A stretch of DNA of 64,000 nucleotides from Sinohyriopsis cumingii (taxonomy: Eukaryota; Mollusca; Bivalvia; Unionida; Unionidae), in the NCBI GenBank assembly GCA_028554795.2, contig CM068827.1, forward strand, positions 69,617,809 through 69,681,808, in the 5' to 3' direction. The notes under the pieces were generated by a model that was not told where the DNA came from, searched no databases, and saw only the letters and a program-made list of their open reading frames with translations. The translations under genes were made by a program, and so were the position numbers. Positions 1 through 64,000 of this stretch are shown piece after piece. Position 1 is the stretch's first letter; each line of letters starts with the position of its first letter.

Positions 1-3077
<3,077 letters not shown>

Positions 3078-3201
3078 TGTAACAAATATTTTTCGTTCCC
3101 GGGTTGTAAGTGTTATTTCCTAATTGCTTATGCCTCAAAAGTATAGAAAATGGCTATTATTCCCCACAAACTTTGCTTTTGTGACCAGGACAGCGATATT
3201 T
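3078..3201 (+). repeat. Left terminal inverted repeat of the DNA transposon
   Basis: This arm pairs with 5291-5411. The block CTTATGCCTCAAAAGTATAG matches the right arm in reverse complement with one mismatch. The outer boundary is approximate. Confidence 0.75.
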
Positions 3202-3374
3202 TTTAATTTGTCTATTTTCCAGAACATTCCAGAAAGATTCAGTGCGGAGTGAACTTGGAGTAATTTTCTAGAACTTTCCAGTGATATAAATAGTAGTATA
3301 AATACAGGGGCCTTAAGCCCACCAGTTTAGTTCAGTTCCAGCTGCCTAAGTGGATACATATCTGCATTTTTCTT

Positions 3375-5137
3375 AGATGGCATCAAGAAGCTGAAAGCAT
3401 TCGGCAGACGCATTTTGCTACGTCTGCGGCAAAATTATCAAGACAAGAGCGCAAAAAGTACTCCGTGGAAGCATTTACTAAGATGTGTGAGGCCTACAAG
3501 GCATATTTCGGAATGCCTGTCTGAGATAAAGACATACCCTGGGCACCTCATTTCACCTGCAGGCACTGCAAAAAAACTAATTTAATTTTAAAATGTTTTA
3601 CAATGTTCAATGTTGCTGAAAAATATGTCATATATGAAAAATGTTGCGAAATTTCTTACACATTAGTCATGGGTGAAATAAATGCATTTTTGTAGGCTGG
3701 TACAGAGGGAAAAAGAGATCCATGAAGTTCGCTATCCAAAGAATTTGGCGGGAACCCACTGACTACTCAAGCAACTGCTACTTCTGCATAGTTGACCCTT
3801 CCAAATGTCGGATTGGCAAGAATGCGCATGCTATCATGTATCTGGACCTTCCTTCATCCATCGCCCCGGTGCCACACTGCCCTGAGATACCCTTACCCAT
3901 TCCTCCTGAGATAGAGCAGTCGTCTTTAGAAGAGAGCAGCAAGTCAGAGAGCAAGGAAGACGTTGTAGATCCAGATGACAATTTGTCAGAGGTGGAGCTG
4001 AGGAGAGAAGCTCAAAATACCCGAACCAAAATGGCCTCACGACTTGAAGCGAGATCTTGGTCTCACCAAGTCCAATGCCAAGCTTTTCACGTCTAGGCTC
4101 AAGCTGTGGAACTTGTTGGATGAAAGTGTGCACGTGGCAGATCAGATCAGCTACTTCACCCGTCAAGATGGGCCCTGCTTATGCCACAATGTGGCCAGTC
4201 TGTTCGATGCAATCGAAATCGCCTGTAACCAGAATGAGTGGCGCTTCCTCATTGACAGCTCATCCAGAAGCCTCAAAGCCGTGCTGCTCCATAATGGGAA
4301 CAAGTACCCGTCTCTTCCCCTGACTCACTTGGTGCACCTCAAAGAGGATTACAGCAGCATCAATACCTTGCTGAACGCCTTGAAGTATAATGAGTACGGC
4401 TGGTAGGTCAGCGGACACTTCAGTATGGTGGCATTCCTGATGGGTCTTCAAGGCGGTTTTAACAAGTTTCTCTGCTATTTTTGCCTTTGGGACAGCAGAG
4501 ACACCAAGACGCACTAACACAGGTTGGACTGGCCATAGCGGACCGAGTTCTCTGTTCTCTGTGGGCAGGAACAACGTCGAGTGAGAGCCACTGGTGGACC
4601 CCTAGAAGGTGATGATGCCACCACTGCACATCAAATTGGGCCTTATGAAACAATTTGCCAGAGTTCTAGATAAGGAGCTGGCAGAATTCAAGTAGTTTCA
4701 AAACTTCTTCCCTAAGCTGTCTGAAGCAAAGGTCAAAGCTGGTGTCTCCATCCGACCAGTTAAAGAAGAACCTGGAGTGTAATGAATTCTCCCAGATGCT
4801 CACTAGTAAGACGAAAGCGGCTTAGAACAGCTTTGCCGCAGTGGTTCCGGACTTCCTGGGAAATCACAAAGCCGAAAACTATGTGGAGCTGGTTGAGACT
4901 CTGGTGAAGAACTACGGCAAAATGGGCTGCATTATGTCCCTCAAAGTCCATATCCTTGATGCTCATCTTGATAAATTCAAGGAGAACATGGGAGAGTACC
5001 CGGAAGAGCAAGACAGGCGCTTCCACCAGGATATACTGGACTTTTAACGCTGCTACCAAGGACAGTATAACGAGAACATGATGAGAGACTACATTTGGGG
5101 GCTGATTCGTAGAATTGATTTACAGTATAATCGTTAA
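3375..5137 (+). pseudogene. Broken ORF of a dispersed animal transposon protein
   Basis: Pieces of one protein appear in successive plus-strand frames. A Cys-rich N-terminal piece (about 3400-3560) contains FCYVCGKI. Next come WREPTDYSSNCYFC (about 3745-3790), the segment RFLIDSSSRSLKAVLLHNGN (about 4240-4300), and FLGNHKAENY followed by MSLKVHILDAHLDKF and RFHQDI (about 4850-5035). These match a repetitive protein family I remember from many arthropod, cnidarian and vertebrate genomes, usually annotated as uncharacterised. Its catalytic mechanism is not known to me. At least two frame changes and several stops break the reading frame, most densely between 4400 and 4840. It lies between the inverted repeats and is presumably the dead transposase. 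Confidence 0.75.
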
Positions 5138-5290
5138 TCTCGAAAAACTACTCACTTCTAATTCTTTTGTGGTAATTTTTGTATTACTTTAGTATAAATA
5201 CATGTTACTTTTGATTCATATGTTGCTTTTCTGACTTTATGTGACCGAAAAGACAAATTCGCCCCTTTTCTCATTGGAAATAGGTAAATT

Positions 5291-5411
5291 TCAAAATATC
5301 GCTGTCCTGGTCAAAAGCAAAGTTTGTGGGGAATAATGGCCATTTTCTATACTTTTTAGGCATAAGCAATTATGAAATAACACTTACTGCCTAGGAAAAA
5401 AATTGTGTTAC
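5291..5411 (-). repeat. Right terminal inverted repeat of the DNA transposon
   Basis: Reverse complement of the left arm at 3078-3201. The tract GCAAAGTTTGTGGGGAATAA is shared with the left arm in inverted orientation. Confidence 0.75.
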
Positions 5412-5508
5412 ATGGTATTATTTGATGATGTTACGCTCTGAATCACTGCCTCGGATTCTAGTAGACCTTTGTATATCACGCATTGGATCCTTATACGTCT
5501 GAATCGCT

Positions 5509-5511
<3 letters not shown>

Positions 5512-5555
<44 letters not shown>
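5512..5555. repeat. (TG)n microsatellite
   Basis: Perfect TG repeat. Unlike the other TG tracts in the window it is not attached to a recognisable SINE. Confidence 0.95.
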
Positions 5556-5556
<1 letters not shown>

Positions 5557-7060
5557 TCGTATGTCGAGATTGTCTATTTTAAAACGCAGATACCCTGTCA
5601 GGATATAAAACAACTATGTTCTGTATGTCTTAAAATGTTTTCTCATGGGAAATGTCTTGTAACATGTCATGTGATCCCATATTTCCTGCTGTTAGAACGA
5701 CAAGCAGTGCTAATTAGGTTCAGGTTTTGCCAGGGACAAATCTATAAACAGAAGGAGGTACAATTCCGACCTGATGTGTTGTACTAAGTTTCACACTTCA
5801 TGGCCAAAAATAGCTAAATATTTCATCCAATTAAGGGGAAATTCAGCGGGTTTGAATATTGGATACCCACATTTAAAATAACCCTCCCACTTTGAAAGTG
5901 CTTCCTAAGGCCATTCTAGCTGCAACACTTTGAACGCATGTCGTCCAAAAACATTTAAATTAAATGTTGACACTACACAATGCTGATTCAAACCCTTTCC
6001 ATAAAATAAATTCCAAAGTATACATGGGCAAGACGGTATAGGTACCATATCAATCTCATCAACAAATGCATTCATAGTTCATATTAAGTCATTTTCATAA
6101 CAAATCAATCCTCATAATAGACGAAGTAATATAATTTGTTTGACAACGGCAATATTCAATTGGTAATGTAGGCCATAGGCCCTTAATACGACAGTGACAC
6201 AACAACAATGCATTGATGTAGATTGCCAAATAGATTTCGTATAGTGAGGTGAAAAAGAAAAAAAAAAGATAAATATTTTAAAGATTTATAGAACTACATA
6301 GTTGTGATCTTTTATACATGTGGAGAATTAATAAATAATAGAGTTACGTGTACATTTAGTCTATTATGTGGAATGCTTAAAAGACGTATTGTACAAGATG
6401 AGATATTATAGCATGGTTTTTCTCTTCATCAGAGAATAGAAGATTTCTACACATTGGTGTTTGTTTGTTTGTTTGTTTGTTTTTGGTTAAAATCTCTGGT
6501 ATGAATCTTTTTCTAAGAATAGCATACAAAAAACATTGTAAAATAAGGTGATATTTATTTTCTATTTGTCTTTCATCATAACATACATATACGTTGATTT
6601 GAGGGGATGCCATTATGACGTCCTTTCTCTATAGCTAAGTTATCAGTGGAACAACGGATTCTCCTTAATGCCTTTTTTAGATGGATAGTTAAATTAGCGG
6701 TTGTAAAAACTTAACGGCAACAGTATCACACAATTTACTATAGTATTATGCCGTGTATGATTTTTACTGCTCAGTTTCAATCCCTAATTAAACTGCCCTT
6801 AAAATGTTGTCTAAAATTTTAAAAAATTTACTTTTTCATTTCCTGCAACCAGTGCAAATCAACTATAGCAAAATCCATATGTGAAAAGTATGTCTTTAAC
6901 TTTGGAAACCCTTGTTCGTTCATTTTTTACAGCATAATTTAACATTATGTTCGGTATCGATATCATCCATTCTAATCAACCTAATCCAATACACATTTAC
7001 AGTAATAATTAAAACATAGAGGTAGTCTGCCACATTCTCCCCGTGGTATGTGGGAGTATG
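5556..7060. other. Host intergenic DNA, nothing recognised
   Basis: AT-rich, with a short (TTTG)n run near 6463-6483. No coding or repeat family was recognised. Confidence 0.5.
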
Positions 7061-7545
7061 TCAGTCTCGGAAGGTTAAAAAATCTAGAGCAGAAACTATC
7101 ATGTACCTTTCAATCGTATGTGAATATTCATACCCACAAACTTCACCAGCATAGGTTAATATGTGTGTGATCGTAGTTTCAAATAGTTTAAACGCTTCTG
7201 TCACGGAAAATTTGACTAGCTTATTTTGAATAATATTCACTGTACGTAAAGACTTCTTTGCTTGAATTGAGTGTTCTTGCTCTCCTTTGGTCCAGGAAAG
7301 TTTAGGGGCGAAATATGATCGCGTGTATTTATTCCCAGATAGAGTTTGGATTTGTTTACCCTTATAATACGACTTTTCGTTACTCTTCATGATGCCACTT
7401 TTTCTGAATACAATGTTTTTAGTTTTATCATAGATAAAACACATTCCATTGTTTTCACAAACTATTAGTTTGTCTTTGTAAAGAATCAACTAAATAAATA
7501 CAGTTCGCAACGTCATCAGCACGCAAAGCATTTTGTTTTCGATCA
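7061..7545 (-). pseudogene. Non-LTR retrotransposon reverse transcriptase fragment
   Basis: The minus strand reads a piece of a LINE-type reverse transcriptase. An ADDVANC box (about 7510-7530), the counterpart of the YADD catalytic motif, is followed by the downstream region with KTKNIVFRKSG, YKGKQIQTLSGNKY, FAPKLSW and ITHILTYAGEVCGYEY. These steps are typical of the palm-to-thumb part of LINE RTs. The piece is isolated, lacks the rest of the RT, endonuclease and a tail, and the frame is broken upstream of the ADD box. It is a dead 5'- and 3'-truncated copy. Confidence 0.75.
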
Positions 7546-7868
7546 TAAAGTCAGCAATACCATTTTCTAAGAAAACGTTATGGTTACCAATTCAGCTGTT
7601 GGGGTCCTCATCCCAAAAGAGAAAAGCATCCGGATAGGAAGTTACTGTCTTTGTCTAAACTTTTTCGTCAAGTAATTCAACCCCATTCCCTTTGTTGTGA
7701 GTCGAATCGTATATCAGAGACCCTTGTTATATGCAATACCAAGTATCAAATCTCTATCCAAATCTAAATGGTCTCCTTTAATGTGCAGACAGACACAATC
7801 CTCTATTAAATAAATTATTTTCACAACATTTTCTTCTATTAACGTTCACAAATACAGTCACATGTCAG

Positions 7869-7894
7869 TAATAATAATAATAATAATAATAATA
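7869..7894. repeat. Short (AAT)n microsatellite
   Basis: Eight to nine AAT units. Confidence 0.9.
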
Positions 7895-7974
7895 TGATAC
7901 GAATCATCTTATATGAGATAGATAACTTTTTCATGTACTTTACGGCTATGAATAGCCCACCCACCCACCCATAA

Positions 7975-8710
7975 ACATGGAAACCTTTTAGACTGGATTC
8001 TTCATAGACCTGATGATAACATCCTACGGTCCTCCCTGGTATCCCATGAACTTGTATCAGATTACGTCGTCATTATACGCAGTCTTGACGTATCAGTCCC
8101 TAACCCTCCACCTTTATTTGCTGCTAAGAAAAACCTCCGTGTGATATATAGAACCAAACTAATGCATGACATCCAAGCGAACCTAAAAACTTGCTTACCT
8201 CGTACAGCAGAACAACTCGATAACTGCCAGCGTTCATTACTTGACAAACATGCCCCAGCAACCAAGCGCAGAGTATCAATTCAAAAGTGTTCTTCTTGAT
8301 ATAGCAGTGTCAGGGATCAGCCTCGCACTGCTAAAAGAGACCGCCGTAAAGCTGAGAGGCTTTGGCTTTCCACCAGACTCACTATTCATATATCTATGAA
8401 TCCGCTAGGAAGAACGTCACACACCTAGTCCATGCAGCCAGATCATCCCACTACAGTACTAAGATCACGGAAAATTCCAGCTGCAAAGTGCTCTTCGAGA
8501 TTAATAATAAACTAATGTCAAGGAACAAATGTACACCACTTTCAACTACCTTCTCTCCAGTCGACCTTCCGGACCTGTTTACAAATTTCTTCCGTGACAA
8601 AGTGAAAACCATTAGAGATAAGCTTGACAACACATTTTCAACTGACTCGCCGTCACCATACAGTTGCGATACAGAATGTCAGCGGCATATGTTAGCCAGT
8701 TTATTGTGAT
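7975..8710 (+). pseudogene. CR1-type LINE fragment: endonuclease-to-RT linker
   Basis: Plus-strand frames give the segment between the endonuclease and RT domains of a CR1-like non-LTR retrotransposon. Visible pieces are HELVSDYVVI, LDVSVPNPPPLF, LDKHAPATKRRVS, AKRDRRKAERLWL, SARKNVTHLVHAARSSHYST and FSPVDLPDLFTNFFRDKV. A stop after the first third and a frame change near 8370-8400 show that it is dead. It is truncated on both sides and directly abuts a SINE at 8701, so the SINE may share this LINE's 3' machinery or may simply have inserted next to it. Confidence 0.8.
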
Positions 8711-8942
8711 GTCTTGTACTGGGACATCATGCCGAAGACATGTATCATCATGTCAAACCCAGTCACATTATCCTGACACCAGGCCACCCGATCCAAGCAC
8801 TAACCTCTTAATGCTGAGTGCCTAGCAAGGCAGTTGTTAGTACCATTTTTACAAGTCTTTGGTATGACTTGGCCGGGGTTCGAACCCACGACATCCCGCA
8901 TCCCAAGGCGAACGCTCTAACCACTAGGTCACCGAAGAGGTC
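8701..8942 (-). repeat. tRNA-derived SINE, copy a
   Basis: Read on the minus strand it has a tRNA-like head: an A-box-like segment with CTAGTGGTTAGAGC and a B box GGGTTCGAACC. Next comes the family body, which as displayed on the plus strand contains CACATTATCCTGACACCAGG and CTCTTAATGCTGAG. Five more copies in the window share this body. The (CA)n tail is missing here. Confidence 0.85.
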
Positions 8943-9585
8943 GAAAAGTAAGAGAGAAATGAATCGAACAGAGAGAGATGCAAGGGTCCAGTACAAAATC
9001 CAAAAACAAAACAAAGATGACAAAATCGACAAAAACTTGAGTTAACGCTAAAAGACCAAAATAAATTCTCTCTCATAACAATCTGTTCCTTAAAATCGGA
9101 TCAATCTAATTTGATCATATAACCCAAGAAGGCCTTGTCTGAATTCACTATAAATCCGAGTTAATGTCTCTTTCCAAGAATATTATTGAGTACATTATAA
9201 ACCCAGAGAATAAAAATTTCAATAAATAATTCTAGCCCAAATTTAATAATGCATATATATTTTTTGGACTGAAACTGGAAAAATTGGTACCACGGTATTT
9301 CTAAACGTATCGCAATACATATCACGGTAAACCGCAATTATGTTAGTGACCAACGTTTCAATGTCCTGAGGCAGGAACACGACACCTTTTTGTACAATTT
9401 CTATCTGTCAATAACTGGTAAAAATATCTTGCTCTGACTTGTAGCAAAATAACACTGTTTTATTCATGTTTTAATAAGAAAAAAATATTATTTATTTTGA
9501 GATATAAAAAGAAAATGTTTCAGCTCTAAAGAAAATCAGAACCCCTCTAAACCCCACCTCCAATAATTAAATAATCAGTACCTTG

Positions 9586-9587
<2 letters not shown>
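8943..9587. other. Host intergenic DNA, nothing recognised
   Basis: AT-rich sequence between two SINE copies. Confidence 0.5.
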
Positions 9588-9633
<46 letters not shown>

Positions 9634-9903
9634 TCTGGATTTTTAACGTAGCTTTAACAATTTTTCAGTCATATCGCTACGATGTCTGGAGTGTGACAGT
9701 TTATAGTGATGTCTAGCACTAGGGTATCATGCCGCAGACATGTAGCATGATACCCCGCCCCCCGGTCACATTATCCTGACACCAGGCCGACCAGTCCTAA
9801 CACTAACCTCTTAATGCTGAGCGCCAAGCGATGGAGCTGTTAGTACCATTTTTGTAAGTCTTTGGTATGACTCGGCCATGAATCGAACCCACGACCTTGC
9901 AGT
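9588..9903 (-). repeat. tRNA-derived SINE, copy b, with (CA)n tail
   Basis: Same family as copy a. On the minus strand the B box is GGGTTCGATTC, the body follows, and the 3' end is a (CA)n tract, shown as TG at 9588-9632. The head is cut before the A box, near 9900. Confidence 0.85.
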
Positions 9904-10954
<1,051 letters not shown>

Positions 10955-11251
10955 CACTGGGTGTGTAGAATTTAATTATACCTTACACGCAGCACAGACC
11001 TCTCTACTGCTAACATATGGCCATGTGCAAAGGAATTCGCGCAGGATATTGTTGCAGGTGATATGATTTATTTACTTTATTCAGCTTTGGACTACCCAGA
11101 GTTCGGTCGCTGACTTTGTTATTTCAGGTGAATAAGGTGACTACTCAGTGTAAGGTATTCCTCTTTATTCAAGTGGTGGCACAATTTTGTAGTCGTCTTT
11201 GCAAATACAAAAGACTGCTTGATATATTTTTGCAAATAAAGAACAGCTATC

Positions 11252-11298
<47 letters not shown>
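11252..11298. repeat. (AAT)n microsatellite
   Basis: About 15 AAT units. Confidence 0.95.
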
Positions 11299-11301
<3 letters not shown>

Positions 11302-11400
11302 TGTAACCCTTTGAAAGGGTTTAATATTGTGAATAACGGTGGCAGAAATGACCAAAACACATTTCCGATCAATAGACTTTGTAGGGCACCCCCATCTATG

Positions 11401-11452
11401 GTTATTATTATTATTATTAGTAGTAGTAGTAGTAGCAGTAGTAGTAGTAGTC
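11401..11452. repeat. (ATT)n(AGT)n microsatellite
   Basis: ATT units pass into AGT units with one interruption. Confidence 0.92.
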
Positions 11453-11582
11453 TATTTGTTATAGTGGGCAAAAGTAGTAGCTGTTTTTGTGGAATATCAG
11501 CACATGATAGACTATTGAATTTATATGGAATTGGAGAACAAGTATGTGTTTCATTGGCATACTAAAGCAGCCAACATGGGCT

Positions 11583-11643
11583 GATAAGGGCAAGGTTCGA
11601 ACACGCAACCAGATATTTTCGAGTCTCACACTACCCTCTAAGC
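11583..11643 (-). repeat. Possible tRNA-like SINE head fragment
   Basis: On the minus strand TGGCTTAGAGGGTAG (A-box-like) is followed about 30 bp later by GTGTTCGAACC (B-box-like). The fragment ends where the hAT-like MITE starts. It belongs to a different family from the other SINEs, and no body is recognisable. Confidence 0.4.
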
Positions 11644-11801
11644 CAGTGGTTCCCAAACTCCGAATCGCGAGGACGTTCTAGAAGGACGCTAATTGTAGCC
11701 ATTATTTTAGGGTGGCAAAACTTATCCAAATTTGGAAACGGGGTCTTGAGGCCAGCAAAATCATTTTTATGGTCGCTGACAAAAATGGTTGTGAATCACA
11801 G
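11644..11801. mobile_element. hAT-like MITE, 158 bp, with 8-bp target duplication
   Basis: It starts CAGTGGTTCCCAAAC, a typical hAT terminus, and ends with a degenerate inverted copy, GGTTGTGAATCACAG (about 11 of 15 positions pair). The flanks are CTCTAAGC (11636-11643) and CACTAAGC (11802-11809), an 8-bp duplication with one mismatch, the length expected for hAT. It has no coding capacity. Confidence 0.75.
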
Positions 11802-11809
11802 CACTAAGC

Positions 11810-12300
11810 TGACGCAGCTGTCAGTAGAGAACGGCACCAGTTTGAATGTAGCCTTACATTTACACGATTTCCTCTTTCCAGTGTGAATAAATGTGGGATA
11901 GAACACTTGAAAACGTTATGAAAATATTTTACTTCGGCTTAGTATTTAACGGATGCAGATTTATTCAATCATATCATTCAGTCATATCAATATTTATGTA
12001 TGGAATATGTATTATAATTAGTCCAGTTCATCATTGAAAAGAATTACAAAATAAATCAAAATGATATATTGGCATGAAAGTGTATGATACATCCATAAGC
12101 CACACGTATGCTCTCACGCGGGTATAGTTTACCGGAATCGAAAAATAACAATGCATCTGAACAGGCATGAAATTACCCTTTTGTTTTGCATGTAAATTAT
12201 ATTTCTCACCATTCCACAGATACATTATGGCTAGAAATGTATTTAAACTATATATATTCATCGTATTGATTGTCCAGTTCTGTAAATATCCAATCCACGA
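11810..12300. other. Host intergenic DNA, nothing recognised
   Basis: AT-rich with no supported feature. Confidence 0.5.
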
Positions 12301-12308
12301 CATAACAG

Positions 12309-12577
12309 CAGAACCGGATTACCCATTAAGCACACTAAGCACGCATTTAGGGCACCAGCCCAGCAGGGGCACCAGAAAAAATTCAAATTATTTGTTCATG
12401 ATAAAATAGCGTGTACGAGTATTTTGATTTGTGATGATGGCAACACTGGTATTTTCCCACAGTTTATAGCTTTTAATATTGGTGGGTGTTTTTGAGTTTT
12501 CACATTTTGTAGGAAGGGGATAGGGCACCACAATATTTTCAGTGCTTAATGCCCTGGAAGGCCTTAATCCGGCCCTG
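12309..12577. mobile_element. hAT-like MITE, 269 bp, with 8-bp target duplication
   Basis: The left end CAGAACCGGATTA and the right end, read inward, CAGGGCCGGATTA match at 11 of 13 positions. Inside these, CATTAAGCAC and CATTAAGCAC-like blocks also pair. The flanks CATAACAG (12301-12308) and AATAACAG (12578-12585) form an 8-bp duplication with one mismatch. It is non-coding. Confidence 0.8.
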
Positions 12578-12585
12578 AATAACAG

Positions 12586-14714
<2,129 letters not shown>

Positions 14715-14884
14715 CATATTGACTGACATTAAAAGTCTTTTGGTTTCTCTCACCTGGATGGATTTATATGAAAGCCTAACAATATTGGCTATCAATGTTC
14801 AGGCATGATCGAGCAATATCATTCCAATTATATGGAGTACATTTCTTTCTGGGTGTGAATACGTATTTTTAACACAACTAAAAT

Positions 14885-15062
14885 GGGAGCCGCAATGGAT
14901 TGGAGGTGCCGGTTTGAATCCTACCATCGGACCAGCCTGGGTCAGCTACCGTGATGTGTCCTTTGGCAAGCACCTTATTTCATTTGCCTCGGAACTAAAT
15001 AACCTACTTGTGTTGCTGTGCCATAAAGCTCCCAACCGAACCAAAGCCTAATGGTCTCAAAA
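14885..15062 (+). repeat. tRNA-related SINE of a second family
   Basis: A B-box-like GGTTTGAATCC (about 14911) is followed by a body with TGTGTCCTTTGGCAAGCACC and TTGCCTCGG. This resembles the conserved GGCAAGACACTT-type central part of many invertebrate SINEs. The A box is not clear, so the 5' end is uncertain. Confidence 0.6.
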
Positions 15063-16329
15063 TACTTGCTGTATTATAATGGACTTGTTAACATAAACTT
15101 TTATATGTTTACAGTACGCACGTATTTACAGCTAGGTAGAAATCCTGTAAAAGCCACGAACTTTTTTAACCTCGTTCTGGGATTGCACCGAACAAATACG
15201 ACGGATATCGAATGATGCCATAACTCCAGCTATGTGCTATTAAATCAAAACTTTTATGGTTTCAACGCCAGGTCTATATTCATATTAAAGGCGTGTACTT
15301 AAAGCTATCATATATGGGAATGTATCCTCTAATTACGAGCTGAAGTCTAAAACATATTCAAATCCGATCTTCAAAATTTTCCCACACATTTTTAGAAAGT
15401 AAACAAATGCCGTCATTCTTCCAATAGATCAAAGCGACCTGATGCTGGCAAAATGATATGTGACGATTCTTATATATTGTAACAGATTAGAACAAAATCA
15501 ATAAACTCCTTCACTTTGTTATGATTGTTTTAACATTCCTGCAACTTCTTTTACAATGTTTGCGACCTGTTTGGAGTTATATTTTAATTTGTATACGAAT
15601 TATTTAGATTCTAAAAGATTAATTCTTTTTCCTGGAAAATTTGACTGCTCATACAGAATTATTGGACAACGACATTTATTTCCTGAAGGGTCTACAGCTT
15701 TGTGTTATTCACTAACAATAATCCGGTGATTGAATCTCCGAATAAAATTTAATGAAATGTCTTTGTCCAAGAATTCTGCATGAGCACTCAAATATTTCCA
15801 GGCAAAAGAGTTAACCTTTAAGAATCCAAATAATTTGAATTAAAGTTAAACTATAACTCCAAATTGTCACAAAAAAAGGAACACCTTTACGCTCCAGTGT
15901 TTCGAAGCCCAACTGAGAAATATCTGTCTATTGTATCACTTTTAAACCTAACTACTGCGCAATTTCCGAAAACCCAGAATTGCAAAATAGACGCTGTATA
16001 CATTTAAAAAATGACGTACCCCCAGTATGACACTGATAGAAACCAATCATTTTACTCCGAGAATAAAATAAAAATAGAAAGTTGTTTACTTGTCTCGGTG
16101 ATTTCTGAATCAAGGTCGGAAACTAAGTCAAAATTAGAAACAGTATTTCTATTATTATGTATTTATAAAAATAGGTCATGTCGAACTGAATTTTCTGGAA
16201 AGTATCAAATTCCTAGTAAACAAAATTGTATTACTTTGACACGTAATGTAATTAAAACTAAAAGATTTTAAAACTTACAAACGATTAAATTAAATCAAAT
16301 ATAAATTAAATCAGACATACGTAACAATA
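15063..16329. other. Host intergenic DNA, nothing recognised
   Basis: AT-rich. A pair of roughly inverted segments near 15610-15830 (around AATTCTGTATGAGC / CTGCATGAGCACTC) may be a decayed foldback, but this is too weak to call. Confidence 0.4.
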
Positions 16330-16603
16330 TATACGAGTGCAGTAACACTATTCATCTATACGAATGTAGAAACACTATTCATCTATACGAGTGCAGTATC
16401 ACTCTATTCATATATACGTGTTAAGTAGCACTATTCATCAATACGAGTGCATAAACACTATGCATATATACGAGTGCATAAACACTATGCATATATACGA
16501 GTGCAGAAACGCTATTCATATAAAGAGTGCAGAAAAAAAAATAATATATACGAGTGCAGAAACACTATTCATATATATGAGTGCAGTAACACTATTACGC
16601 AAA
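16330..16603. repeat. 27-bp tandem repeat, about 10 units
   Basis: Units of the type TATACGAGTGCAGTAACAC plus TATTCATA recur at about 27-bp steps (starts near 16334, 16361, 16388, 16417, 16444, 16471, 16498, 16524, 16551, 16578). Divergence between units is modest. There are no unique spacers, so this is a minisatellite and not a CRISPR-like array. Confidence 0.9.
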
Positions 16604-17497
16604 AGTATTTGAAAGCATACGGCAACACAACAATGACACATTTGTTCTATATTATCCCATATTATTAGAAGTGACGTTATTAAAATTGGGAAAATATTAA
16701 TTAACTGTGATTTCTAATTATTTTAATTTTACATAATATTATAAGTGTGGTTTGTCTTACACATAACATATAACACGCTGTACCGGCCAAATGTAAGAAA
16801 ACGAAAGTTCATTTTAACTTTGAAAACTCTTTGAGGATGTTTTGATCCAGTTTGTAAAATACGCTTTGAAATAGTGAAAATATGTAACGTTAGTATTAAA
16901 ATGAATTTAAGAATGAAATACGAATAAGAATTGGCATGTAATCACAAAGAAACAAAAACAAGAAGTATGACAACTTAATACTTTTATTTGGATCCTCTCA
17001 CGGCGTTGTTAAAGTTAGTCGCCTAAAAGAAATCTCAAGAATCGATTAGCCTTTTCAAATTCTCCAAAACCAATAAACCGCTTTTAATACTTTCAAGGAA
17101 TACGTCTAGAAATAGGACTCAGAGGACTCGAGTCAATTAGACTTTTCAACGCATTGAGAAGAATAATCATGTTTAAGGGTGGTCACGGTATTTAAGAGAA
17201 AATTACATGATTTCTTGGTTGGAATAAGACTCAAAATCCATTGGGTCGCTTGCAAGATAAAGCCCTTCATTGATAGACCAAGATGGATTTTTCATTTTCA
17301 TTAGCTATACAATGCAATGCTGTTAATTATCTCATTTTAATAATTTGCATAATCTATAGCATTTAACGTATCTAGTATTAGCATCGGCCTTAGTGAGGTG
17401 CGATTTGATTTTGGTGGCCCATTGTGCTAAACTCGCCGCTGCTCGTACCATTCGTGCGTGTAAGTAATCAAACAACAAACGTAGCAAGCACACACAA
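16604..17497. other. Host intergenic DNA, nothing recognised
   Basis: AT-rich sequence without a supported feature. Confidence 0.5.
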
Positions 17498-17760
17498 TGT
17501 GTGTGTGTGTGCGATTTGGATTTTTAACGAAGTTTTAACACTGGGGCAGCATACGGCGGACATATGGCATTATGTCCTACCAAGTCACATTATCCTGACA
17601 CCAGGCCGACCAGTCCTAGCACTAATCTCTTAATGCTGAGCGTCAAGTGGGGCAGCTGTTGGTACATTTGTTATGTCTTTAGTATGACCCTGCCTGGGTT
17701 CGATCCCGCGACCCCCGTATCCGAGGCGAATGCCCTAACCACCAGGCCACCGGAGCGATC
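17498..17760 (-). repeat. tRNA-derived SINE, copy c
   Basis: The minus-strand head has CTGGTGGTTAGGGC and B box GGATCGAACCC, read from plus-strand TGGGTTCGATCC. The body follows and then a short (CA)n tail at 17498-17511. It has an internal deletion relative to copies b and e: the sequence jumps from the tail-proximal part to CACTGGGGCAGCAT. Confidence 0.8.
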
Positions 17761-20595
17761 AAGAACACAGAAACACTATTGTTTAATCTCACAAGTTTGG
17801 GGCCAAAAATATGTGAGGAAAATAATGAATTTGATTGAGTTTCAATTAAAGAATACATTGAACATAATTTGCATCCAACACAAGTATAATGTGTGAGACA
17901 GTATTCTTAAAAATAATGAATCTATATTTCGGTCAATCTTTCCAATTCATAACTTGTTTGGTTTGAACAGCTTGGTACAAAAGCAACGTCAAGTAAGCAT
18001 TTTTCTAATATTTATTTTTGTCAATATATGGTTATGAAAAATGTTTACGTTTCTTGTGAAAGAAATTTTATTCACACTGCCTAAATCCATTTTGTGATAG
18101 TTTTAAAATTGACAAACTACCATCTAACGTCTTCCTACAATCATAGTCTGTCTAACAGATTTATTGCACAGAACAATTTCAATGATGTTTTAGCTGAATA
18201 TATAATAATCCTTCCCTATAAGCCTTGAAAGGTGGAGTGAATTGGATTTCGGTCATGAAGCTGATAGTCCGATGTTATAGCATTTAATTTATGAGATTAA
18301 GGTACGTACACGTCTCTGATCGTTAGAACTAATAGACGGACGTTGTAGCGACTGTTTAATCACACGATATATTGTGCATTTTTCATCCGATTAAATTATA
18401 TTTGTCCTAACTACTCCCTTTTATCTGATAGTCATTGTGTTTCCATTTACAACCATCTCACATTAACATAACAGACCTAATGCTTTGGTTGTTAACTGAA
18501 ATATTCCCAAAATTGATTTTCATTTTGGAACTATATTTTAGTAGTATTTATTTTGTTTTCAACCGACATTAGCTATATACGTGTTGTTCGTGCTTTGAAA
18601 CTGCTTTGATGGGATGCGTCTAAAATGAATCTCTTTGTGGGGCTCTTAACGGGTCCTACGTGCCCATGATGAATCTCTTTGTGTGGCTCTTAACGGGTCC
18701 TACAGCTACATAGGTATTAAAGTTTGTAACTTTCACGAGACAGCTGCATGTGCTCTACTAATTTTAGTACCTCTCCGATATCGCTAAGTACTTCGCCACC
18801 GTACGCCTCAGTTTGATACAAACAAATTTAACACTTGTCATCGAGGGTGTGGAAAATTTTATCTGGGCTCGAGAAATCAAGTCGCCATTATTATACACCT
18901 ATAGTTAAATAAAGGACGTTTTATGAAAAATATTATGCTTAATGTGGAGGGAAAAGTTTAATCTGCAACTGGAAAGCGTACAAAGCTAGATTTGCGGGTG
19001 TGAAGATGGAATTTGTTAATATATAGAGTCAAAGATAATCTTCAAGTGTCAACTCAAAACTAAGGGGAGGGCGCGTCAATGTTTCTGTTTCTATTCGCTG
19101 CTTGACCGAGACGTACTGCAGTCTAAGTTCCTGAAACAAGTCAAACCCAATGGCAGTTTTCGTGTAACGTATATGATCTTACGAAAGAATTGGATAGCAG
19201 AAGAAATGTATCGCTGGATGAGAGGAAAATAGTGAAATGTCGTTGATGAACAAATCAGAAAGAAGATCAGCCCAGTCTACTTTTTATTTTAAAAAACTCC
19301 ATCCTGGCATTCATTACTGGCAAGTGTAGATCTGATACTATTTTAAACCGAATATCGTGAAAACCACTATTCTGTCAAATATTGTGGATTAAATGTTTAA
19401 AAACAATTTTGGTGTTTTGGGCTTGAAACCTTTTTTTTCTTGTTTGACCGTTTTAAGTAATAGAAATGGGGTCATTAAATAGTGTCAGCATGTCTTATAT
19501 TTCAATATATAGCCATAAATAATTCACATATCGGTTATATGCATCATTTTCAGAAATTCAGTTTGTTAAAAGAGTTTACCAGTTTTGTGTTTGACAAGTC
19601 CGAACGCAATAATTTTCTACGTTTGCTGAATTTATTGGTCACTTGTAACAGTATGCATCCGTATAAACTATGACATTTTGTACCGACTCTGTCTATTCAG
19701 TGAGTTGCACGTGTAACTTATAGCATGTGTTGTGAAGTTCATTTTGAGCATTCATTGTACACGAACATGCTTTCTTTCGATTGCATGGACCTAGGTTCAC
19801 ATCTGGCAAACGGTCATCGTATTTGGAGCGACTTTTAACTTGCCAAAATTAAAATACATTTTGCTAGTCTAGTATTTGTATAATCTATTGATTATAAATA
19901 TGAATATATGATGTGTGTGTGCGTGTATTTTGTCAAGAGACAAAATTGGCTGAATAAGAATAAAGGAATACTTAACTCACCATCATTAAGAGCGATGAAA
20001 CGTACATAGAATTATCAATTATGTTTTTTTCCCCGCTGCAGACTCAATTTGTGCTGTAACGTCGGGTTCATGCATCAATGAAAGCAACAAAACTGACCAT
20101 AAATTTTTCATAATTACATTTATGTTAGCTTACTTTGACATCATGTCTTACTTGGTTAATTTTAAACATACATTTTTTTTATTAATATGTCTTCGAAAAA
20201 TGTACATGTATCATAAAAATGGATGTGTACGGGGACAATTTTAAGTAATTACGTCACATCATAAAAATTGATAAGTAAAGCCCCCTTTACGTACATACAA
20301 ATTTACAAAACGCTCTTTAAATAAAACAAATGCAGCTATCCCTATTTTTTAAAATAACAATCAACCAATATGAGAATCTATTTGACGGCAATAATGATTA
20401 TATTGTTGGTAAACTTTACATACAGTTTATGGTTTGTTATTTTTATGTCAGCATGCTAACATACTATTTTCTACGAATCTGGTTGGTCAAAATGTTCCCA
20501 TGACCTTTGTGCATTATTAATTGAATGTGACCGTGAGAAGTTTTTCTTGTCTCACTTCTGGCGCCAATTTGCTTTACTATTGCTATCAATAATAT
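17761..20595. other. Host intergenic DNA; one short tandem duplication
   Basis: The only structure seen is a 44-bp direct duplication (about 18627-18712) containing GGCTCTTAACGGGTCCTAC twice. No gene was recognised. Confidence 0.5.
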
Positions 20596-20625
20596 GGGTG
20601 TTAATAGACATTGGGAAACACACAA

Positions 20626-20675
<50 letters not shown>

Positions 20676-20902
20676 ATATGATTTAGATTTTTTGGATTTT
20701 TTACGTAGCTTTAAAAAAATTTAAGTCATATCACTACGATGTCTGAGGTAGGCGGCTTATAGTGATGTCTAGCACTGGGGCATCATCCTGCAGACATGTA
20801 GCATCATGTTCCACCTAGTCATATTATCCTCACACCAGGACAACCAGTCCCAGCAATAACCTCTTAATGGGGGTTAATCAACGTTGGGAAACCCCACAAC
20901 AG
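20596..20902 (-). repeat. Truncated SINE, copy d, with flanking direct repeats
   Basis: The SINE body and (CA)n tail (shown as TG, 20629-20674) are present, but the tRNA head is missing beyond about 20869. The insertion is bracketed by imperfect direct repeats of about 33 bp, 20596-20628 and 20869-20902. Both contain TTGGGAAAC and end in CACAACAG, and look like an old target duplication. Confidence 0.75.
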
Positions 20903-20939
20903 ACCACTGCCATACAAAAATCGAAGTGTTAGTTATCAT

Positions 20940-21135
20940 TTGTACTTGCTTATAAGTCGTCAAACTGCAAACAACAAAGATCCAGTCCTGCCGTAGTAGA
21001 TCAGGGTCTATCACGCTTTGTTCAAATGATTACTCCTAACAAACTGCACAAAACCAGATCTGCCTGCGCATTACGCTACGGCAGATCTGGGTATGTGCAG
21101 TTTGCAGTTGGTCTCGTCTTATAAGCGAGTACTTA
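20940..21135. mobile_element. Foldback/MITE with about 55-bp inverted arms
   Basis: GTACTTGCTTATAAG followed by AAACTGCAAAC at the left mirrors CTTATAAGCGAGTAC preceded by GTTTGCAGTT at the right. A nested inner inverted pair (AAACTGCAC with CCAGATCTGCC against GGCAGATCTGGG with GTGCAGTTT) strengthens the hairpin. No target duplication could be fixed. Confidence 0.65.
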
Positions 21136-24100
21136 CAGAATGAAGGTTGACAAATGGATCATTTATCTTACTTAGAATTCTCCGAATGCCAAATAGAAAA
21201 CTGGAACACGACTAAATGATTGCATAATAAACGGAAAACGTGAAGTACCGAGAAGTACCATTACACTGTGCAACACTAATATACAGAAGACTACTGTAAA
21301 GCACATTGTCACCTTTGTATATCTACTACCATGCGGTCTGGATCTTTGACCCCATCCCCAGTATAAGCATGGTTTAAATGTCAACCGATAGCAGTAATAA
21401 ACTAGCCTCAATAATGAATAGAATGTCGACAAATGCTTGTCTTTCAACAGACAACAAGTCATCTAAACACATCGTTTTTCGAAATCAAACAAAGCAAAAA
21501 TCCAGTCACAAAAATATTCAGTCTGGGAATATGAATTCCATGAGAGCAACATGAATGGAACTGGTCACCGACTTATATCTTCTACATCAACACCGCTAGA
21601 TTAAGTATGACTTTCGGCACCAAGAAATTATTTAAATATCCAGCAACCCTAACGATATCCTTGGTGGAATCGACACACTTTTCGGGGGGAAATTCGTAAA
21701 CAGCTTAAGTGAAATCCTTGTATATGGTGCCATAACTACTCCAATTGACCTGACTTAGTGGGCTTGGTGACATCACAAAGGAATTTCCATCGGGGATCAA
21801 GTGTTGAATAATTATGTTGTCCGTGTCAAGTTTTACGTTAATTGGAAGCTCATTTTCTCTTTGAATTGTAATCTGGTAAAAAGTAAAGAAGAAACTGCCA
21901 AATGTTATTAGTTTTAGAATTATATAATATCGCTTCAGCTCGAGTTTGGGACTTTTTTAAGAGCAATAACGCGCAACTTAGTTTCAATGTAATAAAATAT
22001 GTTTATATACATTTTATTAAATATAAAACGTTTATATCGAGTATTTCTTTATTCATTTTCTTTTATTTCTTTTTTGTTTGTTTGTTTGTTTACTTGTTTT
22101 GGAGGGGTTATACACATGCTGTTTTATTGATTTCCTTCTAATTGTGCAACGAGCCACCAAGAACGCACCAATATTTATATTCAGCATATGTCATAATAAT
22201 CTTAGGTTACATCTTTTATATCATATTACATTTTGCATAACTAACACAAAGTCCATAACTTTATGTATTGTATGGTACAATAGTTTTTTTTTCTTCAATC
22301 TAGCTCTCTATGGCAACAGTCAGTAATATAAGTAAACATTCAATTTAATGGCGAAAATAAATGTGTCAAATTTATTTTAGTTACGGTTCCACTTACCATG
22401 GAATCTCAAATTTCGCAGAGGATTTGCGATGAGTTCTTTATTTCCGCATAACAAATGTCTTTTCAGCATCGTGACGATAGTCACAAGTGTTAAGAATATT
22501 GAATACATTAAATGCAATCACTGCTTGAATGAATCAAAGAGAAGGAGGAGGATGTTAATGTCTAATGGACACAGTAGCGTAATAACGATGGTAGTTAATG
22601 CAGACAATGGTCCTGTTATCTAGGCTTTAACCCAGCTGCTGGTTGTTGATGAAGGGTGTCGGTATGATATGGTAACAATATATTGCCAATTTTCCCAGAA
22701 AATTAACACTAGAATTTTATCTGCAAAGTACGAAGCAAGGAAAATACCGTTGATACAAGAACGTTTTGTTCTTTTGACTGTCAAGAAGTTAGGATCACAC
22801 GGGTAATCTACTTGGTTGTCATTCTATCGCGCAGATTAATAGACTTTCATCCCTCTTTTCCCATCTTCTAAACTCCAGCCAGAGGTCAAGGCTTGTTTCA
22901 GGGCATTGAGAGCTATATGAGCTTGAATGCCGGTCGTGGAAATGCAGCATCCCTGTCGCAGTTTGATGTCTCTGGCTCCATCCACTGGTGCGGTATTTAC
23001 CCTACGTTCTTGACTACACTGAATTTACGTGTATCCTGGTATTACTCGTGTCAGTTTCGACTGGTTATTGTTTAACTACAATCATCAACTTAAGCTATCG
23101 TGGAAATCCTTGAATCAAATGATTAACATAAATGCTTATGCTCAACAATCGTACATATAAATATCATACGCCAGAGATTAATGTAACACTCAAGTTAGTT
23201 CTTGCACGAGGTATAACTGTATAGTATGGGTTTGTTTCTGCCCTTAACTTTGGCCAAATAATAGCTTCGTTTCAGATAGTATCAATAGATTGTAGAATTT
23301 AAATTCCATAATGGTAAAAATAAACTGTAATAACGGACTTCGGATATTTCTTGCAATTGCTACTCTGTTCGCAGAGAGAAAAGTGGGTAAGTACTTACCT
23401 GGATTTAAGAAGTGCCCATAACAAAGATCTCTTACTAGAGAGCATCGGCTCCAATTCTGCAACAAATTTGAAGTTCTTCATTGTCATCGAAGCCTTATCT
23501 ATTTTCAAGCATATACGATGTATACCAATTCGTAACAAATTTCACTAAGGAATTGTCCTTTATCTTCGGATGATTGAGTCGCGATGCGCAGAGGAACAGT
23601 TTATTTGGGAGTAAGATCTTACGAAATCAATATATAAAGGAACACAAGTTTCTTTTTTCATTGATGTTGTTTTCTTGTCATTTTTGGGTCCCATGAACAA
23701 GAAGGTTATTAATGTTCATGCTATTTGTTTATTCAGATTATACATGGCAGCTTTTTATCCAAATGCCTCTTACAAATTGCATTTCAACAGTACCAGAAGA
23801 AGAAAAAAAAACATTTTTCTTGCGCTGTCTAGTGGCAGTACACGTTCTTCCCTGTTATGTCTTTCTAAATCCCATTTGAATATGAATATAAACAAGTTGT
23901 ACCATATCGATCGCAAATGAAAATGTTATGCATTAAAACTACTCAAAACCGGATTCATCTATGAGTATTGTGAGAATGCATTCTTTAGCTAATGTCCTGT
24001 TGATAATGGTGTGACCAACATGACCATTCATATTAACGATGTGAGATTTCTTTACTTAACTGTACTCAGCAAATAGTGTATATGACCAATAACCATGATA

Positions 24101-27100
24101 GAGTAGGCGTTTACTTATATTGGTTTTCCATTTGAGATATTATGGGCAAAGGTTAGGGACACATGCCCCCCCCCCCCCACCTATGAACTAGTGACTTTGC
24201 GATGTGATCCCTATTCAAATATCACGTGCAGACTGAGTACCAGTTATTTGTATTGCTTAAAATGTTTTCTATTGTAATTTGTGTTTATCGTAATTGTGAA
24301 CAACTAACAATCGGTCAATGTTTCTGTTTTGTTTCAGTTTATTTTTTTCGGTAGGGTGCGGGTTAGGGTGGGATGTTTGTTTGCTTTTTAGCGCTTGTTT
24401 ACCTTAACACTCGGGAAAGTCTTTAAACCTTCAAACAAATAGTTTCCATCTACTCCGTTATGTGAACATACACTGTAAACCGTATATGGCCACCGATTAT
24501 CTTTTTGGAATGTGTACCGATAAGCACATTACCTCAATGACAAAAGATCTGCACTGGAGTATGGATAACAGTGTCAAACAATCTAAACATAGACTATTTT
24601 TAGTGCAAGCATATATGTATTGTAAATCCTATAATACCGACTTGGCTATACGTTAATTCAGTTTTCAGGCGACAATCAATTTCAATTGAAATGGGCTCTT
24701 TGAGATCTGATGAAGATTTATGTACATGCAGACAAAGATAAATATGACCCACAAAAAATTCCGGCACTGTTTAAGACGCAACACTAAAGCATCTATCCAT
24801 ATTATGTCCTAAGACTTTGACTTCAACAAATATAGATCAGGCACAAGAGTTGAATTGGCTCAAATGCGACGAAAATATCTAAAACTTAATCAAACTTTTT
24901 TTTTTCTTCTCGGGTATAGATCCCTATTGATGTGTCAGTCGCTTACGTGTCTCTTATTATTTGATTGTAGCATAAAATGTTATTGCTGGAGGTTAGACAG
25001 TGTAATTGAAATATCATGGCCAGTTGTGGTACAATATTAAATACAATATTCTAAACAAAAGTTTAAGAAAGATGCACAGAAACGCTTTCGTTGAAATTAA
25101 TAGCACTTTACTTTGGGATCGCATTTAAATGAATTATTACGCACAAAAATAATGTAACAATATTAACTATAACAAGATGCCCATATTTATCAAACTAAAT
25201 GCAGAATTCGTTACGTTATTAAAGTATATATATTGAGTATGGGGTAGCTAGCTAAATATGTTGTGTGTACATACAAAAAGTTCTATTAAACATCTAAAAT
25301 GTCGATTGATGATAGAAAATATAAAATACTTAAAGCTTAAAATACACTTTTAGGTATTTACAACCATTATTCATAACAAATCGCTAAGCTACACACTGAC
25401 TGGTGAAATGTTTGTTTATTTATCTATCTACCTACCTATATAAAGATAACTGGTGGGTCTAGCTTGCCTAACACATTTATTAGTTATTTCCCCCCAAACT
25501 GTTATTTTACATTATTGCTGACTTGGCTTTACCAACTATTCCTACATCGGGCATCAATCAACCACCATTATCTTTTAAGAAATGATAATTAATTAGTGTT
25601 CTGTGCATCCATTTACAGCTAGTGACATGTTCTAAATCTTTAGAACCCATTAACCCATGTTGGATTGCCAAGGACTAATCAGCCTCTGTAACTACATTTC
25701 TCCTTAAGGAATCAGATGAAACATAGAAATCGTATCTTTTATCTGTTCAAGCGCATTGAACAGGACATTACCCACTAAGAAAGAAAGTGCGTTCTTAAAC
25801 CAGGATTTAACGTCTTAAATAATCTATGCATTTATATAACTTAGTTCAGTTCAGCTGGAACAAAGGGATCAGTTTTGATGAAAAGAGATTGATAGTTACT
25901 AGCATCTATCTAACGAGGAAAGTGTTTTGACTAACTATTATTTCCCTTGTGAAAATGGCTTTAAAAACACAGCAATAGAAACAAAGTAAATGTAACCTTG
26001 GAGCTCTTAGTTGGAGCCGTGGTATCACATCTGATAAACTATCGGACTCTTCATCCAGTGGTAGCGTGATCGATGCCCACACAGGCTGCCTCAGTTCGTT
26101 TTTAGAGATACCACTTTGTTCCAATGACCTTGTCACACGCCTGTTCCGGTGTTATTTCTAATACCGGCGGAAGATGGACAAAATTTAAATTTAAATATCT
26201 CCGAGCCGCCCGCCAGCGATGCTGACGATCTAGGTATATAAATACTTAAGGTAGGAAGTATAACAATTTAATAAAATATAACAAATGTATTCAATAATTC
26301 CCGTGACGATTTCTCCAACTCAGCTCATTCAGACTATTACAATCAATGACCTATTACAAGTTGTCAAATGTCATCAAATAAATTGAATGGTCTTAAAAGA
26401 GAGAGTGTTTACTTTCCGACGGTTGACCAAGTTACTCATCTGTCACTTATCCTGCCTTTTGTACTCCGTAACCCTTGCTACTGTGCTCTCCTGTCACTTC
26501 CGGTACTCAGTCACGTGCTCCTTCCGGCACTGCACCTCAGCCTTTGACGTCACTATGGCGTCTTCCTCGCGCTCTTGCACCTTTTCCCACGTTCCCGCTC
26601 TTTGGGCGTCAAGCCTCCACTTTCACCCGGACAGCTTCCTTAAAAATCCTTCGTTAACAGAGACCAACCTCGAATTCTACGATTTCTTCTCCCTTCATAC
26701 GAATGGCATGTTTTCCATTCGGAGCACAATCTAAACTTTCTGTGATCTGCCTTAGCTAGGTTCACCACGTACTAATTTCAAAATGAATTTAGTCCGAAAT
26801 AATGGCTTGCTTGCGTAGAAAATCCGCCCTAAATTTGAGTATCTGAGTTTTGATTGGATACGGTCTGGTCTCTTTGAAACTGTCTTGAAACCAAATCTTT
26901 ATCTTGCTGGACACCCTGTTTCTCATTTTCCCTCAGTCTGAATTTCTTTCATGCCAGTAGGGAGTCACGGGGGATCTACAACAACCTTCTTCGCTATGTA
27001 CACATTCTCTTTGATTACCGTCTAACAAAGAGACTAGTCAAATTAACTATAAAAGAGATTTTTTTATACATGGAAGCATCGGCAAAGTTTCCCACAACGT

Positions 27101-27290
27101 GACAGTCCTTTGTTCATTTTATTTCTATTGTTTGCGTTTAAAAAACTTGTTGCTTTTTGCTTTTTTTCTGTTACTTAGTTTGTGACCATTTAGTTGTAAC
27201 ATTGTCATTACATCAATATATAATGGTCACTTGGAGAAACAAACAAAATGCAATTATTTACATATTAAGTGAAGGTCGAAATGAGAATTG
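21136..27290. other. Host intergenic DNA, no gene seen
   Basis: Mostly AT-rich. A poly-C run lies at about 24169-24179. A more GC-rich patch at about 26440-26640 holds an open plus-strand frame of 115 codons. Its translation is Ser/Cys/Leu-rich without any domain I recognise, so it is not called as a gene. Confidence 0.45.
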
Positions 27291-27312
27291 TTACTACTAC
27301 TACTAATACTAC

Positions 27313-27377
<65 letters not shown>

Positions 27378-27473
27378 TAATAATAATAATAAAATCATTA
27401 ATAATAATAATAATAATGATAATAATAATGACGATGATGATGATGATAATGATAATAATAATAATAAGATGAT
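27291..27473. repeat. (AAT)n/(GAT)n microsatellite at the Polinton insertion site
   Basis: Long AAT repeats pass into GAT/GATGAT-rich units just before the element. Similar GAT-rich sequence resumes after the element at 50376-50409, so the Polinton lies inside a trinucleotide microsatellite. Confidence 0.92.
27468..27473. repeat. Left copy of the 6-bp target site duplication (GATGAT)
   Basis: GATGAT lies immediately outside the left terminus and again at 50376-50381 immediately outside the right terminus. Six bp is the established duplication length for Polintons. Because the flank is GAT-rich, part of the match could be chance. Confidence 0.75.
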
Positions 27474-27822
27474 AGTAGTAAGGTGGGGCACTAGAGCCTC
27501 AATGGGAATTAGCATTACAGAGACCCCTGGGCAAATATAGCCTCAATGGAAATTTAACATGGAGAAAAATCGTGGGCAAATATAGCCTCAAGGGGAATTT
27601 AACATGGGAAATAGTCTTGGGCCACTATAGCCTCAAGGGAATTGAATATGGGAAAAAAGTCTTGGGCCACTATAGCCTCAAGGGAATTGAACATGGGATT
27701 TTTTTTTATTTTTTTTTTTAAATTTTTTAAAATTTAAATTTAAATTTAAAAAAGGGGTAGGCAATTGAAAGGCTATCTCTTTTCGAGAAATATGGCTGGC
27801 CCTGAAAAGGGCCTTTGGGTTT
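27474..27822 (+). repeat. Left terminal inverted repeat of the Polinton
   Basis: It matches the reverse complement of 50026-50375 almost throughout and ends at the shared GGGCCTTTGGGTTT. It contains five sub-terminal units of about 45 bp starting near 27485, 27529, 27574, 27619 and 27664, each with a GGGCNNNTATAGCCTCAA-like core. A T/A-rich stretch follows, then the histone-type stem-loop. Confidence 0.93.
27798..27813 (-). terminator. Histone-type 3' stem-loop 1
   Basis: On the minus strand CCCAAA precedes GGCCCTTTTCAGGGCC (6-bp stem, TTTC loop). AGCCA follows, and about 15 nt later the purine box GAAAAGAGA. It lies 28 nt after the stop codon of the coiled-coil gene at 27842-28234. This matches the metazoan replication-dependent histone mRNA end (SLBP hairpin plus U7 downstream element). 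Confidence 0.88.
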
Positions 27823-27841
27823 TCTTCTTCTTCTTCTGCTT

Positions 27842-28234
27842 CTAATTTCTTCTTTTTCTCCACCAAGTTCTTATTTTATCTCCTACACTCTTTCTCTTCT
27901 TCTCTTTCTTTTTTTTCTCCTGCTCTTCTTTCTTCTTCTCCTCTTCCTCCTCTTCTTTCTTCCTCTTCTCATTTTCTTCTTCTTTTTCAAGTTTTTCGTT
28001 CCATTTGCTTATTCTTATTCTTTCCTCTTCATCCTCCTTCTCCTCCTTTATCTCTTTCATGACACCACTAATCTTGTCCTTTACCTTTTTTAAGTTATTA
28101 ATTTCCATCTTTACACGATGGGGACTATAGGAATAATGGTCTTCAACGAGTCTTATTAACATCTGTTCCATCATTCCTAAGTTGTCTAAAACGTCTTGCA
28201 ATGTTTGTGTTTTGTCCATTTGGTTAGAAGCCAT
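27842..28234 (-). CDS. Coiled-coil protein, tandem paralog 1 (130 aa)
   Basis: A first half with heptad-like hydrophobics (TLQDVLDNLGMMEQMLIRLV) leads into a highly charged E/K/R tail (about residues 58-125) that should form a long single helix or coiled coil. The function is unknown. The ATG at 28234 is chosen because it lies about 45 bp after a TATA-like ACTATAAG in the shared promoter module. The gene ends 28 nt before stem-loop 1 in the left terminal repeat, so it is the outermost left gene and is transcribed toward the terminus. Together with two similar genes to its right (28785-29027 and 29535-29861) it forms a tandem family with the same promoter and 3'-end architecture. The low-complexity tail makes homology by similarity alone unreliable. 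Confidence 0.75.
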   Translation of the reverse strand: MASNQMDKTQTLQDVLDNLGMMEQMLIRLVEDHYSYSPHRVKMEINNLKKVKDKISGVMKEIKEEKEDEEERIRISKWNEKLEKEEENEKRKKEEEEEEKKKEEQEKKKKEKKRKSVGDKIRTWWRKRRN

Positions 28235-28270
28235 CTTCTTTGTAGAATGGTTTGAACGACGAATACTGTG

Positions 28271-28390
28271 GGTTCTTATAGTGAAAGCGCGGACGTGAAA
28301 GAAAACATCCCCCTAGAACATAAAATTGATCTTACCTAGATCATGACCAAAGAAACAGCAACGCGCGGACGTGAAGGAAAACATCCCCCT
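28271..28390 (-). promoter_or_regulatory. Shared promoter module 1 (two boxes plus TATA)
   Basis: On the minus strand the box GGGATGTTTTC, CACGTCCGCGC is followed by TTTCACTATAAG, 40-50 bp before the ATG of paralog 1. A second copy of the box without TATA sits at 28362-28390. The same box precedes the other two paralogs (29080-29120 and 29912-29954), which supports a common regulator. Confidence 0.75.
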
Positions 28391-28609
28391 ACTTTTCTCA
28401 TTTCATATCATAAAACCCAAACTATACTCTCCACCTACTCTAAGAAACCCATAATCTACTATTCACACAAACTTACGTGAACAGTTACTAACACAAACAC
28501 ACAAACACATACACTCCCACTATTAATAAAGAGTTAGTGTTTATATTCACACTACTCTACCTACACACATTGGCAAATCGATCGTTATTTCTTTTCTAGA
28601 GTATTGGGT
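28391..28609. other. Spacer repeated in the next gene unit
   Basis: Non-coding AT-rich spacer with ACAAACACACAAACACATAC and an AGAGTTAGTGTTTAT block. Both recur at about 29340-29430 ahead of stem-loop 3, showing that the promoter-gene-hairpin unit was duplicated as a whole (about 877 bp between hairpins). Confidence 0.7.
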
Positions 28610-28625
28610 AGCCCTGAAAAGGGCT
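28610..28625 (-). terminator. Histone-type 3' stem-loop 2 (compensated stem)
   Basis: On the minus strand AGCCCTTTTCAGGGCT, then ACCCA and, after about 8 nt, AGAAAAGAAATA. The outer G-C pair of the usual hairpin is replaced by A-T on both sides, a compensatory change that keeps the 6-bp stem. It lies 160 nt after the stop of paralog 2, farther than for the other genes. Confidence 0.85.
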
Positions 28626-28784
28626 GTTTTTTCTTGGAACTTCATGGACACCTGGTTAATGGTGACACCTTCCAGGCCTGGCGCCACATACACATCTTGT
28701 CCCCCAGTTACTTTTTACCCTTTTGGGGGAGAGAGCAGAGGCAGGATATGTGGCTTCGGAATCCCAATTTTCGGTTTCTGGGAT

Positions 28785-29027
28785 TCAGAAATTTTTTCTT
28801 CTTCTCTCCTTTTCCTCCTCCTCTTCTTTGTATCTTCTCTCCTCCTCTTTGTATCTTCTTTCCTCTTCTTCTTTATATCTTCTCTCCTCTTCTTTATTTC
28901 TTCTTTCCTCCTCCTCTCTCATCCTTCCGTCTTCCACAATGGCTTCCGCGGCCAGTTCATTCAACAGGCGCCTGGCATATTCCAGATGCACATGAAGTTC
29001 CAACAGTTTAGACAGTCTCGTGTTCAT
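28785..29027 (-). CDS. Coiled-coil protein, tandem paralog 2 (80 aa)
   Basis: MNTRLSKLLELHVHLEYARR starts at an ATG about 55 bp downstream of a TATA-like ACTATAAATT. After about 35 residues the protein becomes repeats of the type EERRYKEEE, forming a charged helix. The N-terminal L/H/R-rich helix resembles that of paralog 3 (KLAKFNEAYVNLHRVRH). The function is unknown. The stop lies 160 nt before stem-loop 2. This long gap may mean the true C-terminus was lost by a frame change in the repetitive tail. Confidence 0.65.
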   Translation of the reverse strand: MNTRLSKLLELHVHLEYARRLLNELAAEAIVEDGRMREEEERRNKEEERRYKEEEERRYKEEERRYKEEEEEKERRRKNF

Positions 29028-29079
29028 TTTTGGTGTTGATCAATCAAGAAGGGTAGCTAGACTGCCCAGCGAGTTTCAA

Positions 29080-29120
29080 TTTATAGTGAAAGCGCGGACG
29101 TGAAGGAAAACATCCCCCTA
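29080..29120 (-). promoter_or_regulatory. Shared promoter module 2
   Basis: On the minus strand GGGGATGTTTTCCTTCACGT, then CCGCGCTTTCACTATAAA, the same box as modules 1 and 3. It lies 53-90 bp upstream of the ATG of paralog 2. A downstream-of-box element AAATTGATCTTACCTAGATC is also shared with module 1. Confidence 0.78.
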
Positions 29121-29486
29121 AGAAACATAAAATTGATCTTACCTAGATCATGACCAAAAGAAACAACGCGTGGACCTAAAAGAAACACTCACTCACTTTT
29201 TTTATGCTACCTATCACTATTTTAAAATTTTTTATAAATCACTTCAATAGACTATTTACATACGCAAAGCAATCCAATCTAACCCCAAATATACACCTCA
29301 AACACCAAAAAAAAAAGACATCATTTTAATCTACTATCCATACCAACTTACTTAAGCACTTACAAACACAAACACACAAACACATACCCTCACATTTAAA
29401 AAAAAAGAGTTAGTGTTTATTTTCACACTACTCTACCTACACACATTGGCGAATCGATCGTTATTTCTTTTCTAGAGTATTGGGGT

Positions 29487-29502
29487 AGCCCTGAAAAGGG
29501 CT
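29487..29502 (-). terminator. Histone-type 3' stem-loop 3 (compensated stem)
   Basis: On the minus strand AGCCCTTTTCAGGGCT, then ACCCCA and, about 8 nt on, AGAAAAGAAATA. It starts 32 nt after the stop of paralog 3 and has the same A-T closing pair as stem-loop 2. Confidence 0.86.
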
Positions 29503-29534
29503 GGGTTTTTTTTGTTTGCTATGGCATTCTTTTT

Positions 29535-29861
29535 TTAGTTTCTAAGAATGCGATGTCCTCGGAAAGAGAAGAAGAACTCTTTGGTGTCGATACGACAATC
29601 GACAAAGCCTCTGTCAGCTTCAGGTTGCTGCTGCTGTTGTTGTTGTTGTTGCTGCTGTTGCTGCTGTCTCTGAAATCTGCACTTCTCTCTCCATTCTTCT
29701 TTTTCCCTGTTCATTTCTTCTCTGAAGAGCTCTTCTATCAGGTCTTCAGTGATTTTTAACATTCTCACATTCTCTATTTCTTCTGGCTTCGATATCAGAC
29801 TGTGTCTGACCCTATGCAAATTCACGTAGGCTTCGTTGAACTTAGCTAGTTTGGAGCACAT
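29535..29861 (-). CDS. Coiled-coil protein with poly-Q, tandem paralog 3 (108 aa)
   Basis: It starts MCSKLAKFNEAYVNLHRVRH. A Leu/Glu-rich helix (LKITEDLIEELFREEM) and an uninterrupted run of about 14 Gln near residue 70 follow, and the C-terminus is basic and aromatic. The frame is open farther upstream to 29990, but that stretch overlaps the conserved promoter module, so the ATG at 29861 is preferred. The unit promoter-gene-hairpin repeats that of paralogs 1 and 2. The CAG run is a mutable simple repeat. The function is unknown; a virion- or host-interaction role would be a guess. Confidence 0.7.
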   Translation of the reverse strand: MCSKLAKFNEAYVNLHRVRHSLISKPEEIENVRMLKITEDLIEELFREEMNREKEEWREKCRFQRQQQQQQQQQQQQQQPEADRGFVDCRIDTKEFFFSFRGHRILRN

Positions 29862-29911
29862 CTTCGTAGGAGGATGAGTCGACAATGGATTGTTAGACTG
29901 GAAACAACCCC

Positions 29912-29954
29912 GGTTCTTAAAGTCAAAGCGCGGACGTGAAGGAAAACATCCCCA
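29912..29954 (-). promoter_or_regulatory. Shared promoter module 3
   Basis: On the minus strand GGGGATGTTTTCCTTCACGT, then CCGCGCTTTGACTTTAAG. The TATA-like element is degenerate here (TTTAAG). It lies about 50 bp before the ATG at 29861. Confidence 0.72.
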
Positions 29955-29999
29955 CACGGTTTTCGAGCCGCAACGTTCAGTGAGTGTCATGAGAGGGAT

Positions 30000-30265
30000 A
30001 GTAAGAGGGATAGTAAGAAATGAAAGAGCACCAATCCAACATTCTTATAGCTAAACAAACCACAAAGGCATTTTTTCAAAACACAACATTTTTTATTCAA
30101 AAATCACTTAACACTAAACAACAACTCTAACATTTTTAACAATAATCCAACATGATAACATCAAACAATTTTTTTCAAAACACAACATTTTTTCCACAAT
30201 CTCCTCACATTCCATCTTTAAAGTTTCTCCACTAGGTAAAGAGGGATAACAGTCTTCCATGGTTT
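30000..30265. other. 3' untranslated region of the capsid block, with repeated A/T motif
   Basis: Non-coding. The segment CAAAACACAACATTTTTT occurs twice (about 30077-30094 and 30176-30193). It holds the polyadenylation signal for the minus-strand capsid genes. Confidence 0.6.
30092..30097 (-). terminator. AATAAA polyadenylation signal of the capsid block
   Basis: AATAAA on the minus strand, about 170 nt after the stop of the major capsid gene. No histone-type hairpin lies between, so this transcript should be polyadenylated. Confidence 0.6.
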
Positions 30266-31594
30266 CTAGTAATCTAGGATGACTTCTCTCAAACTGTTGA
30301 TTTCTATGGTTTTATCGAATTCTGCATTCAGGATGACGTTCACCGTTTCATCAGGGTCTCGGTCTTTAAACTGAATTTCCACACGAATCTGGCCGGATTT
30401 TATAGGGTGGAAATGTCCCTCGTCGCTGCCTTGGTCTGGAGTGAAATCAAAAGCCCACAAAGCGTAGCCTCCTGCATAATCCTCGTACGTAATACCGTGA
30501 CTGGTATTGGTTCCTAACTGTCCGGTGGCTTCGTACAGGGACAAGTACGATCTCAAATAATTCTTCGCTGCTGCACCAAAGTTAGGCCCAAAAGGTCGGG
30601 TACACAAGGTCTTGCCATCGCGACTGACTTCAATCTTGGACACATTGTAATGATTAAAGTAGAAAGGATTTTCGTTGTAGACTCCATTGAAAGCTGAATT
30701 CTTGACGATACCAACAATCAAACGTCTGGGTAACTGTCCTTGGAACAGATGATCTTCGATCATGGATCGCTGTCCAGCAGGAATGGTGAAGGTTTTCACT
30801 TCCACGCGTCGGATCAGATACTTGGCGGTCGTTCTGCTCAACGTCTGACTGATGTCGTTTCCCACTTTAGGCAACACTTCCACACGACGCACGTAGAGCC
30901 TGGCTTCTAGGATGATGGTTTTGTAAGTGGCATCAGCAGCAGCCATCAAATGGAAAGCAGCACTACTGCGATTTAGTCTCAGGCGGATATCCACCCCGTT
31001 CAACAAATACTTTTCTTGTAACCACATGTCCAAATGCAAGCGATCCATCAGTTCTAAACTACGACTTCCAGCAATTTTCTTTTGTCGTTCTACAAATCCT
31101 GTTGGATTTGAAGCATCCCCAGCAAGTGTAATGCCGTTGAACTTAGTCGCTTGGTCAGGTTTCCATACCACGCAAGCATCCAGATGAGTGTTCTTGGCTT
31201 CTTTTCCGTACGTCAAGAGATTTTCCAGGTACGCTCGATAAGGGTAAGTATCCATGCTGCTGCTGACCAGTTTGTTATTCAAGTACAAGTCCACTTCGCT
31301 GAACAAGGAATGCATGAAATTATTGACGGGAGCTACTGCTTCATCAGCGTCTATGTTAGCGGGGGGTGTTGTTCCTTCCTTCACTTGCACTTTCAAGTAC
31401 AAGTAACTGCTATTCAGATCGATGTAATCTTCGGGCTGTCCTTTGATTTCAAACTCGATGGGAGCAGAATCGGTCAATGAGAAGACGGGATGAAATTCCA
31501 CCCATTGGGATTCTTGCATCGTCATCATGGTGGGGGGCATGGCAAACATATCCAGTTCCGTCTTGGAACAGGCGCAAGATTCTCGGTGCATCAT
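30266..31594 (-). CDS. Major capsid protein, double jelly-roll (442 aa)
   Basis: A full-length open frame of the Polinton/adintovirus major capsid family (often labelled F54H12.2-like in animal genomes). Family signatures are visible: WVEFHPV near residue 32, SAPIEFEIKG, EDYIDLNSSYLYLKVQV, VNNFMHSLFSEVDLYLNNK, YPYRAYLENLLTYG, and a C-terminal region with GGYALWAFDFTPD and GQIRVEIQF. The fold is established for Polinton MCPs as two jelly rolls that form hexon-like trimers. Two adjacent ATGs (31594 and 31591) open the frame 20 nt after the preceding small virion gene. It is the last gene of the tightly spaced run integrase, membrane protein, penton, small virion protein, MCP, and is followed by AATAAA. 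The frame is intact. Confidence 0.95.
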   Translation of the reverse strand: MMHRESCACSKTELDMFAMPPTMMTMQESQWVEFHPVFSLTDSAPIEFEIKGQPEDYIDLNSSYLYLKVQVKEGTTPPANIDADEAVAPVNNFMHSLFSEVDLYLNNKLVSSSMDTYPYRAYLENLLTYGKEAKNTHLDACVVWKPDQATKFNGITLAGDASNPTGFVERQKKIAGSRSLELMDRLHLDMWLQEKYLLNGVDIRLRLNRSSAAFHLMAAADATYKTIILEARLYVRRVEVLPKVGNDISQTLSRTTAKYLIRRVEVKTFTIPAGQRSMIEDHLFQGQLPRRLIVGIVKNSAFNGVYNENPFYFNHYNVSKIEVSRDGKTLCTRPFGPNFGAAAKNYLRSYLSLYEATGQLGTNTSHGITYEDYAGGYALWAFDFTPDQGSDEGHFHPIKSGQIRVEIQFKDRDPDETVNVILNAEFDKTIEINSLREVILDY

Positions 31595-31613
31595 TTTTTT
31601 TTTTGTCTCTTTC

Positions 31614-32014
31614 TCAATAATCGAAAACGTCTAAGTCTCGAACGGTTCTTCTTTTCTTGGCCTTTCTCGCTTGAAGTCTGGTGAAAGGGTGTTTTCTGCG
31701 TCGTCTCTTTCTGCTTTGTCCTTGCTGAATGCCTGACTCGGTAGCGTGCAGGGCATTTATAGGTGTGTCTTGTCGGCCCAAAATGTCTTTGCCCGTTTGC
31801 AGCAAGACATTTTTGCCTGCCCTCATGAAGGCTTCTTTAGGGTTTTGTTTGTCGATCATGACATTTTGGAGAAATTCTTTGCCTTGCGTCAGTGCCGCAT
31901 CTTTCAAGGCACCATCGGTTTCAACATTGGGGCCACCGAACGAAAGGCCGATTTTAACATGTCTCCTAAACCGTGTCCTCGCTGTCGAGCAACCCCTCGG
32001 TACACTGGATACAT
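31614..32014 (-). pseudogene. Small basic virion-associated protein (pVI/pX-type), frameshifted
   Basis: An ATG at 32014 opens a frame beginning MYPVYRGVARQRGHG, a start typical of a conserved Polinton small capsid-associated protein. This frame stops near 31910. The neighbouring frame then carries the continuation, with a Lys/Gln-rich helix (GKEFLQNVMIDKQNPKEAF) and a very basic stretch (RKRRRRKHP, ARKAKKRR) before the stop at 31614. The second segment has no ATG at its beginning, so a single-base frame change near 31908-31915 is the best explanation. The gene lies 7 nt after the penton stop and 19 nt before the MCP start. Its role as a cement or DNA/membrane-interacting protein is inferred from adenovirus analogy only. 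Confidence 0.7.
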
Positions 32015-32021
32015 GACTTAC

Positions 32022-32951
32022 TTACGAGTCGTGAGAGAACCGTTTTCGAAAATGGAGTTTCACCGTGACTTTTCCTTTGGTGAATGGAATATTTTGTCCA
32101 AAATCTCCTTTTATAGCAATGTTGACCGTGTCCAAATACGACTTACTGACCGGCAAATAGTGAGGATGTACAAATTCGCGGTGGACGTGGTAAGTGTTTC
32201 CACCTTCCTCGTCAGCGTTCGTGACAGAATCTACTTTGAAAGGAATGACACGCAGTAACGGTACGGAGGTGTGTCCCACCACGTTGTACTCCACCACATC
32301 GGAATACACAAACATCAAATTCAGTTCTTGGTTCAGTTCTACCGGGGCACGAAATAACTTGCTAAACGGCTCGTTGTGGGAAACGATGGGTAATTCGTTT
32401 TTCTTGATCATGGTCTTTCTCATGTCCATGTCTCCGCCCAACATGTCATACAATTCAGGACAAAATAAAATGGACATGATTTTACTCCGTTCAAATTTCA
32501 TCAAGAAGCGACGAGCTGCTTTGCGGTACTCCATGGTGACATTTTTGTTGACATGCTCCAAACCTTTCAGAAACACGACATTAAACCTGGAGGTTATGGT
32601 GCTGACCAAATGTTGACCACTAAAACAATAGCCTGGGGGAATGAACAAGTGATAGGTGGTGTACTTTTGATTTTTTGCACGGGTTTTCTTGTCATATTTG
32701 ACATTGCTATCGATCCACTGTTGCATTTGCTCGTCATGAACTTCCACATCAAAAAAATTTTGATTGGGAAGGACATTGAGGACTTGGGTCGGGTGAATGA
32801 TTTCTACTAAAGCCACTTCCCAATGGGCTTCGTGATCTAACTGGATGGCTTGAGGTAATTTGGCCGTGTAACAGCACAACGTGTTCTTGGGAAACACCTC
32901 CATGGAACTGTCACTGGGTAAGGTCAAGTAAAATTGGTTTTGGTGACTCAT
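32022..32951 (-). CDS. Minor capsid (penton-like) protein, 309 aa
   Basis: An intact frame with the features of the Polinton single-jelly-roll minor capsid protein: FYLTLPSDSSMEVFP at residues 7-21, HWEVALVEIIHP at about 43-54, YSDVVEYNVVGHTSVPLLR at about 216-234, HPHYLPVS, and near the C-terminus FTKGKVTVKLHFRKRF. This protein is expected to occupy the five-fold vertices. The start ATG overlaps the stop of the upstream membrane-protein gene as ATGA, and the stop is followed 7 nt later by the next gene. Such packing suggests a shared transcript. Confidence 0.92.
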   Translation of the reverse strand: MSHQNQFYLTLPSDSSMEVFPKNTLCCYTAKLPQAIQLDHEAHWEVALVEIIHPTQVLNVLPNQNFFDVEVHDEQMQQWIDSNVKYDKKTRAKNQKYTTYHLFIPPGYCFSGQHLVSTITSRFNVVFLKGLEHVNKNVTMEYRKAARRFLMKFERSKIMSILFCPELYDMLGGDMDMRKTMIKKNELPIVSHNEPFSKLFRAPVELNQELNLMFVYSDVVEYNVVGHTSVPLLRVIPFKVDSVTNADEEGGNTYHVHREFVHPHYLPVSKSYLDTVNIAIKGDFGQNIPFTKGKVTVKLHFRKRFSHDS

Positions 32952-33358
32952 AATTCCAGAGTTCTGTGGCTGTCCGAGGGGATATTACTGGACGTCAGAG
33001 GCGTGTCTCCGCCCAAAATGGGGTTCTGGTTGTTATTGGAGTGGTGACTGACACTGGCACTGGACACAAGGTTCCCGTTCGAGGAGAATTTCAGGGAGGG
33101 ATTGGGAAGCAGGTAACCGATGCAACTGCTCAATAAAATGGTCCACAATTGTTTGTCTCCTTGTTGCAAACTCAAATTGGCAATGGCTGCCCCGATGACA
33201 CAATACACCACGAAGATTTGGCAGAAAAAGACGATTTGCGTTTTAGGCACACGTTCTCCACACCACACCCACAAGGGTTGTTTTTGTAAATCTTGCACAG
33301 AAGAACTAGGGGAAGAAGGAGTGGTCGACGTAGCTGCGTCTGCTGTGTGAAAGGGCAT
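32948..33358 (-). CDS. Two-segment membrane protein of Polintons (136 aa)
   Basis: The ATG at 33358 lies only a few bases after the integrase stop. An S/T-rich N-terminus (about 1-25) is followed by CGERVPKTQIVFFCQIFVVY, the first of two hydrophobic segments (about 38-60), then WTILLSSCIGYLLPNPSLK (about 72-92) and a polar S/N-rich tail. The pair of motifs RVPKTQIVFFCQ and SSCIGYLLPNPSLK is what I remember from a conserved Polinton protein next to the penton gene. Its function is not established; a virion membrane or egress role would be inference. The end overlaps the penton ATG. Confidence 0.8.
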   Translation of the reverse strand: MPFHTADAATSTTPSSPSSSVQDLQKQPLWVWCGERVPKTQIVFFCQIFVVYCVIGAAIANLSLQQGDKQLWTILLSSCIGYLLPNPSLKFSSNGNLVSSASVSHHSNNNQNPILGGDTPLTSSNIPSDSHRTLEL

Positions 33359-33363
33359 GATGG

Positions 33364-34473
33364 TCACTTCTTTTTATAGTCGATGACTTGCGAAGCGTCG
33401 ATCCAAGAATCGAAACTGGGTGGATATCCTTTCCAACGTACTTTGACTTCTTTGACACGTCGTTTGCCCACTTTACGGGTTCTGCGTTCGAGAATGCTTT
33501 CGATGTCGTACACGTCGTCTTCTTTTTTGGTGACACGTTGTAACTCGGGTAAATAAAACGTTCCTTTGAGTACTTCTCCGTTCATGTCTTCCAATTTATA
33601 GACGGCAGGATGACGGCCATGCACTCGTCCAGTGACGCGAAACAATTCGGTCGTCCAGTTAGGTAAGTAACCTTTGTCGAAAGTGCGTTTGGTTTTGCCA
33701 ATGCGCACCCAATCTCCTACGGTCAACTCTCCACTTTTCTTGGGGACAGCCCTCGTCGGGGACGTACCAAACAGGCGCTCAAACACCAACACTTCGTTCT
33801 CGGGAGTCACGTCTTGCGGGGCACGTCTGATGCTTCGATGGTAAGATTGGTTGTACGCTTGCACCAGGTGCGGTAAGATGTCGATGTACTTCAGAGTGTG
33901 GTGATGCGTAAAATATTTCCACATGCGTTCTTTCAAAGTGCGTTGAAAACGTTCCACGATGCTGGCTTTGGTTTCGAGATTCTCGGTGGTAAAAAAATGA
34001 ATGTCACGTTTCTTTAATTCTTTTTGGAAAGCTTGGTTCAGAAATTCGGTGCCTTTGTCCGTTTGCCATCGAAGAGGGTGACGACCGCTTTGTTTCAACA
34101 CTCGTTGTAGGGCTCGCACTAACTCGCTGCTCGATTTGGAAGTCAAGGGCACGACCCAGGCAAATTTGGAAAAGACGTCGATGACACAAAACAAATATTT
34201 GTAGCCACGATTGTAGCTGGCCAAATGAGAGACATCGGCTAAATCGGCTTGCCATTGATGATCGATGCCTTCCACTCGGGTGCGACTTCTGGCAAACTTG
34301 CGTCGAATGGGTTTGTGTAAAGTGTAGGTAGCTTGTTCTTGTAACCATCGTTGCACTTGAGGTAAACGGAGACTTTTCAGTCGCGTTTTGGCAGCACGAT
34401 ACAATTTTTGAACTCCTGCGTAACCTGCAGGATGCGAGGGATCGTAGTAAATGCTGGCTAAGACTTTTTCCAT
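33364..34473 (-). CDS. Retroviral-type (rve) integrase with C-terminal chromodomain, 369 aa
   Basis: The N-terminus carries the Polinton integrase signature YYDPSHPAGYAG. The catalytic core has the acidic triad D77 (in WQADLAD), D139 (in WQTDKGTEF) and E174 (in ASIVERFQRTLK), with D139 and E174 35 positions apart. A C-terminal chromodomain (about 315-365) contains DIESILERR, VRWKGYP and SWI. The enzyme would insert the linear element and make the 6-bp duplication; the chromodomain may direct it to modified histones. The frame is intact. The start is 17 nt after the preceding gene's terminal stop, and the stop abuts the membrane-protein gene. Confidence 0.95.
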   Translation of the reverse strand: MEKVLASIYYDPSHPAGYAGVQKLYRAAKTRLKSLRLPQVQRWLQEQATYTLHKPIRRKFARSRTRVEGIDHQWQADLADVSHLASYNRGYKYLFCVIDVFSKFAWVVPLTSKSSSELVRALQRVLKQSGRHPLRWQTDKGTEFLNQAFQKELKKRDIHFFTTENLETKASIVERFQRTLKERMWKYFTHHHTLKYIDILPHLVQAYNQSYHRSIRRAPQDVTPENEVLVFERLFGTSPTRAVPKKSGELTVGDWVRIGKTKRTFDKGYLPNWTTELFRVTGRVHGRHPAVYKLEDMNGEVLKGTFYLPELQRVTKKEDDVYDIESILERRTRKVGKRRVKEVKVRWKGYPPSFDSWIDASQVIDYKKK

Positions 34474-34489
34474 TTTTTGTGTTTGTGTG

Positions 34490-35190
34490 TTAATATGTCA
34501 CCCACTCTTCGGTGATGCTACTTTGGGTGGGTCGAAAGGGTGGTTTGGAAACGGATTTACGTGTCCGATGGGCTACGGGAGTAGAAGTCGAAGGTAGTGG
34601 TGGAGGTGGAGGTGGCAATGGAATGGCTTTGGTTTTCTTTTCTTTTTTCACTTCTGGTTTCCCTTCTTTTTCATTTCTGTCGAAGGAGGAGTGGACATCA
34701 TCTTTTTAACCCAAGCTTTCATTTCTTCTCGTTGGGGTGTGGGGGACGGGGTCAACAAGGATGCTGCAATCTTACTCGAAATGGGAGCTGCTGACGGTGT
34801 TTGAAACACTTCTCGCATCTCTTCTTCCTCAGGCCCTCGTGGGGTAGCATCTCTGGTGACCCCAGGGGATGGTAGTAGTGGTGGTGGTTGTAATGATGAT
34901 GGTGCTGGACTTTTCATCAAGGTCTTAAAATCTTTCAGAGTGGGTAAAGCTGTTTCGTCTAAAGCTTTCTGGTGAAAGAGTTGCAGTCGTTGCAAGAGTT
35001 GACCGTACTTTTGCGATTTTTCTGTTTCGGACAAATCTTGACGATCCATCAAGGACTGCAATTCGTGTTGTAACTGGGACATCTCGCTCAAATTGGGATT
35101 GGGAGGTAAATGCGGGGTGCGTTGTTCTTGCCACCGATGGTATTCCATCCATCGTTTGTAAGGCACTAAAGCTAGTTTTCGTCCTTCCAT
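34490..35190 (-). pseudogene. Proline-rich Polinton protein of unknown function, frame broken
   Basis: The ATG at 35190 starts MEGRKLALVPYKRWMEYHRW, a Polinton-type N-terminus. A helical Q/L-rich part (about 35-75) and a long P/S-rich linker follow. The frame stops at 34648, but an adjacent frame continues with Lys/Glu-rich and poly-Pro sequence and ends in SSITEEWVTY at 34490. That tail has no start codon of its own, so a one-base change near 34690 is likely. The function is unknown. It ends just before the integrase ATG. Confidence 0.6.
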
Positions 35191-35239
35191 GGGGTTGTCA
35201 GGGGTCGATTCTGAGATCTTGGGACTTCCGAAGGTCTTT

Positions 35240-35626
35240 TTATCTTGCTCCCACCAGTCCTCCCAACATGGTTCCCAAGACTCCTTTCAGTATGGGGCCT
35301 AACAAGAGAGGTAAAATGCCTCCACGTTGCACTAACATCTTCTTTTTTTGACGAATGGGAATTTTCTTTTGAACCATTTGGCGAAGAACGTGACGATGTT
35401 TGCTTAAGCATTGTTTCTGGTGTTTGGACAAAGGGATCGTGCCTTTCAAAACGTTCAAACAACATGCGCACACGGTATCGATGACCTCTTTGGAGGCTGT
35501 TTGAATGAGTTTTTTTCGTAGGGGTGGAGAAGCTTTGGACAGGACAGATAACATGTCCCCATGTTTGGCTAAACGTGGTGGCAGTCCTTTCCTTTTCTTT
35601 CCTTGGGGTTTTCTGGAGGGTGACAT
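35240..35626 (-). CDS. Conserved Polinton basic protein with hydrophobic Gly tail (128 aa)
   Basis: It starts MSPSRKPQGKKRKGLPPR. The central signature LRKKLIQTASKEVIDTVCAC, then NVLKGTIPLSKHQKQ, leads to a Lys-rich part (IPIRQKKKMLVQRGG) and a hydrophobic Gly/Leu tail (LLLGPILKGVLGTMLGGL). I recognise this as a very widespread lophotrochozoan Polinton/adintovirus small protein, compared by some authors with adenovirus pX; the virion role is inferred. The ATG at 35626 is preferred to the open extension upstream because TATAAAAAA lies at 35682-35690, about 55 bp before it. Confidence 0.78.
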   Translation of the reverse strand: MSPSRKPQGKKRKGLPPRLAKHGDMLSVLSKASPPLRKKLIQTASKEVIDTVCACCLNVLKGTIPLSKHQKQCLSKHRHVLRQMVQKKIPIRQKKKMLVQRGGILPLLLGPILKGVLGTMLGGLVGAR

Positions 35627-35681
35627 CTTTGAGTCTTCAGGAGCACCAAAAAAACACTGATACCCTACTCGGTCACAGGCC

Positions 35682-35690
35682 TTTTTTATA
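35682..35690 (-). promoter_or_regulatory. TATA box of the basic-protein gene
   Basis: TATAAAAAAG on the minus strand, 56-64 bp upstream of the ATG at 35626. It overlaps the end of the upstream broken gene. Confidence 0.55.
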
Positions 35691-36800
35691 CTGGAACGCG
35701 TCGCCACTGATTGTCTTTACGTCGTATTAGTTTGAGGACAGGCATGACACGTCGTGCAGGGGTACGCAACAGACTAAATCGAGCCAGTTCTTGCTTGGAC
35801 AAATCCAGTAAACTTTGTAACATGCCCGATCTTTCATGGACTTTGATTTTGGGAGAAGGTACTTTGTGAGCAGCAGCCACTGCCGCTAAATGGGAGGGTC
35901 CTGCCACTGGGGAAGTTCTTTTGGGGGTCATCAACGGAGAAGTTCTTGGTGTGATTAACGTCTCCAAGTACTCTTCAGTTCCGGGTGACATCAACGGAGA
36001 AGTGGACAAACGTGAGGCTGCCGGAGACGCAGTCACCGCTGTGGCAGGTCGTCGTTTGCGAGTGTACGGTTGCGTCCTGGCCGAAGTGCCTCTCTTGCGA
36101 CTAGTTTTCTTCTGTGGACTTTTCTTTTTCTGAGGACTTTTTCTCTGTTTCTTTTTCTGGGGGGCTTCTTTTCTTTTTCCGGGGTGGTGGTGTCTGGTCA
36201 GAGGAGGGTCCTGCCACTGGAGAAGTTATTCTTCTTGGGGACCTGGTCTTTTTCTTTTTCTTCTTGGGGCTTCGTTGGACTTTTGTCTTGGGGATAACTT
36301 TGGGGGCATTAGGATCCCATCTTAAGAGGGAGCGAATGATGACCCCTCCTAGAGTACCGCTCCCTCCTGGTTTCAAAATGGTTTGTTTTTTGGTTTGAGT
36401 GTCGATGCGGGGATCGGCCAGTTGGACCAAAGCGACTTTGTTTCGATCGAAAAAGCGTTGGGTCCATGTCCATGACAGTCCTGTCCTGAAGCGAGTGGTT
36501 GTTCTCGGTGACGGGTTCTTCTGGCACCGTCACTAACACAGGTTGAAAAGTAACTTTTTCCATGAACAACTCTCGTGCATACTGGGCCACTTCTTGGGTC
36601 CAAACCTCAAAACCCCCCTTTTTCCAATCCCGAACATCTGTCCAATGGGGGTGTAAGTCACAAGCTACACACACATCGTCATACACGTCTTGGGTAGCTA
36701 AAAGTTGACGAATCTTTTTTTCCTGTTGAGGTCGAGAAGTATCCAGATGAAAACGCAAGGCTTTGAGCAAAAGGAGTTTTTCGTGACCATTTAAAGCCAT
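35686..36800 (-). pseudogene. Unknown, probably one virion/core gene in three frame segments
   Basis: The ATG at 36800 opens MALNGHEKLLLLKALRFHLD, which continues with a Cys/His/Trp-containing part (VCVACDLHPHW) to about residue 120. The next frame (about 36450-36101) has no ATG at its head and carries QLADPRIDTQTKKQTILKPG, GGSGTLGGVIIRSLLRWDP, then KKKKKK and SPRR-type basic repeats. The last frame (about 36115-35686) again lacks an upstream ATG and has RKRGTSARTQPYTRKRR, S/T-P-rich repeats (SPLMSPGTEEYLETLITPRT) and a basic end. The pattern suggests one gene with two frameshifts. A basic S/P-rich protein is compatible with a DNA-condensing core protein, but I do not recognise the family. 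Introns cannot be excluded. Confidence 0.5.
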
Positions 36801-37017
36801 GGGGGTATGGTAAGTACTGATCGTAAAGAGTCCACAAAGAATCGGCTGGTAAACGAAATCCCAGAAAACAAGTCACTAAGACACACACCACTTGTCGTCC
36901 CAAATTGAATGGATACAGTTCTTGTAATAATTGATGGTAATGATCCACGGTTTGAATATGGTCATTGAGTTCCTTCCACGGAATCTGTTGGATTACATAC
37001 GACATAAGTCGTGGCAT
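36679..37017 (-). CDS. Small ORF of unknown function (112 aa)
   Basis: It begins MPRLMSYVIQQIPWKELNDH. The middle part, with YPFNLGRQVVCVLVTCFLGF, is hydrophobic. The last 40 residues overlap the start of the next gene in another frame and look less protein-like, so the real end may be earlier or the overlap genuine. A TATAAAAA lies at 37027-37034, too close for a standard leader of this ATG. Not recognised. Confidence 0.4.
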   Translation of the reverse strand: MPRLMSYVIQQIPWKELNDHIQTVDHYHQLLQELYPFNLGRQVVCVLVTCFLGFRLPADSLWTLYDQYLPYPHGFKWSRKTPFAQSLAFSSGYFSTSTGKKDSSTFSYPRRV

Positions 37018-37480
37018 AACAGCCTGTTTTTATAGTCTCTTTGTTTCGAGAAGAATACACGTACTTTCTAGCCAGTGATGTTCGTTTTCCAGTTGGGAGT
37101 GTAAATCTTGCATACTGTAACCTGAACTTCAGATTTCGATTAGAAGTTTCCTCTTCCGCTAAGTAGATTCCACGGAAAATATGTTGGTAATCCTTTACCC
37201 CGTCTTCCTCAATGGGTTGCTCTAGGTGAATCTCGAAGTAACCAAAATGATCAACACGTGGATCATCGGGGGCCTGGAAGTATTGAACAAGGTCTGACCA
37301 CTGAAACAATTTCTGACGAATCAGTCCTCTTATACCATTCAGGTACCAGTGCTTAAAGATTTGGTGACGTAACGGATGCAATTGTTCTTTACGTTTCACT
37401 TGTATTTTCACCAGCTCTCGGTAAATCCTTTCTCTCAACTCCTCAGGCAAGCCCAAAATGTTGTCTTGTAAAGTATCCAT
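36962..37480 (-). CDS. F-box-like paralog 3 (about 172 aa)
   Basis: The ATG at 37480 starts MDTLQDNILGLPEELRERIY, which the two upstream neighbours share almost exactly. LPxELRERIYREL resembles the first helix of an F-box. The rest has KIQVKRKEQLHPLRHQIFKH, a short helical part, and a C-terminal half with FGYFEIHLEQPIEEDG not resembling a known substrate domain. The frame is open farther upstream to 37558, but this overlaps the previous gene. The ATG lies inside the end of paralog 2. If the F-box reading is right, the protein could link a target to a host SCF ubiquitin ligase; this is inference. Confidence 0.6.
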   Translation of the reverse strand: MDTLQDNILGLPEELRERIYRELVKIQVKRKEQLHPLRHQIFKHWYLNGIRGLIRQKLFQWSDLVQYFQAPDDPRVDHFGYFEIHLEQPIEEDGVKDYQHIFRGIYLAEEETSNRNLKFRLQYARFTLPTGKRTSLARKYVYSSRNKETIKTGCYATTYVVCNPTDSVEGTQ

Positions 37481-37715
37481 AAGTATATACACTGTTTTTG
37501 GAATCATTGGGTGGTGGCCAATAGCCTCGTTTAACTTTGTGCCTGATGTAATATCCACTCATAATCAGTCTTCTTGTACTTTGGAACATAGCATAATTTA
37601 AAACCGGACGAATCACTTTGAGTTTGCGTTTCACTTGTATTTTGATCAGTTCTCGGTAAATGCGTTCTCTCAACTCCACAGGCAAAGCACGAATGTTCTC
37701 TAGCAAAGTATCCAT
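37443..37715 (-). CDS. F-box-like paralog 2, short (90 aa)
   Basis: The N-terminus is MDTLLENIRALPVELRERIY, then RELIKIQVKRK as in paralogs 1 and 3, but the remainder is only about 55 residues and unrelated in sequence. This looks like a truncated or rearranged copy. It starts 13 bp after the stop of paralog 1 and its end overlaps the start of paralog 3. Confidence 0.55.
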   Translation of the reverse strand: MDTLLENIRALPVELRERIYRELIKIQVKRKLKVIRPVLNYAMFQSTRRLIMSGYYIRHKVKRGYWPPPNDSKNSVYTYGYFTRQHFGLA

Positions 37716-37727
37716 GAATAGGTCATA

Positions 37728-38183
37728 CTAAATCCTCTTTGGTCTGACACAAGAAATGTACTCTTTGCACAAACATGGTTTCACTTCAGTGTCGAATTTA
37801 AATCGTTGAGTCACTAATCTACACATTACAATTCGTTCAGAAGTTTCCTCTTTCACTAAGTTAACATTGTGTTCAAGATGTTGGTAATTCGTTAACTCTT
37901 CCTCTGGAATTCGATGCAGTACGTTTACAATGATGTAGGTAGAATCGTCCATACCAAACCAATCCTTTTTAAAACTAGAGGATCGTTGATCAATGTCTGT
38001 CCGATGAAACACTTTCAATTGAATCAATCCTTGTATAGCCTTCAGGTACCAGTGGTTCAAACACCGGTGACGTAACGGATGCAATTGTTCTTTACGTTTC
38101 ACTTGTATTTTAACTAGTTCTCGATAAATGCGTTCTCTCAACTCCACAGGCAAAGCACGAATGTTCTCTTGTAAAGTATCCAT
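37728..38183 (-). CDS. F-box-like paralog 1 (151 aa)
   Basis: The N-terminus MDTLQENIRALPVELRERIY, then RELVKIQVKRKEQLHPLRHR, is shared with paralog 3. The C-terminal part (IVMCRLVTQRFKF and VRPKRI at the end) is only distantly similar to paralog 3. The ATG is at 38183, just downstream of the BIR gene. Three adjacent copies with a conserved head and diverging bodies point to gene duplication followed by fast change, a pattern typical of host-interaction genes. Confidence 0.6.
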   Translation of the reverse strand: MDTLQENIRALPVELRERIYRELVKIQVKRKEQLHPLRHRCLNHWYLKAIQGLIQLKVFHRTDIDQRSSSFKKDWFGMDDSTYIIVNVLHRIPEEELTNYQHLEHNVNLVKEETSERIVMCRLVTQRFKFDTEVKPCLCKEYISCVRPKRI

Positions 38184-38211
38184 GAACAGATTATTATGGT
38201 AAGAAGTTACT

Positions 38212-38955
38212 TCAATGTCTCGGTCCCACTAAGGGTAAGTAATGACAATTCGGTGACCATCGAGCATGTTCAACGTAGGCCGAATCTTGCGGTTCCCAGT
38301 GGTGAAGTGACACACCGCAACTGAAGCACTTGACTTTATCTCCTTCGCCCAAGTAGAAAAATCCGGCTCTGGCTAATTCTTCGGGGGTCGGTCCTCCCAG
38401 ATACTTAGGCCATTTTCCTTTGAACGATTGAAGACGATTTTCAAAGTCGCAGTATTCCGACAAACGCACAGGGAACGAATATTCGTCTTTCACAGGTTCG
38501 TTTCGATGAGGGTTGGGTGACATGAACAGGAGTTTCCTCAGGGCTGGATGACATCCGTAGGAGGGTAGACGTGAAGGTGAACATTCCCCTTTGAAACGAA
38601 ACCCAGTAAAATGTCCAAGAGGACGAGCGGCATCACTTTCGCATCCCACAGGTTTGACACGCACAGCATCACTTTCCATGATAGGGGTAGGGACACTAAA
38701 GTTCCCATGATGCTTTACGCCATCGCTCAGGTCACAAGGTACAGCATCGTATCCATCGCAAGGCTCACAATCGCACTCGTCTGCAAACTCCGTTACGCAA
38801 TTACAATGGTAACCACATGGACAATCGCAGTTTCCTTCCGGACATTTTCCGTCGCAATGCCTGGGTCTTATCCATCCAGTATTAGTCACACTAGAGGAAG
38901 ATACAACTTTTTTACAATCCCCAAACTGGAACGATGTCTCTTTCAAAGTATTCAT
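38212..38955 (-). CDS. BIR-domain (IAP-like) protein, 247 aa
   Basis: The C-terminal 75 residues form a BIR zinc-binding fold. GFFYLGEGDKVKCFSCG leads to C210, C213, W220, D224, H230 and C237 in the order CxxC-W-D-EH-C of inhibitor-of-apoptosis proteins. The N-terminal part is unusual, with a Cys-rich cluster (about residues 34-67, CDGKCPEGNCDCPCG followed by CNC and CDCEPC) and a low-complexity middle. No RING finger is present. BIR proteins can bind caspases or other partners, so an anti-apoptotic role in infected cells is a reasonable inference, not shown here. The ATG at 38955 lies about 57 bp after TATATAAAAAG at 39011-39020. The frame is intact. Confidence 0.85.
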   Translation of the reverse strand: MNTLKETSFQFGDCKKVVSSSSVTNTGWIRPRHCDGKCPEGNCDCPCGYHCNCVTEFADECDCEPCDGYDAVPCDLSDGVKHHGNFSVPTPIMESDAVRVKPVGCESDAARPLGHFTGFRFKGECSPSRLPSYGCHPALRKLLFMSPNPHRNEPVKDEYSFPVRLSEYCDFENRLQSFKGKWPKYLGGPTPEELARAGFFYLGEGDKVKCFSCGVSLHHWEPQDSAYVEHARWSPNCHYLPLVGPRH

Positions 38956-38987
38956 CTTGTTCGCTCGGTCTTGGTAGTCCCAATGAA

Positions 38988-41900
38988 CTATCGATCTTGC
39001 CTAGGGTTCCTTTTTATATACAGACCAATACCGACGTGACCGTACGGCAACGTAAAGTGATTGGGAAGTCTCACTCGCTTCTGGTACACGATTTGATAGA
39101 CTTTTTCCAGGGGTCGACTGACGATGTGGTGAGTGGGTAAACGTACAATCTTGTTCGGTTGGTGAGTAGTCACTTTAAAGTTTCCATCCTCTCCCGATTG
39201 CAAGGCTTCTTTCAATACCCCAAAGTTGACCACTCGACTGGTACGATAATTCAGAGTCAGTCCTTTCACTTTGCACGTCGTGTGCACTTCTCCTTGTTTG
39301 TCCCGGTATTCGTAGCCGTAATTTTTGGGACCGCCACTGACGAAACTTAGAATCTTGTCGTCGGGATGCTCGTCTGTCCAGGCTCCTAAACGGTCTCCTT
39401 CGATGTTAGGGTGATGTTGAATCGGGTGATGGATGTAAATGCAACTGTCAAAGTACAGGACGCGTTCCCCTAACAGTTCTAAAGCTTCGTACAATTTTAA
39501 GCGAGCATGGGCTGTCACGTAAGCCGCAATGATGACATTTCCAAAAGGGTCGTCTTGTACAAAGTCCAGATCTTCTTCGTAATTGACCAAGATTAAATTC
39601 TCTCGAACGACGTCCACGTGTTTCATGTATTTGGTTTTGTCGTGAATCATCTGGAAGTAGCGGGAAGGTTCTGTCAAATATTTCGTCTTGGGTAAACACG
39701 GTCGTTGTGCCATTTTACCCCACAAGCAATTTAACATCACTTTGGCAAACGATCGCCTGCCTTCGTTTTTCTCTATGTGGTCTAAAGTGATGCCTTCTTG
39801 TTCGTAGTATTTCTCTTTGAATTGTATTTGGTCTTCGGGAGTGTGACACCAGGAAGGATAGCCGCTAGCTTCTTGTTTCAGTTTCAAAAAGGCATCCACG
39901 TAGTCGGCGAAAATGCCTTTCTGACTGGGGTCACCCTTGTGGTATTGTTGTGTCTTGGGAAAGTGGCAAATTTCGTACACTTCTAACAGTTGGTATCCCA
40001 TGTCCATAGCTTTGAACAATTCTACGCTGACCCAGGTTCCCGTCAAGGCACGTTCTTCCTGGGTGTGCTGACAAGGTTGGTCTTGGTTGCACGTTTCGGC
40101 ACAAGTACGGCACAAGGGAAACATCAGTTTGCCTTGACAATGGTGAGGTAAGACGGGATGGTATAGGTTCGTGGGAGGCAAAACTTTACACTTGATCAAG
40201 CCTTCGTATTGTCGAATGTTTTTCAGGTCGATGTGTTCCGTCAACAATTGCGGGTGCCCTACAGGAAAGCGACAATATTTGCACACGTAGGGATACAACG
40301 AACACACGTCCAAGTATTTGATTTCTTCTCCTTTCTCTTCGTCGGCTTGGTACGGCAAACAGGTGGCATTGGTCCTTCCTCCGTACAAACTATCCCTCGG
40401 GTTCAGCGGGTCCATGAACTGGTAACTTTCCACGAGGCGTTTAAACTCGGGATCGGTTTTCATACGGTGATCGTACTCGTGTTCCCACATTTCCACCACT
40501 TGGTATCCTTGCTGTTCTAACTTTAGGCGACGCTGACAAGTGTCCTGGTACAAGTCTTCCATGGTTCGTTGCAAAAACTGATTTTTAGTGCCACGGTCAG
40601 GGTAACAGACGGGACATCCGTGAAATAAGCAGCCGTTAAACTCGTACACGATCTTGGGGTTTTCTAAGTCCCAGCCATCGACCGAATACGTTCCGATGGT
40701 CTTTTCGCCCCCTCCGTTGCGGGCATGCTGAATCCACTTGTCTTCCTTGTCGCACAAGTAATGTTACCAACGTAGGGCTTTGACCGAGTATTGACGTTTG
40801 ACATAGTGGGTCGTTTGAGGACTGATGACAGCTACGGTGTTTTCAGGCATGAATCGTTGTCGATACACTAAGGAACACGCTTTGGGAATGGTGCAAGCTT
40901 CTCTCAAACGATCGACCCCTCCGTGTTCCATGAACAGTTCTCGAAATTTTCCACAGCAACGTCGTAAAATGTCCACGTCGGAACGACAATACTTTAGCAT
41001 TTCTTCCTGAAAGTCGAAAGGGTCCGAGGCGTGAGCCTGGTACCAACCGTAGAAAGCTTCTCGTTGTTCGGTACGCATGTTGTCGGGGTCGTAATAGTGA
41101 GCCTCAGGCAAATGGGGTAGAACGGCGTGTTGATTGGCTTCCGTATTGAAAAAGTGTGGAAAGTACCCTTTAGCCATTTCTGTCATTCCAAACGTTTTAG
41201 GCATTCGACTCAAAGGCATGGCCAAATAGCTCATCGAATCTTTAAACTGTACTTGTCCCACTTGCATGAAAATGATTTTGGCTCCGTTCAAAGTCACTTT
41301 AGGACGCTCGGTGCCTTGTTCCGTATAGTATCTGAGAAGAAACTGTCCATCGTATCCGGAGAAATTGTGAGCCATCACCGTGGTATGGCGATGACAATCT
41401 CGGTAACGTTCGATGTCCTCTTGGCTCCACGTCTTGTCGACGGGGTCTAAGACCCATTGGGCAAAATCGGCTAACGTGTTCGGTCCTCGAAAGATTTTTT
41501 CACGCCCTCCAGGAATTTTGCTGCAGTGAGGGCAATGACTGAAGATAGGTTCTTGAATGCACTTCTCGCACGCTCGATGAGCCACGCAGAAATTAGGAAT
41601 GTGAATGCCAGTCTCTTGCATGCATTCGAAATCGAAAAAGATGAAATTGCCTTTCTTCTTGTGACCGTCCTCTTTCTCTGGTGGGGGTTGGTATTTTTGC
41701 ACGTAACATTGGTGTTCCAAGTCCACGATGTGGTGACAAATGTGACATTTTTTCTTTCCTGAACATACGTGTGCCTTGGTATTTTTGGTACGTATGACTT
41801 GTCCACACGCGGGGCACAATCTCAGCAGTTGACAAGCGCATTTCTTCTGTGAACCTTGCGTCTTCAAATGTTGTTGGTAACAGGTAGGGCTGACAAACGT

Positions 41901-43047
41901 GCGCAGACAAGTTGAACAAGGCACTGGTTCTTCGCTCAGACAGGGTGAAGAGGCCAAACATCCTGAGCATTTCAATCCACAATGCTTGTGTTGCACTCGA
42001 TTGTTATAACCATGGTCACATTTCTCACAATAATAAACATATCCCAGGAATCCGGTGATACTGGTAATGGTATCGAAATGTTCATCGTGATGATAAAGGT
42101 GAATGTATTTTCCGTCCTTAAAATCTTGGCCTCGAAACAACAGAGGTCCGCTCATTTCTTGAGGGTGCACTTTCAAGGTGTATCGTGGAGCTAGGACATC
42201 TTGCAATTTTCGCATTTCAGGAATGCCACAGGGTGTGTCTTTGGACAGGCCAGCTTGTTGCAACAGGAGTTCTGCTTCGTTTCGTTGTTTGGCTCGATCG
42301 CATCGTTGAATAGTTTTCCAGGTTCTTTTCCATTCTACCGTGTCGTTCTTGTTGGCATAGGTTCGTCCCACCACGATGGCACGGGCTAAACACATCTGGT
42401 CCTGAGGGTTGTTAATTTGGACGAGACTCTTTTTGGTGCTGCGAAGGTCGTTCACCAATAACATCTTTTTGCATCCAGTCCCTTGAGGAGGAGAGACGTG
42501 GGTCATGTCCAGTGTGGCTTTACCATCGGTGATGTCAAACTGGTCGTTGGATTGTTGCACGTGTTGAATCTTGTCCCATGACTTTGGAAGCGGTCAATTC
42601 TGCAGGGGTGCTAAACTCGATCCAAACAGGAGATTTCAAACCGTCGTGTTGTATGGAAAGTCTCAAGCGATCGTCTTCTTTGGGTTGACATTGTCGCTTG
42701 AGTGCAGTGAGCAAAGAATCCCACACCTCAGTGATGAACACTTCTGCTTTCTCTAACGGCACTTCAGCCTTGAAATCTTTAAACTTCACTGTGTATTTGT
42801 AAGCCGTGGTTCTAAATTTCCTAGAGGAGCGCTTTTCCGTCTCTCGAATGGAATAGTACTTTTCAGGGTTGACTAAGGGTGGTGAACTTGGTTTAGAGGG
42901 TTCTGATTCTGGTTCACTCATGTCCTCTTCAAAATCACTGGCATGAATTTGTGCCAAGATTTCAGCCCTGGTAGGAGGCGATAGATCACGTTTCTGCCTC
43001 TTACTTTCTTCTTCTTCTTTCTTCTCGAATGAATTAGATCGTTTCAT
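38988..43047 (-). pseudogene. Protein-primed family B DNA polymerase (PolB), three disabling changes
   Basis: A gene of about 4.06 kb starting at the ATG at 43047. In order it has a charged N-terminus; Cys/His clusters (about 41970-41700); exonuclease motifs FFDFEC (about 41625-41645), HNFSGYD (about 41355-41375) and YCRSDVDIL (about 40970-40995); the endonuclease-like box NGCLFHGCPVCYP (about 40600-40645); motif A DVCSLYPYV (about 40284-40311); and motif B KVMLNCLWGK (about 39712-39745). Breaks: an extra base near 42575-42577 shifts the frame relative to the second copy; an in-frame TAA at 40764-40766 lies where the second copy has a sense codon; and the catalytic motif C region (39441-39458) reads YFDSCIY, lacking the family's DTDS dyad. 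Normal polymerase activity is therefore lost. Confidence 0.92.
39011..39020 (-). promoter_or_regulatory. TATA box of the BIR gene
   Basis: TATATAAAAA on the minus strand inside the last codons of PolB, 56-65 bp before the BIR ATG. Confidence 0.55.
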
Positions 43048-43181
43048 CTTGAAAGCAAAAAGTCAAATGACTCAAGGTCAAACACCATGAGCTACTTTAT
43101 AGTCATAGCAGACCAGCGTATATAAAAGGGTGTGTGTCTTGTCCTTTCACTATTCATTTCACTCTCAAGCCGAGCACAACG
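43048..43181. promoter_or_regulatory. Divergent promoter: PolB (-) and CCHC gene (+), copy 1
   Basis: Two TATA elements face away from each other. GACTATAAAG on the minus strand (43095-43104) lies about 48 bp before the PolB ATG, and TATATAAAA on the plus strand (43119-43127) lies about 55 bp before the CCHC ATG. The same arrangement recurs at 48066-48217. Confidence 0.75.
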
Positions 43182-43655
43182 ATGGAAGAGACTAACCAGA
43201 TGGAACGTTTCGTCAGAGCTTTGCGAGGGGTCATTAGAAAATTCTCTTCAGACCAGCCTACGGACTACTATCCTTCCTTTCGAGATAAAAGTCAAGATAC
43301 TTGCTATATCTGTCAGAAGAAAGGGCATTGGTCTTCAGAGTGTCCAGACCGTCAAAAAAGAACAAAAACAGGGACTAAAAAAGACAAAAGTCAAGATACC
43401 TGTTATTATTGTAAAGAAAAAGGACATTGGTCTCCAGATTGCCCAAAAAAGAAACAAGAGGAGTCAGAAGAAAAGAAGGATTCTTCAGAAGAAGAGAGGG
43501 ATTCTTCGGAAGAAGAGAGGGATTCTTCAGAGGAAGAAGAGGAAGAAAGAAGACAATTCTATTTACAAGAGGCAAAGAAACAGGAGAAGAAGAAAAGAAG
43601 AAGGGAAGAAAATGAGGAAAAGACGGTGAAGAAATTTAAAAAACAGAGAGACTAA
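43182..43655 (+). CDS. CCHC zinc-knuckle protein, copy 1 (157 aa)
   Basis: Two retroviral-type CCHC knuckles, CYICQKKGHWSSEC (about residues 40-53) and CYYCKEKGHWSPDC (about 76-89), are each preceded by DKSQDT. Acidic repeats of the unit DSSEEER follow, then a basic helical tail (KKFKKQRD). It is probably a nucleic-acid binding protein; its role in the element is unknown. The ATG at 43182 follows the TATA by about 55 bp, but in the second copy this codon is ACG, so the conserved ATG at 43200 may be the true start. It is divergent to PolB and convergent with the Q-rich gene. AATAAA lies at 43741. Confidence 0.85.
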   Translation: MEETNQMERFVRALRGVIRKFSSDQPTDYYPSFRDKSQDTCYICQKKGHWSSECPDRQKRTKTGTKKDKSQDTCYYCKEKGHWSPDCPKKKQEESEEKKDSSEEERDSSEEERDSSEEEEEERRQFYLQEAKKQEKKKRRREENEEKTVKKFKKQRD

Positions 43656-43740
43656 ACAAGGAGAAAGAAGAAATCAATGAACTTTTTATTAAAGTGTGGT
43701 CTTGTGAATTGTGAATTGGATTGTAAAAAATGGATAAAAG

Positions 43741-43746
43741 AATAAA
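43741..43746 (+). terminator. AATAAA polyadenylation signal of the CCHC gene, copy 1
   Basis: AATAAA 86 nt after the CCHC stop; an ATTAAA also occurs at 43688-43693. In the second copy the matching site reads AATACA while an ATTAAA remains upstream. No histone-type hairpin is present on this strand here. Confidence 0.5.
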
Positions 43747-43902
43747 TGAATGATATAAGGTAAGTGTCTTTGAGTTTTGATTTTAAAATAAGAACGTACA
43801 CTCACGCACTCATACACAGACACGTATTATAAGGGTAAAATGGGTGGGTTTTTTTGAGTTATTGGCAAATTGAAATTGTATTTCTTTTCGAGAAATGTGG
43901 GT

Positions 43903-43918
43903 GGCCCTGAAAAGGGCC
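43903..43918 (-). terminator. Histone-type 3' stem-loop 4
   Basis: On the minus strand AAAAAGGCCCTTTTCAGGGC with the closing C, then ACCCA exactly as in histone mRNAs and, about 13 nt on, CGAAAAGAAATA. It lies 26 nt after the stop of the Q-rich gene, copy 1. Confidence 0.9.
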
Positions 43919-43944
43919 TTTTTCTTCATGGTGAAGGGGTGAGT

Positions 43945-44530
43945 TTAAGCAATCAACTTTAACTGCCTTAAGCCTTTGCCACGGCCAAGGCCTACTTCTG
44001 GACTGCGTAATGTTGATGATGATGATAATGATTGAGTTGAAATCACTAAGGGTGGTACGGTAGGCTTAGTCACAGGGTTGACGTGTTTAGCTCGGGAAGG
44101 TCGTATTCTCTTCGGTCGTAATAAAGAAGTCTGATACATTTGTTTCAGACTTCTTAACTCCGCCAAAATGTCCAACAGTACCGTGACCGTTTGATTTTCA
44201 CCCTCTTGTTTCTTTGCTGCTACTTCTTCTTCTTGCTGTTGCTGCTGTTGTTTTTTTTCTTACCTCTTCTTCTTGCTGTTGCTGTAGGAGAAAAGCCTGT
44301 TCCGCTTCCTTTTGTCGTTGTATAAATTTCTCCAATTCTTCTTTCTGTCTCTGTCTAAAATTCTCCACTTGCGGTAATGAAGAAGGTAACGAAGGTTCCG
44401 GAACAAATTCTTGTGAGGAGAGAAAATCCACAAAATCCCAATTCACCTCTTCTGAAAGTAAGTCCGGGTTCCCTTGGGCAGTCTCCCCTGTTGGTGCAGC
44501 CCAATGGATCGTTTTCTGAGTTTCTGTCAT
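43945..44530 (-). pseudogene. Q-rich coiled-coil protein, copy 1, frameshifted
   Basis: It starts MTETQKTIHWAAPTGETAQG at 44530. A Q/K/E-rich helix (FRQRQKEELEKFIQRQKEAE) runs into poly-Q, where the frame changes near a T8 run (about 44250-44260) and stops at 44198. The other frame resumes with LDILAELRSLKQMYQTSLLR, PKRIRPSRAKH and a Gly/Lys-rich end GRGKGLRQLKL at 43945. The second copy (48994-49554) is uninterrupted, which shows these are two parts of one gene. The break is in a homopolymer, so a sequencing error is possible. The short downstream hairpin (stem-loop 4) shows the 3' end. Confidence 0.75.
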
Positions 44531-44749
44531 GTTGAATCACTGTCGCATAGATTGACTGCACACAAGCGCTAGCGAATCTATATAGACCAACAGACGTCAC
44601 AGACTGCTCTCTTCGGATTGGATGCGGGCTGACTGAATTTTGTAACGCGTGTCCGGATTGGTGAATGAACTCAATCCGTTTCAATCCTACCTGTACCTAT
44701 AAATAAGCGCAGTTCAGTGCATTGATTCACCTGTTCTCGTCGCTTCAAG
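44531..44749. promoter_or_regulatory. Divergent promoter: Q-rich (-) and Arg-rich (+) genes, copy 1
   Basis: TATATA on the minus strand (about 44576-44581) and TATAAATA on the plus strand (44698-44705) point outward. Between them are a CRE-like GACGTCAC (about 44593) and two inverted CCAAT boxes (GGATTGG near 44615 and 44655). CCAAT and CRE elements also occur in many cell-cycle and histone promoters, but this is only suggestive. Confidence 0.65.
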
Positions 44750-44983
44750 ATGTGGACCGATGTGCAATCTTCTACGCTTGTGTCTTCCATGATGTTCCGG
44801 ACGGACATGCTCATGTATGTCCGATCCAAATGGACCGTTGTCCACAGGACAAACACCAGCCTGTGGATACGTAGGATCTACGTCGAAAGACAAGGATGCC
44901 TGAAAAGAGTGCTGATTTACGGACCAACAGTGAGACGCAGCCTAAGGACAAGAAGAAGACCAATGCGGTGCCTTTTATGTTAA
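44750..44983 (+). CDS. Small Arg-rich protein, copy 1 (77 aa)
   Basis: MWTDVQSSTLVSSMMFRTDM, then LMYVRSKWTV, an ERQGCLKRVL core, and an Arg-rich end with MRCLLC. The ATG lies about 45 bp after TATAAATA, and the stop is 24 nt before stem-loop 5. The second copy (49774-50010) encodes nearly the same core, yet many codons differ only at silent positions (for example CGG/AGG, AAA/AAG, GTG/GTA), so the protein has been kept by selection. The function is unknown; the basic tail suggests nucleic-acid binding. Confidence 0.75.
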   Translation: MWTDVQSSTLVSSMMFRTDMLMYVRSKWTVVHRTNTSLWIRRIYVERQGCLKRVLIYGPTVRRSLRTRRRPMRCLLC

Positions 44984-44998
44984 TGAATACATTAACAT

Positions 44999-45323
44999 AA
45001 ACCCAAAGGCCCTTTTCAGGGCCAGCCATATTTCTCGAAGAGAGATAGCCTTTCCATTGCCTACCCCTTTTTTATATTTTATTTTTTTTTTTTAAAAAAA
45101 ATCCCATGTTCAATTTCCCTTGACGCTATAAAGACCCACCCTGTTTAATTTCCTTTTTTGTCGCTAGACAGACCCACGATTTTTTTTTCTCCATGTTAAT
45201 TTCCCTTGTCGCTAATCTGACCCACGATTTTTCTCCATGTTAAATTTCCCTTGTCGCTAATCTGACCCAAGGGTGTTTTTAATGCTAATTCCCATTGTCG
45301 CTAATCTAACCCCCTTCACTACT
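44999..45323 (-). repeat. Internal Polinton terminus of a divergent subfamily
   Basis: It aligns with the right terminal repeat (50026-50375) from AAACCCAAAGGCCC to the end CTTCACTACT. The sub-terminal units read GTCGCTAATCTGACCC where the outer repeats have GAGGCTATATTTGCCC. It ends at 45323 and is followed without any spacer by polymerase coding sequence. No matching left terminus exists in the window. Confidence 0.9.
45008..45023 (+). terminator. Histone-type 3' stem-loop 5
   Basis: CCCAAAGGCCCTTTTCAGGG with closing CC, then AGCCA and, about 13 nt on, CGAAGAGAGATA. It lies 24 nt after the stop of the Arg-rich gene, copy 1. The CCAAA 5' flank is the same as in histone mRNAs. Confidence 0.9.
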
Positions 45324-48065
45324 CACGTCCAAGTATTTGATTTCTTCTCCTTTCTCTTCGTCGGCTTGGTACAGCAAACAGGTGGCATTGGTCCTTCCTC
45401 CGTACAAACTATCCCTCGGGTTCAACGGGTCCATGAACTGGTAACTTTCCACGAGGCGTTTAAACTCGGGATCGGTTTTCATACGGTGATCGTACTCGTG
45501 TTCCCACATTTCCACCACTTGGTATCCTTGCTGTTCTAACTTTAGGCGCCGCTGACAAGTGTCCTGGTACAAGTCTTCCATGGTTCGTTGTAAAAACTGA
45601 TTTTTAGTGCTACGGTCAGGGTAACAGACGGGACATCCGTGAAATAAGCAGCCGTTAAACTCGTACACGATCTTGGGGTTTTCTAAGTCGCAGCCATCGA
45701 CCGAATACGTTCCGATGGTCTTTTCACCCCCTCCGTTGCGGGCATGCTGAATCCATTTGTCTTCCTTGTCGCACAAGTAATGTAACCAGCGTAGGGCTTT
45801 GACCGAGTATTGACGCTTGACATAGTGGGTCGTTTGAGGACTGATGACAGCTACGGTGTTTTCAGGCATGAATCGTTGTCGGTACACTAGGGAACACGCT
45901 TTGGCAATGGTGCAAGCTTCTCTCAAACGATCGACCCCTCCGTGTTCCATGAACAGTTCTCGAAATTTTCCACAGCAACGTCGTAAAATGTCCACGTCGG
46001 AACGACAATACTTTAGCATTTCTTCCTGAAAGTCGAAAGGGTCCGAGGCGTGAGCCTGGTACCAACCGTAGAAAGCTTCTCGTTGTTCGGTACGCATGTT
46101 GTCGGGGTCGTAATAGTGAGCCTCAGGCAAATGGGGTAGAACGGCGTGTTGATTGGCTTCCGTATTGAAAAAGTATGGAAAGTACCCTTTAGCCATTTCT
46201 GTCATTCCAAACGTTTTAGGCATTCGACTCAAAGGCATGGCCAAATAGCTCATCGAATCTTTAAACTGCACTTGTCCCACTTGCATGAAAATGATTTTGG
46301 CTCCGTTCAAAGTCACTTTAGGACGTTCGGTGCCTTGTTCCGTATAGTATCTGAGAAGAAACTGTCCATCGTATCCGGAGAAATTGTGAGCCATCACCGT
46401 GGCATGACGATGACAATCTCCGTAACGTTCGATGTCCTCTTGGCTCCACGTCTTGTCGATGGGGTCTAAGACCCATTGGGCAAAATCGGCTAACGTGTTC
46501 GGTCCCCGAAAGATTTTTTCACGTCCTCCAGGAATCTTGCTGCAGTGAGGGCAATGACTGAAGATAGGTTCTTGAATGTACTTCTCGCACGCTCGATGAG
46601 CCACGCAGAAATTAGGAATGTGAATGCCAGTCTCTTGCATGCATTCGAAATCGAAAAAGATGAAATTACCTTTCTTCTTGTGACCGTCCTCTTTCTCTGG
46701 TGGGGGTTGGTATTTTTGCACGTAGCATTCGTGTTCCAAGTCCACGATGTGGTGACAAATGTGACATTTTTTCTTTCCTCGACATACGTGTGCCTTGGCA
46801 TTATTGGTAAGTATGCCTTGTCCACAGGTAGGGCACAATCTCAGCAGTTGACAAGCACATTTCTTCTGTGAACCTTGTGTTTTCAAATGTTGTTGGTAAC
46901 AGGTAGGGCTGACAAACGTGCGCAGACAAGTCGAACAAGGCACTGGTCCTTCGCTCAGACAGGGTGGAGAGGCCAAACATCCTGGGCATTTCCATCCACA
47001 ATGCTTGTGTTGCTCTCGATCATTATGGCCATAGTCACATTTCTCACAGTAATAACTGTATCCCAGGAATCCGGTGATACTGGTAATGGTATCGAAATGG
47101 TCATCGTGATGATAGACATGAATGTATTTTCCGTCCTTAAAGTCTTGGCCTCGAAACAACAGAGGTCCGCGCACTTCTTGAGGGTGCACTTTCAAGGTGT
47201 AGCGTGGAGCTAGGGCATCTTGCAATCTTTGCATCTCAGGAATGCCACAGGGTGTGTCTTTGGACAGTCCGGCTTGTTGCAACAGGACTTCTACTTCGTT
47301 TCGTTGTTTGGCTAGGTCCGATTGTCGAATAGTTTTCCAGGCTCTTTTCCATTCTGCCGTGTCGTTCTTGTTGGCATAGGTTCGTCCCACCACGATGGCT
47401 CGAGCTAAACACATCTGGTCTTGAGGATTGTGAATTTGGACAAGGCTACGCTTAATGCTGCGAAGCTCGTTCACCAATAACATCTTTTTGCGTCCAGTCC
47501 CTTGAGGAAGAGAGACGTGAGCCATTTTCAGTGTGGCTTTACCATCGGTGATGTCAAACTGGTCATTAGATTGTTGTACGTGTTGAATCTTGTCCATGAT
47601 TTTGGAAGGGGTTAGTTCTGCGGGTCTGCTAAACTCGATCCAAACAGGGGATTTCAAACCGTCGTGATCTATGGATAGTGTCAAGCGATCGTCTTCTTTG
47701 GGTTGACATTGTCGCTTGAGTGCGGTGAGCAAAGAATCCCACATCTCGGTGATAAACCCTTCTGCTTTCTCCAAGGGTACGTCGGCCTTGAAATCTTTAA
47801 ACTTCACCGTGTAGGTATAAGCCGTGGTTCTAAATTTTCTAGAGGAGCGCTTTTCCGTCTCTCGAATGGAATAGTATTTTTCAGGGTTGACTAAGGGTGA
47901 CGAACTTGGTTTAGAGGTTTCAAATTCTGGTTCACTCATGTCCTCTTCAAAATCACTGGCATGAATTTGTGCCAAGATTTCAGCTCTGGTACGAGGCGAT
48001 AGATCACGTTTCTGCCTCTTACTTTCTTCTTCTTCTTTCTTCTCGAATGAATAGGATCGTTTCAT
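45306..48065 (-). pseudogene. Second PolB copy, truncated before the polymerase motifs (919-codon open frame)
   Basis: Starts at the ATG 48065 and stays open for 919 codons. It carries the Cys/His clusters, the three exonuclease motifs (FFDFEC about 46645-46665, HNFSGYD about 46375-46395, YCRSDVDIL about 45990-46014) and the NGCLFHGCPVCYP box. It is cut at 45324, just before the motif A aspartate context, and the last five codons before the stop come from the internal terminus. All polymerase motifs (A, B and C) are absent. It is nearly identical to copy 1 over the shared part and lacks the frameshift and stop seen there. Whether the exonuclease-only product is made is unknown. Confidence 0.9.
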
Positions 48066-48217
48066 CTTGAGTGCAAAACGTCAAATGACTCAAGTGTAAA
48101 CACCATAGACTAATTTATAGTCATGGCAGACCAGCGTATATAAAAGGGTGTGTGTCTTGTTCTTTCACTATTCATTTCACTCTCAAGCCGAGCACAACGA
48201 CGGAAGAGACTACCCAG
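48066..48217. promoter_or_regulatory. Divergent promoter: PolB (-) and CCHC gene (+), copy 2
   Basis: GACTATAAAT on the minus strand (48113-48122) and TATATAAAA on the plus strand (48137-48145) have the same layout as copy 1. Confidence 0.75.
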
Positions 48218-48691
48218 ATGGAACGTTTCGTCAGAGCTTTGCGAGGGGTCATTAGAAAATTCTCTTCAGACCAGCCGACGAACTACTATCCTTCCTTTCG
48301 AGATAAAAGTCAAGATACTTGCTATATCTGTCAGAAGAAAGGGCATTGGTCTTCAGAGTGTCCAGACCGTCAAAAAAGAACAAAAACAGGGGCTAAAAAA
48401 GACAAAAGTCAAGATACCTGTTATTATTGTAAAGAAAAAGGACATTGGTCTCCAGATTGCCCAAAAAAGAAACAAGAGGAGTCAGAAGAAAAGAAGGATT
48501 CTTCAGAAGAAGAGAGGGATTCTTCGGAAGAAGAGAGGGATTCTTCGAAAGAAGAGAGGGATTCTTCAGAGGAAGAAGAGGAACAAAGAAGACAATTCTA
48601 TTTAAAAGAAGCAAAGAAACAGGAGAAGAAAAGAAGAAGGGAAGAAAATGAGGAAAAAACGGTGAAGAAATTCAAAAAACAGAGAGACTAA
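48218..48691 (+). CDS. CCHC zinc-knuckle protein, copy 2 (157 aa)
   Basis: Both knuckles (CYICQKKGHWSSEC and CYYCKEKGHWSPDC) are intact. The upstream ATG used in copy 1 is ACG here, so the start is the next ATG, at 48218 (MERFVRALRGVIRKFS). The acidic part has one more DSSxEER unit than copy 1, showing repeat-number change between copies. It has the same neighbours as copy 1: divergent to PolB copy 2 and convergent with Q-rich copy 2. Confidence 0.85.
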   Translation: MERFVRALRGVIRKFSSDQPTNYYPSFRDKSQDTCYICQKKGHWSSECPDRQKRTKTGAKKDKSQDTCYYCKEKGHWSPDCPKKKQEESEEKKDSSEEERDSSEEERDSSKEERDSSEEEEEQRRQFYLKEAKKQEKKRRREENEEKTVKKFKKQRD

Positions 48692-48952
48692 ACAAGGAGA
48701 AAGAAGAAGTCAATGAACTTTTAATTAAAATGTTCTGTGGTGAATTGTGAATTGGATTGTAAAAAATGGATAAAAGAATACATGAATGACATAAGGTAAG
48801 TGTCTTTGAATTTTGATTTTAAAATAAGAAGCTACACTCACGCACTCATACACAGACATGTACTATAAGGGTAAAATGGTTTGTTTTTTTTTTTTGTTGA
48901 TTTTTGAGTTATTGGCAAATTGAAAGGCTATCTCTTTTCGAGAGAAGTGGGT

Positions 48953-48968
48953 GGCCCTGAAAAGGGCC
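48953..48968 (-). terminator. Histone-type 3' stem-loop 6
   Basis: On the minus strand GGCCCTTTTCAGGGCC, then ACCCA and, about 13 nt on, CGAAAAGAGATA. It lies 25 nt after the stop of Q-rich copy 2. Confidence 0.9.
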
Positions 48969-48993
48969 TTTTTATTTTGGTGTAGGGGTGAGT

Positions 48994-49554
48994 TTAACCA
49001 ATCAACTTTAACTGCCTTAAGCCTTTGCCACGGCCGAGGCCTACTTCTGATGATTGGGTTGAAATCACTAAGGGTGGTACGATAGGCTTAGTCACAGGGT
49101 TGGCGTGTTTAGCTGGGGAAGGTCGTATTCTCTTCGGTCGTGATAAAGAAGTCTGATAAATTTGTTTCAGACTTCTTAACTCCGCTAAAATGTCCAACAG
49201 TACCGTAGCCGTTTGATTTTCACCCTCTTGTTTCTTTGCTGCTACTTCTTCTTGCTGTTGTTGCTGTTGCTTTTTTCTTTCCTCTTCTTGTTGCTGTTGC
49301 TTTTGCTGTATGAGAAAAGCTTGTTCCGCTTCCTTTTGTCGTTGCATAAATTTCTCCAATTCTTCTTTCTGTCTCTGTCTAAAATTCTCCACTTGCGGTA
49401 ATGAAGAAGGTAACGAAGGTTCCGGAACAAATTCTTGCGAGGTAAGAAAATCCACAAAATCCCAATGTACCTCTTCTGAAAGTAAGTCCGGGTTCCCTTG
49501 GACAGTCTCCCCTGCTGGTGCACCCCAATGGATCGTTTTCTGAGTTTCCGTCAT
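48994..49554 (-). CDS. Q-rich coiled-coil protein, copy 2 (186 aa), intact
   Basis: MTETQKTIHWGAPAGETVQG opens the frame. A W/F/D-rich part (HWDFVDFLTSQEFVPEPSLP) is followed by a long Q/E/K helix (about 60-110) with three short poly-Q runs, then LLDILAELRSLKQIYQ, a basic SRPKRIRPS segment, and a GRGKGLRQLKLIG tail. I recognise no family. The conserved ends flanking a variable poly-Q, and the retained frame, argue that the protein is real. It is paired with a divergent promoter and a histone-type hairpin 25 nt after its stop. Confidence 0.78.
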   Translation of the reverse strand: MTETQKTIHWGAPAGETVQGNPDLLSEEVHWDFVDFLTSQEFVPEPSLPSSLPQVENFRQRQKEELEKFMQRQKEAEQAFLIQQKQQQQEEERKKQQQQQQEEVAAKKQEGENQTATVLLDILAELRSLKQIYQTSLSRPKRIRPSPAKHANPVTKPIVPPLVISTQSSEVGLGRGKGLRQLKLIG

Positions 49555-49773
49555 GTTGAATCACTGTCGCATAGATTGACTGCACACAAGCGCTAACGAA
49601 TCTATATAGACCACGTGACGTCACAGACTGCTCTCTTCGGATTGGATGCGAGCTGACTGAATTTTGTAACGCGTGTTCGGATTGGTGAATGAATTCAATC
49701 CGTTTCAACCCTTCCTGTACCTATAAATAAGCGCAGTTCACTGCATTGATTCACCTATTCTCGTCGCTTCAAG
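49555..49773. promoter_or_regulatory. Divergent promoter: Q-rich (-) and Arg-rich (+) genes, copy 2
   Basis: TATATA on the minus strand (about 49601-49606) and TATAAATA on the plus strand (49722-49729). A perfect palindromic CRE, TGACGTCA (49616-49623), overlaps an E-box CACGTG, and two inverted CCAAT boxes lie downstream. Nearly identical to copy 1 except that the first copy's CRE is incomplete. Confidence 0.7.
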
Positions 49774-50010
49774 ATGTGGACCACAGTTGAGTCATCCACC
49801 CTTGTGTCTTCCATGATGTTTAGGACGGACATGCTCATGTATGTCAGGTCCAAGTGGACTGTTGTTGATAGGACAGATACTAGTCAATGGATGAGGAGAG
49901 TTTACATAGAAAGACAAGGATGTCTCAAGAGGGTACTTGTGTATGGACCGGCAGTTAGAAGGAGTTTGAGAAGAAGAAGAAGAAGATGTGACAGATGCCA
50001 TCTATGTTAA
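49774..50010 (+). CDS. Small Arg-rich protein, copy 2 (78 aa)
   Basis: MWTTVESSTLVSSMMFRTDM, LMYVRSKWTV and IERQGCLKRVLVYGP match copy 1. The C-terminus is RRRRRRCDRCHLC, a Cys/His pair that copy 1 only partly keeps. It lies immediately inside the right terminal repeat and is transcribed toward the terminus, the mirror of coiled-coil paralog 1 at the left end. The stop is 24 nt before stem-loop 7. Confidence 0.78.
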   Translation: MWTTVESSTLVSSMMFRTDMLMYVRSKWTVVDRTDTSQWMRRVYIERQGCLKRVLVYGPAVRRSLRRRRRRCDRCHLC

Positions 50011-50025
50011 TATTAATATTAACAT

Positions 50026-50375
50026 AAACCCAAAGGCCCTTTTCAGGGCCAGCCATATTTCTCGAAAAGAGATAGCCTTTCAATTGCCTACCCCTTTTTT
50101 AAATTTAAATTTAAATTCAAAAAAATTTTTAAAAAAAAATTTAAAAAAATCCCATCTTCAATTCCCTTGAGGCTATAGTGGCCCAAGACTTTTTTCCCAT
50201 ATTCAATTCCCCTTGAGGCTATAGTGGCCCAAGACTATTTCCCATGTTAAATTCCCCTTGAGGCTATATTTGCCCACGATTTTTCTCCATGTTAAATTTC
50301 CATTGAGGCTATATTTGCCCAGGGGTCTCTGTAATGCTAATTCCCATTGAGGCTCTAGTGCCGCACCTTACTACT
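50026..50375 (-). repeat. Right terminal inverted repeat of the Polinton
   Basis: Reverse complement of 27474-27822, ending CCGCACCTTACTACT. The outermost 50 bp differ from the left end by one base (GGGG/GCGG). It contains the same sub-terminal units of about 45 bp. Confidence 0.93.
50035..50050 (+). terminator. Histone-type 3' stem-loop 7
   Basis: CCCAAAGGCCCTTTTCAGGG with closing CC, then AGCCA and, about 13 nt on, CGAAAAGAGATA. It lies 24 nt after the stop of Arg-rich copy 2 and is the mirror image of stem-loop 1. Confidence 0.9.
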
Positions 50376-50381
50376 GATGAT
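50376..50381. repeat. Right copy of the 6-bp target site duplication (GATGAT)
   Basis: Pairs with 27468-27473. Confidence 0.75.
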
Positions 50382-52200
50382 CATGATCATTATCATGATG
50401 ATGATGATAAAAAAAATAAAAGAAAGAAAGAATCTGATGTCAAGCCGTGTTAAGACTGAGTACAAAAAGTTGCATTAGAGAAAAGCGGCAACTCTTCACA
50501 TTCTTGCTTGATATGTCCGCAACAAAATGTAGTTATGCAGCTATTGCTTTCAATCTTATTCGAAATTATTAAGTTGCTTCTTTTCCTGGTCTTCTATTTT
50601 ATTCAAATTGATTAAATAGATACAAGAGACGCTTATGAGTTAACACAAGATAACATTCGCGGTTTGAAAATCTGATCCATCGATCATTCCATGTTAATTG
50701 TATTTTACCGTCTGCTCGTTTAGACACTCATAACTCAGAGCACCTTAAAGATGACATTAAAAACCGTTTCCCATGTACAACTTAAATAACGTAGAGATTT
50801 TATAAGGCCACTTTTACTGGAAGTTTCTCAGTTTAATCGTGTCTTTTCTACTATAACCCGGGATGGAGCATTTTGGTTTACTTCGGAGTGAATGAGATCG
50901 TGATTGCTTCATCGATCGACTCTTTCTTTCAGCGAGCCTTTTCAATAATTATTTTGCCCAATTGCAACATCTCTACCTAACTCGGCAAATACCTAATTAT
51001 TGACCAAGATGCACCGAATGAGAATTGGTGCCGTGTATGTGCAATCGTAACATCCTCGGTCATTTCAAGTTGTTTCTCCGACTGAATGTAAATGGCTGAC
51101 CTTTGTTACTATCGGTACATTCAATCAATCACAATCGGAATATGTTCGATATTTTCCGTCAAATCGAGACATAAACCTAGTATGGAATTCTCCGCCACTG
51201 AAAACTATATTCGGAACTACTCGAAACTATAATCAAAACATTGTCGACCTTTTCTGTCGCAAAATATGTGGTGCACGTCTTCAATCACGAAACTCATTAA
51301 ATACATGTGTATTCCTACAACCACTACCGATGTTATTACGAACAATGTCCCGATTTACTCAGTCTTTGTGACATTTGCTGGGAAACTCACAACTGAAGCT
51401 GTAAAATTTTGAGAACTGTACATAGATTGGTAATACTTTCATATTGTTTTGTACACTGTTATATGGTTCGGCCTGGGTTGAGTGTGTGAAATTAACATTG
51501 TTTATTATGTACTTATTCAGCGGACAGGTAAAATATTCCCGACATAAACTGAGACGTAACTTTGAAATTATTAAGAATTGTTAATATTAAATGCTTCATA
51601 GATATGTATTCTAATATATAAATGAGAATATTTACGATGTCAATGAACAAAAAGTAGAACTTATTTAATTATTGTGTAATTAATTTTCACTTGTTTGCAT
51701 ACCCACATGCAATATTATATTCGAAATGTATCGCTGTTATAATAAGCTTAAGATAACTCCAAAGCATCAAATTTTGAAGTGCGTGGGTCGGAGTTGGGTG
51801 TGCTTAACAAATATTTTTAAAAGAAATGCAAACAAATGCACACATATTATTTTTTTACTATGTATTGTTTGATCACAATTGGCATGAATAATGGCCAATG
51901 CAGGTGCATGCTTTAGGGTTGCCGGTGGTGTTAATTTTTTAAATGTTTTGTCAATATTGTTGATTGGTAGTAATTGTGACACTCTCGGAGCTGATACATA
52001 TTATTTATTCTGCTATTTACTGAGTGTATCTGAAGTTAATTTTTTTAATAGTAAAGTTTTAGTACTGTGTGTACCATGAATGGAAAATGAATACAGCACA
52101 ATTGATTTTCAAAGATCTTAAGGGGGCCATATTAAAATTGCGTTAAGAAACCTTGGGACAGAAAATCGTTTCTTGGGGAAAGAAATTCAAAACATGTGAC
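50382..52200. other. Host intergenic DNA, nothing recognised
   Basis: GAT/TCATGA-rich for the first 30 bp, which continues the microsatellite interrupted by the element, then AT-rich without features. Confidence 0.5.
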
Positions 52201-53545
52201 CTGCACAGATGAGAATGTCGGTGTAACCGGCACAACAGTCATTAAGCTACTAAATGTGAAACTGGCAAGACTGGCATTTCAACACTGAATGTAAAAATGG
52301 CACAAGAGGCATTACAACACTTAATGTGAAACTGGCACAACAGTCATTACACTACTAAATCTGAAACTGGCAAGACTGGCATTTCAACACTGAATGTAAA
52401 AATGGCACAAGAGGCATTACAACACTTAATGTGAAACTGGCACAACAGTCATTACACTACTAAATCTGAAACTGGCAAGACTGGCATTTCAACACTGAAT
52501 GTAAAAGTGGCACAAGAGGCATTACAACACTTAATGTGAAACTGGCATAAAAGTCATTACACTACTAAATGTGAAACTGGCAAGACTGGCATTTCAACAC
52601 TGAATGTAAAAATGGCACAAGAGGCATTACAACACTTAATGTGAAACTGGCACAGCAGTCATTACACTACTAAATGTGAAACTGGCAAGACTGGCATTTC
52701 AACACTGAATGTAAAAATGGCACAAGAGGCATTACAACACTTAATGTGAAACTGGCACAACAGTCATTACACTACTAAATCTGAAACTGGCAAGACTGGC
52801 ATTTCAACACTGAATGTAAAAATGGCACAAGAGGCATTACAACACTTAATGTGAAACTGGCACAACAGTCATTACACTACTAAATCTGAAACTGGCAAGA
52901 CTGGCATTTCAACACTGAATGTAAAAATGGCACAAGAGGCATTACAACACTTAATGTGAAACTGGCACAGCAGTCATTACACTACTAAATGTGAAACTGG
53001 CAAGACTGGCATTTCAACACTGAATGTAAAAGTGGCACAAGAGGCATTACAACACTTAATGTGAAACTGGCATAAAATTCATTACAATACTGAATGTGAA
53101 ACTAGCACAACATATATTACAGAGATAACGTGAAACTGGCACAATGGTCATTTCAGAGCTAACGTGAAAATGGTTCAACGGGCATTGCAGGGCTAACATT
53201 TATTGTAAAACTAATGTGAAACTGGCACAACGGGCATTGCAGAGCAGACGTGAAACTGGCACAAGGGGCACCGCAGAGCTAAGGTGTATTGCACAGCTAA
53301 TGTGAAACTGGCGCAACCGGCATTCCAGAGCAGACGTGAAACTGGCACAACGGGCACCGCAGAGCTAAGGTGTATTGCACAGCTAGTGTGAAAGTGGCAC
53401 AACGGGAATTGCATAGCTAACGTGAAACTGGCACAACGGGAATTGCATAGCTAACGTGAAACTGGCACAACGGGTACTACATCACTTAATGTGAAACTTC
53501 AGAACAGCCATTGTACCACTAAATGTGAAACTGCTAAAACATTTC
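52201..53545. repeat. Satellite: 35-bp monomers in 105-bp higher-order units
   Basis: ACTGGCAAGACTGGCATTTC recurs at exactly 105-bp steps from 52261 (52366, 52471, 52576, 52681, 52786, 52891, 52996). Each 105-bp unit consists of three different 35-bp monomers, each with a TGGCANNA core and ending near TGTGAA or TGTAAA. From about 53100 to 53545 the monomers diverge and the higher order is lost. The frame stays partly open because 105 is a multiple of three, but there is no evidence that it is coding. Confidence 0.95.
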
Positions 53546-56335
53546 AGCACAGTGCACACTTAGTCTGGTGTTGGCGATTGAAGATGTGACAGTGATGAAC
53601 TATGTCAAAAACTACTCACTGATGAACATTTTCATTCACACATGCCAAGTATTATTAAAACAGACTGTTTGATTATAAATTTATATGTTGTCATTGAAAT
53701 TGTTTGAACAGCTTTGAGTCTGCACGTAGAATGATTACAGTTTCATGCTGCATTTAGGACGCATACACATTATTCCTAGTGAGGATTTTTTCCACATTTA
53801 CCTGATCCATTGACACGTGACTCTGGTGAATACTGTTTCAAGCCCACCATTTTTCACAAGGTATTTGGGTATAAAATTGTTCTTGATTAGTCAAAAGACA
53901 AGATTAACTGGATTTCGTCAAGAATACTAAATATGTTTCAAACAGGACACTCAGTGAAGATAAAAAGAAATATTTTTGAGGCTCCAGAGACCATTTCACC
54001 CTGGAGGTAACACTAGAAGACTTCTGGGACGGAATTTGGATTGTGAGATATACAGTGCACACAAACTGATGGAAATGAATGGTGTATCAAAATCTAAACA
54101 ATGAACAGATAAGGGTGACAATGATAAATGCAATAAGTTGTGTGCTCCAAAAGTGTTTCTCTTGAAAATAGGATGTTCGGTTATGGGAGTAAATAACTTA
54201 AGCTTGACTTTGGTCAGTAGTTTACAGTGTAAGGTTGTGAAAAAGAATGAAGACTCTGTAACAGTTGATTTTCAAAATAAGTTGACTGGAAATAAAAGAA
54301 GTTTGTTTCTGTTTATACTTCCACTGAGAAATAGACCATAGCCACAGAGCATACAATCTCACTTATACTATATTTTAGCATTACCATTTAGCAAGCACCG
54401 GGGTTAACTTATTCCATGTGTAAGTTGAGCTCTCAAATATTTTTCATCAGGTCAGTTAGGTGTGATACTGCGAAAAATAACATGGGCAAAGTATTATCAA
54501 TTTCAATGCCAAACTCTGCTTCCATGCAGTGTTTACACATATTGATTCTATAATAAATGATGTATAATATTTGTAACTCTACTAGATGAGTTCAGTGTTG
54601 ACTTTGATGATGAAAAAGGTTCTGGTTCTGATAACTTTGACCTTTTCGAGCAAAAGGATTTTAGAAATTGATGAAATGTTCTCTCTTAGGGTAGAAGTGT
54701 CAGCTGCATGATGTGACCAAGGAAGTAGGTTAACCACAGTTCAAACTATCATTGCTGAACATCCGGTTGATCTCGAAAACATGAAGCACTAACACCAGAG
54801 CAAACAGGGGCGCCGGCGGAACTTTTTTCGGAGGTGGGTGGAGCAAACATGTAGTGGTGTAGTGGTCAGCTATTAGTTGTTACGGATAAAGACCAAACAA
54901 TTTTTAAAGGTGAAGTCGGGGATGGGGGGGGGGAGGGGCAAGTGCCTTGCCAGTAAGTGCGGGAAACCGTGAAAGCAAATGAAATTATGAGCTGAGGGAT
55001 TTCTGTTGTACAAAATATATTGCCATGTTTATAAATTCCCTTGCCCATCTCTGCCCTCTATTATTTTGCACATTAGGAGCCATGATTATTGAACAAAGGA
55101 AGGCAAGCTGAATTTCAGTCATAATCGGTCAGTATTTCCGAAAACGTATAATATATCTTCAAAATGTTTTTATTACTTCTGTTTATTTCTTTCATTTTAT
55201 CGGTTCTGTTCTGACACCTATAAGAATCGTTGCTATTGGAACTCTATATATGCCTTGATCTCTCTTTTCGGTTCACTATCCCTATGCTCACAAATTTTGC
55301 CATTGAAAAATATATATGGATGCCCTATGTTGTTGTCATGGTATCCATGGAAATACAAATATAACTCTTAGACAAGGAAATAAAGCATTTATTGAGTTAG
55401 TTTTGAATACCAGCATGGAACTGATGTAGAATTGAAAAAGTATATGAATCGTCAAGCTTTAAACAATACTGCAATTTCAGATTTGTCAAGCAATAAGTAT
55501 TAAGATGGCTTCGTGGTACATAGTGATTCTAATGGATTCAGCTGACTTTTATCGATTGGTGAATCATCAGATATATCTTGAATACTCATCATCTCTGTGT
55601 AGTCAAATATCACATAGGACTTTCTCACACTTGCAAATATTTACATGATTATTTAGCTCAACGTTTCTGGATGTCATACATCTTTAAAAGCAGGATCATC
55701 ATGACTCATACTAGAAATGATGTCATGAAGCATGTCAGACAATGTCACAGAATGTAAGATACAAGCATTTATGGATATATAGTATAATAGAAGTGAAAGA
55801 TTGTACAATGTCATCCTTACTGATTGCATGAAAAAAACAAAATCTCACAATATGCATACAAACATGCAAGGCAAGACTCATAGATCGCCCTCGTGCATCT
55901 TAGCGACATTATGCAAACATGATTTATAAATAGGATGCACAAGTCGAAACAGTTAATAAATTCAAATGTTATTTTTTCTTGAGAAGATATTAAAATTGTC
56001 TACACAGGTATAGAAATGTGTGCTTTTACCTCCAAAATATTAATAAGATTTTTGTCGAACAGGTCCATGCTTAACAGAATACAATATGTAATGTTAATTT
56101 GATTTAATAACATGCAATTATAACACTATACCTTTACACGATAAAGTATAACGTTCGAGCGAGGTGTATTAAACAGATTCGGAACGAACAGATATACAGA
56201 AGGATAAATGATTACTTCAATTCATATTAAATTAGGGATGGACCATTTCATTTTTGGAGGAGTGCGAGGCCTGTGGTTTTCCACCTAGCCAGGATATTCT
56301 TTTTTACCATAAGGATATTTTTCTACTAAATAATG
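53546..56335. other. Host intergenic DNA, nothing recognised
   Basis: AT-rich with a G-rich patch near 54918-54940. No gene was recognised. Confidence 0.5.
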
Positions 56336-56653
56336 CGCGCGCGCGCGTGTGTGTGTGTGTGTGTGTGATTTGGATTTTTAACGTAGTTTAAGAATTTTTC
56401 AGTCATATCGCTAAGATGTCTGCAGAGTGACAGTTTATAGTGATGTCTAGCACTGGGGCATCATGCCGCAGACGTGTATCATGATGTCCCACCCAGTCAC
56501 ATTATCCTGACACCAGGCCGACCACTCCTAACACTAACCTCTTAATGCTGAGCGCCATTATTTTAAGTCTTTGGCATGACTCGGCCGGGGATCGAACCCA
56601 CGACCTCCCGCAATCGGGGCGGACGCTCTAACCACTAGGACACCGGAGCGGTT
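56336..56653 (-). repeat. tRNA-derived SINE, copy e (most complete)
   Basis: On the minus strand it runs from the tRNA head (ACCGCTCCGGTGTCCTAGTG, then GTTAGAGCGTCC and B box GGGTTCGATCCCC) through the body to a (CA)n tail, shown as (CG)n(TG)n at 56336-56368. Confidence 0.88.
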
Positions 56654-57144
56654 TTAAATAATATGATGGGGTATAGCTTTGTTTGTGCTATATATCAGAG
56701 CGAAATTTGTTTTTCTGACTTTTTGACATTTGGACATTTTCTTATTAAAAATTTATAGCCAACACCTTACCCCCACCCCCGAAAATTAAATGGTAGGATC
56801 CTTGTAAGACTATGTGGTCTTAAACAAAGTAACATACAGAAGCAAGCATACAACGTGTGTAAAACTTAGCAAATAATTTAATTATCTAATTATCAAAGTT
56901 ATTAAATGAAATTATAAGAAGAACTTCCCGTATTAAGAATTACATCCCAAAATGTCCTAAAAAGGGCTATCACAAGTCCAAACGAACAGAGTGTTCCGAA
57001 GGAAATCCGTGTCTTGAATGTGTTCATATGCTGATATCCTGGAATATGGTGAAGTGACAACAGTCTTGACGTGTCACAAGGGCATGGTCCAAAACTTTTT
57101 TGAATGAATTCACAATAATCCCAGAATAACATTTTTCATGCAAA

Positions 57145-57146
<2 letters not shown>
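56654..57146. other. Host intergenic DNA, nothing recognised
   Basis: Short AT-rich stretch between two SINEs. Confidence 0.5.
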
Positions 57147-57181
<35 letters not shown>

Positions 57182-57420
57182 AGATTTTCGACATTTATTT
57201 AACCTGTTTTGTCATATTGCTTTGATATTTACAGTGCGGCAGTTAGTTGTGAAATCTAGCACTGAGGCAGCATGCCGCGGACATATGGCATTATGTTCTA
57301 CCAAGTCACATTATCCTGACGCCAGGCCGACCAATCCTAACACCAACCTCTTAATGCTGAGCGCCAAGAAAGGCAGCTGCTAGTACCATTTTTATAAGTC
57401 CTTGGCATGACTCTGCCGGC
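57147..57420 (-). repeat. tRNA-derived SINE, copy f, head truncated
   Basis: TG tract at 57147-57175, then the family body through CTCTTAATGCTGAGCGCCAA. It ends at GGCATGACTCTGCCGG before the B box. Confidence 0.82.
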
Positions 57421-58337
57421 CAAAGTCAATGAGCAGCAATGAATAATACAAACAAATGTTTCCTCTCAAATTATATCTAAACACAACATTAAATACATCT
57501 GCAGACTGATTTTAAAAGAAGAGCATATGAATAGGAATTAATTAATTATTCACTTCTTATACGTTATATGTATCATACGGCTCTGCGTCGCAATATTTTC
57601 CTACTCGATCTATGTGGCAATACTTCCCACGTCATATATTTCACACTATATTAATATATCCCTACATCGCAACAGAACCCACCTGACTGTACTCATGTTT
57701 ATTGTTAAGCGTGAGTTTTAAACTTGTTAACGAATTTTTATAGTTAATTCCAATTTACAATCATGCACCAAAAGTTAAAGATACGGTATAGATATACATA
57801 CCAGTTCCATACAATTATACAATGGTATACAGTTGTCAAATGTACAATTTATGGAATTTGCGGGACGGGGTTGGGGTAATATTTAAAACAATTTAAAATA
57901 TCTAGACAGTCCATACCACGTTGTGATTGCAATTTCTGTCATTACTCCTGTATTAACCTGACTTTTATGCATTATACTTTACTAAACGTTTTAGTGACGA
58001 AGATTTTCTTTAATAAAAGCATCCAAATGTTCCCCTTCTAATGCAATCTGACATTCGGGATATCGTTTCTTTCTATGCAAATAACGTAAGGGTCATGACC
58101 TCGAAGTAAATGTGTACAATATAGTAAATGAACATATTAGCGGAAGTCATTTACGAAATTGTAATTTCTTATGCCACTGAAAAGAAATTAACTTAATTTT
58201 AATTTGAAATTCTTTTGATTAATTTTCTTTTTTGGGAAGTCGTGTTTTATACATACAATGCCCTGACAATCCAATGTAGAAATTTCTCTGTTCGTCTCAG
58301 CCCGTCTGTTACTTTTACCATGATAGGATCATTAGTC
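57421..58337. other. Host intergenic DNA, nothing recognised
   Basis: AT-rich, no supported feature. Confidence 0.5.
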
Positions 58338-58338
58338 A

Positions 58339-58399
<61 letters not shown>

Positions 58400-58408
58400 G
58401 ACAGAGAG
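58338..58408. repeat. (GA)n(GACA)n microsatellite
   Basis: GA units pass into GACA units. Confidence 0.93.
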
Positions 58409-58970
58409 CATATTTTTTTTTTATTATACAATCTGAATGCGTTTAAATAACACTATAAAACTATTCGTGTTGCTAAATGTTAGGTCGTCCGCGTTAGAGA
58501 CAATCTTGGTAGGAAGAGTTTGCAAATTACTGTCTATTTACACACTCAGATGATCTTCATTTACACCGTGAGTTGTACAGGTCCGTGTTATTGGAACTCC
58601 AAAACAGCCTCACTGTAAAAGTAAGAATTGTTTACTTGCACATCATTATTATGAAGATACATTCACTTCCAATGCAGGCTTTGAAAAATTTTAATATTAT
58701 TTTGTAGCGAGATAATTATAGTCAGAAACGGACATTATTACAATGCAAAGACATTTGATATAAATATCAATACAATCCTACATAATATTATCTCATTATA
58801 GATGTGTAGTGGGAATGTATCATCAGAATCGATAGGAAATGTGAGCTTTATTATTTTCATAGTCCAGCTCTAATAATATCCCGAAATTGTCGGAGTTCTC
58901 TGCTTTCCGCCAGAGAAGAAGAGAGTAAATATGAATTCATTTGATAAATACGACAGCAGTAATCTGATAC
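58409..58970. other. Host intergenic DNA, nothing recognised
   Basis: AT-rich, no supported feature. Confidence 0.5.
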
Positions 58971-59142
58971 ACCTCGAACATTTTCCCTTATCGAATAACA
59001 TCATAACCGGCTCACCTCGGACATTTTCCCTTATTGAATAACAGCATAACCGACTCACCACGAACATTTTCCATTATCGACTAACAGTATAACCCACTCA
59101 CCTTGAACATTTTCCCTTATCGACTAATAGTATGACCGACTC
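58971..59142. repeat. 43-bp tandem repeat, 4 units
   Basis: Units start ACCTCGAACATTTTCCCTTA at 58971 and recur at 59014, 59057 and 59100, with a few substitutions each. Confidence 0.92.
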
Positions 59143-60052
59143 AGAAATAATACTTGAATAACCCATATATACGGTGATGGAACTCCAAATCATGTCAGTT
59201 CAAAGCTATGCTGCACGAAATTTCATTCTACGTAGTAATTTATCTGTTTTCTCGTTGCAGTCCACTTCAATTTGTGCTTTGACAGTTTTCACCCTCTAAA
59301 TGTTTTAATTTAATCCAAAGAATTAGCACCGATTGATTGACTTTTTGTTACATTTTCATGTGTATGCCAGTATTTCACGGATTGCGATCTGTTATTTTAA
59401 TAAACCGTCAACAGTTGATAAATTTATTGTTTTTTTAAGAAACTGTACAATAGGAAATGACAAAATTTGAAATATACTGCAGGTTTGAAGTTAAGGGTTC
59501 TAATTAGTTAGCGTTAGAACATTATCTGGTAGTAATTTCAGAGATTTGTGGTTGATATTAATACTTCCTAATAAGATATTGATCGAGATTATTTCTCGAT
59601 AAATAAGGTAAAAGGACCGTCTTATAGTTCATCTGTCATAATTATTTCAGCATTACGAGCTGGATGATCGTTTCCTTTTCGAAGAATCGATACAGGTTGC
59701 ATCAGTTCCTGTGATGGATTCCTGGAACTGATAATTGATGGAATTAGCAATTACTTATGCGAACATTAAGATAAATGTCAACCCAAACATTGACAGAAAC
59801 ATATTAAAGATATCTAGGATTGGAAACTAATTTCCTTTCAATAATTTCAAGAAAGCAGTTAATCCAACAGTATGTGTGTGTGTGTGTGTGTGTTTAATGT
59901 TTTTACTGGAGTTCTTAAAAGCGCTCAGTAATCAATCATATCTTCTCTAACCAATATACAAAAATGCCTAGGTTGCGCTCTGATTAAATATTTCTAGTGC
60001 TACATACATGTTTTAATTACATATAAGCATTCATATGTCATATATACATATA
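59143..60052. other. Host intergenic DNA; short (TG)n at 59873-59893
   Basis: No gene was recognised. Confidence 0.5.
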
Positions 60053-60312
60053 ATCAGACCGATAATGTGGCCTAAGTGGTTAGAACCTCCGCCTCGATTG
60101 CGGGAAGTCGCGGGTACGTCCTCCGGCCAAGTCATACAAAAGACATAAAATATGGTACTAGCGGCTACATCATTAAGAAGTTAGTATTGGGACTGATCGG
60201 TCTGGTGTTAGGATGATGTTCTTTGTTTGCGGCATGATGTCCAAATACAAGGCATCACTTAAAATTACCACACTGCTGACATTGTAGAGATATGACTGAA
60301 AAGTTGCTTCAG
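60053..60312 (+). repeat. tRNA-derived SINE, copy g, opposite orientation
   Basis: The head is on the plus strand: GTGGCCTAAGTGGTTAGAAC (A-box region), then a mutated B box GGGTACGTCCTCC, the body in reverse complement to the other copies (CATTAAGAAGTTAGT, GGTCTGGTGTTAGGAT), and a short (AT)n end in place of (CA)n. Confidence 0.8.
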
Positions 60313-61150
60313 TTGATATATATATAAGAAACTAATTAATATCAAGTATGCAATATTTCACAAGTTTTTTGCAATTTTGTAACAATATAAACACTTTAAA
60401 TAATGAATTCGTTTTGAACACTATACTTTGAGGTGCGTGGGTGATGGAAATTAGAGGTAGTTAGGATTTAATTCACAATACTATAAGTTTCATTAAAGTT
60501 TTCACTTTTGTATTCTAGGGATATACATTATATAAAGAATTTCGCTTAACTGAATGGTTTTGCTTTCTCTGATACTTAGTTTAGGACCGTTGAGTAGTAA
60601 CATGTTATAATTGAAAGAGTAAAAATAACTCGCTTGCAAAATTAGAAAGTAATCGTATGTATTATCGTTTAACGGCATGTCAGTACTGTAAAGGCTATAT
60701 AGTGTCAATTACAAGTAGAGAAAATTGCACAGAAACCATAGGGATATAAACCCATCTTGCTAAATATAAACACTAAGAAGGAAATTATTTTGCTTCAAAA
60801 TTAAGAATTATATATATATTTGGATATCAGCTTTAAAAGGGGAATCCAAGTTACATTAAAATAAAATTAATGGATGATTTAAGATAAAATGAGATAAAAG
60901 GTTAATGAAACTTTACTTTTTCATCAAGGGTCACATGTGATATTGACGAAATTATTTTCTTCATATTACATCACAACAAATCAATGACGATAACTACAGA
61001 CATCGAAGCTCACCTTAATAGTCTAAAACGTAATGCAGCGCACAATGAATGTATCTGATAGTGTTTAACACAACACTCAATATTATTTTTTTAATCTTAG
61101 GCAGAAGCCGAACTGGAATAATATTACCGTACACTAAAGACCGTAATAGC
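60313..61150. other. Host intergenic DNA, nothing recognised
   Basis: AT-rich, no supported feature. Confidence 0.5.
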
Positions 61151-61540
61151 ATCCGTTTGGACAACTTGATAAGCTTGGGCACTCAATAGTATCCATTTGG
61201 ACAACTTAATAAACTTGGGCAATCAATAGTATCCGTTTGAACAACTTGATAAGCTTGGGCAATCAATATTATCCGTTTGGACAACTTGAGAAGCTTGGGC
61301 AATCAACAGTATCCGTTTGGATAACTTGATAAGCTTTGCCTATCAAAGGTATCCGATTGGATAATTTGATAAGCTTGGGCAATCAATAGTATCCTTTTGG
61401 ACAACGTGATAGGTTTGGGCAATCAAACGTATCCGTTTGGACAACGTGATAAGCTTGGGCAATCAAAAGTATCCGTTTGGACAACTTGATAAGCTTGGGT
61501 ACTCGATAGTATCCGTTTGGATAACTTCATTAGTTAACAA
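61151..61540. repeat. 40-bp tandem repeat, about 10 units
   Basis: ATCCGTTTGGACAACTTGAT followed by AAGCTTGGGCAATCAATAGT recurs at 40-bp steps from 61151 to about 61511. A single inverted unit start, TTGTCCAAACGGA, lies at about 61727-61739. Confidence 0.93.
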
Positions 61541-62078
61541 ATCTAAGCTGTACCTTAATTGAAATTAATGTAAAAACGTGCTTAGCAGATTAGTTTTGGT
61601 TACTCCTCTGTAGCTTAAACAGACCTTTTAATCTATACATAGGTTTCTTGTATGACGTAGATAAAATGTCCTAGCCTCAATTTACTTCTTTGAATGCCTA
61701 TTTCAGCAACTAAAACTAGGAATTATTGTCCAAACGGAAATTATCTTCACGTCAAAGCATTATGTTTTTGTTCAGCTCAAAATGATTTTTATTCATTTAT
61801 CACAAGAATGAGTTAATTATTTTTCTATGATTTCCTAAACATTATAAAATTAAAAATAAATTCATTTGCGATAAAGTTTCTTCTTTATTCAACGCATTTC
61901 TTCTTGAAAAGTTATAAGTGTTATATCAAGAAGATTTCGTGAAAGTCATTGTCCGTTTACAAAACAATCATTGCTTGCGAAGTATCAACCAAGAATATCA
62001 TAAAATTATAATATCTGATAAAGTTTTAGATTCATGTATTAGAAAAGGATATTCTAACCCTACCACAACCCGTCATTC
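61541..62078. other. Host intergenic DNA, nothing recognised
   Basis: An open plus-strand frame of 126 codons (61918-62298) runs into and through the following GA repeat. It has no recognisable domain and is not called. Confidence 0.45.
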
Positions 62079-62130
<52 letters not shown>

Positions 62131-62151
62131 GAGAGAGACAGAGGGAGAGAG
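62079..62151. repeat. (GA)n microsatellite
   Basis: GA repeat with a few CAGA interruptions. Confidence 0.95.
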
Positions 62152-64000
62152 ATCAGTGTGTCTATATGTGTATATGACAAACAGTTTGGAAGGCATGACA
62201 CAAATGAGCCAGTAATTCTCAGCTTTTGTAAAGAAAGTCCTCATGAAATATGCAGACGCTTGGTAAACAATGAATTTCTTTTGCAAGAAGAAAATTAACC
62301 AAAGCATTATGTCCTGTCATCGTATAAATTTTCACATGTAAATTAAATAATATTATATGATACCACAGCATATTACTTTTGTTGTAAGGAATTATAAACA
62401 TGTTAATATTTTCTAATGAAGCAATATATGAATATCAGAGGTCATGAGTAGTAAATACATTAAGAACGAGACATCCGAATATTCTTCAAAGATTTTTCAT
62501 TGCCAATTACTGCAGATTCTTTAATAAATTATCGTTTTTAATTATTTTTGCGTGAAACATTTATTTTGCACTCGTACCGAATAACATTTTTATAAACATG
62601 AATAATGTCAACCTTTTGCTGGCGAGGCTGCCTCAGTACATGCAAATAATTCAACTCGTATAATACGTATTTTTAAAATTAGCATTCTTATCCAATCTTC
62701 TTTATACCAAATCTAGTCGATTGCGTGTTGAGCAAACGTTAACCAAGTCTCTAAATGAAAGAAGATAGAACTTGGAATCTCCAGTTCATTTTTTACTTTT
62801 TCTTTGCAAAATTGCAAATCCCTTCTTTCTGAAGTATAATTATCTGAGATCTCTCAAGAACCCAAAACGATTCTACGCGACAAATCCAATTCCACTAGCA
62901 CCGATAGTTCCTATAATTGAGAAATCAATTCAATTGTCAAGACGATATAAAAGATCAGATAATTTTACTTATTTCAATTGATTAGAAAGGACCACCCATA
63001 ATGATTCACATTCATCACTGTAAAGATTGACGAAAGAATAATTTTCTTTAGAATTGATTTGGTGTCTTTGTCCTTCGACTGCGATCTTGAAATGAGAGAC
63101 CAATAGGATAGATAAAAGGAATCTTAAATTAAATTACATTACACATACGGCTTCTAGTCTCATTTGGTGAATTATGTGCAGATAGTAATTACCATAGTGG
63201 TTTTTGGAAATAAACAGTCTGTCGAAATTGCTTTTGATATGTGGAACCAATTGCTCTTCGGAGGTCTTGTCTACATTCACTGTGTCGCTTGTAACAATGT
63301 CAGGGTAAGGCACACGAGACTTTACGAACAATGGTTCATTTGTGCATTCCAGAATATTCTTTACACTTTTAAATTATACTTATGAATATTATTTTGGCTC
63401 AGAAACAGCGGCTTGCTGACTAAACAGCTTGAAAACGTGGTAGTATATATTCTTCAATGAACTGATTCGTCATGACCAGAGAGGATGCGGTATGTATTTC
63501 AACTAGATCTCCGATTTTTTGGAAACATTTCTCCCTAACGTCATACATCGGAACTCACTGTGTAGTGAGTTTCTCGTTTCTAAATACTTGTCATTCGGGA
63601 TAAAAGTAATGTTTTTCAGTCTCAACCCCACTTATACATTTTTTAATTGTCTCAGTTACGCTGCAGTTGTAACAATATTAGGATAGATAGATTCCTGAGT
63701 TGCATAACTCTTCCTGGCAGAATAACGAAGACATAAATATAAAAATCGAAAAGAATGCAAAACCAATTTAAAGGCGTTGTGTGAACAACTGCAATCTCGA
63801 TATCTGGTACAGAAGCTTCCGTAACTGTCATTATGATTATTGCATCTTTAAAAATTACACTGAAGTTATTTCAACAGAATCAAATCATTCCTTCAGGTGT
63901 TTGAAAACAATTAAATGGCAAAGAAAAAACGGCACTAATCCAATTAAGAAAAAGACAAGAAAGCAATGCTGCTTGAGGATGAATTGTCTCCTACTGTTGC
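62152..64000. other. Host intergenic DNA, nothing recognised
   Basis: AT-rich sequence without a gene, RNA gene or repeat that I can support. Confidence 0.5.

Follow-up and report, generated by a model that had tools for sequence, protein, structure and literature searches.

Whether a virus-like mobile element can end its messages in the manner of replication-dependent histone mRNAs is the question raised by a Polinton/adintovirus-like element of Sinohyriopsis cumingii, contained in the 64-kb stretch of DNA that we analysed (hereafter, the window). To our knowledge, in animals the 3' end formed of a hairpin and a U7-type signal is regarded as peculiar to those histone mRNAs. An initial annotation of the window had described seven such hairpins in the sense orientation behind small genes and had read them as histone-type message ends.

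The element and its genes

The element carries an rve integrase and a PolB of the protein-primed type, together with TIRs and a possible target-site duplication, as a Polinton/Maverick does (Table 1). The duplication would be the 6-bp GATGAT that abuts the element on either side, and it is weak because the flanks are a GAT/ATA-rich microsatellite of low complexity. The Pfam scan of the capsid candidate gave no match, and the protein has 572 homologues, some of them named F54H12.2-like; it is a candidate for the Polinton MCP, a double-jelly-roll capsid protein. The integrase with its chromodomain, PolB, the TIRs and the capsid candidate are shared with Polintons/Mavericks and adintoviruses, from which the element differs by its histone-type 3' ends. 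Adintoviruses are defined, in the part of the source available to us, by a PolB with an N-terminal OTU-like domain (PMC11071296); a Pfam scan with a cutoff of E 0.01 gave no OTU-like domain, either in the ORFs of PolB or in the preceding 170-aa ORF.

The dN/dS values of genes D (0.40), B (0.22) and C (0.07) indicate that they are under constraint. Pfam found no histone family among the 27 element ORFs scanned, in line with the initial annotation, which had reported no histone-fold gene. A hidden histone gene is likewise unsupported, the structure model of gene D being one long helix of low confidence.

Table 1. Coordinates of the element, its genes and its hairpin-plus-box modules within the window. 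Gaps are measured from stop codon to hairpin; scores refer to Rfam RF00032.
Feature	Position	Strand	Remarks
Whole element	27474..50375	.	22.9 kb; Polinton/adintovirus-like; TIRs, edges, flanks
Left TIR	27474..27822	.	3'-end module of gene A is the innermost feature
Hairpin GGCCCTTTTCAGGGCC + box CTCGAAAAGA	27778..27813	-	behind gene A; gap 28 nt; 35.6 bits
Gene A	27842..28234	-	130 aa, lysine/glutamate-rich; ORF
Hairpin AGCCCTTTTCAGGGCT + box CTAGAAAAGA	28590..28625	-	behind gene B; gap 159 nt; 31.0 bits (E 3e-5), under gathering
Gene B	28785..29027	-	80 aa in the window, early stop; other copies 102-125 aa
Hairpin AGCCCTTTTCAGGGCT + box CTAGAAAAGA	29466..29502	-	behind gene C; spacer +1 base; gap 32 nt; 25.4 bits (E 0.0036), under gathering
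Gene C	29535..29861	-	108 aa from the start used; listed ORF 29535-29990 crosses a promoter-like motif
Capsid candidate	30266..31594	-	no hairpin; AATAAA 168 nt past stop
rve integrase	33364..34473	-	C-terminal chromodomain; Pfam PF00665, PF00385
BIR-domain protein	38212..38955	-	inhibitor-of-apoptosis type; Pfam scan
PolB	38988..42506	-	two ORFs, 38988-40562 and 40764-42506; DNA_pol_B_2, PF03175
CCHC gene duplicate	43182-43655		no hairpin; ATTAAA after stop
Hairpin + box CTCGAAAAGA	43883..43918	-	behind broken gene D duplicate; gap 26 nt; 41.2 bits
Broken gene D duplicate	43945..44530	-	split, two ORFs
Gene E duplicate	44750..44983	+	77 aa
Hairpin + box CTCGAAGAGA	45008..45043	+	behind gene E duplicate; internal TIR copy; gap 24 nt; 34.2 bits
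Truncated PolB copy	45306-48065		
CCHC zinc-knuckle gene	48218..48691	+	no hairpin; ATTAAA 32 nt past stop
Hairpin + box CTCGAAAAGA	48933..48968	-	behind gene D; gap 25 nt; 38.4 bits
Gene D	48994..49554	-	186 aa; basic motif PKRxRPSxAK; C-terminal GLGRGKG; 20 database homologues
Gene E	49774..50010	+	78 aa, arginine-rich C terminus; no Pfam match
Right TIR	50026..50375	.	3'-end module of gene E is the innermost feature
Hairpin + box CTCGAAAAGA	50035..50070	+	behind gene E; gap 24 nt; 35.6 bits

Seven hairpins behind small genes

All seven hairpins were found where they had been described (27798, 28610, 29487, 43903, 45008, 48953 and 50035), with 0 mismatches, each in the sense orientation behind a small gene. 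When up to two mismatches were tolerated, 100 shuffles gave a mean of 0.02 matches per window and at most 1, and the 64-kb window contains no further strict metazoan histone hairpin. The gene before 43903 is split into two ORFs. The description of six hairpins lying 24-32 nt past the stop stands; the outlier, given as 160 nt and measured here as 159 nt, belongs to a copy of gene B that stops prematurely.

The form of the hairpins, a 6-bp stem with a 4-nt loop, matches RF00032, whose gathering score of 34 is reached by five of the seven, while the two AGCCC..GGGCT hairpins fall under it. A ten-base purine box, which is CTCGAAAAGA, CTCGAAGAGA or CTAGAAAAGA, starts 10 or 11 nt past each hairpin.

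Comparison with the histone genes of the host

In the host, H1, H2A, H2B, H3 and H4 all carry at their 3' end a hairpin and a purine box that closely match those of the element. Their stem is GGCCCU/AGGGCC, as in the element, with the variant GGUCCU/AGGACC in H1, and their box is CTAGAAAAGA in H1, H2B, H3 and H4 and CCCGAAAAGG in H2A. The spacing between hairpin and box is 10-11 nt in both host and element, and the host hairpins lie 28 (H3), 27 (H4), 34 (H2B), 35 (H2A) and 38 nt (H1) past the stop. Stem, loop class, flanks, box, spacing and stop distance are thus common to the element and to the 3' end of replication-dependent histone mRNAs; however, the latter genes encode histones, whereas the hairpin genes of the element are non-histone genes inside a virus-like mobile element. 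The likeness to an SLBP site and a U7 downstream element, on which the earlier reading relied, is borne out by these matches and by the RF00032 scores. A search of the host genome with RF00066 gave no U7 match; as the control genomes gave none either, this negative is uninformative.

As a side observation, each of the five host histone genes has a second block, resembling TTTCAATTTGCC at 8 of 12 letters, that starts 27-29 nt past the hairpin (joint p 6e-5 relative to windows drawn at random from that locus); the motif was picked post hoc. In the element, the module alignment places such a block 27-28 nt past the hairpin.

Conservation across the host genome

The element-type hairpin plus box has 32,185 matches across the host genome and none in the reversed-pattern control, which corresponds to roughly ten thousand element-equivalents. 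The hairpin is retained in diverged copies, mostly 14-36 nt past the stop. It is still kept among gene B copies with a median dS of 0.86, and also where protein identity falls to 50% for D and 60% for E, though the spacer has changed. Eighteen distinct B/C modules, found without use of the hairpin, have the strict hairpin in 16 cases and the box in all 18, and their pairwise difference is 0.024 in the hairpin and 0.010 in the box, versus 0.178 for the gap that follows the box. The stop lies 18-36 nt ahead of the hairpin in 11/15 rows for the B ORF and 28-29 nt ahead in 6/6 for C. At the divergent loci L077-L082, the first base pair is missing in 3 of 11 hairpins. Copies of A, D and E were retrieved via the hairpin pattern, so their hairpin counts, such as the 4/4 distinct copies of gene A among the fetched loci, are biased upward.

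A proposed histone-type 3'-end module

The match with the host histone genes and the conservation over diverged copies support the histone-pathway reading of these ends, and they suggest, at the level of sequence, that the element borrows RNA machinery of the host that is linked to DNA replication. The best reading, with a probability of roughly 0.8, is that of a reusable module consisting of an SLBP hairpin, a cleavage flank and a U7-type purine box, which would serve five small terminal gene families. SLBP is expected in animals; the host SLBP and U7 snRNP would cleave the nascent mRNAs just past the hairpin, and the cleaved messages, lacking poly(A), would be exported, translated and degraded as histone messages are. 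Such handling would be expected to make them accumulate in S phase. Ordinary poly(A) signals would serve the capsid candidate and the CCHC gene; of three distinct CCHC copies, none has a hairpin within 250 nt and all have ATTAAA at 25-33 nt. We infer cleavage, absence of poly(A) and coupling to S phase, and the hairpin genes may form an early or regulatory set.

Alternative explanations

The alternative that survives best, although we hold it to be improbable, is that the hairpin is kept while many or most messages are cut at a nearby AATAAA, as in some human histone genes in differentiated cells. When the poly(A) and histone signals of a human histone gene overlap, either type of end is produced, according to the portion of the report available (PMC9756948). 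In the element copy of the window, AATAAA lies no more than 250 nt past the stop of genes A, C and D. Among copies, this signal occurs within the same distance in 5/6 for C, where it lies at 107-113 nt, and in 2/9 for D, so poly(A) ends are possible. However, neither AATAAA nor ATTAAA is present within 250 nt in 4/4 A, 3/4 E and 7/9 D copies, all fetched by the hairpin pattern, and the conservation of box and spacing also argues against this alternative. Host H4 has AATAAA behind its hairpin too, so the presence of this signal does not distinguish the element from a histone gene.

The relationships among the seven modules bear on two further alternatives. All seven can be aligned as a single module: each TIR contains one hairpin at its inner edge (27798 and 50035); the hairpin at 45008 lies in an internal copy of the TIR, which originated in a 5-kb duplication; 43903 and 48953 are one gene's end, duplicated; and 28610 and 29487 belong to homologous modules. 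The hairpins are therefore not independent, and seven separate events can be rejected. As read from the alignment, there is one ancestral module, spread via TIRs and duplication across five gene families. The hairpins at the inner TIR edges, and the fact that similarity between modules begins at the hairpin, could fit a palindrome acting at the DNA level, which would serve recombination, replication or packaging at the TIR boundary and mark the edge along which gene cassettes are swapped. We consider this very unlikely, given that four of the seven hairpins lie outside TIR sequence, which leads us to reject a TIR-only palindrome, and that a DNA palindrome needs neither sense placement nor a loop, flank, box and spacing like those of host histone ends. 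Slightly less probable still is a relic, that is, a captured histone gene end, now functionless, that was multiplied by duplication; the single alignable module and the resemblance of the host H2B end to the TIR module would fit it, but the retention of the hairpin at the divergences of B, D and E given above, while the spacer changed, speaks against it. Chance or an assembly artefact, in favour of which nothing was observed, is refuted by the shuffle control and the reversed-pattern genome control and has a negligible probability.

Relatives and published accounts

A comparison with related elements, proposed in the initial annotation as a check of the histone-type reading, had a divided outcome: within the host genome the hairpin is kept close to the stop, but three distant relatives on partial contigs from other hosts (L004-L006) yielded no hairpin of the histone type at E values up to 5, which is evidence against generality across Polintons. 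These relatives, with MCPs 35-45% identical, come from bacterial assemblies, as host contamination. An MCP search of IMG/VR found no relatives. Four IMG/VR contigs were matched by two hairpin patterns; L001 and L007, partly read, look like phage and were set aside as chance matches, and L001-L003 gave no Rfam match at gathering.

Our literature searches found no description of histone-type 3' ends on Polintons or adintoviruses. The closest published observation comes from a survey of 8,300 PLV/virophage genomes, which counts 6 Rfam hits without interpreting them (PMC12220804); beyond this count, the text available says nothing of their position relative to genes, of a purine box or of the host's own signals. 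A link between histones and small DNA viruses of animals also appears in the 'Histoid' genes of adomaviruses, which, in the available part of PMC11071296, are an encoded histone-like protein, whereas the link in our element is an RNA end signal only, with no histone family found.

Biological significance

For an animal dsDNA virus lineage, histone ends on terminal regulatory genes, which would then be expressed during host DNA replication, and poly(A) ends on structural genes may amount to a cell-cycle switch kept through thousands of copies of diverged subfamilies, a proposal whose odds we judge to be even. If the histone-type reading is true, unrelated genes that use hairpin/U7 ends would show that the histone pathway can be taken over, and an integrated virus would be tied to S phase through a directly testable RNA signal. 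RNA sequencing after poly(A) selection would then miss the hairpin genes, so active elements may look silent. With tens of thousands of naturally occurring signal variants, a single genome serves as a test bed.

Histone-type stem-loops behind five gene families

The single Polinton/adintovirus-like element in the window carries seven exact matches to the histone-mRNA-type 3' stem-loop (the hairpin); with as many as two mismatches tolerated, shuffled versions of the window averaged 0.02 matches. Five of the seven exceed the gathering score (34) of the Rfam histone 3'-UTR stem-loop (Histone3, RF00032), the remaining two score 31.0 and 25.4 bits, and no eighth hairpin of the strict metazoan pattern (strict hairpin) was found in the whole window. 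The hairpins stand behind five small gene families, A to E, and the element's stop-to-hairpin distance is 24-32 nt, apart from gene B, whose window copy is prematurely stopped. The initial annotation had described seven hairpins, six of them 24-32 nt and one 160 nt after the stop, and no histone-fold gene. The hairpins are confirmed, and the Pfam scan, which covered 27 ORFs of the element, found no histone family.

Features of the element and its surroundings (window coordinates unless a contig is named)
Feature	Coordinates	Remark
Window in host genome	G000:C4:69617809-69681808	genome 2.9 Gb
Whole element	27474-50375	TIRs ~350 bp; GATGAT flanking both sides
Gene A	27842-28234	hairpin gene family
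Gene B	28785-29027	hairpin gene family
Gene C	29535-29861	hairpin gene family
Gene D	48994-49554; broken duplicate 43945-44530	hairpin gene family
Gene E	49774-50010; duplicate 44750-44983	hairpin gene family
BIR-domain protein (inhibitor-of-apoptosis type)	38212-38955	Pfam match
Three tandem paralogous ORFs	36962-38183	repeated N-terminal part in common; no significant Pfam match
Divergent D/E intergenic region	44531-44749; 49555-49773	short
Tandem arrays	52116-53492	host DNA near right end of element; units 105, 86 and 34 bp

The two TIR copies of the hairpin sit at the inner TIR edge, so that A and E, the terminal genes that run outward, have one 3' module in common. Similarity between the TIRs begins just before the hairpin, and that between modules B and C likewise begins at the hairpin. 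Because all seven modules align over the hairpin, the purine box 3' of it (the box) and a second block, we interpret them as descendants of a single module.

The Pfam scan further identified an rve integrase with chromodomain, PolB, the BIR-domain protein and two CCHC zinc-knuckle genes; the capsid candidate is F54H12.2-like and has 572 homologues at E 0.001, of which 120 are listed. About 5 kb is duplicated within the element (40.3-45.3 kb and 45.3-50.4 kb), and PolB forms two ORFs in one duplicate copy and is truncated in the other. The hairpin genes show dN/dS values of 0.40 for D (5 sequences), 0.07 for C (5 sequences) and 0.22 for B (7 sequences, median dS 0.86). A database search at E 0.01 gave 20 homologues of gene D, whose model is one long helix of low confidence (mean pLDDT 69.9, pTM 0.27).

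The D/E intergenic region has CCAAT-type sites (ATTGG at 44617, 44657, 49641 and 49681) and CRE-like sites (GACGTCAC at 44593 and 49617), in a divergent arrangement that recalls divergent histone gene pairs. Four copies of a promoter-like motif, GGGGATGTTTTC..CACGTCCGCGC, lie upstream of A, B and C (28297-29953, minus strand), with no copy elsewhere in the window.

Comparison with host histone genes

In a 9.9-kb stretch of the host histone array (L038), five Rfam hairpins sit behind the H4, H2B, H2A, H1 and H3 ORFs, with the stem GGCCCU/AGGGCC in four genes and GGUCCU/AGGACC in H1. They are like the element modules in stem, in the UUUC loop (common to host H2B, H1 and the element), in box spacing (10-11 nt after the hairpin in both) and in distance from the stop, which is 27-38 nt in the host genes. 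The box is CTAGAAAAGA in host H1, H2B, H3 and H4 and in element B and C, CCCGAAAAGG in host H2A, and CTCGAAAAGA or CTCGAAGAGA in element A, D and E. The 30 host loci fetched around a histone match contained 30 occurrences of the H3-type hairpin region and 29 of the H4-type.

Post hoc, a second block like TTTCAATTTGCC was seen 27-29 nt after each hairpin, in the element modules and in the five L038 histone genes; it possibly represents extended U7 pairing. The C terminus of gene D (48994-49050) has a GLGRGKG nearly invariant across the family, which recalls the H4 and H2A N-terminal tails (SGRGKGG, L038 ORFs) and may be chance.

Copy number and conservation of the module

In the host genome, the hairpin core followed after 8-18 nt by CGAARAGA has 15,956 forward and 16,229 reverse matches (32,185 in all, about 100 places being listed); the reversed-pattern control gave 0. 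The pattern misses the boxes of the five L038 histone genes and of modules B and C. If each element contributes about three pattern-fitting modules, at its A, D and E ends, this count suggests on the order of ten thousand element-equivalents. With so many modules in 2.9 Gb (e.g. C1:34139-6410830), the Polinton-type expansion is unusually large, and its subfamilies have diverged.

Since this count selects for the hairpin, modules B and C were instead found through sequence 34-110 nt downstream, giving 23 modules, 18 once overlaps were removed; L074, one of eight loci from the left end, yielded none. The strict hairpin is present in 16 of these 18 and the box in all 18. Mean pairwise difference is 0.024 in the hairpin, 0.040 in the spacer, 0.010 in the box, 0.178 in the gap behind it, 0.057 in the second block and 0.052 further downstream, the downstream part having served as anchor; the upstream 3' UTR value of 0.306 pools B and C, which differ there.

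Among distinct gene copies, a strict hairpin follows the stop within 250 nt in 4/4 A, 5/6 C, 8/9 D and 3/4 E, the A, D and E counts being biased upward because these loci were picked by hairpin, and in 0/3 copies of the CCHC gene. The D exception has a hairpin with no stop before it; the exceptional E copy is degenerate and matched only in part. Gene B has 15 hairpin rows outside the window, counting overlapping loci; 11 of them have a 102-125 aa ORF stopping 18-36 nt before the hairpin, and four gave no ORF; in all six gene C rows the ORF stops 28-29 nt before it. Six further loci, picked for deviating spacers, contain 11 hairpins: an ORF ends 14-29 nt before seven, only ORFs ending 244-272 nt before were found for three, and none is listed for one. 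Identities there include 80% and 50% for D, 82% and 60% for E, and 84% and 37% for A, and the first base pair is absent in 3/11 hairpins. The expected recurrence of the hairpin in related elements is seen in diverged copies within the host genome; three distant relatives, represented by partial contigs, lack it.

Two kinds of 3' end and their proposed use

In 3/3 distinct copies of the CCHC gene, ATTAAA follows the stop by 25-33 nt (by 32 nt in each of the two window copies) and no hairpin is present; in the capsid candidate, AATAAA follows the stop by 168 nt (window copy only). AATAAA is also found behind hairpin genes (5/6 copies of C and 2/9 of D, as well as the window's A, C and D) and behind host H4. 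Because human histone genes with both poly(A) and histone signals yield alternative ends, as PMC9756948 describes, a mixed 3'-end output of the element's hairpin genes is possible.

Searches of the open-licence PMC literature listed no paper describing histone-type 3' ends on Polinton/Maverick, viral, transposon or other non-histone genes. A scan of 8,300 Polinton-like virus genomes gives six Rfam histone hairpins without comment in the part concerned (PMC12220804), and in the passages of PMC11071296 that treat adintoviruses the terms stem-loop, hairpin and polyadenyl- do not occur. We regard the element as of a known kind and, judging from one host genome, its use of a known RNA signal as what appears new.

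Most likely, SLBP would bind the hairpin and the U7 snRNP would pair with the box, after which the cut would be made by the histone cleavage complex behind the flank, ACCCA or AGCCA. An early or regulatory role for the hairpin genes is a guess based on where they lie and on their charge. The active processing machinery is present in histone locus bodies only in S phase, and SLBP stands in for the poly(A) tail when the message is transported, translated and degraded (PMC9756948); by analogy, both would carry over to the element.
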